Positions 1-64,000 of a DNA stretch of 64,000 nucleotides are shown one piece after another. The notes under the pieces were generated by a model. It was not told the DNA's origin. It did no database searches and saw only the letters and a program-made list of their open reading frames with translations. Source of the DNA: Beroe forskalii (taxonomy: Eukaryota; Ctenophora; Nuda; Beroida; Beroidae); assembly GCA_011033025.1 (NCBI GenBank), contig WFMF01000452.1:62001-126000 (forward strand). The letters are read 5' to 3'. Each line of letters begins with the position of its first letter. Positions within the stretch are counted from its first letter, which is position 1. A program made the translations under genes and the position numbers.

Positions 1-40
1 TGTGGCTGCTTAGGTGAGAGTTCTCACCCTTAGCACGGTA

Positions 41-112
41 GGCAAGGCCGGGAATCGAACCACCAACCTCGCGATTGAAAGTACGACGCCCTAACCACTG
101 CGCTACCTGGCC
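41..112 (-). repeat. tRNA-derived SINE fragment or tRNA pseudogene
   Basis: Read on the minus strand, this stretch has a Pol III A-box-like TAGCGCAGTGG near its 5' end and a B-box-like GGTTCGATTCC about 35 bases later, the spacing of an internal tRNA promoter. The anticodon stem and the outer pairs of the T stem do not pair well and the acceptor ends match only in part. I therefore read it as the head of a tRNA-derived SINE or a decayed tRNA, not a working tRNA gene. It sits at the window edge, so its body may continue outside. Confidence 0.6.
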
Positions 113-119
113 TGCATAG

Positions 120-206
120 GAGTCATCCATAAACGTCCCCCTTTGTCTACAAACGTCCGCATTGACCAGACTTCCCCCATTGCAAACGTCCTTTGTGGAT
201 GGCCTC
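120..206. mobile_element. short MITE-like fragment
   Basis: The ends are imperfect inverted copies of each other (a CATCCATAAACG-like end and a CATCCACAAAGG-like end). The inside carries AATGCGGACGT-type blocks on the reverse strand that recur in the element at 50207-50572. It is probably a degraded member of the same non-autonomous family. Confidence 0.4.
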
Positions 207-2507
207 ATACATAGTGTAGACTGTAGACCAGTATACCACTCTCAATAAGTCAATATAATGCAAATGTCTCCTGGTACCAGTCCCTCCACAAGCTACTCCC
301 AGATGATAGGCAGCTACTAGTAATCTCGTTACCATGTTGTAGAATGGTGGTATAGTATATTGTCTTCCGCCTTCAACTACAGCATGACATCTAATCAAGA
401 TAAACTTTCCTTGCCAATATCATGATTGCCGACCACTGGTCAACTGGTCCACGGCCATTGCTTTGTTGGTGATGTGATTGTGATTATATATGTATCTGTG
501 TATCGTATAAATTTGCAGGAGGGCCTTTACCGCGCATCCTGGATTCAAACTTAATCGGAAAACAGTTTCAAATCTAGCAATTTGCTCCAAGTCTGTCGCC
601 ATGATTTATTTTGATTTTTGAGCTTCTACTTTCGCCTTCGTCTATTTGCATATGTGTGTCATTGCAAACTCATGAGATTACTTGATCTCTAAAAGAGCTA
701 AGCCAAGTGCTTAATCGCATTGTGTACATCATTTTGACATTTTAAAGAGTGTTTAGTTTTGTGCTCAGATCGCGGTTTTTAATGGTAACATAAAATTTTA
801 AAAAACTGGTCGGTACCTCTGATACCATGACATGATGTGAATCATCATCTTCACTGTTGATCACGAGATAATTGGCTAGGGGCGCCAATTGGGTACGCCC
901 ATGTATTATTACACCAATAATTAGAAGTATCGCTAATTGGGTACGCCAATTTTTGATGACGCCACTAAAATTGGCGTATTATTGTACGTCACAGCCCCAC
1001 CTTGCAATCTTGCATGTGTATTGTGTAACAATATGCAATATACACATACGGTATATTGGTACTGACACTTATTGCTGCTGCTACTTTACTTTATTAGGTT
1101 TTATGCTTGCGTCAGTGGTGAGTTGTTTATGGTTTTATATGATGTCACATAGTATGATTAATCAGATTGTATATCGGACTAGGATATATGTAATGTGTCT
1201 GCTTTTGCCATTTTGTATGCTCCTGCCATTTGTCTTATAGTTGCCTTGCCTGCACAAGCATTTGAAGTCAATTTTAGTATGCGAATATGACTAATCGATC
1301 ATTAAATTTCAATATTATTGTGCAATGAGCTTACATTTAATATTACAGCAAGATATTCCCATTTGGCATGAATCTCAGAGTATATAACTATTTAAATGCA
1401 ATTTCCAATCTGAAGCATCTTCTAATTGCCTTGACAGCTTGATACATTAAATGCCATTAAGCAATTTGAGGGGCGTGGCGACTGTGCTATTTTTAACTCA
1501 GCGTTTTATTTAAATAGTCCTAACGAGTTTGCCGACTTAGCTGTTCATGTGACTGTTTTACCTCGTCTCAATGCTGTCTTAATCTTATATTTCGGGATTT
1601 TTCGTCTCATTGCTACCTTAATCTTCGTTTTCGGGATTTTTCGAGCGAAATATCTAAATATCAGTGCTAAGTGTGTACAGTAGGGAATTTTAGAATAAGA
1701 GAAAACTGGACAGAGGCACCAGGCACAACACAATTTACTCAAATGTCAGGAAGGCCAGGGGAACTTCAAACTGTAATATTTGGTTTTGGACTTGGGTGAG
1801 GGGACCAGACTTTTGATCTCATGAAATTTCCTCTCACGACATTTCCTCTTTCGAAACTTTATCTTGAAATATTTCAACTCCGAGCAAAGTTTGGGGTCTG
1901 GGTAAGGGTTAGGATTAGGGTCAGGAGATGAAGTGTCCTGAGATATAAAGTCATGAGATGATATGAACGCGTAATATCATTAGCGTGACACAAGGGCCTC
2001 ACCATTAGTTTTTTCCTTGTCAGGATTTTAAGTCAGAAGTGGTCAATTTAGAACGAAGTTACTTGTAGAACTTCTTCTGATCACGCTCACGATCCTCAAT
2101 AATCAATACTCAAGTGATTTTTAAGTGATCTTTAATGAGTGATTTTGAGTAAACCTAATAAACATCGATGGCTATTGGCTATGAATGAAAATCACGTGAT
2201 AGTATAAACGGGACTCTCAGATGACATAACCAAATTCGATTAATCTCGATTAAAATCCCACAGCCATAGATTCTTGGGCTACTCATCCACGGTTTTTTCT
2301 CACACTTGGTTTGATATTTAAGTATATAAAGTAATTATAAGGTTGTCCATTTCACTCATATAGGAATATTCAGACCACGTACTAAAATATGGAAAACTTC
2401 ACCGTTTTAATGTTTCCTTTATTTTTGTCCTTTTTCAGACTTGTGCCATTCATTTTTGATTTTGCCTGTCTTTTATATTATTACGAGAAAACCCGTTGGG
2501 TTTTCTC
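207..2507. other. gene-free stretch
   Basis: No recognisable gene. A run of 122 codons at 872-1240 (plus) contains duplicated GCCAATTGGGTACGCC-like blocks and matches no family I know. I see no splice pattern or Pol III gene here. Confidence 0.5.
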
Positions 2508-3014
2508 TTTAATTGGACGTATATATTCAGTTGGACGTACAATAAATTGAACGAAGTCATTAATGCAATTTTTCGTTACTGGGGGTAGGGGTGCAACGTA
2601 ACGAAATTACGAAATATTTACATAAGATTTGAATATAAATGAAAAATAATTCAGATTTTGCGATTTAATGTCAATTGTCAAGGACACATAACAGTAAATA
2701 AGAAGAACTCAAGAACAATGGTTTTATAATCCAAAGTTCTGATTCGGAGAAAAGATGGGCAACAAATTTTATCCGTTTTAACCAACTCTAACTTTAATTG
2801 GACGTATAGTCAGTTGGACACAATAAATTGAACGAAAGTCATTGATGCAATTTTGTTACTGGGGGTAGGGGTGCAACGTAACGAAATTACGAAATATTTA
2901 CATAGGATTTGAATATAAATTAACGTCGAGGCACAACATTAAATAAGAAGAACTCAAGAACAATGACCGTTTTCTAATCAAAGTTCAATTCGGAGAAAAG
3001 ATGGGCAACAAATT
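2508..3014. repeat. diverged tandem duplication, about 260 bp unit
   Basis: The segment from 2508 to about 2770 (TTAATTGGACGTATA at the start, GATGGGCAACAAATTT at the end) is repeated from 2792 to about 3014 with the same order of landmarks: TTGGAC, AATAAATTGAACGAA, GTTACTGGGGGTAGGGG, AAATAAGAAGAACTCAAG. The second copy has a small internal deletion. No coding signal is seen. Confidence 0.8.
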
Positions 3015-4384
3015 TGAATCAAGCTTTCTGAAATCAAAATTGTCCGCATTTTCATCTGTTTAGAACTCACTTCTCTTGAGTAAATATGAATTACTCCTTC
3101 TGTCAATCCTCAAAACCATCGAAACTACAAATATCTTGATGAAAAAATTATTTTCACAATGGAACAAATTGTTCAACTCTTACCTTTTCTCCTACAATAG
3201 TAAATTTTACCAAACTCGAAAATTCCATTGAGAACGTAAATTATGACTTTAAACAGTTAAACGTTTCCAGCAACGAAATGGCAGATGCTTCGTTAAAATG
3301 CACGTGCAGTTTAGCGCGCGCAATCACCAATCACCATAGCAACGCGCGCCAATGGTGAATTTTACCTAGAACGGGACCTTGTTTTTAGGGTGGATTTTTC
3401 GGACTTTGGACGTTATTTACGAAAAATCTAAAGCCTGAATCCTATTTTTGGCCATGCTATCTTTTAAGTTTAGTCATTTTCTACCGCCTTGCAAAAAATC
3501 GCGGCTTTTTAGCTCCATTTGTGTCAGTTATTCAAGAACAAACGTAGAAGTGCCTCTTTCCTTTATATTAAAGATGTTCAGTTTGGGCATTTTCGCATAA
3601 CAATCAAGTTAGTGGTTGCATCTGAACTTACCAATATCAATCGAGCAGTCAAAACTGCCTTAAAATACTTTGATAATTTTCGCAGCCCTGAATATCAAGG
3701 ACATAATTTAGTTATTTTCACGGACAATATTATTCACGCTCAAGCCTCAGCATGAAAGTTCAGAATAATAATGGAACCTTATTCTCTTATTCTTACAATA
3801 GCTTGCAAGGTAGACTACAATCTACATTTCAAGCTAGGGTTGAACGTGTTCACGCCCTAAACTATCACACACATTATAAACAGACAAATACTACAATTTC
3901 AATCAATACAGAGCTCTCAATTCATGAGCCTGCCATTTCATGAGGTCACCTCCATTATGGTATTCTATTTCGGTTTGAGCCCTTATGACGTAGTCACATA
4001 ACATTTATTTGCTCCATTACTTCTCGCTAAATTATTAATCTTCCCGTGATACGGTGTGATTGCGTCATATACGTGCGTAGTTTTGTTGATTTTCTGGTGT
4101 TTTTACTAAATTCAGTGAAATTTAGTAAAATATTGAGTGACTTTGACCTTCACTTTGTCGGAGCGATCAATATGATTTCCCACTCTTTCACTCAAGTTTA
4201 AAGACTTTGAAGCCTAGTCTTGAGACGAGCCACGCCCTATTTGTTTTGTACAGCAGCTGTTGCGTTGATCGAGTTGTTACTGAGCTTAAATTACAAGTGA
4301 TCGACATATATTTCAAATAGTCACTATTTTTAAATTTTCTTAGAAATTGTGAATTTCTCAATTTTCACAGAGTGATTAACATAA
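3015..4384. other. gene-free stretch upstream of glutamine synthetase
   Basis: Two short open frames (3519-3755 and 3752-3943, plus) overlap by one start/stop. They show no similarity I recognise and no splice signals. Promoter elements for the downstream gene could lie here, but I cannot point to one. Confidence 0.4.
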
Positions 4385-4557
4385 CCCTGGTGTCTCGACC
4401 AGGGTGTCTCGACCAGGGTCGAGACACCTGGGTACTACTACTTTTTTTCAGCGCGTGATTGCGCGCAAAGTTTATCAATGCAGTGCGCTTTAAAAAGTAC
4501 CCATGCGCGGCGTAATACGCCGCGCCTCAAAACGTCAAAAGGTCGAGACACCACAGG
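4385..4557. mobile_element. foldback/MITE element directly upstream of glutamine synthetase
   Basis: The ends are inverted repeats (CCTGGTGTCTCGACC at the left, GGTCGAGACACCACAGG at the right). The left end is duplicated and folds on itself as a perfect 12-bp stem (GGTGTCTCGACC/GGTCGAGACACC, about 4402-4427). A second palindrome, GCGCGGCGTAATACGCCGCGC, lies near 4506-4526. The element ends about 65 bases before the first supported coding base of the next gene, so it may lie in that gene's promoter, 5' UTR or first intron. Confidence 0.65.
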
Positions 4558-4623
4558 TATATCCTATTGAATATTGATAATCGCTATTCTTCCTAGGATA
4601 TAGAAGCAACTATAACACTAGAA

Positions 4624-7600
4624 ATGGACGGTCGGTACTCTACTTTGGACCAGAACGGAAAGATCCAGGCCTATTACATATGGATTGATGGATCTGGCCA
4701 GAATGTGAGGTGAGCTTTTTGAGTAATTGGGAAACGATCAGTCAACCGAACTGTAACCGAACCGTAACCAAAGAACCGGTTAACAGGAACTTTTTGCCAA
4801 ACCGTAACCGGATTAATTGTCAAACTAGGACGATTGACCTTATCTCAATCATTTCTTTGAAAACTCATCTGACTGGGGTAAAACTAGGACGATTGACCTT
4901 ATCTCAATCATTTCTTTAAACACTTCTCTTACAGGGGTAAAACTAGGACGATTGACCGGGCGGTCTCGTCAGTGGATGAGCTGCCCGAGTGGAACTTCGA
5001 CGGAAGCAGCACCAACCAATCAACAGGAGAGAACAGTGATGTGTACCTCAAACCTGTCAGGATATTCCGGTAGGTGGTGTGTGTGCGCGCAATTCACTTA
5101 TCATACTATCATACAATTCTTGTCAAAATTCTATCATACAATTCTGTAGAATTTTACTCTATTAGATATCTTATCATTTCCACATTTTCCGTATCCTAGT
5201 CTTCAGCCTTTCTGCCGAAAGTGCAGTATTAAGACGCCTCCTCTCCCAGAATTTCTGTCGAATTTTAAACGTTTTTTAATTATGACGCCCCCTTTCTCCT
5301 CCCAGAGACCCCTTCCGACGAGGTAACAACATCCTGGTGATGTGTGAGTGCTATGCTCCGGATGATAACCCTCATCCGACCAACAAGAGACACGAGTGTA
5401 ACCTCCTCATGGAACGATACAAGGACCAAAAACCCTGGTGAGTCAGCTGTCACGTGATCATACACTTCCCACATCACGTGATCATACACTTCCCACATCA
5501 CGTGATCATACACTTCCCACATCACGTGATCATACACTTCCCATTCAACATTATAGTTAGCCTGGGACATTACATTTCTTTTGGAGTAGAAAAAATTACA
5601 AAAACCCTGGTGAGAGTCATTTGTATCGTGATCTACTAGTACTAAGAAGGGGGCGGATTCTCGAGAGATCTGTCCCCAAGTGTTGGAGAATCTGCCCTGA
5701 GGGGCAGGCACTCCTCTGCCAGGGGCGTTGCCAGATTTCTGAAAAGGAGGCTGCGAGTTACATTCGAAACCTGTTTAATGTTTTTATTTTGCTTGGCTCA
5801 AAGCTTTCATTGTAACAAAATTAACAAATTGTAACAAAATTAACAAAATTTTCGTTATTTCTGTCCAAAAAGGGGAGGCAGCCGCCTGTGTTTCTTTCTC
5901 CCTGGCTACGCCCCTGTCCTCTGCATATGGGAGACTGTGGGTTAGGGGCGAGACGTTAGTCAAGTGATCACACACTGGTGTGCCGTTTTTAAAGTGATCT
6001 TACACTGGCGTGACACACACTGGCGTGACACACGCTGGCGTGACACACGCTGGCGTGACACACGCTGGCGTGACACACACTGGCGTGACACACACTGGCG
6101 TGACACACGCTGGCGTGACACACACTGGCGTGATGACACACTGGCGTGACACACACTGGCGTGACACACGCTGGCGTGACACACACTGGCGTGACACACG
6201 CTGGCGTGACACACACTGGCGTGATGACACACTGGCGTGACACACGCTGGCGTGACACACACTGGCGTGATCACACACTGGCGTGACACACACTGGCGTG
6301 ACACGCACTGGCGTGACACACGCTGGCGTGATCACACACTGGCGTGACACACACTGGCGTGACACACACTGGCGTGATCACACACTGGCGTGACACACAC
6401 TGGCGTGACACACACTGGCGTGACACACACTGGCGTGACACACGCTGGCGTGACACACACTGGCGTGACACACACTGGCGTGATCACACACTGGCGTGAC
6501 ACACACTGGCGTGACAAAACGAATTGTTAGAATATTCAAGCATTTAACAGGATTCTGTGGGGTTATGCAGTCATTCCAATCAACTTAGGAATGGGTTATA
6601 TCCTGAATATCCTAAAATTGCCTCAAATACCCGGCCATAATTATGCGCATTGAATTTAGTGGTAATTTCAGATAGTTTTGGGGTGCAGATTGCTCAATCC
6701 TGGGATCATATAATGTCTCATGCAAAGCTCAGTAGGTTTCTTTTCTTTCGAAAAGTGGCCTGGGATCCATTAATTTGAGTAAGAAGTGCCTGGTTTTACC
6801 CTGGTTTGACTAAATTCAAACACAGGGAAATGTCACGGCAGGTTTGGGAATGGAGCAGGAATAAAACAGCTAGTTTAGGAATCCCATATTCCCTATATGA
6901 TTCCACTGGGAGACGTGTGGTTAAATTATTCTGGGGACTGAAATTTTGAGGGGGTTCGAATATTTCGTTCCACATAAATTCAAATTGAAACACATCGATC
7001 TAAGTCTTTATTAATAGTTTCATAAACTCGTTCCACATAAATATATATCTCGCAAGGTACATAGCGGAGGCATATTTTTAAAATATTCTTTCCATAAAGT
7101 AGTTAAATGATATTGGCAAAAAACAACTGACAAAAATAAATCCACCGTCTGCCATGGACGGTTTTTACATCCATTTGATTCAAGCTGTAACCCACTCTAC
7201 CACTCAGGTTTGGTATTGAGCAGGAGTACACAATGTTTGACAAGAGTGGCACTCATCCCCTCGGCTGGCCGCAGCATGGCTTCCCTGGCCCCCAGGTTTG
7301 TTAGAACCATGATTGTAGGGTTTTCACTCTCGTCTTCATTGAAGCCAATTTCACTCTACAGTGTTAACTATGAACTCATTTCTTGTCATGTTGATTAATT
7401 TGCTTCGTGTAAGATGTCGGAGGAAAGATGATGTATTTCATCAATTTGTTGAAGTTCATCTTATCACATTCCCGCTCAATTTCCTTCGTGGATGAAATAG
7501 GAGATGGTGGGTATAACAGGTTGCTCATATTTTCATCTATTTCTTCCATTTTATCAGTCCTTTTCCACCATTTCTTCCCCCGTTTACACACCGCCCTACC

Positions 7601-9226
7601 TCAGGGACCGTACTACTGCGGGGTAGGAGCTAACAGGGTCAGTGGCCGAGACATCGTGGAGGCCCACTACCGGGCATGTCTCTATGCGGGCATCAAGATA
7701 GCTGGCTCCAACGCAGAAGTCATGCCCTCCCAGGTAAAGGAATTACTTTATAGGAGCCTCTGAAATGAAGGAGAATGTCGGAAACTATGACATATTTGAT
7801 GGACCTAAATTACGTTTTTTGTTTAACGAACTAACCACTGAAATGCATCAAAATCTCAGCAAAACAGAGCCTATTGAAGCTAAACCCCCTTATTTCAGTG
7901 GGAGTACCAGGTTGGACCGTGCGAGGGAATAGAGATGGGCGACCACCTCTGGGTGTCTCGGTACATTCTGTGTCGAGTGGCGGAGGACTTTGACGTGGTC
8001 ATCAGCTTCGATCCCAAACCCATCCCTGGTGACAACTGGAATGGTGCTGGGTGCCACACTAATATCAGGTGAAGACTGAAGACACACAGGTTATTTCCTG
8101 GGTCGACATTGTAATTTCTTGTGCTGTACTAGGAATATTGCCTTTTCTAGAGACCTTTGCCCTTTACCTTCTCAAACAATTCTTTTCCTTAACCTCAAGA
8201 AAAAAGAATTTCCACTTTCCGGTTACATACTTTCCTACTTAGTTTTATAATTTCTGCATTTCAGTACGGAGGCAATGAGGAAGCCAGGAGGAATTGGTCA
8301 GATCGTGAAAGCAATAGAGTCCATGAGTCTGAAGCACAAGGAGCACATAGCTGACTACGACCCCAGCAAGGGGATTGATAACGCAAGGAGGCTCAATGGG
8401 CACTGCGAGACAGCATCGTAAGTAACTCGAAATACATGATCATTTGCTTCGATTGATCATTAATCATGGTCCGCTGAAAGTTGAGATCAACATTTGATAA
8501 TCGACTCAATCACAAAAGTATCATGTGAACTATAAGACGAAAATTAAATATTGCCAAAATTTGGTGTAGTTTTTGTTTTTAATAGCCGTTCTCTCTACTG
8601 CAAATAAAAGGCTTTTACTGTTTTAAAAGCTTTACAATTACTGTTTTAAAGGCCTTTCAAAGGCTGTTTCAAAATCTTTTACTGTTCCATTTTGACGCAT
8701 TTCAATTTTGATGTATTTCAATTTGATTTATTTCAGGATCCACGACTTTAGCTACGGTGTCGCCAACAGGAAGACCAGCATCAGGATACCCCGTCAAGTG
8801 GAGAAGGAGGGCTACGGATACTTCGAGGTGAGGACTCACAGTCACAGTGATTGTTTACAGCACAGTGAAAGGGACAGTTAGAACTGCACTTTGCGCGTCT
8901 TTTGTGTGCGCGGCTTAAGTTTGCGCAGCGTATAGGCATATGAATAACATGTTTGTACGCCGCGCAAACGTAGGACGTGCACCTAAATTAAGAGTAATAT
9001 CAAAGGCGCGCGAACTGCAGTTCAAATCATCACCGTAATACTTTATACAGTACATACGCGGTTTCAGAAAATGAGTTCCTGATATTGAACTTTCTTTCGA
9101 CTTTCAACGTATTCAACTTTCCTACTCAACTATTCTTCCCTCTCCCAGGACAGGAGACCGGCCAGCAACTGCGACCCGTACGCCGTAACGTGTCGTATCA
9201 TCAAGAGTATCTGTGAAGATGAGTAG
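4624..9226 (+). CDS. GLUL: glutamine synthetase (glutamate-ammonia ligase), 9 exons
   Basis: ATP-dependent ligation of ammonium to glutamate; animal type II enzyme, decameric and normally cytosolic. Exons: 4624-4709, 4935-5069, 5306-5437, 7208-7295, 7605-7733, 7899-8068, 8265-8417, 8737-8827, 9149-9226. All junctions are GT-AG and phases agree, giving 353 aa plus stop (vertebrate enzyme 373 aa). Visible motifs in order: QAYYIWIDG and [12 protein letters not shown] (beta-grasp), FGIEQEYT (catalytic Glu pair), [34 protein letters not shown] (nucleotide/glutamate site), [10 protein letters not shown] and [14 protein letters not shown] (substrate Arg and Glu). The ATG at 4624 fits the family start. 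The frame stays open upstream to an acceptor-like CTTCCTAG at about 4600, so a further 5' exon is possible. Oddities: the exon 2 acceptor is triplicated, and intron 3 holds two minisatellites. Confidence 0.97.
4821..4960 (+). repeat. three tandem copies of the exon 2 start of glutamine synthetase
   Basis: The block (GGGGTA)AAACTAGGACGATTGACC occurs at about 4821-4839, 4874-4897 and 4934-4957, and the first two copies are followed by the same TTATCTCAATCATTTCTTT spacer. Only the last copy continues into real exon 2 and has the proper CTTACAG acceptor. The upstream copies are exon fragments inside intron 1. Confidence 0.9.
5451..5544 (+). repeat. 24-bp minisatellite in glutamine synthetase intron 3
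   Basis: Four near-perfect copies of CACGTGATCATACACTTCCC plus ACAT, starting 13 bases after the exon 3 donor. About 60 bases further on (5593-5612) the exon end itself (ACAAAAACCCTGGTGAG) is repeated, so the whole block derives from the exon 3 donor region. Confidence 0.9.
5964..6516 (+). repeat. 15-bp minisatellite, about 35 copies, in glutamine synthetase intron 3
   Basis: Tandem array of TGACACACACTGGCG with sparse variants (ACACGC, or GATCAC/GATGAC in place of GACACAC). Because 15 is a multiple of 3, all frames on both strands stay open and give false repeat peptides. It is intronic and I do not call any of it coding. Confidence 0.97.
8877..9027. mobile_element. MITE with GAACTGCA terminal inverted repeats in glutamine synthetase intron 8
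   Basis: Left end GAACTGCACTTTGCGCG and right end CGCGCGAACTGCAGTTC are inverted copies, and the interior holds TGTGTGCGCGGCTTAAG. The same family is better preserved at 12343-12512. There is no room for a transposase, so it is non-autonomous. Confidence 0.75.
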
Positions 9227-10980
9227 TACGACCAGCGACCACACCCCAAACCTAAGATATTATCGAGTGGGGCCCTCCAGCGTTCATCCACGATACATCT
9301 AGAAGAAAAATCTAGAATATAAATCTAGAATATGAATCTAGAATATGATCTAGAATTTAAATCTAGACTATATTATCAAGTTAGAACAGCTAACTAGAAC
9401 ATCTAGTTAGAACAGCTAGAACATTGACTTTAGACTTAGCCCGCCAGCTATGTACTGTGTGCAGCGATCAAGAGAATTCTTAATGTGCCGTGACATCAGG
9501 CTCAATTTATTCTATCTTATAATTTGAGGATGAAAGTATAGGATCTCTAAATTTGCGCCGCAATCGCAACCTCCTTTAAATACCCAATCAACAGCGGATT
9601 GTTCGGTTGAAAATGCCATATTGAATATTCAAATGTGAATTTTGAATCATTATAATCCCCTGAATTAATATTTGACTCTCCAGAAGTTTACCAGTCTGAT
9701 ATTACTCTGTCCGAGCTTTCAACCAAATATTCGGTTCCTTGGCTCGACACACACCGTCGAGAATTATTTGAAAAAAAAACTTTTCACTTTTCGTGCTGTA
9801 CAACCGCCTCGACTTCGTCTCAAAGTGAGAAGGCATTTGTCATAGATATTGCTTAGTTTTCACTTTTCAATTAACTTACGCTTCAAAATATATTCTAACT
9901 GCTTAACCGGTAGGTGCAAAGAAAAATTATTTTCCCATCATTGATTTCACCCCTTGGAAATGGAATTCAGTAACAATTAATCACTCCGCAGTGACTAATT
10001 ATCCTCCCCCTTAAATGATTTTGGAAATTTTTCAATATAAATGTTTAAATTCCCATCTTGCTCAAAATTACTTTAGAATGGCCTTTTTGTTCCAGCTCCC
10101 ACCTACATTCATTCGACAGATTTTGAAATCCTCATCCCTGTAATCAGGCGATGTAAAGTCTTAGAATAGGTAGACACTTGTTATCTTGCAAGTGTCTGTA
10201 TTTGAGTCGCAGTAACGCCTGTGAACTGCAGACCTGTGTTAAACTGACAAGTTTTAATGTGATTTATACACTCAGTCACCGCTGCTAAATGATACTCTGT
10301 TTATGATGAGGAGGAGGATACTTTCTTGCCTTTTCTATGTACATTGTTTCCTGGCTCCTTTCTACCATTGTATTTAATATATACACCCCCGGTATTGAAT
10401 GAGTTGGCCAGGTTTAAATCGGACTTTATTATTGTAAGTTTAAGGAGAGTTTGAGGAGCCGCTCCGTTGATTTTATTTTGAAATTGAAACGAGTGTCATT
10501 CAGAATTCTGCTGACTCGGGTGCCCAGTTTTATTGGCCAAAATGGCAATTTTATCTACATATCCCCATATCCTAAGATTTCACCTCGAAAGAAATTGCAT
10601 CCCCAGCTAAAAAGTCAGCTATTTCATTGCCACGAGATATATCTTGATTATTTGATTGTGACCAGCCATACTCCGATGTACAATTATTTTTTTGGTTCGC
10701 GTTTTAAAAATCGCTTGGGTTTCAAAGTGAGCGTGAGCTCATTATCTTTCAAATTTAATACTAATAGGTTTTTATTGGTCGTGATATTTTGGCTAATGTG
10801 CATAGTATAGTCCATACAAATTATAGCCAAAACCACGTCTTGTTGAAGTAATAATTGATCTATTTTCGATAGAAATTAGAATCTCAATTATTAGTATTTG
10901 TAGGAAGTCTTTAATTTCTTCAAATAGAAGTTCCTTCAGCTCATTGTAACACCAACGCAGGTGTCGCGACTGTATGATAA
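9227..10980. other. 3' flank of glutamine synthetase
   Basis: Probably the 3' UTR followed by intergenic DNA. An XbaI-like ATCTAGAATAT unit is repeated at 9296-9420. A plus-strand open frame of 119 codons (10451-10810) resembles nothing known and has no splice context. I see no clear AATAAA soon after the stop. Confidence 0.45.
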
Positions 10981-10987
10981 CTAACCT

Positions 10988-11082
10988 GAATTTTGCCGAC
11001 GGCAAAATTCAAGATAATTTGATAAAGAACGGCAAAATTTGTCGTTCTCTATCAAAATCGATTTGATAGAGAACGAAAGTAG
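10988..11082. repeat. two adjacent hairpins
   Basis: GAATTTTGCCGACGGCAAAATTC (23 bases, 10989-11011) is an almost perfect palindrome. It is followed by CGTTCTCTATCAAA, a six-base loop ATCGAT, and TTGATAGAGAACG. The pair could be a relic of a foldback element; no host role is evident. Confidence 0.6.
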
Positions 11083-11324
11083 TTGCTTTCAATTTCATAA
11101 ATTTTTAATTCTCTGAGTCACTGAAGGAATTTCTGCGTACTATCTTAGGGTATTCACTTAGGATTTCCACATAGGATTTATTTGATATATCTATTTATGT
11201 TCAGTTAGGCATATATAGGAAGACTTGAATATGTACCGTTATTTTAAATTTGAATTTGTGTCGCGAGTTCGATTTAAATGGGAATCGTTCTGAAATTTAA
11301 GAGTCGCGCAACACCACAAATAAT

Positions 11325-11425
11325 ATTTAAGACTACGTACTGTCAAATCAGTATCACGTACGAATGGTGGTCGTGTGGAAATTTCAGAAGGCGTTCTCAG
11401 AACTGACCGTGACATCTTTATCTAC
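11325..11425. repeat. copy of a dispersed CGTACG-hairpin repeat (copy 1 of 5)
   Basis: Contains TACGTACTGTCAAATCAGTATCACGTACG, an inverted repeat with a central TCAAATCAG. It is followed by the flanking words GGTGGTCGTGTGG, TTTCAGAAG and GACATCTTT that also follow the copies at 27372-27545 and 37325-37470. Confidence 0.6.
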
Positions 11426-11429
11426 GTTA

Positions 11430-12340
11430 TGACACATAGGCAGCGTAGAAGGGCCAGTTCAGTGTCATCGATTATCTATTTTAACCAATAATAATGACGC
11501 TAACATAATTTATAATTAAATTAAAAAAGAAGTCTTAGACTTAGAGTCTTACTCGAGGCGTCAGGCAACGCCTGACAATACTCTTAGGGATGATAGTATT
11601 AGTATCGGTATATCGTAAGTATTCTATGTAAGTATTCATTATTATTCTAATAAATTGACGCATGAAGAATCACTGAGTTTCCGTTGTTCTCGTAAAATAC
11701 TAGACTTATAAACATCAGACTTACAAAAATTTCGCTTTAAATTGAAACCAATGCTGTAAATTGTACTTTTAAAAACACTCGATATTATTATTGATATTCT
11801 CAAAATTATCCGGGAACTCAGTCCCCGGACTCCCGACAACTCTGCATTGAAGCCTGCGCTTTGGCACCGGCAGACATAAGAAAAGTTGCCGCCATTCCAA
11901 AAACCTGACTTTGCGAAATTCGGCTAAAATAGTGCGCAGACATTTATAGGAAAGCTTCACACAATTGCCATGTCTAGGAAGACATTACGTAAGGATAAAC
12001 TGCTTCAACTTCAAGTAAAAGGCTTATTAAAGGGAGTATTGATGATGATCATATTAAATTCTCTGCGATATCAGAGGGGGATATGGAAATTGTCAGTTTT
12101 AAATACGGATAACATCATTCCTTACATTGACATTGGTCAAGCAGCAACTATCAGCGAGACAGGTGACAACTTTCAGAAGTTTTACGTATCGCATGAAATT
12201 TGGTTTCTTTGACGTTCACCTACTAACGATAGACTTAGAAACTGATGGTTGATCACATTCACAGCAACTTTTTAAGTTTGTACTAGGTTTAAGTTTGTAC
12301 TAGGTTACCGTTAAGGTAGTATGTAGATAAAAACGGTGAC
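11430..12340. other. gene-free stretch
   Basis: Nothing recognised. The open frame 11970-12212 (plus, 80 codons, starting MSRKTLRKDK) has no family I know and no neighbouring splice signals. Confidence 0.4.
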
Positions 12341-12342
12341 GA

Positions 12343-12512
12343 TTCGAACTGCAGTTTGCGCGTCTTTTGTGTGCGCGGCTTATGTTTGCACGTTTTACAG
12401 ATGATAAGACAAATACAATGGCATATTATGGTAATCATATTATGAATAACATGTCTCTACTCTGTACGTCGCGCACACAGATTCAAAAGACGCGCAAAGT
12501 GCAGTTCGAACT
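12343..12512. mobile_element. MITE with 26-bp terminal inverted repeats
   Basis: Terminal inverted repeats TTCGAACTGCAGTTTGCGCG(TCTTTT) and its reverse complement agree at 25 of 26 positions. The interior is AT-rich with TGTGTGCGCGGCTTATG. Same family as 8877-9027. The clean ends suggest this is the younger of the two. Confidence 0.85.
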
Positions 12513-12616
12513 ACCCTTGCAATAATCTCCGGTTGCTATACCCTCCAGAGCTTTCAAACAAATTTACCGGTTCCCTTGTTCCGATGTAATTTAAAGTACA
12601 ACCAGGAGATCCTGCG

Positions 12617-12748
12617 AAAATCAAAATTCAAAGCGAAGACCTTTAAAAATAAAAGTTCAAATATTGACAATGAAACTCCGCGGGTTGTCATTGTCAATAT
12701 TTAAACTTTTAAAGGTTTTAGAGGTCCCTGTTTTGAATTTTGATTTTA
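12617..12748. repeat. long hairpin with about 58-bp arms and a short GC loop
   Basis: The left arm AAAATCAAAATTCAAAG...TTGACAATGA (12617-12673) pairs with the right arm TCATTGTCAATATT...GAATTTTGATTTTA (12687-12748) around the loop AACTCCGCGGGTTG. The arms differ by a few indels. It is most likely a foldback element. A double-stranded small-RNA source cannot be excluded from sequence alone. Confidence 0.75.
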
Positions 12749-12759
12749 GTTGGGGAGCA

Positions 12760-15120
12760 AAACAATGCTGTTTTTTCAACAGACTACCATTTTACTTCGA
12801 TGAAGGTGATTCCACTTCCAGCTCGTAGTATTGATATTATTTCAAACCTTAACAACATCGTGTCAAATATATCATCTTCAAATATCACGCAGTCTTTTGA
12901 TAAGAATAAGATTAAGAACAATCATAGAATTGGTTGTTGTTAAGAACACGGTCACATGTCACACTCACAGCTTTACATTTGTCCAGGTACCTTCCGATCG
13001 AGGATTTGTACGACTAATTTGACTGATATTTATAACAGTTATTTTTAAAAATGAAATTGAAGTGAAGAAGTGACAGGATCGCAAAATTATTTAAATCATT
13101 TCCCCGGCCCCTAGGCTTAACCAACCACAGGCAATGCCATGCACTTGGTATAATATCAATATGATATTTCTAGGAACGTGAAATCTGACGAATAATTTCC
13201 GAATAATGCACACGATGCACACGTATAAGGACCCACTTCGAGCCCTCTAGCATCAAATTTGCAGCTTGTAAAACCACAGAAATTATTAAAATTTATAAAC
13301 TATAAAATAGAATTTCAGCAGTTTATAAATAAAAACCCCGCCTATTGGGTCCACTTTATGTTACTTTCCGAGACTCGAGAGGGTAGCCTAAGGGATTCCT
13401 CCGATTTAGACTTAGAGTTTAAACCCGCAGCCCGAAGAGCGAGGTTCCAAACCAATATGAACCCGATCAGGCAACTAGGGTCTAAATGTATAATTATGGG
13501 ATCTTTAATTATGATTTAGACCATTTTAGGCTAGCATATTTGTCAAACGTTGTCTGCTAGTGCTAGTCCAGGCTAGGGGTCAGACTTAATGTCTGAAAAT
13601 CATTAATCTAACTATTTGATTATAAGAATCTTGTTTGACTTCATGTTAGACGCAGCGGGGCACACTTCGTTTAGTCTAACATCTAGCTTATTAAGCGTCC
13701 TGCTTAAGCGTCTTGCTAAGTGTCTTGCCTAGGCAAAAGGTACCTTGCTTAAACAAGTCGCTTATCCATTAATGCTTATATCCATGAATGCCCAGTCAAG
13801 ACAATTTTGTGATGATATGACATTGGCATTGGATCCCAAATTCCCAAAATCGTTTTGACATTGCCCAATCCGAATCAGCGGGCGAGGGCGAGTTTATGGT
13901 CAAATCGCGCAGACGCGCATTGATCGCTGGCAATCTCAAACAAAGCAAAGAAACCTGTTGAGCTATTGCTGACATTTCTACGCCGACGATAACAGTACGG
14001 CATCCAGAATCAATTTTTGGTTGAGTTTAACCCCCCTCCCCTCGTAATAAAGTTTACACTGAATTTGACATTAACATGTAACATACCCATTAATAAGCCA
14101 TTAGTTATTTGACAGCATAAAGCATTCAAACTACAGTTAAGGAACTGACACCATCGGCTTTGCAAATGAGTTATAGTTCCATTAAGCCAGGTGTTATTCA
14201 TCAGCTGTTAGCATTTTATAAGACAGTTCAACTAAGACTTAGTGTTAGTTTGAATTACACAGTTACATCCAGTATATTTATAGCTCCTCGAGATGCTGCA
14301 AAACGCCTTCTTCACCGGAGAAGAGTAAAGTCGTTTTACTTCATCTGTGTTTGAAACTTTGAATTGTGATTGAAATTAAAATATGCACGCGCATTCTGAT
14401 TCAGTTTCAGAGCAACTCATACGCCAAATTTTAATTAATATAATAATCTAGTAGTAGTTTTATACATCAATTTATCTAGAACTATTCTAGAACACTTCAA
14501 GATAGAAATTGCCATTACTAATTTACTACAACTATTAATTTCAGGAATTTAATTTTTTAGCAAACGCCATTGGTATTACTTAATGGTAACACTGCTGCAC
14601 GACGGTAGTTTCATTGCCCCTATTTAAATAATTTCCACTCGAATAAAATTAAGAATTCGTGGGAAGCGAATCGCTCGACTAACTTAGGGGTTAAGGATCC
14701 CTGTAATTTTTGCTGAACTTTTTATTAAAAATTGAGCAACCAGTTTTTATTTCTTATTCGGATCAGGTATGCTTATATTTTTATCGACAAAACAAAGTAT
14801 TGAAGTGCTGTACTCTGATCAAACATTTGCATGGATAATTCATCCGCAATTTCGTGTATGTAAAGTTCTTGCGCAGCAACAAATCTTATCAATCATCTTC
14901 TTAGACAGGAGTCAGTGCAATCCTGGCTTATATCTAAAAATCTCGCAATAATATTACTATTATTACGGTCATGACTGATCAGAGTACAACACTTCTGTAC
15001 TGTGGTTCGTAGATAAAAACCGTTGAGAATAACGTACCATTTTATGGCTAAGAATGGCAAATTAATGACGTCAGATATCACCTATAAGTTTATTCAGATG
15101 TAGATTGCAGCTGAAGTATA
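12760..15120. other. gene-free stretch
   Basis: Only short open frames without similarity (for example 13259-13519 and 14160-14354, plus). An oligo-pyrimidine and TCTAG-rich composition is the only character. I see no RNA gene. Confidence 0.4.
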
Positions 15121-15124
15121 AATG

Positions 15125-15302
15125 GTCCGCAATCATCTTATGAATTAATGAACTTCATTTGATGCGATTGCGATGTCCTGCGATCGTCTTATATCAATAT
15201 GAATTAATGAACTTCATTTGCTCATTTGATGTCCTGCAATCGTCTTGCGATCGTCTTATATCAATATGAATGAATGAACTTCATTTGCTCATTTGATGCG
15301 AT
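15125..15302 (+). repeat. about 60-bp minisatellite, three copies
   Basis: The string ATATGAATTAATGAACTTCATTTG with GATGTCCTGCGATCGTCTTATATCA recurs three times with slippage between ATGAATTAATG and ATGAATGAATG. Confidence 0.8.
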
Positions 15303-15880
15303 GTCCCTCACAACGGGGGTGTAAACAAATCAGTAAATCAGCTCCCTGCGCGTATTTTGATGAATAAAACACGTGACGCCAGCAAATAATAAACAGACTG
15401 CACAACAAACAGCAGAGAAAACTAAAAGAGCACCGTGGTAAATGAATAAACTGGGCGATGATCACCCGTACGTGTGCACAAGGATCGATCGATGAAACGC
15501 GTAAAAAGTCTCTACTTTGGACAAAAATTCTATGTTTACGAAAAGTATAAAGCATCTATATGAGTTTAGACTGCAGACTGCAGATAGATAGCTCGATTGA
15601 CAGAGAGCTCGAAAAAGACGCGCAAAATTGTGTTCTTTCGACAGAATTTATATGGAACATTGGTCGCTGAATTGCGCATCTTTTGGAGCCCCTGGTCTAA
15701 CATGATGTTCACGAACGTTGACGTACATGACACTGTGCAAGCGGAAGATCCAGAACCGTTCTTATTTCTCAAATTGCGACACCTCAGTTTGAGTAACTCA
15801 TTTTCATCCCTCCGCTTGCACCCCTCATGATAGAGCCAATGAGGGCCGTGTATAATTACAACGTATAAAGAATACGTAAG

Positions 15881-16113
15881 GCGCCAGTAACGTTCGTCGG
15901 TCAATCGAATGGAATTGGTCAATCGATCAACTCCATTGGAACGAATGATGCATTTTATTTGGTTCCTAATGACTTGAATCGTGTTTAAATGAGCAATAAT
16001 TTATAGTTGTCCTAGGAGCTCAAAGATTTTCTATTTAAAACACATCAGTAGATCAAATGTAGTTGATCGATCGACCAATTCCATTCGATCGACCGACGAA
16101 CATTACGGGCACC
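15881..16113. mobile_element. MITE with about 55-bp terminal inverted repeats
   Basis: Left arm GCGCCAGTAACGTTCGTCGG with GTCAATCGAATGGAATTGG; right arm CCAATTCCATTCGATCGACC with GACGAACATTACGGGCACC. The element is flanked on both sides by TAAG (15877-15880 and 16114-16117), consistent with a 4-bp target duplication. Length is 233 bp and no coding capacity is seen. Confidence 0.8.
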
Positions 16114-16119
16114 TAAGAT

Positions 16120-17850
16120 CTTTTAACCTGCAAACCACTTTCTGTGCACTGTGCAGTGATTTGATCCGTTTAATTATATCTCGATTGTCTGTGTTATAAA
16201 CTGTTAAATTAGCTCTGATTCAATGTGTAACTGCGTAGGATCCTTCCATTAGAAAGTGAATTAAATGGTTTCAATGATAATCTCAAGCCTAAAACGGTTC
16301 ACCAATTGGGCAGGGTGAATACTGAATATATGTGACGCAAAGTGAACCGCTGATCATGGCTTTTTCACCCACAATTGCGTTATGGATACGTCATCATAAT
16401 ACGTCAACGGAAATCTCTCTACTCAACCGATCTTATTAGCTGAAATTTGTTGAAAAGACACCCGTTTTCCTGTTTCGGTACTGCCCTTCCCACACCAGCA
16501 ACGCTTACTTTAAATAATTTCCTAAAATTTTAAATTACTCAAATAAATAATAACTCAAGTAGTTTTCCTGAAATTTTTGTTTTCCTCAAATCAATCCTGA
16601 GAATATAAGCGTTAGTATCAGAATAGGGAATCGGCGACGTCAATAAACTGCCCAATTCGTGTTGAAAACGATTGCACTTTTGTTCAATTTCGTTTCTATT
16701 CAATCGTAAACGGATATGATACCGCGGATACGGGATAAATCACAAAACCACGCCAAATAATTGGAATTACTAAGCAATGTTTTTCTCGGTATACATGTTC
16801 GCACTCAGTAGATGACGAGCTAAATCTGAGTTTGAGCAGCTCACATTCTCTCAATCTCTAGTATTAGTAGTATATATGCTCGACATTATAACTTTATAAT
16901 AATTGGTAACCGCGTGTACTGAGAGGAGTCAGAAGAGACTTGAGGCGTGTTTTACACGCATACACACCTTAAATGTACAGAAACCTAGCGATTTTGCGAA
17001 CTTTGCGGCAATGATTGACTTGATTTTGGTCAAGTTCAGTATAGAGCAATTCTTGCTTGTTGAAGGGAAGTTTAGGGTTGTGTTGAGTTCTCATTATTCA
17101 TTCTTGATGGCAGTCTGTGTTCTTGTCGTTCATGATATGCCATCTTTTGCATAGATTTCACAAAACGTTTCTTTGAATCTTTCGACTGCATCTACTTTTA
17201 TGATTTTTGCAATGTAAACGCATCATGATTATATTATCAAAGCAAAACAGGTGCTTTCAGTTACCTAAGACTTAGTGAGTCTCACTTTTGTCCTCGTAAA
17301 CGGTTCTGCCATCGTAAACGGTTAATTAAAGGCACGCTGTCTAGATAGAAGATTATAAAGCTAAAACACCCCTATGACACATGGTCCTCCTAATACCCTA
17401 GTATTTCAAATCGTTGCCTTCTTCATTTGAATTTGATGACTTTCCTCGTGTGCTGGCCACCTGCTACCAAGATTAAAGCACTCTTAAACTCTTGGTACAA
17501 TAACACAATAACTTATGATTGTGTCAGGATTAAAATGCCCTTAAACTCCTAAACTCTTACCACAATAACTTAGTACGTGTAACATGACAATAGGCCTGTA
17601 GATAGACCGAGCCAGGATGGGTGCCTGACACACATAATAATTGTCTATCAAATATACATTCAAATGACTAACTGCCTATTATTATGCGTCTAATATTGTG
17701 GATAATTAGTTACGGCCTGCCCCCATGAGGGCACCTCATATCAACCTCATCTGAGTGTGCTCATTTAGGTGTCAACCTAAACACACGATTCCTCTTGAAT
17801 CTTGATACCTATTGTTTAGCTGCTCAATATATGTAAGATTTATGATGTAA
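16120..17850. other. gene-free stretch
   Basis: No gene recognised. The open frame at 16903-17154 (plus) does not begin with ATG and shows no similarity I can name. A short near-repeat, TTAAA(C/G)TCTTGGTACAATAAC / AAACTCTTACCACAATAAC, occurs at about 17483-17570. Confidence 0.4.
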
Positions 17851-17859
17851 TCTGTGTAT

Positions 17860-18160
17860 ATTTTGTACACGTGTAAAAGTGTACATTGTGTTAAGTTTGT
17901 ACACTGAAAACTGTGATAGTTTGTCCAAGTGTATAGTTTGTACAATGCACACTTCGCATAGTTTGTACACTGTCTACAGTTTGTATAAGTGTACCTGTAC
18001 ACTGTACAATGTGTACATAGTCTGTACACTGTCTACAGTTTGTATACGTGTTCCTGTACACTGTACATAGTCAGTACACTGTACACTGTACCCCGTCCCC
18101 ATGTGGTGCGTTACACCACCTGTGTACCCATACTGTATACCACCTGTGTACCTGTACTGT
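17860..18160 (+). repeat. GTACACTGTACA-type minisatellite
   Basis: Degenerate repeats of AGTTTGTACACTGTCTACAGT, GTGTACCTGTACACTGTAC and CACCTGTGTACC. Highly self-complementary because of the GTAC cores, so it can form alternative hairpins. The tyrosine/cysteine-rich open frames over it are artefacts. Confidence 0.85.
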
Positions 18161-19040
18161 ATAAAGCAGTGAGGGAGGAGAATGATCAAGCTATTGTTTA
18201 CTCGTTATCCTGTATAGAGCCTGAATTATCACTACTCCCATATATACTGCTGACTCAACCTATTGTATAGGTGGTGTACACATGTGGCTAATAGAAGGGT
18301 AAAAGTCACACCATTGTTGTGTTTTAGCTGGGCGGTACCTCTGTCAAGCCACAAGTTGTTCATTATTCTTTCGTGTTTTACGAACGGTCGCTCTGTCAAG
18401 CCTACTCTAAGTTATTCAATGTTCTTTTTGTGTTACGATCCGAGTCACCCTGTTTTTAGTTTTACATCTTCTTTTTGATTTAATATTTCTAGTTTTACAT
18501 GATTACATCTGCTTCTGGTTTTAGGTGCATTGCACCCCTTTCAGACTCGGGTCATGTTAAGGAACAGTGCATTGCATTGTATAATGTGCGCTTTTTCTCG
18601 AGATTTGGTTGAGATTTGCAATGATTTTATGGTAGGTCGTCTCTCGATGCTATGATATTATTGCTATGCTATGATAAACCGTGAGAAGGGGGAAAATGGG
18701 GAATGCTCGACCTCTGAAATTAATAATGCGGTACCTGAATCAATATTCAAATTAACTATTGCAGTGTAAGTCTCTTGGGAAGTACCTATTGAGGAACTGA
18801 AAATTAATCAAGAAATTCAACTGCAGAGGGTCACCTCTTTAATATCACCTTAAAAAACATAAATTACCATGAACTGTTCAGAGGACGTTGGTATCATGCT
18901 ATCATAAGTCGTGCAAGCTGATTACATCAAACCATCTCTTTAGACTTTTATCGTGCGTGGAACACTGAGTTAAGAAGCGTTAGTTAGGACCGGGGTAACC
19001 GGTGTTTCCGAACAGAATAGAATCCACCAGAACATATGCT

Positions 19041-20299
19041 GACATATGTTGACTTCAAGTTCAACATGCTTATTTGCCTGTTTTCAATCAAACTAAAATT
19101 TTTCATCAAACTAAAATTTTATTATTTTCGACAAAATCAATTTATATTTTATATCCCACCCACCATTCATAGATTACACCTAGTTTACAAGTTCATAATT
19201 GTGTCAGACTCATGAATGGAGTATAGATCAGGTTTTTGACATTTGTACACAAAGTTTAATTTCCATGTCACAGCCCGATCGATATCAGTTGCATGGAGAC
19301 ATGTGTCGAAGGTCACCCACTGTTTGGTACTTGGAGGGCAACCGTTGTCACATCTCCACCCAACCAACAGCAAAATGGCCGTGATTGTTTTGATAAAGAA
19401 GATTATAATTGTAATGGAAAAATCTTTAATCAAGTTTTAATAGAAATTTTGATATATTTGCAGTCAGAAATCAGCTTAATTAAGTTAGAACCTGAGTCTG
19501 CCACTGAGATTAGAATCATGATAATAATCGCTGTGGGGGTAATGTTTTCATGATTTTCTTTATACTCATAGGAATATAACATCTAGAATACATCAGAAAG
19601 TAGATATGACATTGAATTCACTACATCTAAAATACAAAATAATATAATATAATTTAAAAAATCGTATTGATTACCTATTCTAGGACATTTATGCTGGATT
19701 ACCTACTACTCTGTAACCATATATTACCTATGTCAGCATATCCTTTTACAGCACCAGTCTCGAAACTGCCATCATTTAGCTACATTCGTCATCATAACCC
19801 ATGATATAATACTAGAGAGACCTCCCAGGCATGTTACGTTAACATGGAATCTCATTAAATTGGATTTTTCCAATTTCTAACTTTTATTTTAAAGTTTTGA
19901 TAGGCTTAATATCCCAGAGCTCGACAGGTTTTACGTTCAATCATCTTAGACTTACAAAATACCATTTTCTTAATTTCTTAGGCCCACCTTATTTCGTCCC
20001 CAGAAGATTGCCTATTAAGGAGATATGATTTCAGTTTAGATTTTATGAAAAGGAGAGAAGCTGAAATGTCAGAGTTCGCTGCAGACCCTGGTATAATAGT
20101 ACAGTTCTTTTCTGCCAAATTATCTTTATTTAGGATATGGCCAATGAGTCTATTCCATAACTCGGATGTTCTATACACAAAGTTCTGTTTAGTTTTTTCT
20201 AGGACAACTTTAGGCAGAATAAGTGTGTTTTCTCAATAGTATTCACCTGAATATACTGACATTTGACTTCAAGTTCAACATGCTTATTTGCCTGTTTTC
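19041..20299 (+). repeat. 1.2-kb block bounded by 40-bp direct repeats
   Basis: TTGACTTCAAGTTCAACATG CTTATTTGCCTGTTTT occurs at 19041-19085 and again, same strand, at 20258-20299. The interior has only short open frames (for example 19293-19553 plus and 19978-20178 minus) with no transposase or polymerase motif. It could be a remnant of a terminal-repeat element or a plain duplication. Confidence 0.5.
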
Positions 20300-20994
20300 T
20301 CAACTTAAGTTATCAACTTCTGCCCACGAAAGAAGTATATCCTCACGAGAGTTTCCATCCTCAACCCAGAAAATGATTTACCTTATCAGCCTTCTTTAAC
20401 TGACGCTTGACCAATTTGAATCCGAAATTTCGTTTTTCAAGAAGCCATTTTTAGTAAGGTGCGGTTCAAAAAAGTTTTAAAAAGCCGGTAAAATAAGGGC
20501 CGATAGGGTATAATAGCTATTATTTTTCAACCAATTCCATATCTTTGAAGTTCTATGAAAGATTTCAACGCTCCCTCGGAATTAGAACTCCAAAACCTGC
20601 GATACTCAGCGACAATTAATTGGTAATGAAATTCAACAGCAAGTGGTCGAATAGCAGACATGATCATTGATGAAATCGTTATTATTTGAGTATTTATTAA
20701 CTAAAGGGAGATATATCATATAATAACTGAAATTATAAGAAACTAGATGTAAGTTAAGTACATAAGTAGATCTTTAAGTAAATAGATGTAAGAAATACGA
20801 AGATCATATCTCTTTACTTTTAACCTAATCCCCATTATGCGGGGTTTTGATTTGTAAATTCATCACAATGCGGACCTTGAATACCATGGTTATCACTGAA
20901 TACCGTCGTGGTAATGCTGATTTTATAAATCAAATTTCATGCGTGAAATCATATTAAGTAGTGTTCCGTTTTACTTGCCTTTTCACCTGGCTTT

Positions 20995-21300
20995 TTGTGT
21001 GAACGGATGAGTGACTGGGTGAGTGATTGAATGAGTAAGTGAGTGATCGGATGAGAGAGGGAATGAGCGGAAGAGTGCTTCGGTGAGTGAATGAATGAGT
21101 GATTGGGAGAGTGAGCGAGAGGGTGAGTAAGTGGGTGACAGAGTGAGAGAGAGTGAGTGACTGAATGGATGAGTGAGTGAGAGGGTGAGTAAGTGAGTGA
21201 CAGAGTGAGAGAGTGAGTGACTGAATGGGTGAGTGAGTGAGAGGGTGAGTAATGAGTAACAGAGTGAGAGAGAGTGAGTGAGTGAGACAGTGAGCGACTA
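20995..21300 (+). repeat. GAGT-rich minisatellite with a 60-65 bp higher-order unit
   Basis: Simple (GAGT)n-like DNA with a longer period of GAGAGGGTGAGTAAGTGAGT, GACAGAGTGAGAGA and GTGAGTGACTGAATGG, present about three times. The serine/threonine/leucine-rich frame on the minus strand is a product of the repeat. Confidence 0.9.
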
Positions 21301-21830
21301 ACTTAAGCATTTCCGAGAATGAGTGCTTGAATTTTGTCAGAATCTTCAAGTACTGCATCATGCAGTGACTAGTAATCTCTCTTACCACACACTGGCTCGG
21401 TACTGACTCGAACAATAGTCTCCTTACTAAATCCATATTGCCAGACAAATTCAAAGGAAACCTTTTAAAGATTAGCTCAAAGTCGTCCGATTTAATTTAT
21501 TCAAAATATTTGAATAGAGTTGCTCCAAATGCCGGACCAATTGTGCGAAAAGTTCATTTTAAACAAAAAATGGAGTCCCATTGATGGACCCACTCAAAAA
21601 GGTATAATGGGTCCTGTACTTGGATATATCGTAATTTGTGCATCAAATGACTTGAATAACAAAGAGATTATAAATCTTGGTGGCTGAGTTCTGGACGCGA
21701 CAGAGAGAGGGGCGAGAGAGACCATTTGACACACGTGAGCTAGATTATCTGACTGACATTAGCTATGTTGCATAATCTATATAGAGTAACTCCAAAATTG
21801 TTCTCGTTTTCAGAAGTAGTGGATGTAATC

Positions 21831-24800
21831 ATGGCGGCGAGTCATGGTGGTGGGGATCACACCAAATGCCACACCAAGTGTGCTGCACGCCACATCAAGT
21901 GTGATTCACGCCCCAGCGGGTGTGATTCACGCCCCGAGGGGTGTGATAACCGTCAGATTTCACGCCACTGGTGGCTGCATGGATTACTTTGCCTTATTCT
22001 CCTTACCTGCAGGTTATTATCTTTTTGTCGAATCTCAATTCCGATCTTTTTTAATTCTTCCTTTAGGTATCATTATTATAGGGTTTGTTAACTTTAGTGC
22101 ATCTAGTATCTACTGCAGTAAGTACTACTAAATCAGCCCATCACAACACATCACTGCACCTCAACACAACACCGTATATCAGCACATCACAGCACATCAG
22201 CACACCACCGTACATCAGCACATCACAGCACATCACAGCACATCAGCACATCACCATAAAGCATCACATCACCACATCACAAACACAGTACAGCATCTAA
22301 CTCTAGTTCCTGTACACAGACCGGTCGACGCCCGGACCCTGAACTCGAGATCAGTGCGGTCCCTGACGGAACAACTCCAACTACACAGCATCAACTGGGA
22401 GGCAAGTAACACACAAACTTATAAATTCAAATACAGATTCTTTTTTCACTCAGATTGTCGAGAGGTCATTGAGCCCCTGCAATGTGTCGTGTATCTAATA
22501 AAAAAAACTTAGGCCCCAAACTATGCAATGTAAGTCACTAATTTCTAGGGACCCATTAGATTCTAGTAACGGATTGTCCCAGATTGCACCTGTTTTTTGT
22601 CGAATTGCGTAAATCTGGTAAACTTCTGGATTTCTTAGGATTACTCTTAATGACGGTGGTTTTAAATCCAGGACGTGCCAACTGAGACCTTCGTTCTGGT
22701 TGATTCAGAGTTCTATGTGAATCACAACACTTCCCACTTCAACTACACTGGATACAACTCATTCGAACCATTCAAGAGGTGAGATTTGAAAGATTTGAAC
22801 CAATCAAAAGGGGGGATTTCAACATTTTGAGCCAATCTTAAGGTGGTATTTGAATTGTTTTAACAAATCAAAAGTTGATATTCGAACAGTTTGAGCCAAT
22901 AGAAAGTGTGATTTGAAAAATTTATACCAAACAGAGGTTAAAATTTGAACAATTTAAACCAATTAGGAAGTAAACATTTCACGTTACTTTATAAGATATA
23001 ATTTAAGTCAACTCGAAAGAAGTCATTTACGATGAATCTTACGCTCATTATCAATCACGCGTCGAGACGTCGCGGTACGAACTACTTTACATTGATTTTG
23101 AAGAAAAGTCTGACAAAATACGAAATCACTGAATAGATCAATTATCACTCCAAAAGGGATGGTTCACATACTACGTAACCCAGTAATCAGTTAGGCGGTG
23201 GTTGTCGAGGGGGCGTGGGTCAATATTGTCCAGAAATTTTTACGTAATAACATTTGAACCATAATTTCAGTGAGATGTACCGCCTACAAGAGAAATTCCC
23301 TGACTTTGTGACCGTGGAAGTGATTGGGAAGACACACGAGGGAAGGTAAGCTGGTACCATTCTACAATTAGCGTGGCTCATTTTGTCCTTGATAAATTAC
23401 TTAATCCGTAGATTTTGGATTTCTGCGAGCTTCGTTTAATACCGAATCTTTTTCGCGATTTCAAAGAATTGTATTCAAAATGTCAAGTGTGTTGTTGTTG
23501 TTCCTTATTGGCGTGCAGATATTTGCTTGGTCTTTCAAAATTTAACTGAATTCCAGGGACTTGCTGGTGATGCACATTAACAAGAATAACAGTGAGGATG
23601 TTGTGTTTCTGGGAAGTCTGGTCCACGCTCGAGAGTGGATCACGGGGTGTGTTACCATGGAGATAATCAATAAGGTAATTAGCGTGTTGTCATGGAGATA
23701 ATCAATAAGGTAATTAGTGTGTTGTCATGGTGATAATTAATAAGGTTATTAGTGTGTTACTATGGAGACAATTAATAAGGTAATCTGCTACAAATTTTAG
23801 GACACATTTATAAATATTTCCGCATCAACTTAACTTCTTAACTTATAAATTTTTACATTATTCAGTTACTAAATGGCTCGCCTGACAATGAAGAAGAAGC
23901 TGATCAGATTGAGCTCCTATTGAACAGCTTCCACTTCATTATAATGCCTGTCTATAACCCAGATGGCTACGAGTATACCTTCACAACGGTAAGAAATAGA
24001 GAATTCCTACCACACGATTTATATCGATGATAGATGGCAAAAATTAATTTTGCAATTTTGGGAAATGCAATGTCATCAAGCATTATCCACGATCCTCGAG
24101 TTATAGTGCATAGCTATGAATATTTTCGAGTTTTACTTTCAGAAAGATTTAACGTAGCTGATAAAACTACGCTGAATTAAAGTTAATTCTGCTTTCTAGA
24201 CAGCAAATCGAAGATTTCGCACAACTTTTTGATGAACTTAATTTTGATTTTTGAATAACATTGGTAACTGTCAACTTTTTCTCCTAAACCATACTTTCCC
24301 GAACAGAACAGACTGTGGCGTAAGAACCGGGAACCCATTCCCGATTATGAGTGTAAAGGAACGGATGTCAACCGGAACTTCCTCTACGGATACAGTCCAT
24401 GTAAGTTACAGTGCTGGTTCGTTATGAGGATATGATATATCAAAAAATCATGGTTTTAGTGGTTTTCGTATAAGGCATTTAACGATGATTGTTAAGCAAC
24501 TAAAAATGCCTCAACGATTTTATTCGATTTAATCATTCCTTAACCTCATCTTTATCTCCCAGACATTAATTAATACCGTGCAATTGTTATATGTCCATTA
24601 GTCGATACCATCAATTAATAACCACTTACAATCAACAAATTACCACTAAAAACCTATGATTTACTCATGTATGGACAACGAGGAAGTAGCTATAACCATT
24701 TTATTCTTACCTCTTACTCTCTTAGAACCCTCTGAAGTTTCACAAACTCAAACTGGTCCAAAGATATGAGATAACAAGGGAGAAGATAACCATTTACCAT

Positions 24801-26805
24801 TTAACCTCTCATCAACTCGCATACAGATAACGAGGAAGTAGATAACGCCACAGAACGAGGCCCTTGCTCAGATTCTTATCCGGGAAGACGGTCCCTTTCA
24901 ACCAACGAGGCAAAGGTACGGATCTCACGACACTTCACTTTACGAAACTTTATCTAAAGACACTTCACTTCACGGCACTTTATCTCAAGACACTTCACCT
25001 CACGGCACTTCACCTCACGATCCTTCACCTCACGGCACTTTATCTCAAGACACTTCACCTCACGGCACTTAATCTCAAGACACTTCACTTCACCTCACGG
25101 CACTTTATTTCACGACACTTCACCTCACGGCACTTTATCTCACGACACTTCACCTCATTTTTCGTTTTTTTGAATTAAACAGATATACAATTGTGTGCAA
25201 AATATATTTCAACAATCATCAATATTCATTATCCAATGACATAATTTCCGAAGTTCCTAATTTTGTACTTGATTTCGAAGAACGTTATTTGAGAAAAGCG
25301 TCTGTGGATTGTGGAGCCTACGATCCTATGCACCTTGTGCACGTAGTTCGCTTAATACGGGATAATTTGTGGTCTTTTCGCGCTTAATTAATTTATTCGT
25401 CGGAGCCTCATGAGAAATTCATCACTGCCTACACAATTATTATGATGATGCTACAATTACGCAATGGCAAGTTGCTTAGGTTCATAATTATGTATTATAG
25501 AACTATAGAAGAACTTGTAAGATTGATGTCTCTACACCAGGGTGTTAATTAAGCTTTGTTTATAAAATAACAATATAAAACTTGCCCGAATTATGAAATT
25601 ATCATCAATACAGGTTATATCAAACTTTTTTATATGGCAATTGACAAGTGATGTTTAGTAACAAGTAGAAAATGCAAACAGTGGTATTACACACAAGATG
25701 CCGGGGGGTTGATAAAGCTTTAAACTTTTTACGAGTTAGGAATCAAACTGAATTTAGCACCGCCCACCTTATTTTGCGCTTGCACAAGAGAGTGTTTTCA
25801 AACACAAGGAAATATCTCTGAATACTCATTTTACCCCGCAGGCCATCCACAGACTGATGACGAAGTATAAGCACAACATGCGCTACTATGCGGACTGGCA
25901 CAGCTACGGCAACGACTTCGTCTATTCGTACGGAGACACCGAGCAACAGCCCAAAAATAAGGACCAGTTGGTGAGTGGGCGGTTTCGAAGTGGCCGATTG
26001 GTGACATTTTTATGGCAATTTTCCAGGATTATTGGATTCTCAAAAAAATATTTTACTCCATACATTCATTTCAATCTATCAATGCAGTTTTAATAGAATT
26101 TTCCGGATTTTATAAAATCTTTGTTCCCCACTTCAGCACAGATACGGCTCCAATGCAATTCACATACTGGGGAATATGACAAATCAGCTGTGGAAAACAG
26201 GGACTGTTGCTAATGTCATCTGTGAGTACTCCCCTTCTGATTGTAACTCAAATTTAACTTAGTTTCTGTGTCGAATTTATTCTGATCGTCAGATTTCACT
26301 AATTGTTTCTTGTTCAACTGGTACTTTTTACTGATATTCATTATTTCCCCCAATTTGGCAGGTTTTGACCGTTGTAATTTCAGATAAATGCCGAGGAATA
26401 ATGGTAGATCATGTGCACTTCTACATTACACCCATAGCCTTCACAATCGAGGTATGGACGAAAAATTGAATTATTTGAACGTCCAAAGATGTACGATTTG
26501 GTTAAGATTATCATTCGTTTTCGAATCCGTAGAATTCCGCTGAAAACCCTGATAAGCATACTTGTATGCGTGGTTGTATGCACTATACCAAAATGCCATC
26601 CCTGATGCTAGACTCCCAACACACACGTTTTCAGGTGGGACCAGAAGAAACTAATTTCCGAGCACCGGACAGCATGGTGCCCACCTACACAGCATCCCAG
26701 TGGTCTGCACTACTCTCCAACCTGCTCCTGCTCAGAGAAGAGCTCCATTCTCAGGAGTACCAGATCGAGAAAACAACGAACTGGAGACTTACCAACATGG
26801 TGTGA
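21831..26805 (+). CDS. M14 carboxypeptidase A-like zinc protease, paralogue 1, 12 exons
   Basis: Secreted-type metallocarboxypeptidase with propeptide, predicted to trim C-terminal residues. Exons: 21831-22012 (tentative), 22320-22401, 22672-22778, 23271-23345, 23557-23674, 23866-23988, 24307-24400, 24827-24915, 25842-25970, 26137-26221, 26384-26451, 26635-26805; 440 aa plus stop, phases consistent. Propeptide: SVRSLTEQLQLHSINWE onward. Catalytic set present: HAREW (zinc His and Glu), LWRKNRE and DVNRNF (substrate Arg/Asn-Arg), DWHSYGN (third zinc His), VIYKC (Tyr248 equivalent), AFTIE (catalytic Glu270 equivalent). The intron after 22401 starts GC (AG|GCAAGT), a GC-AG intron shared with paralogue 2. 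The first exon is the weak point: it gives an odd Cys/His-rich head before the hydrophobic WWLHGLLCLILLTC, a possible signal sequence, but its phase fits exactly. Confidence 0.92.
22135..22290 (+). repeat. CACATCA-rich low-complexity tract
   Basis: CAGCACATCACAGCACATCAGCAC-type repeats immediately upstream of the propeptide exon of carboxypeptidase paralogue 1. A similar shorter tract (28205-28262) precedes the same exon of paralogue 2, so it marks the left end of the duplicated segment. Confidence 0.85.
23156..23262. mobile_element. short TTCACATA-type MITE in the carboxypeptidase intron (paralogue 1)
   Basis: Starts GATGGTTCACATACTACGTAAC and ends ...TTTGAACCAT. The counterpart in paralogue 2 (30841-30946) has the better-preserved ends TATGGTTCACATAGTAC / TACTATGTGAACCATA. 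Its right end lies a few bases from the acceptor of the next exon, supplying part of the ATAATTTCAG context in both paralogues. Confidence 0.7.
23649..23795 (+). repeat. exon end and donor repeated about four times in the intron
   Basis: The exon 5 end (GTTACCATGGAGATAATCAATAAG|GTAATTAG) is followed by further copies of GTGTTGTCATGGAGATAATCAATAAG(GTAATTAG), each with its own GT. Paralogue 2 has a single copy, so the amplification happened after the gene duplication, or was lost there. Confidence 0.9.
24935..25156 (+). repeat. CACTTCACCTCACGGCACTTTATCTCAAGA minisatellite (paralogue 1)
   Basis: An approximately 30-bp unit, CACTTCACCTCACGGCACTT plus TATCTCAAGA, about seven copies, begins about 20 bases after the donor of exon 8. 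The homologous intron of paralogue 2 carries two larger blocks of the same unit (32936-33105, 33341-33645). Confidence 0.9.
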
Positions 26806-27000
26806 CATGTAGTGCACATGTGGTGTGACAACATGGTGTGAAAACATGGTGTCACAACATGGTGTCACAGTGAGACATGGTGTCACAATATGGTTTCACA
26901 TGGTGTAAGGGTGAGACATGGTGTCAAATGGTGTGCTATGGTGCCACATAAAGTCACAAGGTTTGACTTTGACGGTGTCACAACCATGTTACACCGCCAA
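26806..27000 (+). repeat. ACATGGTGTCACA simple repeat after the carboxypeptidase stop
   Basis: Repeats of (A)ACATGGTGTGACA/ACATGGTGTCACA start within the last codons (AACATGGTG TGA) and run into the 3' flank. This tract appears to have seeded the last-exon amplification in paralogue 2. Confidence 0.85.
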
Positions 27001-27371
27001 ACCCTCGCCCTTCGAGTATCCAAAGGTGGCCACGATAGGAGCATGTATTATAATATTCATTTATTTTTAATTACCTTCGGGTTCTGTTGCAACTTCCGCC
27101 TATAGCCATTATAGGAGCTATAACCACGGTCGTGATGGGCAATGATGCTTTGATTTTAGGAAATAGTACAGATAAAATAGATAATTTTTTGCGATTTAGT
27201 TTAATATTTGTTATTTTGAATTTTAATGATTATCATGTCTTTGCTTCGATAAATTATTGTAATGATTTTTGAATTTAGTTAAATGTTTCTTGTTACACGT
27301 ATTGATGACGTTGGGCACGATGTGCAGGCGAGACTTGGTTATTTTTAACCACGCCCTGATCCTCCATTACG

Positions 27372-27545
27372 CAGGTGTCGCGACTTCGAGAAATTCATTC
27401 TGAAATTACCGAGTCTCGCCGTGCCATGTTCGTACGTGGATATACTGTAAACTGTTAAATCAGTATCGCGCACGTACAAATAGCGGTTTTGTGGGAATCT
27501 CAGACACATATCTCAGAGGTGGCGACATCTCTGTTACCTTTTGAT
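27372..27545. repeat. dispersed CGTACG-hairpin repeat (copy 2 of 5)
   Basis: AGGTGTCGCGACTTCGAGAA at the left, then TTCGTACGTGGATATACTG...CAGTATCGCGCACGTACAAA (inverted core), then GGTTTTGTGGGAATCTCAG and GGTGGCGACATCTCTGTTAC. The outer CGCGAC / GGCGACATCTC blocks are also partly inverted. It lies in the 3' flank of carboxypeptidase paralogue 1. Confidence 0.75.
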
Positions 27546-28924
27546 CTTTTGTTCACAGCCTTTATTATATGATGTTTTAACTTATTACTTTAATTGCGTG
27601 GTCCTGCCTCCTCTAAAATTGGCGGCCTATTATTTTAACGTCGATTCTCGATGTTAAAGGTGGGAAATATGCAAATTGCAGCATGATAATTCTGCAAGAT
27701 TCATTGCTTCTCGGAATGATGAAATTTAGTTTCTCGTTAAATTATAAACTTCGATTTGAAGTTCGAAGGAAGTTAATTAGAAAATTTCCCAATTCCGGGA
27801 TTTGATTTTGAATATAACTATTTGGGGGGGGGGGTGACATGAGTAATTTTGAATAATTTTGAATATGAGTAATCAAGGCATTTTAAAGGGGGACTCAAAA
27901 ATCATCATAATGAATATGAGTAATTTGTGTCGAAAATCAAAAATTTACTCAAAAATCATCAACATGAATAAGAGAAATTCCACAAAATTTGCAAAATTTA
28001 CTCAAAATTACTCGCCTGTCGAAAATTTGAATTGTGGCCCCCACGAAACCCGTGACTGCGCACTATTCACGTAAGATTTGCAGGGCGCAAGTCATGCGAC
28101 CAAACTTGTTACCGCATTTGATAGATAGAAGGACACTCGTGGTTCCAACACATGAATGCAATGCTGTTATACGTTATTGAAAAAAATTCTTCACATCAGA
28201 AAATAAAAACATCAGCACATCACCATACATCAGCCCATCACATCACATCACATCACCTTACACCAGCTAACTGTAGTTCCCGCACACAGACCTGTCGACG
28301 CCCGGACTCTGAACTCGAGATCAGTGCGGTCCCTAACGGAACAACTCCAACTACACAGCATCAACTGGGAGGCAAGTAACACAGCATTTATTAGTTCAAA
28401 ATATGCCGATTCTTTTAAGTAACACAATCTTTTAAAAACCGATCCTTTTTAACTCAGATTGTGGAGAGGTCATTGAGCCCCTGCAATGTGTCGTATATCT
28501 TATAAAAAAAACTTTAGGCTCCAAAATATGCAATGTAAGTCACTACTTTATAAAGACCCATTACATTCTAGTCACGGATTGTCCCGGATTGCACCTGCTT
28601 TTACCGAATTGGGTAGATTTGCTATACTTTTGGAATTCTGAGGATTAATCTTAATGAAGGTGGTTTTAAATCCAGGACGTACCCACTGAGACGTTCGTAT
28701 TGGTGGATTCCGAGTTCTATGTGAACCACAACACTTCCCACTTCAACTATACCGGATACAACTCATTCGAACCTTTCAAGAGGTGAGATTTGAAAGATTT
28801 GAACCAATCAAAAAAGGGGATTTCAACATTTTGAGCCAATCCTAAGGTGGCATTTGAATTGTTTTAACAAATCAAAAGTTTGAACAGTTTGAACCAATCG
28901 AAGCTGAGATTGGAACAATTCGAA

Positions 28925-30650
28925 CCAAAGATTCCCGCCCTGGCCAGGGCGGTAACCCCCCGCGGTAAAAAGAAAACTGGCCAGGGGTATAAGTTAGAGA
29001 TTTGAGTGTCACAGGGTGATAGCATAATATAGATATAATATTAATATCATGATAATTGGGAGCAAATTTGGAAAGCCGAGATGTCAAGAACGGGAAATGG
29101 TAGAGCCATGATCGAGGTCAGGTTTTGTTGATCTAAGATGGGAAAATGTTATAGGCTATAAGAGAAGTTCTGGTGACGTCATTTTCAGGTCACTAGAGAC
29201 GTCATCAACTTAGCGAAATTTTGTTCTTTTTTTAGCGAAAATAGGCTAATTTCGAGCGCATTTTCACCAAGAAGGAAAGGAGATAGCGGTCTGATTTTTT
29301 CGGAACAATTTTAGCAAATTTAAAGAGCTTTCAGAAAATCATTCGGATTAGGCTATCTCGATTTTTTCATCGAGATATACGCGATTTTCTAAGGTACGGT
29401 GAAAAATCGATTTCAAATTATAGGACAAAAGTTAAATGAGTGAGGTGTCAAGAACTGCAACTTATCTTGGAGATGAGACCGGTCAAAGTATGTTGTACTT
29501 CAAGGTGGAATTGTCTTATAGGCTATATTGGAAGTTGGTTTGTGCCTATTTGGGTGCTGTGATGACGTCATCAAAATCGCGTAAAACCACTAAAAAATAG
29601 CGTATTTATGATAGAACGTTATTTTGCGCTACTTTGGACATCTCTACCTCAAATAGTTTTCATCGGATTATGTTTTACTTTGATATGCTGCTTTTAAGAC
29701 CTTAAGATTTAGCTATAAAACGAGTTTCAGGCGATCGGTCGAAGATTGTTGTCGGGAGGCTTCTAAAAATTTAACTGCAAATTGATTGAAATTATGTTTA
29801 TGAAAAATTGTATTGTAATCCTTTCTGTGATACGGATGGTCTACTGATAATGGTTTTTCTATGTCTCACAGTGAATAGGGATGGTGTCATACGATGAACT
29901 AGTGGAGCACGAGTTCACGGGGACGTTTTTGTAGAAATTAGGGATTTAAAGAAATTGATATTTTACGGATTTTCGACTTCTGATTACGTTGAAATGAGTT
30001 CAATACGACTAATGCATATGAAATAAGATACATGCTATACTTCAACACGTGAGTACACACGGACGTTTTGTAGAAATTAGGGGTTTAAAGAAATTGATGT
30101 TTACACTGGATTTTCGACTTGATTATGTTGAAATGAGTTTAAATGACAAATGCACGTGAAATTAGATCTGGTTGCCATATTTCAGCACGTGAGTACACGG
30201 ACGTTTCGTAGAAATTAGGAGATTTGAAGAAATTGATATTTACACGGGATTTTCGACGGTTACGTTGAAATAAGTTCAAATACGACTTATGTAATGTGAA
30301 ATTAGATCTTGTTGCTATATTTACACGTGAGTTCTGGACGTTTTGTAAAATTAAAAATATCAATTCATTTCCAAAGTTAGAAGAGTTTTGACTTTCGGTT
30401 TGGGGGTTTCCTTTTGGTGGGCGTTACGTGGTTCAGACCAGGGCAAAAGGGGTAAAAAGCCGGGCCGAACAGGGGTTCAAACCAAAACATCGGGTCAAAT
30501 TCAAAATTAACCCCAAAATTGAGTTTCAGAAACCCCCGGGGTTTTGGGTGACAAGGGAACCGAAAAGACAAAGGGGCTGATCAATCCAAACCAGGGGGGG
30601 TTTTTAACCCCCGCCCAACTTTTTGGTAAAGTTAAAATTTTGAAATTTAA
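28925..30650. repeat. 1.7-kb repeat-rich insertion in a carboxypeptidase paralogue 2 intron
   Basis: Absent from the same intron of paralogue 1. It begins with a small palindrome (CCCGCCCTGGCCAGGGCGG, about 28934-28952). It contains two loosely similar 350-400 bp blocks (GTCAAGAAC...TTATAGGCTATA...GACGTCATC). It then has three to four tandem copies of a 130-150 bp unit at about 29905-30350 (CACGTGAGTACAC, GGACGTTTTGTAGAAATTAG, AAGAAATTGATATTTACACG, TTTTCGAC). No coding motif was found. Confidence 0.8.
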
Positions 30651-30780
30651 ACCCAATTGGAAAAAACACGTTACTTTATAAGAGAAAACGGCCAACTAAA
30701 TAAAAATTTAAGAATCTTATTATTTTTATTATAAATTTAAACACGCGTCGAGAGCCCGGGTTTAAACCCCCCCTTTTCAT
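30370..30780. other. low-quality or misassembled stretch
   Basis: Runs of G, C, A and T are strikingly long and frequent (GGGGGGG, CCCCCGGGG, AAAACC), unlike neighbouring sequence. The part alignable with paralogue 1 (about 22960-23100) differs mostly by homopolymer length and substitutions next to them. I read this as sequence error, not biology. Confidence 0.6.
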
Positions 30781-30840
30781 TGATTTAAAAAAAAGTCTAA
30801 AAATACAAATCACTGAATATATCAATTATCACTCCAAAAG

Positions 30841-30946
30841 GTATGGTTCACATAGTACATAACCCAGTAATCAGCTAAGGGGTGGTTGTCGACTGTCAAG
30901 GGGGGCAAAATCTCCCAAAAATTGACGACATACTATGTGAACCATA
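30841..30946. mobile_element. short TTCACATA-type MITE in the carboxypeptidase intron (paralogue 2)
   Basis: Terminal inverted repeats TATGGTTCACATAGTAC and TACTATGTGAACCATA enclose about 70 bp with a GGGG-rich middle. Orthologous to 23156-23262, so it was present before the duplication. Confidence 0.75.
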
Positions 30947-32639
30947 ATTTCAGTGAGATGTACCGACTACAAGAGAAATTCCCAGACTTTGTGACCGTGG
31001 AAGTGATTGGGAAAACACACGAGGGAAGGTAAGCTGGAACCATTCTACAATTAGCGTGGCTGATTTTGTCCTTGATAAATTAGATAATCCGTAGATTTTA
31101 GATTTCTGTGAGCTTCGTACAGTGCCGAATGTTTTTCGTGATTTCATGGAATTTTATTCAAAATGTCAAGTGTGTTGTTGTTGTTCCTTATTGGTGTGCA
31201 GATATTTGCTTGATTTTTTAAAATTTAATTGTTGTGAATTCCAGGGATTTGCTGGTGATGCATATTAACAAGAATAACAGCGAAGATGTCGTGTTTCTGG
31301 GAAGTCTGGTCCACGCTCGAGAGTGGATCACGGGGTGTGTTACCATGGAGATAATCAATAAGGTAATTAGCGTGTAATCTGCTACAAATTTTAGGACACA
31401 TCTATAAATATTTTGGAGCTAAGTATTTATTTCCGCATCAACTTAACTTCTTAACTTATAAATTTTCACATTATTCAGTTACTAAATGGCTCGCCTGACA
31501 ATGAAGAAGAAGCTGATCAGATTGAGCTCCTATTGAACAGCTTCCACTTCATTATAATGCCTGTCTATAACCCAGATGGCTACGAGTATACCTTCACAAC
31601 GGTAAGAAATAGAGAATTTCTACCACACGATTTATATCGATGATAGAGGGCAAAAATTAATTTTGCAATTTTGGGAAATGCTATGTCATCAAGCATTATC
31701 CACGATCCTTTTGGTGCATAGCTATGAATATTTTCGAGTTTCACTTTCAGAAAGATTTAACGTAACTGAAAAAACTACGCTGAATTAAAGTTAATTCTGC
31801 TTTCTAGACAGCAAATCGAAGATTTTGCACAACTTTTTGATGAATTTTATTTTTGATTTTTGAATAACTTCGGTCACTGTCAGTATAACCTACTGTCAGC
31901 TTTTTCCCTGAAACAATGCTTTCCCGAACAGAACAGACTGTGGCGTAAGAACCGGGAACCCATTCCCGATTATGAGTGTAAAGGAACGGATGTCAACCGG
32001 AACTTCCTCTACGGATACAGTCCATGTAAGTTACATTCAGCGTGTCATGAATTTAAGCAGATTGTTCCGATTTTCGACAACCTAGATTCACGTTATATAA
32101 TTTGATATGACTCATTTAAGCATTTTGTAGCAGTTGGTGCCTTATGATTCAAATTGACAAGAATGAGCAATGAATCTACTCACGTGTTTCAAGACTATAG
32201 TAAACCATTCTTCTTATTTGTCTGTCTTGCGTCTTGCTCGTCAATCTCCCATGAGATTTGCTCTCTTACTTAACCTGGTAAAAATTTCACTTCAGCATCA
32301 ATATCTATGTTCCGAAGGGGGAGGATATGATATATCATGGTTTTAGTATAAGGCATTTAACGATGATTGTTAAGCAACTAAAAATGCCTCGACGATTTAA
32401 TGATTCCTTAACATCATCTTTATCTCCCAGACATTAATTAATACTGTGCAATTGTAAGATGTCCAATATTCGATACCATCAATTAATAACCACTTAAAAT
32501 CAACAAATTATCACTAAAAACCTCTGATTTACTCATGTATGGACAACGAGGAAGTAACTATAACCATTTTATTCTTACCTCTTACTCTCTTAGAACCCTC
32601 TGAAGTTTCACAAACTGACACTGGTCCAAAGATATGAGA

Positions 32640-32850
32640 TAACAAGGAAGTTGATAACCACTGAACTCTTTACCTCTCATCTCACTCAGTACAGATAACG
32701 AGGAAGTAGATAACCACTGAACTCTTTACCTCTCATTATTAACTCGCATACAGATAACGAGGAAGTAGATTAAAACTGAAGAGTGAAGTTGATTACCATT
32801 TAACCTCTCATCAACTCGCATACAGATAACGAGGAAGTAGATAACGCCAC
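32640..32850 (+). repeat. start of carboxypeptidase exon repeated three times (paralogue 2)
   Basis: TACAGATAACGAGGAAGTAGAT, which in paralogue 1 is the acceptor plus first bases of the exon at 24827, occurs at about 32691, 32751 and 32821. Each copy is preceded by CTCTTTACCTCTCAT- or CATTTAACCTCTCAT-like pyrimidine tracts. Only the third continues into the exon (32826). Confidence 0.9.
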
Positions 32851-32935
32851 AGAACGAGGCCCATGCTCAGATTCTTATCCGGGAAGACGGTCTCTTTCAA
32901 CCAACGAGGCTAAGGTACGGATCTCACGACGCTTC

Positions 32936-33645
32936 ACTGCACCGTGCACGGCACTTTCTCTCATGACACTTCACCTCACGGCACTTTATCTCAAGACACT
33001 TCACCTCACGGCACTTTATCTCACGACACTTCACCTCACGGCACTTTATGTCAAGACACTTCACCTCACGGCACTTTATCTCAAGACACTTCACCTCACG
33101 CATGGGACTACACGGCCCCTGAAATTTTCCTGAAATTCACCCTTTTTCAGAGTAAAATCAATGAATAAAACATTATTTTAGTACTATTTTTAAGCAAAAT
33201 AGTAAAAATTATGGCTATGAGAAATGAAAATTTGCCTATGTAAATTTTGGCCCCCCGTAGTTTTCAAAAGGCCCCCCCTAGAAAAAATCTAGGGGGGCCT
33301 TGGCCCCCACTAGCTCGAAAAAGTGTGTAATGGCATGACCTCACGGCACTTTATCTCAAGACACTTCACCTCACGGCACTTTATCTCAAGACACTTCACT
33401 TCACGGCACTTTATCTCATGACACTTCACCTCACGGCACTCTATGTCAAGACACTTCACCTCACGGCACTTTATCTCAAGACACTTCACCTCATGGCACT
33501 TTATCTCAAGACACTTCACCTCACGGCACTTTATCTCAAGACACTTCACCTCATGGCACTTTATCTCAAGACATTTCACTTCACGGCACTTTATCTCAAG
33601 ACACTTCACCTCATGGCACTTTATCTCAAGACACTTCACTTCACG
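32936..33645 (+). repeat. CACTTCACCTCACGGCACTTTATCTCAAGA minisatellite (paralogue 2), interrupted
   Basis: Two blocks (about 32936-33105 and 33341-33645) of the unit seen in paralogue 1. They are split by about 235 bp of unrelated DNA containing a strong hairpin, AGGCCCCCCCTAG...CTAGGGGGGCCT (about 33268-33300). The long Lys/Glu/Cys- or His/Ser-rich frames over these blocks are repeat artefacts. Confidence 0.9.
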
Positions 33646-33724
33646 TCACTTTTTCGTCTTTTCGAATTAAACAGATATTCAATTGTTTGCAAAATATATT
33701 TCAATGATCATCAATATTCATTAT

Positions 33725-34136
33725 GCACCTTCCAGGCGTGTTTATGCTATGGATTCAAAAACCCTATAGGCACCAGGGTACCGTGCGCAATAAATTATTG
33801 CGCACTGTAGTGCCGAAATCTTGATTTATTACGCACTGTAGGTCATAATAATTTATTATGGTGCAGTAGAACAGTGCGTAATAATTTATTTCGCACAGTT
33901 GAGCAAACTGCACCTTCAAATCTTAATTTAAAACATTTCCTTGCGTTTGAAAATATTGCCATTTTTTCGAGTAAAGTCAGTGCATAATTCAGTTTAATAA
34001 CTCGTAAAAATTACTAAACTCAGCATTAAAAAACCTCGGCCTTCGGCCTCGGTTTTTCAATGCCATATTACACACTCGGGCCTCCGGCCCTCGTGTGTAA
34101 TATGACGTTTAGTAATTATTACTCGTTACTAAACCC
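33725..34136. mobile_element. 412-bp insertion with 8-bp target duplication and double hairpin
   Basis: TTCATTAT flanks both sides (33717-33724 and 34137-34144). Paralogue 1 has the single empty site (about 25226). The right half contains two abutting perfect hairpins: AAAAACCTCGGCCTTCGGCC (TCGGTTTTT) at about 34029-34058, and ATATTACACACTCGGGCC...CTCGTGTGTAATAT at about 34064-34104. The left half repeats GTGCGTAATAAATTATT-like words. An 8-bp duplication is typical of hAT-type insertion, but no terminal inverted repeats are obvious. Confidence 0.75.
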
Positions 34137-35780
34137 TTCATTATTCATTGACATAATTTCCGAAGTTCCAAATTGTGTACTTCATTTCGAAGAACTTTAT
34201 TCGAGAAAAGCGTCTGTGGATTGTGGAGCCTACGATCCTATGCACCTTGTGCACGTAGTTCGCTTAATACGGGATAATTTATGGTCTTTTCGCGCTTAAT
34301 TAATTTATTCGTCGGAGCCTCATGAGAAATTCATCACTGCCTGTACAATTATTATGATGATGCTGAAATTACGCAATGGCAAGTTGCTTAGGTTCATAAT
34401 TATGTATGATAGAAGAACTTGTAAGATTGCAGGTGTCTCTACACCTGGGTACTTAGCCTTTGTTAATTAACCTTTGTTTATAAAATAACAATGTAAAACT
34501 TGTCCGAGTAATGAATATCATCAATACAGGCTATATCAAACTGTTGTAAATGGCAATTGGCAAGTGATGCTTAGTAACAAGTAGAAAATGCAAACAGTGG
34601 TATTACACACAAGTGGTCGGAGGCCGAGGTTTTAAGGGTTAATAAAGCTTTATACTTTTTACGAGTTAGAAATTAAACTGAATTTAGCACCGACTGGCGA
34701 CTAGGTACCTTATTTTGCGTTTGCAAAAGAGTGACGAGTGTTTTCAAACACAAGGAAATACCTCTGAATATCTCCTTTACTCCGCAGGCCATCCACAGAC
34801 TGATGACGAAGTATAAGCACAACATGCGCTACTATGCGGACTGGCACAGCTACGGCAACGACTTCGTCTATTCGTACGGAGACACCGAGCAACAGCCGAA
34901 AAACAAGGACCAGTTGGTGAGTGGGCGCTGACCTGATACGTCTTATCATGTTCATTGATCGACCAAGGAGTGATTTTGTGACCGAGGCCGAGTAAAACGT
35001 GATTAATCTCGTTAATACTCGTCCAAAACTGCAGTCCTCGGTAAACCATTGATCATGTTTCGAAGCGGTCGTTTGATGACTCTAGTTGGAAATATTATTG
35101 GTTAAAAATCATTTTTATGGTAACTTTCCAGGATCATTGGAGAATGGAGATTGCAAAATAGATTCTGAAACGCATTTTTCAATTTTTATTTAAATTTCTA
35201 TCGAATTTTCGGTATTCTATTATAAACTTTGTTCCCCACTTCAGCACAGATATGGTTCCAATGCAATTCACATATTAGGGAATATGACAAATCAGTTATG
35301 GAAAACAGGAACTGTCGCTAATGTCATCTATAAATGCCCCCCTTCTCATTGTAACTCAAATTTAACTTCGTTTCTGCTTTGAAATTATTCTGATCGTCAG
35401 ATTTCACTAATTGTTTCTTGTTCAACAGGTACTTTTACTGATGTTCATTATTTCGCCAATTTGACAGGTTTTGACTGTTGTAATTTCAGATAAATGCCGA
35501 GGAATAATGGTAGATCACGTGCACTTCTACATTACACCCATAGCCTTCACAATCGAGGTATGGACGAAAAAACAAATTGAATGATATTTGAACGTCCAAT
35601 GATATTGTTAAGATCTTCAATCGTTTTCGAATCCGTTGAATTCCCTGTGGATGTTGCGCCACTGCGCCAGCGCGAAAACCCTGATAAGCATGCTTGTATG
35701 CAAAAATTCCATCCCTGATGCTAGACTCCCGACACGTTTTCAGGTGGGACCAGAAGAAACTAATTTCCGAGCCCCGGACA

Positions 35781-36775
35781 GCATGGTGCCCACCTACACC
35801 GCTTCACAGTGGTCGGCCCTGCTCTCCAACCTGCTCCTGCTCAGAGAGGAGCTCCATTCTCAGGAGTACCAGATCGAGAAAACAACGAACTGGAGACTTA
35901 CTAACATGGTGTGACAACATGGTGTCACAACATGGTGTCACATGGACAGCATGGTGCCCACATACACCGCCTCCCAGTGGTCCGCCCTGCTCTCCAACCT
36001 GCTCCTGCTCAGGGAGGAGCTCCATTCTCAGGAGTACCAGATCGAGAAAACAACGAACTGGAGACTCACCAACATGGTATGACAACATGGTGTCACAACA
36101 TGGTGTCACATGGACAGCATGGTGCCCACCTACACCGCCTCCCAGTGGTCCGCCCTGCTCTCCAACCTGCTCCTGCTCAGAGAAGAGCTCCATTCTCAGG
36201 AGTACCAGATCGAGAAAACAACGAACTGGAGACTTACCAACATGGTGTGATATGTGGTGTCACATGGTGTGACACCCGGTGTCACCTGGTGTCACATGGA
36301 CAGCATGGTGCCCATTTACACCGCCTCTCAGTGGTCTGCCCTGCTCTCCAACCTGCTCCTGCTCAGGGAGGAACTCCATTCTCAGGAGTACCAGATCGAG
36401 AAAACAACGAACTGGAGACTCACCAACATGGTGTGAACTGACAACATGGTGTGACAGTGACACTCGGGCTCAAAATGGGTTGATCGGCGGTGAGATGGCG
36501 TAACAAGGTGGTAACATGGTGTGAGGTGACATGGAGTGAGGGTGAGGGTGAGACATGGTGCCAACTGCCAAATGGTGTCAGCTGGTGTGACACCCAGTGT
36601 CACAGGGTGTCACACCCGGTGTCACCTGGTGTCACATGGACAGCATGGTGCCCACCTACACCGCCCCCCAGTGGTCTGCCCTGCTCTCCAACCTGCTCCT
36701 GCTCAGGGAGGAACTCCACTCTCAGGAGTACCAGATCGAGAAAACAACGAACTGGAGACTTACCAACATGGTGTG
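35781..36775 (+). repeat. five tandem copies of the carboxypeptidase last exon (paralogue 2)
   Basis: The coding stretch from GACAGCATGGTGCCCAC to ACCAACATGGT(G/A)TGA is present at about 35781-35914, 35946-36082, 36115-36250, 36299-36436 and 36639-36775. The repeats lack the exon's acceptor and first about 36 bases. Spacers are ACATGGTGTCACA simple repeats. All copies keep the frame and the stop, and differ by a few substitutions. Paralogue 1 has one copy. Confidence 0.95.
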
Positions 36776-37324
36776 ATATGTGGTGTCACATGGTGTGACA
36801 ACATGGTGTCACAACATGGTGTCACAGTGAGACATGGTGTCACAATATGGTTTCACATGGTGTAAGGGTGAGACATGGTGTCAAATGGTGTGCTATGGTG
36901 CCACAAAAAGTCACATGGTTTGACTTTGACGGTGTCACAACCATGTTACACCGCCAAACCCTCGCCCTTCGAGTATCCAAAGGTGGCCACGATAGGAGCA
37001 TGTATTATAATATTCATTTATTTTAAAGCACCTTCGGGTTCTGTTGCAAGTTCCGTCTATAGCCATTATAGGAGCTATAACCACGGTCGTAATGGGCAAT
37101 TGTGCTTTGAATTTAGGAAATAGTACAGATGACATGGATAAATTTTTTTGCGATTTAGTTTAATATTTATTTTGAATTTTAATGATTTTCATGTCTTTGC
37201 TTCGATAAATTATTGTAATGTTTTTTGAATAGTTTAATGTTTCTTGTTACACGTATTGATGACGTTGAGGACGAAGTGGGCGAGACTTGGTTATTTTTAA
37301 CCACGCCCTGATTTTCCATTACGC

Positions 37325-37470
37325 AGGTGTCGCGACTTCGAGAAATGAGATTCATTCTGAAATTACCGAGTCTCGCCGTGCCATGTTCGTTCGTAGATAT
37401 CGCGCACGTACAAATATCGGTTTTGTGGGAATCTCAGACACAGATCTCAGAGGTGTCGACATCTCTGTTA
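37325..37470. repeat. dispersed CGTACG-hairpin repeat (copy 3 of 5, core deleted)
   Basis: Duplicate of the copy at 27372-27545 carried along with the segmental duplication. The central inverted core is shortened to TTCGTTCGTAGATATCGCGCACGTAC. Confidence 0.75.
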
Positions 37471-37754
37471 CCTTTTGATCTTTTGTTCAACAGCCTTTAT
37501 TATATGATGTTTTAACTTATTACTTTAATTGCGTGGTCCTGCCTCCTCTAAAACTGGCGGCCTATTATTTTAACGTCGATTCTCGATATTAAAGGTGGGA
37601 AATATGCAGATTGCAGCATGATTATTCTGCAAGATTCATTACTTCTCGGGATGATGAAATTTATAGTTTCTCGTTAAATTATAAACTTCGATTTGAAGTT
37701 CGAAGGAAGTTAATTAGAAAATTTCCCAATTCCGGGATTTGAATATAACTATTT

Positions 37755-38199
37755 TCCCTCGTGTGATATTTCTCTTGAATATATACTGATGCAAATCCTT
37801 GGAAAGTTGCATAATTGAGTCTTGGAAACTCAAACTACCTAACCTGTTTGAGAAAGAATTCCTGCTTCAGCAATCATACAATAAAATATGTCTGCACTGA
37901 AGCTCGGGTATTTTTAAAATGTGATTGGCCTCATGGTTGCGATAACGTGATAGAAAAAACAGCACTGAAGTGATTAGGAACTTGAAAATCATCGGTCATC
38001 AATAATCGATATATGGAACTTGATGAACTTGAATTGTTGTTCCTAATTATTCCAATCCATTAAAGTTTCATTTATAAAGTTTTCAGTGCTATATACCAAT
38101 ATTTGTTTGCGTTTTAAATTAATCGCTCTCTTATCAGATGCTTGATAATTGTATAGTAGCTTGATCTCTTGATTGTGGCTGTGTGTATCACACTTTACC
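37755..38199. other. flank between duplication and LINE remnant
   Basis: No gene seen. The last 100-200 bases may be the 5' UTR of the LINE-derived element that follows. Confidence 0.4.
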
Positions 38200-39392
38200 A
38201 TGGCTAAGGGTGACGGTCCAAAGGCTCCTGATAGGGCAATTGAGGACCTCCTCTGTAAAGTAAACGTTTGGCTTGGAAAGTCGATAAAGGATTTGAACTG
38301 CCCAGTCTCACGCTACGATCATGTGACGAAACAATAGTGCAGAGCTTTGGGGAGAGAGGACCTAGTCGAGTTGTTTAATGAAGCATTTCATTTAGTGTGG
38401 TACCAGAATGTGCGTCTGCAGCAGACGATGACAGAGCTCAATGCAACGAGATCAGAGCTGGTGAAAGCGCAGAAACTGGTCATAGTTCAGCGGCATGAGG
38501 TGATTGTTAGTAAGGACAAATTGTTGGCATCAGTTCAGAATGCGGTAACAGCGTCAGTTCAGAGTGCGGTAACAGCATCCGTATCAGTGCAGAGACAGTG
38601 CAAGCAGAAATCATGTCATACAGCGATGCAGTTAAGTTTTCCACTGAATCCAATCAAATCAGTTCAGAAACACTTAAAACTGCCGTGAAGTCAGTAGTAC
38701 AGTAAGAAGCTTCTAGAAGATCGGGGCAAAATCCTGATGATGTTTGGAGTTCCGGAGGAGGGGAAGAAGAACTTGTCTGAGAAGGTCCAGGAAGTACTCA
38801 GTGAGCTCGAAATGAAGCCGGTAACTGAAGTTTGCCGTGTGGGGAAGACTGGGAGCAGAGAGAGACCAAGACCAGTGAAATGGACTTAATCATGTGTCAG
38901 CACCGCGAGACATGTTCTTGTTCAGGCGAAAAAGTTGCGGAATTCACAGAAGTTCAGCGCAGTGTTCATCAGACCAGACAGGACATTGGAGGAGCGAGCT
39001 GCACACAGGCTTCTCATCGAGGAGTTGAAGAAGAAAAGAGTAGGGGATCCGGGTAATAAACACTTTATCAGATTTGGGACTATAATAACGGAGGTGAAAA
39101 TTGATTGAGGGTGACTTTCTCATAGTGCGTATTCAATTCTGGTGTGTTAATAGTTTCTTTGGTGGAAATATTTATTTTCTGTCATTTTTAGGATTTCGTT
39201 GAAGTGATGTGCAAATTTGATAGAAATCCACACAAAACTGATATAGTTTTCGCGAAATTTATCATTTTTTGACTTTATTAGCTTGGTGAAATTTCTGTTT
39301 TTCCTTTGTGGAGAATGATTATATTATTTTATACAATATTCTTAGAAGCCCTTTGTGGTGCCCCTCTGGGGGTTTTCAATCAATCAATCATA
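38100..39392 (+). mobile_element. ORF1-only LINE derivative with CAAT-repeat tail
   Basis: About 270 bases after the ORF1 remnant the sequence ends in GGTTTTCAATCAATCAATCA (about 39373-39392), a short tandem tail typical of non-LTR elements. There is no endonuclease or reverse transcriptase between ORF1 and tail. The copy is therefore an ORF2-less derivative or an internal deletion. The 5' limit is a guess. Confidence 0.6.
38200..39108 (+). pseudogene. decayed LINE ORF1 (RNA-binding chaperone type)
   Basis: An ATG in a good context (TTACCATGG) opens a frame beginning MAKGDGPKAPDRAIEDLL that stops at 38335-38337. The reading then continues in the same frame through a coiled-coil-like segment (NVRLQQTMTELNATRSELV) and shifts twice or more: MMFGVPEEGKKNLSEKVQEV, then QAKKLRNSQKFSAVFIRPDR, then EERAAHRLLIEELKKKRVGD and HFIRFGTIITEV, ending at 39108. 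The order coiled coil, xxxGVPE, AKxLRN, PDRTxEERAAHRxLxxELKKR is that of ORF1 proteins of non-LTR retrotransposons. At least one stop and three frame breaks make it a pseudogene. The exact LINE clade is not decidable here. Confidence 0.8.
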
Positions 39393-41397
39393 TCTGGCAT
39401 CTAGTCTACCTTAACAACCCGGAGAATCGCAGAAACTAACTGTTTACCTGGCAGTTCAACTGCTCTATTCAAATAAAAATGCAGATTTCATTATTTCATT
39501 TCGTCTGGGCCTCAGTTTTTCAAATTTATCTTAGATTAAAAAGCAATTTCGTCACCGCGCCACACCGTCCAAATGTTGTGCCTTATTAGGATGGGTAACA
39601 CCTATCTGTACTTCAACTTGTAATCTGATTCTATATTTGAGGTTGTGAAACTAAAAATAACATTATCTCAAAATATACTAAATATTTTGATGATGCAAGA
39701 ATTTGCAAAGAAAGAAGCCATAAAAGTTTAATTTCCCTGACACGACCTATAATTTTCACTTAGAGGTAAAATTATCGGGAACCAGTTGTGAAAAATTACG
39801 TATTCAATTACTCGATGCTAAAATTATCAAATGAAAATATCGAATGCAGCAAAAATACAACATCTGATGATTCTTTAAAATATCAGTTGAGAGGGTTTGA
39901 AAACGGGCAGGTTACGTGACATCTACAAAGCAGTCTTACCTTTGGTTTAGCGATTTGAATGGACGTATCTCCGAGATAATTTAAGTTCTTACTTCTGAAT
40001 ACTGACAGTGACACTCACATACTTTTCCGACGTATTCTTCTCCATCATGAAATCATTATTTGCCATGCTATGGGGGAATTACTGACATGTTAAATCAAAC
40101 TTAAATCAAATATAAATGAATCAGTTTAAATAAAATTTAAATGAATTTTTAGAATTCGAAGACGAATTCGGTGCGAATAATTGATTATTTGATTTAATTT
40201 TAATTTTGACCCACGGATAAATATCAGAGCGGTTTGAGTTTCAGTGAGGGCACAGTAAATTAATTGTTTATTGTTTAATTCAAATCGATTAATTCAAATT
40301 GATTGGTTAATTCAAATTGATTAATTAATTATTGTTAAATTGTATTAAAATTTTAGATTGAATAATGAATATTGAGATGTCTTGTCAAATTGTATCCTTT
40401 TCTTGCGTTGATTGTTGAATTAACTATTTGATAGAAAGAAAACGGGGTGTTATCATTTGTTGAACTCAATTATCAACATAACAAATATTATATATCTGTA
40501 TTTCAGCAATTATTCGATTGTTTAAATTGAGAGACTATTATAATCCTAATGAAGTTAAATAAGGGAAACCAGGTAAATAGCATTGTGCTCAACAAAACAT
40601 AAACTTATCACGGCAAGTAAATATCTGTTGGCTAAACCTATGTTAAACATACTATTCGTCATTCATCCACAAGATGACGAAATAACTGATAAATCATTGA
40701 ACTGAAAGATATTTCAAAAGACCCATAGAACTGTTGACCGACATTTCAACTCAGGACACTTCATCTCTCAGTCCTGACCCTAAGCTTGTAAGCTAAGACT
40801 CCAGCTAGTCGGTACCCAGACCCCAACCTTTGCTCAGCTGTCGACGATAATCACATGACTTTCGAAACGCTCCTGATTTTAAACTTTATCGTATCATTAA
40901 ACGTTTTAACTAGCTCCCTGAACTTTGCTCAGAGTTACAATATTACGAGATCAAGTATCGTGAGATGAAATGTCCGTTACCCGAACTGAAACCCAGAAAA
41001 TTATCACCAGACGCAACAAAACTCATTCTAGATCAGCCCAATTGTTATCGAAGCCCCAATCATTAGATATATTGATTAAATACCATAATGTGTATTAACA
41101 AAAATAGTTCGAATCCTATTCCCTCATCTTTAAAGGTCTCTTATCGAGATTTAGGAGGTATTTCAGGTTCCTTTCTCGTATATTTCCTGTGTGCACACAT
41201 GCATCGATGAAGGGATTGATAAAGACGCACATTTCACAGTGCGCGCAATTAAAGTTTCATGGAAATTTTACGGGTTTATCGATCGACGCATGAGCACACC
41301 AATGGGTTACAAACCTAGTATATCCCTAATCTTTTGTCTGTTCTCAAATTTTAGTAGTATTTCATGTCCATTTCTCGTATAATATTTACAAGCTTCC
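39393..41397. other. gene-free stretch
   Basis: Only AT-rich sequence. A TTAATTCAAATTGATT repeat is at about 40260-40330. I recognise no coding or RNA gene. The final part (41.0-41.4 kb) is likely the 3' UTR or flank of the minus-strand methyltransferase gene. Confidence 0.4.
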
Positions 41398-44300
41398 TCA
41401 CCCGTGTAAATACCTAACACACTTCTTGGTCCCACACCTGCATTCCACAGAGAGCCGGTGATCTGCTCTACTTTCCTCCTCTTCCAGGATACGGTCTATC
41501 CGGTAGTTGAACGTCAGTTCTTCTCCTGCCTAAATAAGAGGTATAATTAGAGGTATAATTAGGAGCATACAAAGTCGGGTAGTTGAACGTCAGTTCTTCT
41601 CCTGCCTGAGAGAGGAGTGATTAAAAAGTCAGGTAGTTGAAAGTGCCTGAAAATCGATACTACTACCGTCTCGCCTGACTGTACATGTCTAGTTAACCGT
41701 GTTCACCACTTCTACTACCAAAAGGGGGACGGATCTTCGAGAGATCCAGACAGAAACCCCGACAGGGACCTCTCGCTACAACTCTACAAGTGGTCCCAGT
41801 TGCCAGGGCTACTGTGGATGATTCCCGTACCTCCCCAGATGAAAATTGATAATATTTCCACTTAAGATTTGACCCTAAGATTTCCACTTAAGATTTGACC
41901 ACTTAATATTTGACCTTTCAAACGCAACTTCCATTTGTATAAAACTCCTTAGATCATAGTGGTGTTATTATGCAATACTAATGATTGAGTATTATGCGAA
42001 ATCTTACCACTTTATTAGTCCATAAATTGCAGCAAACAAAGGGCTAATCAAAAACAAAGGACATCGTCAAACTGCTATTATAATAGGAGGGCAGAGTAAT
42101 ACTAAAAACAATGATTTTATAAAAACAATGGTTTTATAAAAACAATGGTTTTATAAAAACAATGGATTGAAGTAAGTGCCTTGACTTGACAAAATGGTTT
42201 GGAGTATCATTTATTCATCTATTAACTATTGGATTTGCTATTGCGACATATGTGATAATACAGCCAAGATTTAGATTATTGCGTTACTACTGAACACGTC
42301 ACTATGTAGTACTATCATACCAAAATCTGTTTGAATAGAAACAGAAATAGATGAAACAGAAAGATAATGCCGAGTCCATCTCCGAGAAAAGAATTAAGGT
42401 GTATTATTTCAGGTCAGAACGGAACAGGCAGACAATGTCCTGCTCTGTGGCCATTAGGGTCTATTTCTTAATGTTTTATATCATACCCGAATGTTCTTGG
42501 CAGCGAAGAGGCAGATGTGGGGTAGTCTCAGGTCGAGGTTGGATATCCAACACGAGTACACAACTAGGTTGGGGTCGCACTGAAAGAGTAAACTCTTATC
42601 AATAGGAAATATTGTGGATCAAGGAGCTGAAATGTGGTATTCCCTCTTTCAAAGTGGTCATTAACTTGCAGTTTCATGGACAATCGTAAGGAGAAATTTA
42701 GCTCGCTGTCGCTTGAGCACTAAGAGCGAAACTTTGAACACTTTGATAAAATGTTATAAAGCTACACTGCAAAGAAGCATTAAAGTAAATCTACCAATAA
42801 CTCACGCTGTGGTTTATGAAATGTGAGGTATTCCCGTAAAAAGCAGCATCTATAGTGAATACCGCATCGTCATTAGATTGGTAGTCCAGATCGAACAGAT
42901 ACGTCAAGCCCTGCGCATCATACTCCCTGGAATTGTGACTATTTTTTCACTGTTTTAGTCATTTGTCGTTTTAGTCATTTTTCACTGTTTTAGTCACTTG
43001 TCAGTACTCACTATGTCAGTCATTTCAACTTACATAAATACATATTGCATGTTACTGTTTCTTCGAGAAAACCCATTAGGATGAACTGCATTAATATTTC
43101 TGTTTTCTAAATCTTTAGCGCTTACATGTTTCTATGTTTAATGTGTCAATGTCCAATGTAGAGTCTAAGAACACTTTGTGCCCCTTATTCAGACTTACAT
43201 GCCACGTTTTTCTGCCTCGTCGAAAGTAATAACCTCCCCAACGTACTCCACAACAAACGTTCCCTTCGGTATGTCTTGCAGGGTCTGGTGGGAAAGACAG
43301 AGTATGATAACTAAAGTCTCAATAGCTTTTTAGCGTGATTACATTGAAAGACTGAATTGGAATAAGATTGGATGGAATGAAAACCATCGTATGGGCTTGC
43401 TCCTCTTAAGGTAGAAACAAACAAATTAAACCCAATCACTTTAAAGTTTTAAAATTTACACACAAGTTAGATTAAAACAAACCTTCAGCCCCCATCCCTT
43501 ATCAGCCGTCTTGTAGATGGCAGTCTTGACTTGGCTGCCTCTTTGCACTATCCGATTTCCACAATCAGGCCCACATGAACACCGGGCATTGCATTCGTAG
43601 ATAGGAAGCCCGGGTTTCAGGACCAAACGACCTTTCTGGAGAGAAGAGAGGTATTAATTTAGAGGCAATATCTTCAAAATGTACCAAAAAACATGAAAAT
43701 ATGCCCCAAAATAAAATTTCATTGACTTGGACGGGCGCGGCTAGGACAAAAAACAATTATACGCGCGCATAACGCGCGCGACTTTTTCTGGACTCCAGTA
43801 AAATGTCATTCGGTTTCGCGCCTTCCATACAAGTTAAGGTGTTTAACACAATATGGCGGCAGAGATGACTGCCATTTTAGCACAAATGACTAACACACAA
43901 ATGAGGTCAAATGACTAACACTCCTAATGAGCACTTTAATTAAGAATCAAACTAACGTTGTTATATGGCGAGGCTGCGCCCCCTAAATGAGGACAGCACT
44001 CCACATCTGGGGATAGGCAACAATCCCGAACTCCAACCTCTCCAGAGCAGATACAACCTGACAAAAATAGGTTTATTCATGGCAGAAATAAGGTTTGGTA
44101 AGTGGCAAGCATTGCGTTAAAAAGTTACTAGTTAGGACTATGATCAAATAGGAGCTTAAGTCGAAATGACTTCATTAGGAAATGGCATCAATCGACCTAT
44201 AAGGGAATCGTCGCTGATGTGAACACCTTTCCCTGCAAATCTGTCTCGGACAAATGTGAAGTTGAGGGGCGGCAAGTTGAAATCAACCTTGTTTTCTACC

Positions 44301-47300
44301 TGAAAAATTAAATCAACGCTATTTTCAACCTGAAAAGTCACGGAAATTGGAAATTGATCCAAGTTTACCCAGTATTAAGTTGAAAGCTAATGTATTCAAA
44401 TGTACTCAAATGTACTCAAATTCTCAAATGAAGTATGACCTCAAATGTAATATGTACTCAAATGCACTACTTAAATGTAGCAGGTACTCAAATGTAATCT
44501 GAATACAACCAACCGTGACGGAGGGGAAGGAAGGACCCAATTCTTCTTTCACTTTGTGCGAATATTGCCTCAATAGTTTCCTGTACTGCCATTTGAAGGA
44601 TTTTGAGGAAAGCTCTGCGTTCAGTTGCCAAGCATGTGCCTAAAGGTGAAGGTTTTCCATTGCAATATAGGAAATTCTTTGAAGCAACAACAATTCAAAC
44701 ATTTTACTGATACTTAAAACCTTTTGATAGGTTGCATGTACAATATACATTGTACTGCACGTCACTCATGATTTAATTCACTTAATTGCTTAATTAATAT
44801 GCAAGTTGATTATATCAATACATTGCAAATATCAACGTTTATTTTCGCACACTTTATTAAAGAATCTAATCAAAGTACCATGGCTTACCTGGGAGCTGAT
44901 GGTGGAGATTTTCAGTGTCAATCTTTTCATCTTCAACTTGGTTGCCTTAAGTTCGTCACGAATGTCACTGATAATAGATTAGATAATTAAACAACCAAGA
45001 TAACGAGCACAAAACTTCTCAATACCAAGATACTTCCTGAAACCAGCTACAAATTCCTCAAGTCGTAAGTCAAGTCATATGTCAAGTCGTAGGTCAAGTC
45101 GTAACTCAAGTAGTAAGTCAAGTCGTAACCCAAGTCATAAGTCAAGTCGCAAGTCAAGTCGTAAGTCAAGTCGTAAATCGTAGGTCAATTCGTAAGTCAA
45201 GTCGTAAGTCAAGTCGTAAGTCAAGTGGTAAGTCAAGTCGTAAGTCAAGTCGTAAGTCAAATCGTTAGTCGAGTCGTAAGTCAAGTCAGAAGTCAATTCG
45301 TAAGTCAATTCGTAAGTCAAGTCGTTAGTCAAGTCGTAAGTCAAGTCAAGTCGTAAGTCAATTCGTAAGTCAAGCCGTAAGTCAATTCAAATCAAGTCGT
45401 AAGTCAAGTCAAGTCGTAAATTTAGTCGTGAGTCAAGTCGTAAGTCAATTCAAATCAAGTCGTATGTCAAGTCGTACGCAAGTCGTAATTTAAGTCGTAA
45501 GTCAAGACGTAAGTCAATTTGTAAGTCAAGTCGTACGTCAAGTCGTAAGTCAAGTCGTTAGCCAATTCGTAAGTCAAGTCGTAAGTCAATTCGTACGTCA
45601 AGTCGTAAGTCAAGTCGTTAGTCAATTCGTAAGTCAAGTCGTAAGTCAAGTCGTAAGTCAATTCGTAAGTTAAGTCGTTAGTCAAGTCGTAAGTCAATTC
45701 GTAAGTCAAATCGTAAGTGTCGTCGTAGGTCAATTCGTAAGTCAAGTCGTAAGTCAAGACGTAAGCCAATTCGTGAGTCAAGTCGTAAGTCAAGTTGTAA
45801 GTCAAACCGTAAGCCAAGTCAAGCCGTACGTCAAGTTGTAAGTCCAGTCAAATCAAGTCACGTCTTGAGTCAAGTTGTAATTCCAGTAAAATCAAGTCAA
45901 ATCACGTCAATTAAATTAAAGTCAAGTCGGAGTACCTGTTCCTCTCGACTGTGTTAAGGAGACTCTCCACGTAACTAAGCAGGAAGTGAGGAGAGCAGTT
46001 GAAGTTATCCTCTGGTTCCCACGAAGTGTACTTGTCACTGTAACCCGACCACTTCACTAAAAACCTGAACGTCTTCACTCCCTGAGGGGGTACAGCGATT
46101 ATTATAATCGCTGGGAACCGGACTCGGGTCGGTGGACACAAGGTTGGTGGACATGAGGTTGGTGGACACTAGCTTGGTGGACTCGAGCTTGGTGGTTGCG
46201 AGGTCCGCGATGGTAAACCAGGGTGGACGTGAGGTAGGCAAATCCCACAGGGTGGTCGCGTGGTCAAAAACACCTTATAAGCTTATAAAATTTTAGTGAC
46301 TATAAGTAAGTTGCAAGTTATTGAGTAAAATTCCACTAGAGTGGAGTAACTGACTTCAGACCGAACTGTGACACATAGCCTTACATGCCCCTCACATCAC
46401 CCTATTGTATACCCCTACACTCCCACTGTACGGTTTTCATTCTGAATGCCACCATCGTGTTCGACTGTTAACAGTTTTAAACCTAAAAATGTAAAAATCC
46501 CTATGGCTCGAATTGAAGTAAAACTCAAAAACACCTCCCTGAACCAGAACAGTTTTGTGTGTTAAGATCTTCTCTATTTCGAAGTAGATTCCTCGGGAGT
46601 TGTGTTTCTGGCTGGCTCTGCTCATTATCACGTAGTTCTTTTGTCTGCTTGTCGAGATGCTGTGTCTTAGGTTGTAAAACTCTGAAAATATTGAAGGCTT
46701 GAACTTTATTGATGTGTAAAATAATTGATTAAGTAGAATGAACGGCATATTGAAGTCTTTTAACTTTTTAACCAAGACAATAAAGTTCATATAAAGCTGT
46801 ATAACTTATTGGGAGACAGTTATCTCAGATGTTCTGCAGAAATCACCAAGAGTTGTCATTATGCTATCACGATATAATAGGAACTAACAACATGAAGCCC
46901 ATCCTAAACTATAGTTATGAAATCTTAACAATTATCCCTTAACAATTATCTTAACAATTAATATTAACAATTATCCCTTTAAAGAATTACCCTTATCCAA
47001 TTCCCACCATAACTTATGACTAAATGCTTCTTTTTAAAATCTTTTTTCAAACCCAAAGTTTATAAAGTATGATCTGGGGTTGTGTATGATGTTAGTTCCA
47101 TAAAAACCTGACCTTTATCTTTTGGAGGATCTGCAAATGCAGATGGAGGTTGCAAACAGGGTATCACAAGTTTCTTTGCAATAAGAACTGGAGGAACTTT
47201 CCTGGGTGCAATTAAATGATCAGCATTCCAAAAATATCTTTTATATAAATAAAAATCTCAACATCATAGTTTGAATTTGGTTTAAAAATTAAATTTAAAA

Positions 47301-48109
47301 CAGTTCAAAGTAAAAAAAAACATCTACATCACACACCTAACAGTTGCATCAGAATCCTCATTGATTGAAGAAGTGGATGCAGATTTGAATCTTTTAGTTG
47401 GGTGACAGATATCTGCTTCTGAAATATCCTTTTTCACATCATGGATCTGGTTTGGAACAACATTAAAAGCTTCATCAAACAAAACATCTGATGGGTCTGG
47501 TGCTTTCTTTTCTTGCATTTTGATCATTAAATTGTTCCTTTTTGGAGATGTTATGCTGAAGGAAAACCTTCTGTTGCGGATTGGAGATTTTATGGGGGTT
47601 TTATTGCCTCCTTCTTTATCATCCACTGATGTTAACGTGAGCCTTGGGTTGAGAATATCTGATGGGCTCACCTTAATTTTCAAAGAAGGAATGTCTGAAA
47701 TATTTGCAGAACTTTGTGATGAAGAGTATGTCTTCTTGACAGGGGTCATATCTTTGGTAAAATGCATAGATGAACTACAACCATCTGAAACTTCCTGAAC
47801 TGATAGATCTTCACAACTTGAAAGTTTTGACCTTGATTCATTAGTAAGACTGAGAATAGATTCGGAATTTTCTGTTTCCAGTGACTCACAATCAACATTC
47901 GAATCACATATTAATTTGGTTATATCCTCAAGTTCATGATTAACTATCTTTAATAATGTATTCTTTGATTTTTTGCCAACACTCTTCTGGGATGATCTAA
48001 CCATCTTAGGTTGCTGCTCAGTGGTGTTCTCATAATCTAATCCAGTATTAGCATCAGCTTCAACAGAGGTCGTTTCCATGGGTCCAAAGAAATTTCTAAT
48101 TGATTGCAT
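41398..48109 (-). CDS. SUV39H: SUV39H-type histone H3K9 methyltransferase, 13 exons
   Basis: Writes H3K9 di/trimethylation for heterochromatin. Exons, 5' to 3' on the minus strand: 48109-47337, 47201-47113, 46681-46545, 46081-45936, 44967-44889, 44639-44514, 44299-44197, 44057-43957, 43635-43483, 43284-43199, 42926-42806, 42579-42487, 41529-41398; 712 aa plus stop, every junction GT-AG and in phase. Domains: extension (about 1-320) opening [10 protein letters not shown]; chromodomain YFEIEKIL...[23 protein letters not shown]; pre-SET cysteines [27 protein letters not shown] motifs [29 protein letters not shown] (split across exons 11/12), GEELTFNY; post-[17 protein letters not shown]. Human SUV39H1 is 412 aa, so the extension is unusual. 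Exons 7 and 13 have duplicated acceptors. Confidence 0.95.
41500..41608 (-). repeat. duplicated acceptor and start of the last methyltransferase exon
   Basis: TAGTTGAACGTCAGTTCTTC plus TCCTGCCT occurs at about 41502-41531 (the real exon start, acceptor TTTAG) and again at about 41578-41607 with an acceptor-like CTCTCTCAG. Use of the upstream copy would shift the frame by one (76-bp offset), so only the downstream one fits. Confidence 0.9.
42105..42168 (+). repeat. 18-bp minisatellite
   Basis: AAAAACAATGGTTTTATA repeated about four times in an intron of the methyltransferase gene. Confidence 0.9.
44289..44336 (-). promoter_or_regulatory. tandem in-frame duplicated splice acceptor, methyltransferase exon 7
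   Basis: On the minus strand, TTTTCAG|GTTGAAAATAGCGTTGATTT is followed 30 bases later by TTTTTCAG|GTAGAAAACAAGGTTGATTT. Both acceptors are in the same frame, so exon 7 can begin at 44329 or 44299, adding or omitting ten residues just before the pre-SET domain. Confidence 0.75.
45060..45910 (-). repeat. 12-bp minisatellite, about 70 copies, in a methyltransferase intron
   Basis: AAGTCGTAAGTC units (plus strand) with scattered variants fill most of the intron between the chromodomain exon and the next exon. Its minus-strand frames read as Asp-Leu-Thr-Tyr repeats and are not coding. The array ends about 26 bases before the chromodomain exon's donor. Confidence 0.95.
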
Positions 48110-49324
48110 ATCCAAACATACACAGCTTCCTGAATGTAAATTTAATTTCTGAGGAGGAAGATCGAAAAGGAAAAGAAAGCTGGACCTGAAGAAGCCAAGT
48201 GGGTCTACAGTAGGCTTTGAAAAATTCCATCAGAAATTTACTGTAAGGGATTGTTCACATATCACATAATCGATTTTAACCCCCCAGCCTCCCCCCCCCC
48301 TCATAATCAAGCTTTCAGTAGGTGATTATGAAATATGTGAATGATCCCTAATGGGTAAAAGCATAGAATTCATATCATGTCAGTCATATTTTGAAATGAA
48401 TTTTGTCCAAGGTGGACACTAAACCCACTGTGGACAAAAAATCTAAGGAGTTAGATTCTGTGGTTGAGTTTTGGTAGATTTTGGCCACTGCACTATAGAC
48501 TTATTTTTGTGGACTTTTGGACCAGTCTATAGGAGTTGGTCAGCCAGTGTGTGATCTGCAGTGTGAAATTTGCACATCTCACACTGGCAGACAAAGTCCA
48601 CAAGAAAAGTCTATAGTGCAGTTGTCTGCCATGATATGACTTGAACTATCCTTTCATCCATACCTTTTTTTACTGTATAGAACAATGCACTTCAAGAATT
48701 GAAAATGACATTCTTGTCGGCACATGTGATCTAATAGTGTGACAATTTTCTGAACTTATGCCAAAGATTTCCAATTTGATTGCATTTGTCCCCTACTTTT
48801 TCTAATTGAACAGATGCTTAGTATAAGAACTAGAATATAACTGCGTGAAGAGCTAAGAGCTAACTATAGAACAACAGCCCTTTTTACTTTATTTCCAATG
48901 TCACACTCAGTTTAAATTTTAATCAGTCATTCTTTATATCTTTTATTGTCTTTTATTAACACTTTAAATATGGTACACCTTAATCTTGGCACCTTCAATA
49001 CCTAAATACTCATATCACATATGCTACTTATGTTTGTTTGGCAAGGGTGGAAGTTGTACAATATAATTTGAATTATAAATGTTGCAAATATTAATTTTGT
49101 CTTTTACTAAAATTTTGTCTTTTACTAATTGAAATCTAAATTGACTGAGATTGTTTGTTGTGAATTATCATTGATGCAGTGAATAAATAAATAAATTATT
49201 CTAATTTAGCACATAACAATTAACAAATACATACTCCCCAGCTCCCCTCTTTTTGTAGGCAAAGTGAGCTAACTCACATGCTAAAAACATGTCAAATTAC
49301 TTTGCTAACCTATTTTCTTGTCAG
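48110..49324. other. 5' flank of the methyltransferase gene
   Basis: Probable 5' UTR/promoter side of the minus-strand gene. The reading frame continues upstream of the chosen ATG through GSCVCLD to an acceptor-like ACATTCAG (about 48132), so an extra 5' exon is possible. A palindromic GTGCAGTG/TCCACAAAA pair (48490-48620, 'TATAGACTT...AAGTCTATAG') is present. No other gene seen. Confidence 0.45.
48244..48351. mobile_element. 108-bp MITE of the TTCACATAT type
   Basis: Ends TAAGGGATTGTTCACATATC (left) and GAAATATGTGAATGATCCCTA (right) are inverted copies around a C-rich centre. Related to 23156-23262 and 30841-30946. A lone end of the same kind is at about 50687-50709. Confidence 0.75.
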
Positions 49325-49369
49325 GCGTTGCACTCGTAGGATGTTACCTTGCTAAACACGTATATCCCT

Positions 49370-49770
49370 GTGTGGCTCGCGCGGCGCGCTTCGCCAACAC
49401 AGTGTGTGTCCCGTAGGGAAGCGCGCGGCGCGTACACACACCTATGCGGGCTTAGGAAGATGTTACCCTACCCTCGCGCGCGCGGCGCAACGTTCCACAT
49501 GTTTGGACGTCACTTTGCGCCATCAGCCAACAAACAAGTCAGAAGAAAGGGACGGACATCGCCCGTCGAGCGTTGCACCTGACCCCCTCGCGCGCGCGCC
49601 GGCCGGCGCGGTGGCCCCTGGCCCTACTCGTGGACGCGCGCGCCCGCCGAAGGGGTCAGACAACTGCAACGTCTGACAACACACACCTATGCGGGCTTAG
49701 GAACTTGTCACGTCTCGCGTTGCCAGACGTTGTCTGGCCCCAGCTCCGCGCGCTCGCAGGGAGGGAGGGG
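49370..49770. other. CpG-rich GC island
   Basis: GC- and CpG-dense (GCGCGCGGCGCGT, CGCGCGCGCGCCGGCCGGCG) in otherwise AT-rich DNA. Internal direct repeats ACACACCTATGCGGGCTTAG GAA lie at about 49434-49458 and 49679-49703. Frames across it are open on several strands, as expected from composition. It may be a GC-rich mobile element or a CpG-island promoter about 1.3 kb upstream of the methyltransferase start. Confidence 0.7.
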
Positions 49771-49806
49771 AAAAAATGTCAAAATGTCCGAGAGTTATAG
49801 AAACAA

Positions 49807-50080
49807 GTACCTTATTACACCTAAGAACGGCATCACGTAATTGGCGCGCACTTTAAGATCGGCGCACTTTATTAGTGCGGTTTTTATGACTTGAGATCGA
49901 AAACGATAATCGATATGAAATTGAGAACCGAAATATGTATAAAAACAAATTCGAAAAACGCAAAATTCACGAAATTGTTCACTTAATTTCATGTGCACTT
50001 AATTACTGTACACTTAATTAGTGCGGTTTTTCCCAAACCGCACTAATTAAGTGACGCCGTTCTTAAGTGTACTAAGGTAC
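49807..50080. mobile_element. 274-bp MITE with 30-bp terminal inverted repeats
   Basis: GTACCTTATTACACCTAAGA ACGGCATCAC at the left is mirrored by GTGACGCCGTTCTTAAGTGT ACTAAGGTAC at the right. The interior has further inverted TTAGTGCGGTTTTT / AAACCGCACTAATTAAG blocks. Confidence 0.85.
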
Positions 50081-50206
50081 AACGATTTACAAAACAAAAA
50101 TGTGACAGATATACTAATACACATCCAACCAACCTTACAAATTCCGAAAATAAATAATTCAACATATCACACATTGGCATAACTGTGTCTATTGTGTCTC
50201 AACTTA

Positions 50207-50572
50207 GGGGCCATCCATTGAAAGGAATTCCGCAAAGGGGGGAGTATGGCCAATGCGGACGTAGGGGGTTGGTCAAATGTGGACGTCCGCACTTATGAAA
50301 ATTTCGGTCGATTTGACTTGTTTTTCACTTGAAAATAGCCGATTATTGAGAATTGTCTTAGATTTCCGACTTGTAGTTGTTAGCCACGTAATATAAAGTT
50401 GATTTTGTCACCATTGTCATATTTGATAACGGGCATAAAATGATGATACAAATTAAGATTTTGAATTAAAATGCGGACTTCCGGAGGGGGGTATTTCAGG
50501 TTGCGAAAGTTTGCAGACAAGGGGGGGTCTAACATAGCCGAAATTTTGCGGAAGTCCATTATGGATGGCCCC
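50207..50572. mobile_element. 366-bp MITE with GGGGCCATCCAT ends
   Basis: GGGGCCATCCATTGAAAGGA ATTCCGCAAA versus TTTTGCGGAAGTCCATTATG GATGGCCCC. The interior has a GCGGACGT-rich body with G runs. The fragment at 120-206 appears to belong to the same family. Confidence 0.85.
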
Positions 50573-51545
50573 AATGTGTTTCATGCTTATCCGTATCATG
50601 ACATATTACCATAATATCATCAAGTACATGGTCCATATCAAGTAACTGATAGGTGTGCTCATAGGTAGAAAGCAACAAGTGGATAAGGGATCGTTCACAT
50701 ATTACGTTATCACCTAGGGTCCCTAAAGACCATTCATGGCTTGGCAGTTGGGAACTTGAGAATTGCATATCATGGTGTCCATCTTAAAGAGGCATGAGGA
50801 AAAGAAAGTTCTTGTGGTGAAAAACATCCAAAAAGGGGGGTTTAAACAAAATTCTGCCTGTCCTTTCGACCTATGAAGACAAACTCCAAACCACCTCCCC
50901 TACTTAAATGCAGAAAAAAAGTTAATGTCATGGTACCCACTTGGCTGTGGCATCTTAGGTGTTATATGGACATGTGTCACATTATTTTCACTTTCTACTC
51001 GTTACGAAACCATTCATTGAGGGAAGGCCACTGACAATCCATTAGGTCGAGTCCATGCACGGTTGGTAGAAATTTCAACGAGTGATATCGGATTGAAGGT
51101 AAAAAAAAACTTAGCTATATTCGCAATAATTTACTATAAATGATAAATATTACAGCAATACTAAGGAATAGGATACCCTAGAAATAATAAGCACATACCC
51201 CGATGACTGTGCACGTGGTTCGGTTGAATTAGGGATCGATAATTCATATTAGTAACGCAACCACTAAATTAGTGAATTGCGCATTTTTATCGATTCTTTC
51301 TTCAATCGATTCATGTGCACAAATATAGCCAAACAAACTACATTCGCATTTCTCTAAGGCCCTTAGGGCTTAGGCGCATCCTAATCATATATAAAATATC
51401 GCACTTCTAATTATAAAGTCACAGAATAGCTCACCAAAACATACCAACAAATAGAATATTCAGCCTTCATAAATTATCATTATATCCTAAAGTTATACCG
51501 AGATTTTGAGCGACCAAGTTCTTTGATAGAAATCTGACAGAAACT

Positions 51546-54500
51546 TCATCTTTGGGTCTGAAAAACAAAATTAGGAGAGGGTGCAAGATACAAGGGAAGT
51601 TTTTCTGCTATCAATCAAAATCCGTTGAAACGCAGTTTGAAATCGAGCGAATTATCACACAGATTTCGTGAGTTCGAGAAATGTAAATCATTCAGAAATT
51701 TCCTACCTATTCGAACAGCGTCATGAACGTACGTGGATATACTATTGCTATTTAAGCAATATCACGTACGTACAAATGGCGGCCCGCGGCCGTGAAGAAA
51801 TTCAAAATTCCTGTAGTTCACAGAAGCAGAGGATTTGACACCAAATCCCTGGAAGATGTAATTAAAACTCACCAGGGCACTTGAGACGCAAGCATCAAAA
51901 GACTGCGTCAAGGCATTGCATCTGAGAACTTCGTTAGGATTCGCAAGGTAGCAATCAGTGATCGCCTTCACACTGTCCGTGCACGTAGCCTTGGTTTCCG
52001 GCAAACTGTAAAATTATCTCAGTTAATTATGAGAAATTATTGTATAGTTTCAACACTAGAATATAAACCTGTTTGTGCTGCCGGAAAAAAGTGAATTGAG
52101 AATTCCGAAGCGAGGCATGCAGTGTTTACACTTTTTACTGCTGAAATTTAAAATCGGTATGTATTTTAATTCCAGCACATTCAACGTTGAGTACATGTTA
52201 AAATTTTGTACGCAACAATTATCGGAAAAGGCGGACGAGTCGACAGTCTTCAGTATAACAATTTGCTTGCGGCGCGCGCACAAAAAGTGTTGTATCTTTT
52301 TGCATTTCATCAGAAGTTTGTCGTGCGGAGTTAACAAATTTCTTGACTTCAACGGTGGCGCGAAAAGCGGTATGCAAAAAGTGCCCGAAACGAATTCGCC
52401 TTAGTTCTTTCGAACTTCTAAGGCGCACAATTTCGCTTTATTTGATTCACTGACATACAAACTGTGGTATGTTCAAGTTTCATTCATGACACCCAGCGAA
52501 GCAAGTTCGGCTTTTGAGCCGATATTTTCACCGAAATTTGAATAATACGGGTAATGCTGCGCGATGAAATTGAGCCATTTTGTTAAAATTTGATCGTATC
52601 AAGGTATCAGGGCTCCATCGATGTAACCGAAAAAACCCCTGTTCCCGATCAGTTTTAAAATTACTTACTTTAATTTGGATGTAACCAGCGTAACGCCCTG
52701 TTCATGTGCTTTTGAGATGTCTTCTTTACGTTTCTTTAACTGAAGCAAAGAAAAGGTGAAAATCCCACGTATCACAAATCACGGTCAATGAACAGCAGGG
52801 CTCACTGGAATTATTTAAGGGAATCCAGTACATTTTCAAAGCATGAAGCGCAATAGCCGCCTAAAGCACGTACAAGCCAATAGTTAGTGGGAAACATTCA
52901 AGGTACAATTATTCTACACTCAAAAAGCTAAAAAAAGCAAAACGACGACAACATATGACACCATACTGTACAAGTTGAATTGAAGCAGGAATTTGACTCA
53001 CGTTATCTTCAATAACACTGAATCTGCCTCTCCATCTTGACCGCTCGGCATTTAGTGTACTAGACATCACGTCGGCATCAAGGTTAGCCTGACTTCTAGC
53101 CCCTTCCAACTTCGCTTCCGTTATTATCTTTTCCACCTGTGGAACAGGAGCGTGAAAATCCGTTAAAATTAACAGAACTTAAATTTACAAAGATTTCTGT
53201 ACGAATCAAGTTCGCGAAAACAATTCCAATCCGCAAATTCAATTACCTCTTGTTTTTGGAACTGTCCGAATAAGGACTCGGCGAGGTTTTTAGAAGTCGG
53301 CAGTTCATTCGGAGTTTCTTCTTCAACAGGCACTGCCACTTCCTGAACAACGAATTTTGGTTCCTCTGGAATCACTTCTGGCAATTCCTCAACTGCCGGT
53401 GGAATTTCAACAACTTCAGGAATCTCCGAAGTTGGAGCTTCTGGATCAGGAAGCGGAATTTCAGCTTCAGGTTCTACACTGACTGCTTCAGACTGTTCGG
53501 GTTCGCTTACTTCAACTGTTTCTACCGGTGACTTAGTTGTGAAATACGGTTCAATAGCTTGCTGGATGAGAGAGAATAGCGATGTTTTGGTCACTTCGTC
53601 CATAACCGGTTCACTGGCAGAAGATTCATCAGATGATGGGGGAGACTCGGGCTCTGGTTCAGTTTCAGGGACAGTCTCGATAGGCTCAAGAACTTCCGTC
53701 ACTGGCGCACTTTCAATGATTGGAGCGGATAGATCCTCTGCAACCTGTTCAGTAGCAGTATCGATAGCAACTGCTGGTTCAGAAACTTGCTCCAGGATGG
53801 GTTCAGATTTCAGTTCTACAACTGGTTCAGGAATCTGTTCTGCCGCTGGTTCAGGAATTTGTTCTGCAACTGGTTCAGGAATTGGTTCGGCAACTGGTTC
53901 AGGCATTAGCTCTGCAACTGGTTCAGGAATTATTTCCGCAACTGGTTCAGAAATTTGTTCTACAACCAGTTCAGGAATTAGCTCCACCACTGGTTCAGGA
54001 TCTGGTTCTACCACTGGCTCAGGAATTTGATCAACCACTGGTTCGGGAGTTTGTTCTGCAACTGATTCACTCACTTGTTCAATCACAGGCTCCACAATAA
54101 TGGTCTCAATGACTGGTTCAACAATTGCTTCAATGACTGGTTCAGCAGCCTCTTCTACGATTGATGCGACCCGTTCATCCACAACTGGTTCCACAATTGG
54201 TGCAACTTCTGTTCCAAGAATTTCCTCCACAGCTGCTTCAACCGCAATTTCAGCAATTTCCTCGGTTATTTCGGTGATATCCTCAATAACTTCTTTTTCA
54301 ACCTCAGAAACGGGTTCTTCAACCGCTGGTTCAACGGACGAATCAGCAACCGGTTCGATGGGTAGATCATCGGATGGGGCTTCCATGAATTCCTCTACAA
54401 GCTCTAAAACCGGTTCAACTAATTCCTCGACAAGCGACAATACCGGTTCAAACACTGATTCAGTTGCCGGTTCGGGTTCGGTTTCCTCGACACTTGCAGT

Positions 54501-55475
54501 CACCTCAATGACTGGTTCGGTTTCAGCGATAGTGGCTATGACCTCGACTGGATCAACAACACCAATAGGCTCCATGACATCAGTAGGTGTTGATAACTCT
54601 TCTTCTTGTAGTAGTGGCAACTCATCTTCGGTTTGAGATCCTGTACTTGCAACACTGATAGAATCAGCAGTTTCTCCTGAAAAGATAACAGTGTTAAATA
54701 GATGCTTCGAGAATTCAGAATTGGTGCATTCAATATTATTTTACATAGATTGAGCTATTGATATCCGGTTCTTTCGAGTATTAAACCGAAAAAAATTATG
54801 CTCGAACTCTTGATTATCTTAACCCCGATTCAATCAATAAATACTTAAACAGTTTTTATCTGACCGCTTCACATTGTAGAAATTATGATACAGATTTTCA
54901 TAGATGCTAGACTGTTAGATGTCACGAGTAATTTTTTACTGCCAGAAATTATCAGATTGTGATGTAACACACACATAATCAAAAGAATACACACTTAAGA
55001 CTACAGTCATGATGAGGATCGTACACACATAAAACTCATAAACTTCCTCTGGATGATTTTGAATGAAGATGAATTTCAATGACGAAAACAAAGAAGAGAC
55101 ATATCATGCAAACAAAGAATGCTTTTGATAGAATCTGACATGATTCAAATGAGGGGTTGAACACAGTTAATAAACCTTCCAAAGAAGACGTATCCTCTGC
55201 CGGGACAGATTCAACGGGAGTTTCTTCCCTACAAATATCGCTTACAGTTGACTCCAAAATAGGATCCATACCAGAAGGATTCTCAGTTTCATCTTCGATT
55301 TCATCACATTTTATTTCCAGATCTATTTCAGTTTCAGACAGATCGTCAGCTGATAGGGTTTCAACAAGAGCGATATCTTGAAGTGAAATTTCCTCATCTT
55401 TTTCTACTTGACAAATGATAGCTTCGTCAGTCGATTCTTCAAATTTTTCAATCAAAGGCTCTTCACTTACCTCAA
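51546..55475 (-). CDS. CHCHD3/6-like: MIC19/MIC25-like twin CX9C (CHCH) protein with giant Pro/Glu repeat, left copy (5' incomplete)
   Basis: Likely MICOS-type intermembrane-space protein. Exons 5' to 3' (minus): 55475-55176, 54676-53247, 53136-53002, 52739-52669, 52005-51873, 51557-51546 (stop); phases agree. The C-terminus has a coiled coil (VEKIITEAKLEGARSQANLD ... RWRGRFSVIEDNLKKRKEDI) and a CHCH motif CTDSVKAITDC, ten residues, CNALTQSFDAC: two CX9C pairs with the MIC19/25 spacing. The 476-codon exon encodes EPVAEPIPEPVAE-like repeats, far beyond the about 230 aa of human CHCHD3. Relative to the right copy, one acceptor is changed (ATCAG to ATCAT), though the CCACAG acceptor at 55476 keeps phase. 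No counterpart of the right copy's first exon was found. Confidence 0.78.
51680..51840. repeat. dispersed CGTACG-hairpin repeat (copy 4 of 5)
   Basis: AACGTACGTGGATATACTAT TGCTATTTAAGCAATATCAC GTACGTAC forms the inverted core, with CGAGAAATG and AAATTCAAAATTCCTG flanks as in copies 1-3. It lies in the last intron of the left CHCH gene. Confidence 0.8.
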
Positions 55476-55699
55476 CTGTGGATTCAATATTCATTATTAG
55501 ACAATTTATGACATGATTTCTTTAAATAACAATTAGGTTCTTACCTATAAACTTGGAATTTGAAGTAAAAAGCAAGATTTATCGAAATGATGAGAAGTGT
55601 AGCTAAAGTGGCAACTTTAGATCATGTTCTGGATTACATGAAAGCAATAAGCACATGATGTGATGAGAATAAGATGATGAGTTGATGGGAAAGATAGTC

Positions 55700-56500
55700 A
55701 GGTCAGTTATGCACATCCGGCTGCATTTATAGGTGCAAGTTTGAGACTCGGTTTATAGGCTCTCCATATGTAACTCTTTCGAAATGTACCGTGACGCAAT
55801 GATGAAAAGTGTGGAACACGCCCAAAATGACCACGCCCATTTTACCGTGGAAAATTTTGAAATTTTAATTTTCAGCCAATTTTCACATGCTTGGCATCTA
55901 AGTAGCATGTTTTGACCCGCTGAATCGATTCCCGGCATCAGTTTTTCATTTCAACCCCCCCTGACCCTATAGACCCGACCACGCCCCTTTTCGGTGACGT
56001 ATCAGTTCAAATGATCCGAAGGCATTAATTTCCTCTGAGGACATATTATTCATCAAACTAGTACTAATTTGGACCCTGAATCGATTGCTGATGTTATTTT
56101 TCTGTTTTGACTTCCCCCGACCCTTTTGGAACGACCACGCCCTTTTTTTGTTTGGCTCCCATGAGGCCAAAACTTCATGAATCGTTCTAATCATTATGAT
56201 ATCAATGTAGGGCATCGAACTAGTGGTTTTTTGGACTTCTGAATCGATTGCCGATGTTATTCTTATGTTTGGACCTTCCCTTGACCCTGTATGCTCGACC
56301 ACGCCCTTTTTGATTAGAGCCCAAAGGGTCAAAACCTCATGAAATATAATTATTATGATTGATATTAAAATTATTAATGTGGGCATCAAAGTAGTGCTTT
56401 TTGGTTCCCCGAATCGATTGCTGTTGTTAGTTTTATGTTTCAATGTTTCCCTGACCCTGTAGGACGGGCCACGCCGTTTTTGTTTTGACTGGAAACGGAA
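55700..56500. repeat. degenerate 150-bp tandem repeat in the spacer of the inverted duplication
   Basis: About four units, each with GAATCGATTGC(C/T)G(A/T)TGTTA, CCCTGACCCTGTA and GACCACGCCC(C)TTTT (near 55970, 56120, 56290, 56460). A 217-codon minus-strand frame over it follows the repeats and has no similarity, so it is not called. Confidence 0.75.
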
Positions 56501-56715
56501 CCCAAATTGTATGGGGTTGGGGGGCCGGGTGAAGGTTGAACAAAGGGGGGGACTTATTGGGGGAACCCAATGAACTAAGCCAAATGGAATAGAAAAATCG
56601 TGCTCAAACCTATCATTCAATTTTTGCTTTTTTTAAAGGGTTGGGAAGGGGCCCAAATTGGGGAAAGGGTTTTGGGGAGAAACCCAAAATCGAACAAAAG
56701 GGGGGGTTGGGGTTT
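56490..56715. other. low-quality or misassembled stretch at the centre of the inverted duplication
   Basis: Dense runs such as GGGGTTGGGGGGCCGGG and AAAGGGGGGG, like 30370-30780. It abuts the first recognised exon of the right-hand CHCH gene, so upstream exons and the true start may be hidden here. Confidence 0.6.
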
Positions 56716-56728
56716 AAAGACTGATATC

Positions 56729-59700
56729 ATGCAAGAGGCTGCTTTGGAATCTGAACCCTCTGTGGAGTCTGTTTCTGCTGAAGAACCTGCAGTTACCGAG
56801 ACAGATGTTTCTGAATCTGCTGTCCATCAAGCTGAACAATCCATTGAAGAAGGAGCAGCAGTTTCTGAACCTGGTGAACTTATTGAGAATGCAGCTCGGG
56901 TTATCGTGTCAGAATATGAAAAATGTACGACAGCAGAGAATGTTATAGACAGCACTCCATCTGAATTAGACGCATCGCCTTGTGATGAGTCTGCAGCGGA
57001 ATCAATAGTTGAAAAATGTCTGGAGCCAGTTGCTGAGACTATTACTCCAGAAGTTAAACCAGTTGAAGAACCAGAACCTGTTGAAACAGATGTGTCCTCT
57101 GTTGAAGTGGAAGTAATGCCTGAAGAAAAGGATGTTATTGAGGATCAGCCCGGAGATGTCCTGCCTAGCAATGAGGAAAGACCCTCTGAAGCACTTGCTG
57201 CGGAGGATTCAGCTTCTCCGGAAGGTTTCGTTGCTGTGTTCTACCCTGATTCGCATCATGCTCGATTTGCGTTAAAAAAAACAAATCACTCTGTGTGTTT
57301 GCATGCTTTTGTCTTTTTTTCATCTCTTCATCAAGTCTTATTTCCATCACCTCATCATTTTCTTCTCATCACATCCTGTGCTTTTTGCTTTCATGAAATC
57401 TAGAACATGATCTGAAGTTGCCACCTTAGCTATTCAACTATACTTCTCATCATTTCAATAGATCCGAATGAACTTGCTTTTTTTAATTCCAAGTTTATAG
57501 GTAAGAACCTAATTGTGAAATTTAAAAGAAATCAGGTCATAAATTGTCTAATAATGAATCCACAGTTGAGGTTAGTGAAGAGCCTTTGATTGAAAAATTT
57601 GAAGAATCGACTGATGAAGCTATCATTTGTCAAGTTGACAAAGATGAGGAAATTTCACTTCAAGATATCGCTCTTGTTGAAACCCAATCAGCTGATGATC
57701 TGTCTGATCGAGAAATAGATCTGGAAATAAAATGTGATGAAATTGAAGAAGAAATTAAGAATCCGTCTGGTATGGATCCTATTTTGGAGTCAACTGTAAG
57801 CGATATTTGTAGGGAAGAAACTCCCGTTGAATCTGTCCCGGCAGAGGATACGTCTTCTTTGGAAGGTTATTAATCGTGTTCAACCCCTCATTTGAATCAT
57901 GTCAAATTCTATCAAAAGCATTCTTTGTGTCTTTGTTTGCATGATATATCTCTTCTATGTTTTCTTCATAAAATTCATCTTCATTTAAAATCATCCAGAT
58001 GAGGTTAATGAGTTTTATGTGTACGATCCTCATCATGACTGTATTCTTTAGTGTGTACTCTTTTGATTGTGTGTGTTAAATCTCAATCTGATAATTTCTG
58101 ACAGTAAAAATTTACTCGTGACATCTAACAGTCTAGCATCTATTAAAGTATGAAAATCTATATTCATAATAATGTCTAGAAGCTGAAGCAGTCAGATAAC
58201 AACTGTTTATTGATTGAATCGGGGTTAAGGGGTTTAAGATAATCAAGAGTTCCAGCATGATTTTTTTCAGTTTTATACTCGAAAGAACTGGATATCAATA
58301 GCTCAACCTATGGAAAATAATATTTAATGCTACTACTCTTGAATTCTCGGAACATTTAAAACTGTTATCTTTTCAGGAGAAACTGCTGATTCTATCAGTG
58401 TTGCAAGTACAGGATCTCAAACCGAAGATGAGTTGCCACTACCACAAGAAGAAGAGTTAGCACCATCTACTGATGTCATAGAGCCTATTGATGTTGCTGA
58501 TCCTGTCGAAGTGACACTTACTATCTCTGAAACCGAACCAGTCGTTGAGGTGACAACAAGTGTCGAGGAAACCGATCCCAAACCGGCTACTGAATCAGTG
58601 TTTGAACCGGTATTGTCGCTTGTAGAGGAATTAGTTGAACCGGTTTTAGAGCTTGTAGAGGAATTCATGGAAGGCCCATCTGATGATCTACCCATCGATC
58701 CGGATGCTGAGTCGTCCGCTGAACTAGCTGTTGAAGAACCAGTTTCTGAACCCGTTGAAAAAGATATTCTTGAGGATATCTCCGAAATAACTGAAGAAAT
58801 TGCTGAGACTGCCGTTGAAGCAGCTGTGGAGGAAGTTCTTGGACCAGAAGTTGCACCAATTGTGGATGAAGGGGTCGCAGCAATCGTAGAAGAGGTTGCT
58901 GAACCAGTCATTGAAGCAATTGTTGAACCAGTCATTGAGACCATTATTGTGGAGCCTGTGATTGAACCAGTGGATGAACTAGTCTCGGAACCAATTCCTG
59001 AACCAGTCGCAGAACCAATTTCTGAACCAGTTGCAGAACCAACTCCTGAACCAGTCGTGGAGGAAATTCTTGAACCAGCCGCGGAACAAATTCCAGCACC
59101 AGTTGCAGAACTAATTCCTGAACCAGCTCCAGAACCTATTCCTGAACCAGTCGCAGAACAAATTTCTGAGGCAGTTGCAGAACCAACTCCTGAACCAGTT
59201 GCAGAAATAATTCCTGAGCCAGTTATGGAACTACTTCCTGAACCAGTTGCGGAACAAATTCATGAGCCAGTCGTAGAACCTATTCCTGAACCAGCTGCAG
59301 AACTACTTCCTGAACCAGTTGCGGAACAAATTCATGAGCCAGTCGTAGAACAAATTTCTGAGCCAGTCATGGAGAAAGTTTCTGAACCAGCACCAGTGAA
59401 GGAAGTTTTAGCCCCAGAGCCTGTCGAGACTGTCCCTGAAACTGAACCAGAGCCCGAGTCTCCCCCATCACCTGATGAATCTGCTGCCAGTGAACCGGTT
59501 ATGGACGAAGTGACCAAAACATCGCTATTCTCTCTCATCCAGCAAGCCATTGAACCGTATTTCACAACTAAGTCACCGGTAGAAACAGTTGAAGTTAGCG
59601 AACCCGAACAGTCTGAAGCAGTCACTGAAGAAGCTGAAGCTGCAATCCCGCCTCCCGATGAAGCTCCAACTTCGGAGATTCCTGAAGTTGTTGAAATTCC

Positions 59701-61623
59701 ACCGGTTGTTGAGCAATTGCCAGAAGTGATTTCAGAGGAACCAGAAGTCGTTGTTCAGGAAGCGGCAGTGCCTGTTGAAGAAGAAACTCCGAACGAACTG
59801 CCGACTTCTAAAAACCTCGCCGAGTCCCTCTTCGGACAGTTCCAAAAACAAGAGGTAATTGTGAAATGAATCTGGGGACTGGAATTCCGAATTGCTTTCA
59901 GGGACTTAATTTATCCAAATGCATGAATGTCCATATTCATATCTGTTTTTTCAAAATAAATTATTCAGAACACAGAGACATGAGTTGGTCGAATCACTGC
60001 AACTGTGTACTGTGTATATTTAAGTTCCGGTTTACAACACCCAGTTTCTGTTAATTTGAACGTTTTTTCAAGCTCCTGTCACGCAGGTGGAAAAGATAAT
60101 AACGGACGCGAAGTTGGAAGGGGCCAGGAGTCAGGCGAACCTGGATGCTGACGTGATGTCTAGTACACTGAACGCTGAGCGGTCAAGATGGAGGGGTAGA
60201 TTCAGTGTTATTGAGGATAACGTGAGTCAAATTCCTACTCCAATTGTACAGTAGGGTGCCGTATTATGTATTCCTCGTTTTACTTTTTAGTGAAACAAAT
60301 TTCTCTTAAATTTTTACTGATTCTGATACCAATTGACTAACCATTGGCTTGTACGTGCTTTAGAGACGGTAATTGCGCTTCATGCGTTGAAAATGTACTG
60401 GATTCCCTCAGATAATTCCAGTGAGACTTGCCGTTTCATTGCATACAGTGATACATTGAATTATTTTCACCCTTTGTTTCAGTTGAAGAAACGTAAAGAG
60501 GACATCACAAATGCACATCAACAGGGTGTTACGCTGGTTACATCCAAATTAAAGTAAGTAGAATATAAACAAGGGTTTTTGCAATTTCATCGGTGGAACC
60601 GTACCTTCATCATATTTTAACAAAATGCCTCAATTTTATCGCGCAGCATAACCCGTATTATTCAAATTTCGGTGAAAATATGGGCTCAAAAGCCGAACTT
60701 GCTTCGCTGGGTGTCATGAATGAAACTTGAACATACCACAGTTTGTATGTCAGTGAATCAAATAAGAAATTGTGCGCCTTAGAAGTTAGAAAGAACGAAG
60801 GCGGATTCGTTTCGGGCACTTTTCGCATACCGCTGTTCGCGCCACCGTAAAAGTCAAGAAATTTGTTAACTCCGCGCGACAAACTTCTGATGAAATGCAA
60901 AAAGATACAACACTTTTTGTGCGCGCGCCGCAAATTGTTGGACTGAAGACTGTCGACTCGTCCGCCTTTTCTGATAATTGTTGCGTACAAAATTTTAACA
61001 TGTACTCAACGTTGAATGTGCTGGAATTAAAATACATACCGATTTTAAATTTCAGCAGTAAAAAGTGTAAACACTGCATGCCTCGCTTCGGAATTCACTT
61101 TTTTCCGGCAGCACAAACAGGTTTATATTCTAGTGATGAAACTATACAATAATTTCAAATAATTAACTAAGACAATTTTTCAGTTTGCCGGAAACCAAGG
61201 CTACGTGCACGGACAGTGTGAAGGCGATCACTGATTGCTACCTTGCGAATCCTAACGAGGTTCTCAGATGCAATGCCTTGACGCAGTCTTTTGATGCTTG
61301 CGTCTCAAGTGCCCTGGTGAGTTCTAATTACAGCTTCCTGTGATTTGGCGTCAAATCCTCTGCATTATGTAGATTCTGTGAGTTCTATGAACTCCTGAAA
61401 TTTCCACACGACTGCCATTTGTACGTACGTGATATTGCTTTAATAGCTTATAGTTTATTTACGTACGTATATCAGAATGATTTGCATTTCTCGAACTCAC
61501 GAAATCTGTGTGATAATTCGTTCGTTTTCATACTGCGTTTCAACGGATTTTGATTGATAGCAGTATAACTTTCCCTTGTATCTTGCACCCTCACCTAATT
61601 TTGTTTTTCAGACCCAAAGATGA
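56729..61623 (+). CDS. CHCHD3/6-like: MIC19/MIC25-like twin CX9C (CHCH) protein with giant Pro/Glu repeat, right copy
   Basis: Exons: 56729-57224, 57566-57865 (or from 57536, adding ten codons in frame), 58377-59854, 60087-60221, 60483-60553, 61184-61316, 61612-61623; 874 aa plus stop, all phases consistent. Segments: acidic MQEAALESEPSVESVS exon; acidic STVEV...IALVETQSADDLSD exon; 492-codon PEPVAE/IPEPVAE repeat exon ending in ELPTSKNLAESLFGQFQKQE; coiled coil; CTDSVKAITDC ... CNALTQSFDAC. The twin CX9C with a ten-residue linker and coiled coil is the signature of MIC19/MIC25, which bind MIC60 at cristae junctions. The usual N-terminal myristoylation start (MG) is not seen, and the start codon lies beside poor-quality sequence. 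A neighbour-gene fusion of the acidic exons is conceivable, but splice phases chain perfectly. Confidence 0.8.
61370..61510. repeat. dispersed CGTACG-hairpin repeat (copy 5 of 5)
   Basis: Right-arm counterpart of copy 4: GTACGTACGTGATATTGCTT TAATAGC...ACGTACGTATATC, in the last intron of the right CHCH gene. Confidence 0.8.
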
Positions 61624-61761
61624 AGTTTCTGTCAGATTTCTATCAAAGAACTTGGTCGCTCAAAATCTCGGTATAACTTTAGGATATAATGATAATTTAT
61701 GAAGGCTGAATATTCTATTTGTTGGTATGTTTTGGTGAGCTATTCTGTGACTTTATAATTA

Positions 61762-62251
61762 CCTTACGAGACATATTTAAAAGGTACGAAATTTGGGGAT
61801 TTTACGAAAAAATCCCCATATTTTCGTTCCCCCAAAATTTCGATCCCCAAAATTATTTCCCCCAAATTTGTTAATTGCGGGTTTGTGATTTGACTAACAG
61901 TGCATAAAATATGGAATTCCCAGACAAATTTCAATAAGTATATCAGTGCAGAAGAGTTAAAATATCTTAAATGCAGTAATTCTAATAAAACCTCCTACAC
62001 TCGACTCGATAAAAGGGATCTTGTACTGGAAATTCTACTACTTCGATCACCTCAGTAATATTGGCCTTTCTGAAGTTCTGATTTATACCCAAAAGTTACC
62101 TTATTTTTTTCGAATTTGAAAAAAGGCAAAAATCACCTGATTTAATTTGGGGTACGAAATTTGGGGATTTTTGAAAAAAATCCCCATATTTTCGAACCCC
62201 CAAAATTTCGATCCCCGGAATTATTGTCCCATGTTATTTTGTCTTGTAAGG
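61762..62251. mobile_element. 490-bp TIR element with TA target duplication
   Basis: Begins CCTTACGAGAC and ends GTCTTGTAAGG, flanked by TA on both sides (61760-61761, 62252-62253). The left arm of the duplication has the empty site (ATAATTAGAAGTGCG on this strand). Inside, the block GGTACGAAATTTGGGGATTT...CCCCATATTTTCG occurs twice, near each end. A TA target duplication suggests a Tc1/mariner-type non-autonomous element. It starts about 140 bases after the CHCH stop codon. Confidence 0.9.
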
Positions 62252-62418
62252 TAGAAGTGCGATATTTTATACCTATATGATTAGGATGTGTCTAAGCCCT
62301 AAGGGCCTTAGAGAAATGCGAATGTAGTTTGTTTGGCTATATTTGTGCACATGAATCGATTGAAGAAAGAATCGATAAAAATGCGCAATTCACTAATTTA
62401 GTGGTTGCGTTACTAATA

Positions 62419-63143
62419 CCGGGTGGCCCAAAAAACATGTAACATTTTCAAAACTTGATAACTTTTTCTGTGTTTGGACTTCCTGACCGAAACTCTGGGA
62501 TGTCAAAGAAATGGGTTGCAAGTTTTTGCATAAAAAATTTTAAATTTCTATCTCAAAAAATGCCCGAGTTATCAACGAAATACTGGCTTTTTCCGATTTT
62601 TGAGACACAAAAAACTGGTTTTTTCAACTTCTAAAGCTCTAAAATTCACCAAAATTTGGAGTAATGTTGTGCGACATTTGCCTGACATATTCTGAAAATT
62701 ATATTCAGTTTGCTCAAAAAACCTCAGAGATATGTGCAATTTTGCAACACAAAAAAGTGACCATATGCAAGGTCACATTCCATGATGTAGAGATAAACAT
62801 GACGTTTGTTTACCACTGATTCACATATTGTGCTTGTTTCGCCCGGTTTTGCATTGTTTCGTGTATTTCAATGAAAATTTCGCTTATTCAGGCATTTTCA
62901 GAGCATCATGGAACTGGAGATGAAATCCATTTTTATCCCGAGTCTATGCAGAAATATACGACCGAAAAACCGGTTTTGGCGGTTTTTCTTTTATAACTCG
63001 GGAATTTTTTGAGCTAGACACTTCAAACCTTCGGTGCAAAAAGTTACAACCCATACCTATGACATCTCAGAATTTCATGAAGAAACTCCTCACACAGAAA
63101 AAGTTATCAAACTTTCAAAATGTTACATGTTTTTTGGGCCACC
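62419..63143. mobile_element. 725-bp foldback element with TAATA target duplication
   Basis: Terminal inverted repeats over 100 bp long, starting GGTGGCCCAAAAAACATGTA ACATTTT. Both ends are next to TAATA (62414-62418, 63144-63148). The left arm holds the uninterrupted site GTTACTAATATGAATT (read on this strand). No transposase frame inside. Confidence 0.9.
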
Positions 63144-63420
63144 TAATATGAATTATCGATCCCTAATTCAACCGAACCACGTGCACAGTCATCGGGGTAT
63201 GTGCTTATTATTTCTAGGGTATCCTATTCCTTAGTATTGCTGTAATATTTATAGTAAGTTATTGCGAATATAGCTAAGTTTTTTTTACCTTCAATCCGAT
63301 ATCACTCATTGAAATTTCTACCAACACTGCATGGACTCGACCTAATGGATTGTCAGTGGCCTTCCCTCAATGAATGGTTTCGTAACGAGTAGAAAGTGAA
63401 AATGATGTGACACATGAGAG

Positions 63421-63560
63421 GGGTATAGGACACTACGGCACAGGACTCTAGAGCACTGGACACTACAGCACAGGACACTACGGCACAGGACTCTTGGGCA
63501 CACTTTTCAGTTTTGGGGGGACGCTACGGCACACTTTGGTTTTAGGATGGACTCTGCGGC
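63421..63560 (+). repeat. CACTACGGCACAGGA minisatellite
   Basis: GGACACTACGGCACAGGACT and variants, with later looser copies (GACGCTACGGCACAC, GACTCTGCGGCACA). It starts right at the outer end of the right arm. Confidence 0.85.
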
Positions 63561-64000
63561 ACATCCAATTTAAGTACCACTAATTAAAGGAATATCTCCT
63601 ATTAACAACGAATTAGTCGTTAACCTGAACCTCATTACCCAGATATAGGCCAGCCGGAAACCCACCATGATAGTTTCAGGAGTGAAGTATCTCAGGACAC
63701 CCAGGGCTCGTGGCAGTAAGACTGCTTAAAGGCTTCGAGGTTCCCCTGGGAGCCTTCCATTACAGAGTAGCGGAATCCAAGGTGACCGTGAAGGGGATTC
63801 TGAGATCCAGCTGTCCGCCACCTCAATATCTTGACATCTTCGTTGTTGAACATTGGTTGGATCCTACAGAGAGGCATCTCTTATACTATCTGGTTGTTTC
63901 GTCAGATGCCGAGTTCATGTACAATCATTATCAAGTCATAATGTTCTACTCATGCTCTCATGGGAACGGAAGTCCGATTAGTCCCGGAATCCTAATGAGG
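63561..64000. other. window end, possible unrecognised exon or element
   Basis: A minus-strand frame of 61 codons (63692-63877, beginning MPLCRIQPMFNNEDVKILRW) has balanced composition and no stop, unlike the repeats around it. I cannot match it to a family and see no clear splice sites. It could be a terminal exon of a gene outside the window or part of a retroelement. Confidence 0.3.

Follow-up and report, generated by a model that had tools for sequence, protein, structure and literature searches.

Short tandem duplications across exon edges in the genome of the ctenophore Beroe forskalii

Splice sites define where an exon ends, and a tandem duplication that spans one places a second exon edge with its signal inside the neighboring intron. 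A stretch of 64,000 nucleotides from Beroe forskalii (contig WFMF01000452.1, positions 62,001 to 126,000; hereafter the window) raises the question of how often this happens and whether it is directed. The original prediction for this stretch had seen splice sites copied into introns in several unrelated genes, and had proposed that a single process biased to exon edges is at work. In the following, we describe the copies within and outside the window, ask whether they favor exon edges, and weigh the explanations for them.

Our analysis rests on two sets of splice edges. The window set contains 67 edges from hand-modelled genes, namely a glutamine synthetase (GS), two carboxypeptidases (CP1 and CP2) and a SUV39H-like gene; with a single site assigned to each edge, their models read through unbroken, and their exon numbering differs from that of the original prediction. 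The comparison set contains 236 edges of the same genome from genes absent from that prediction. Of these, 164 belong to 12 genes located in C528:1-60000 and C780:463001-583000, 66 belong to seven CCT loci, two of which are mutual paralogs, and six belong to two inverted paralogs inside the window (three each). Left out before counting were SKP1, FABP-like, FKRP-like and mucin-like genes, low-scoring predictions, first or doubtful CCT exons, and all of L005, L012, L013, L032 and L033; the GS paralogs L004 and L005 are also represented by the shorter segments L002 and L003. Exons were modelled with our own exon finder, and since it was trained on the window genes, splice scores within the window are circular. 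One GS-paralog edge was placed one base too far, which leaves the counts unaffected. Pfam matches were obtained for eight of ten sample exons, with Pre-SET, SET and BACK under the curated cut-offs; sample exons of TIMM44 and RecQ gave no Pfam match, and these gene names, like several others, were assigned by eye. A tRNA and Rfam search of the whole window at default thresholds returned no match.

Splice-site copies inside and outside the window

At six of the 67 window edges, the exon end, the splice site and the adjacent intron are all part of a local direct repeat, which thus carries the site into the intron. One of these six is a 16-bp non-tandem match, and another has just two intron bases matched. 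Twenty dinucleotide shuffles each of GS, CP1, SUV39H and EFR3, the last a gene from outside the window, yielded no local repeat scoring at least 15.

The GS gene (4597..9226, plus strand; nine modelled exons, 354 amino acids, Pfam Gln-synt_C on one exon) carries a 59-bp array across an acceptor (4822..4957, plus strand; edge 4934/4935, exon start at 4935; 2.3 copies, 92% match). The 18-bp exon start is present three times, in agreement with the tandem copying predicted for the acceptor of exon 2. The acceptor copy in the intron no longer has an AG. A tandem copy had also been proposed for the donor of exon 3. Here, the segment around the edge at 5437 (5427..5442, plus strand) does have an exact 16-bp match downstream at 5599..5614 on the same strand, but at an offset of 172 bp and with an unrelated 24-bp array in between, so that the match stands and its tandem nature does not.

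CP1 (23271..26805, plus strand; nine modelled exons) and CP2 (30954..35914, plus strand) are M14 carboxypeptidase genes and tandem paralogs, with 91% identity over 3508 aligned bases, introns included. An M14 match was found in five of ten carboxypeptidase pieces, two of them slightly under the cut-off. One CP2 donor reads AT instead of GT. A 35-bp array crosses a CP1 donor (23647..23784, plus strand; edge 23674), and its 3.9 copies bear out the approximately four expected at exon 5; the equivalent position in CP2 has one copy, flanked by GTGT on both sides. CP2 in turn has an array across the acceptor with its edge at 32825 (32637..32845, plus strand), with about four copies at spacings of 56 to ~72 bp and an additional older copy near 32543, where three had been counted at the exon start at 32826. 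As CP1 holds two degenerate copies of this unit near 24673 and 24767 (by eye), the array predates the CP1/CP2 gene duplication. The last exon of CP2, by contrast, had been listed wrongly as a splice-site duplication: its 168-bp array (35776..36776, plus strand) begins 32 bp inside the exon, which starts at 35744, and its copies each contain a stop codon and no splice site.

The SUV39H-like gene (41398..46081, minus strand), with a chromodomain-like exon recognized by eye and with Pre-SET and SET exons whose Pfam matches fall slightly short of the cut-offs, contributes two cases, both as predicted. A 30-bp repeat crosses one acceptor (44280..44336, minus strand; edge 44329, second acceptor 44299), and from either acceptor the frame is open and in register. 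At the last exon, the acceptor and the first 28 bp of the exon occur in two copies (41502..41607, minus strand; edge 41529, copy 41605), with 30 identical bp 76 bp apart; the frame shifts if the far acceptor is taken, and a decayed third copy is visible by eye upstream of the pair.

Such copies are likewise found in genes that the original prediction had not listed, and its general claim of splice-site copying in unrelated genes thus holds. In the comparison set, six arrays that hold exon end, splice site and adjacent intron touch 10 of the 236 edges: they involve a GS-paralog donor, a kelch-gene acceptor, an EFR3 donor, a CCT3 donor, the acceptor of the second CCT3 copy, and a triplicated RecQ-like exon outside the window. 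The latter is a tandem exon duplication, as the exon recurs whole with both splice sites (L014 7508-7552 and 7662-7706), while a third copy, from L014 7906, has an altered donor. Both CCT3 cases are present as a single copy in the respective paralog, and in the single-copy acceptor, AGAA flanks on either side the segment of which the partner gene has repeats. The CP1 and CCT3 arrays may have expanded from one copy, although this comparison is with a paralog rather than an outgroup and allows contraction as well.

Placement of the duplications relative to exon edges

Tandem arrays account for 15.8% of 269,236 bases overall and for 11.5% of the window. They lie side by side with the edge-crossing ones in introns, in long reading frames (53800-54069 and 58975-59368) and at the 3' end described above for CP2. 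A base-coverage rotation test in the window showed no enrichment at edges (6 of 67 versus 12.1 expected), but long minisatellites dominate this test and inflate its expectation. Consequently, we counted events, collapsing every array to one unit; scores of 14 to 30 and margins of 2 and 3 were tried, and the default quoted is score 18 with margin 2. We added a second null restricted to 250 bp around edges, because an 8.8-kb RecQ intron, which is packed with tandem repeats and may conceal missed exons, inflates the whole-gene expectation. The near-edge P values hinge on whether duplications wholly inside exons are allowed, and are given under both rules.

Over the whole spans of the unlisted genes, we counted 29 events. 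Six of them run across an edge versus 4.73 expected, which is indistinguishable from uniform placement (P = 0.33). Near edges, the counts lean upward, with 6 of 15 versus 3.65 (P = 0.13), or versus 2.68 if placements inside exons are allowed (P = 0.033; 0.033 to 0.065 across the zones and scores tried). Pooling both sets gives 10 of 37 versus 5.75 (P = 0.046), and 12 of 50 versus 6.44 at score 15 (P = 0.018), both including the cases picked by the original prediction. A preference for exon edges, as proposed there, is thus not established, and a modest bias remains compatible with the counts.

Explanations for the copies

We consider ordinary tandem duplication by slippage or microhomology, active genome-wide and at times crossing an exon edge, to be the best explanation, with a probability of roughly 0.7. 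Many short local duplications, with units of roughly 20 to 200 bp, would arise through slippage during replication or through microhomology-mediated repair, after which more slippage or unequal exchange would lengthen the arrays. Spread roughly uniformly over genes, some units would span an exon edge by chance. Such duplications would survive because one working site stays, while the spare exon edge and its signal turn into intron. We infer that the copies are neutral. In favor of this view are the whole-span count in the unlisted genes, the spread of arrays over introns, reading frames and a 3' end, and the GTGT and AGAA flanks of the single-copy units in CP2 and CCT3; against it stand the upward lean near edges, the pooled counts, and the window excess and the four paralog expansions given below.

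It is conceivable, if somewhat doubtful, that the apparent excess at edges reflects slower decay: selection would hold the exon part of one copy, and edge-crossing duplications would stay visible for longer than intronic ones. The direction fits, with 24 mismatches in 434 bp of exon parts and 37 in 472 bp of intron parts (hand-summed, RecQ rows excluded), and at the SUV39H edge 41529, the 28 exon bases are identical while the intron part has diverged. However, the difference is small and is one of raw counts, and with the RecQ rows included, where bases beyond the far end of the exon are counted as exon, the parts look alike (9.6% exon versus 8.6% intron).

A mutational process that is itself drawn to edges, through transcription- or splicing-associated breaks or through microhomology from splice signals, seems unlikely to us. 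It could account for the near-edge counts and for those in the window, where 4 of 8 events cross an edge versus 1.02 expected (P = 0.011), or 6 of 12 versus 1.34 at score 15 and margin 2 (P = 0.0008), but these window cases were picked for their edge position, and the whole-span count in unlisted genes speaks against it. The CCT3a repeat unit ends at the acceptor AG/AA, as such microhomology would suggest. In two paralog pairs, all four expansions with units of at least 30 bp cross an edge, a minisatellite aside; two of them are outside the window, and two pass the tandem measure of our script while two were identified by eye. Two further paralog pairs, on the other hand, show no expansion at edges, though one pair is so nearly identical that it had little time for any. 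We likewise give low odds to the quantitative form of this idea, a two- to threefold draw of short tandem duplications to splice sites as local mutation hotspots that yield spare sites.

That the duplicated sites were retained for useful isoforms is very improbable. Outside the RecQ exon, hand counts of 23 copy comparisons show AG, GT or GC kept in 22 and a site score at most 3 bits below that of the gene's own site in 20, and the two acceptors of the 30-bp SUV39H repeat keep the frame. Yet the copies look young, so that intact sites require no selection, and since just six of the 23 shifts are multiples of three, there is no sign of selection for frame. The frequent creation of alternative splice sites that had been proposed for this genome stands as potential only. 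Lastly, mis-joined reads are scarcely credible as the source: the members of the nearly identical paralog pair show slight discrepancies in length, often within homopolymer runs, which suggests some sequencing error, but members of the CP acceptor array are common to two paralogous genes, and substitutions separate the copies in most comparisons (a few have none), which argues against assembly doubling.

Relation to known cases and significance

Tandem arrays reportedly gave rise to alternatively spliced introns in humans (Zhuo et al. 2007), and the arrays described here resemble them as a supply of alternative splice sites. A close likeness is to the potato RdRp gene, where a direct duplication runs from the 3' end of an intron into the 5' part of the exon that follows, so that the acceptor, the pyrimidine tract and the exon start are all copied; as in our cases, substitutions separate the copies, and a second duplication lies within the intron (PMC4974935). 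There, however, the duplication gave rise to an additional intron whose splicing is supported by RNA, whereas the copies described here, seen in genomic DNA, seem to lie inside existing introns and affect several genes. Regional tandem duplication beside splice signals is shared with novel introns in Drosophila, but there, coding sequence bearing a proto-splice site was duplicated, which created new intron positions (PMC2891723). In Lipomyces stwintrons, tandem copies of the donor likewise yield a second intronic 5' site; these copies measure 4 to 7 nt, splicing intermediates were sequenced, and the authors credit end joining (PMC7138796). Tandem duplication across an exon edge is hence already in print (PMC4974935), and a new process in Beroe is not yet shown.

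Alternative splicing, and occasionally the gain of new introns, has its raw material in duplicated splice sites, and well-dated examples are few, according to the potato study (PMC4974935). If the two- to threefold draw were true, splice sites would be hotspots that continually make spare sites. Given six arrays at 10 of 236 edges in genes not selected for them, and recent paralogs both with and free of the copies, this genome is reasonably well suited to measuring the rates at which such copies are formed, used and lost.

Splice sites within local repeats

Four genes with 67 splice edges in all were modelled by hand in the window, itself a piece of a 141-kb contig from a 216-Mb genome: glutamine synthetase (GS), the adjacent M14 carboxypeptidase genes CP1 and CP2 and, on the minus strand, a SUV39H-like gene. 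On translation, each model keeps a single frame open with no stop. In Pfam, five of the ten carboxypeptidase pieces submitted matched M14, two of these slightly under the cut-off, while the three GS and SUV39H exons submitted matched Gln-synt_C, Pre-SET and SET, the latter two under their own cut-offs. The CP2 donor at 35330-35331 reads AT where its CP1 counterpart is GT, which may mean that CP2 is losing function or is spliced differently.

The original prediction held that segments covering splice sites had been copied into introns. Six of the 67 edges indeed lie within a local direct repeat whose partner copy is in the neighbouring intron, and 20 dinucleotide shuffles of each of four genes (GS, CP1, SUV39H and, from elsewhere in the genome, EFR3) yielded no local repeat of comparable strength. 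In the five stronger cases the copies are spaced 30 to 76 bp apart; the remaining one, at the GS exon 3 donor, is present as predicted but weaker, with a match of only 16 bp at a distance of 172 bp. The proposed case in the CP2 last exon falls away, since its 168-bp copies start 32 bp into the exon, are each closed by a stop codon and involve no splice site. A 15/30-bp minisatellite (CTCACGACACTTCAC-like; 24922-25157 and 32947-33652) lies barely within a carboxypeptidase intron and adjoins the donor; it has at least 83 matches genome-wide on many contigs and thus represents a dispersed family.

Position of duplications relative to exon edges

Because exon-edge copies had been sought where exons were recognisable, the window is unfit as a test of its own pattern. 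Exons of genes outside the original list were delineated with a purpose-built simple gene finder. This set comprises IQCA1-like, LDL-receptor-like, eEF2K, TIMM44-like and RecQ-like genes, a GS paralog, a kelch gene, EFR3 and four more genes on two contigs, together with the inverted gene pair of the window and seven CCT loci (236 edges in total). Repeats at an offset of 20 to 260, minisatellites excluded, were collapsed to a single unit and counted as events, and the expectation was derived per gene as the chance that a unit of the given length crosses an edge.

At score 18 and margin 2, six of 29 events in the unlisted genes cross an edge against 4.73 expected (P 0.33), compared with 4/8 against 1.02 in the window (P 0.011) and 10/37 against 5.75 in the pool of all sets (P 0.046). 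The corresponding values at score 15 are 6/38 against 5.11 (P 0.40), 6/12 against 1.34 (P 0.0008) and 12/50 against 6.44 (P 0.018). When the count was confined to a 250-bp zone around edges (score 18), leaving out placements wholly within exons gave 6/15 against 3.65 in the unlisted genes (P 0.13) and 4/7 against 1.46 in the window (P 0.036), and including them gave 6 against 2.68 (P 0.033) and 4 against 1.18 (P 0.017), respectively. The independent data thus lean upward at edges but do not establish the edge-biased process originally proposed, and the excess in the window is self-selected. By our own estimate rather than by computation, a two- to threefold bias is compatible with only six crossing events. 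Part of any excess could also arise if exon parts lose their likeness more slowly than intron parts; hand-summed mismatches (24/434 in exon parts versus 37/472 in intron parts, RecQ left out) fit this direction weakly.

Repeat analysis placed the six crossing events of the unlisted genes in the GS paralog, the kelch gene, EFR3, two CCT3-like genes and the RecQ-like gene. In the GS paralog (L004, about 6007-6266), exon 4 apparently has a GC donor, which lies in a 34-bp array that also contains an inverted copy; the exon end is repeated in direct and inverted orientation around a foldback, which suggests template switching. The kelch-gene acceptor (L021 2781-3014, minus strand) is present in three copies, and the EFR3 donor is repeated at L020 9479-9591 (minus strand). 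One CCT3-like gene (L027) has a repeated donor and the other (L026) a repeated acceptor, the latter unit including just two exon bases. Lastly, gene prediction and repeat analysis together indicate that a 45-bp exon of the RecQ-like gene was triplicated along with its splice sites (L014 7482-7980); in the third copy, the predicted reading continues through the donor position. A further GS copy (L005 4940-6929) lacks the majority of introns and is retrocopy-like, with a broken reading frame.

Paralogous genes and the direction of change

Across exons and introns together, CP1 and CP2 share 91% identity (3508 aligned bases). The donor segment occurs four times in CP1 and once in CP2, where the single unit is flanked on both sides by GTGT, and the acceptor array has extra copies gained in CP2, its older members being common to both genes. 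Likewise, in the two CCT3-like genes outside the window (89.5% identity, 1703 aligned bases), the donor is present three times in one gene and the acceptor about four times in the other, each being single in the partner. These comparisons cover paralogs alone, and the differences may reflect contraction as well as gain of copies.

Alignment of the inverted gene pair (51400-55700, minus; 57300-61770, plus; 89% identity over 4176 aligned bases) revealed no edge duplication; its clearest tandem difference is a 12/24-bp coding repeat of unequal length in the two copies. Comparison of the P450 gene ends L032 and L033, a recent duplicate in opposite orientation on one contig, showed no edge duplication either, but being near-identical, they have had little time to accumulate differences. 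They differ mostly by short length changes, many in homopolymers, and some sequencing error is likely.

Origin and state of the copies

Tandem arrays make up 15.8% of 269,236 sampled bases, and short microhomology is found at two junctions, each with a single-copy partner. Local tandem duplications are thus frequent in this genome, and the microhomology suggests that slippage or microhomology-mediated repair would produce them. A unit that happens to cross an exon edge would be tolerated because one complete splice site persists.

Duplications of this kind have been described before. In potato, a tandem duplication across an intron-exon boundary gave rise to a new intron (PMC4974935), and related cases are described in Drosophila (PMC2891723) and Lipomyces (PMC7138796). 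The edge-crossing duplications of B. forskalii are the same kind of event as that in potato, here repeated several times in one genome; at the DNA level, and unlike the potato case, they show no sign of new introns.

In hand counts excluding RecQ, the splice dinucleotide is intact in 22 of 23 copy comparisons, in 20 of the 23 the copy falls short of the score of the gene's own site by 3 bits at most (one exceeds it by 6 bits), and the shift is a multiple of 3 in six. Judging from their sequences, the duplicated splice sites of this genome are probably young and largely neutral.
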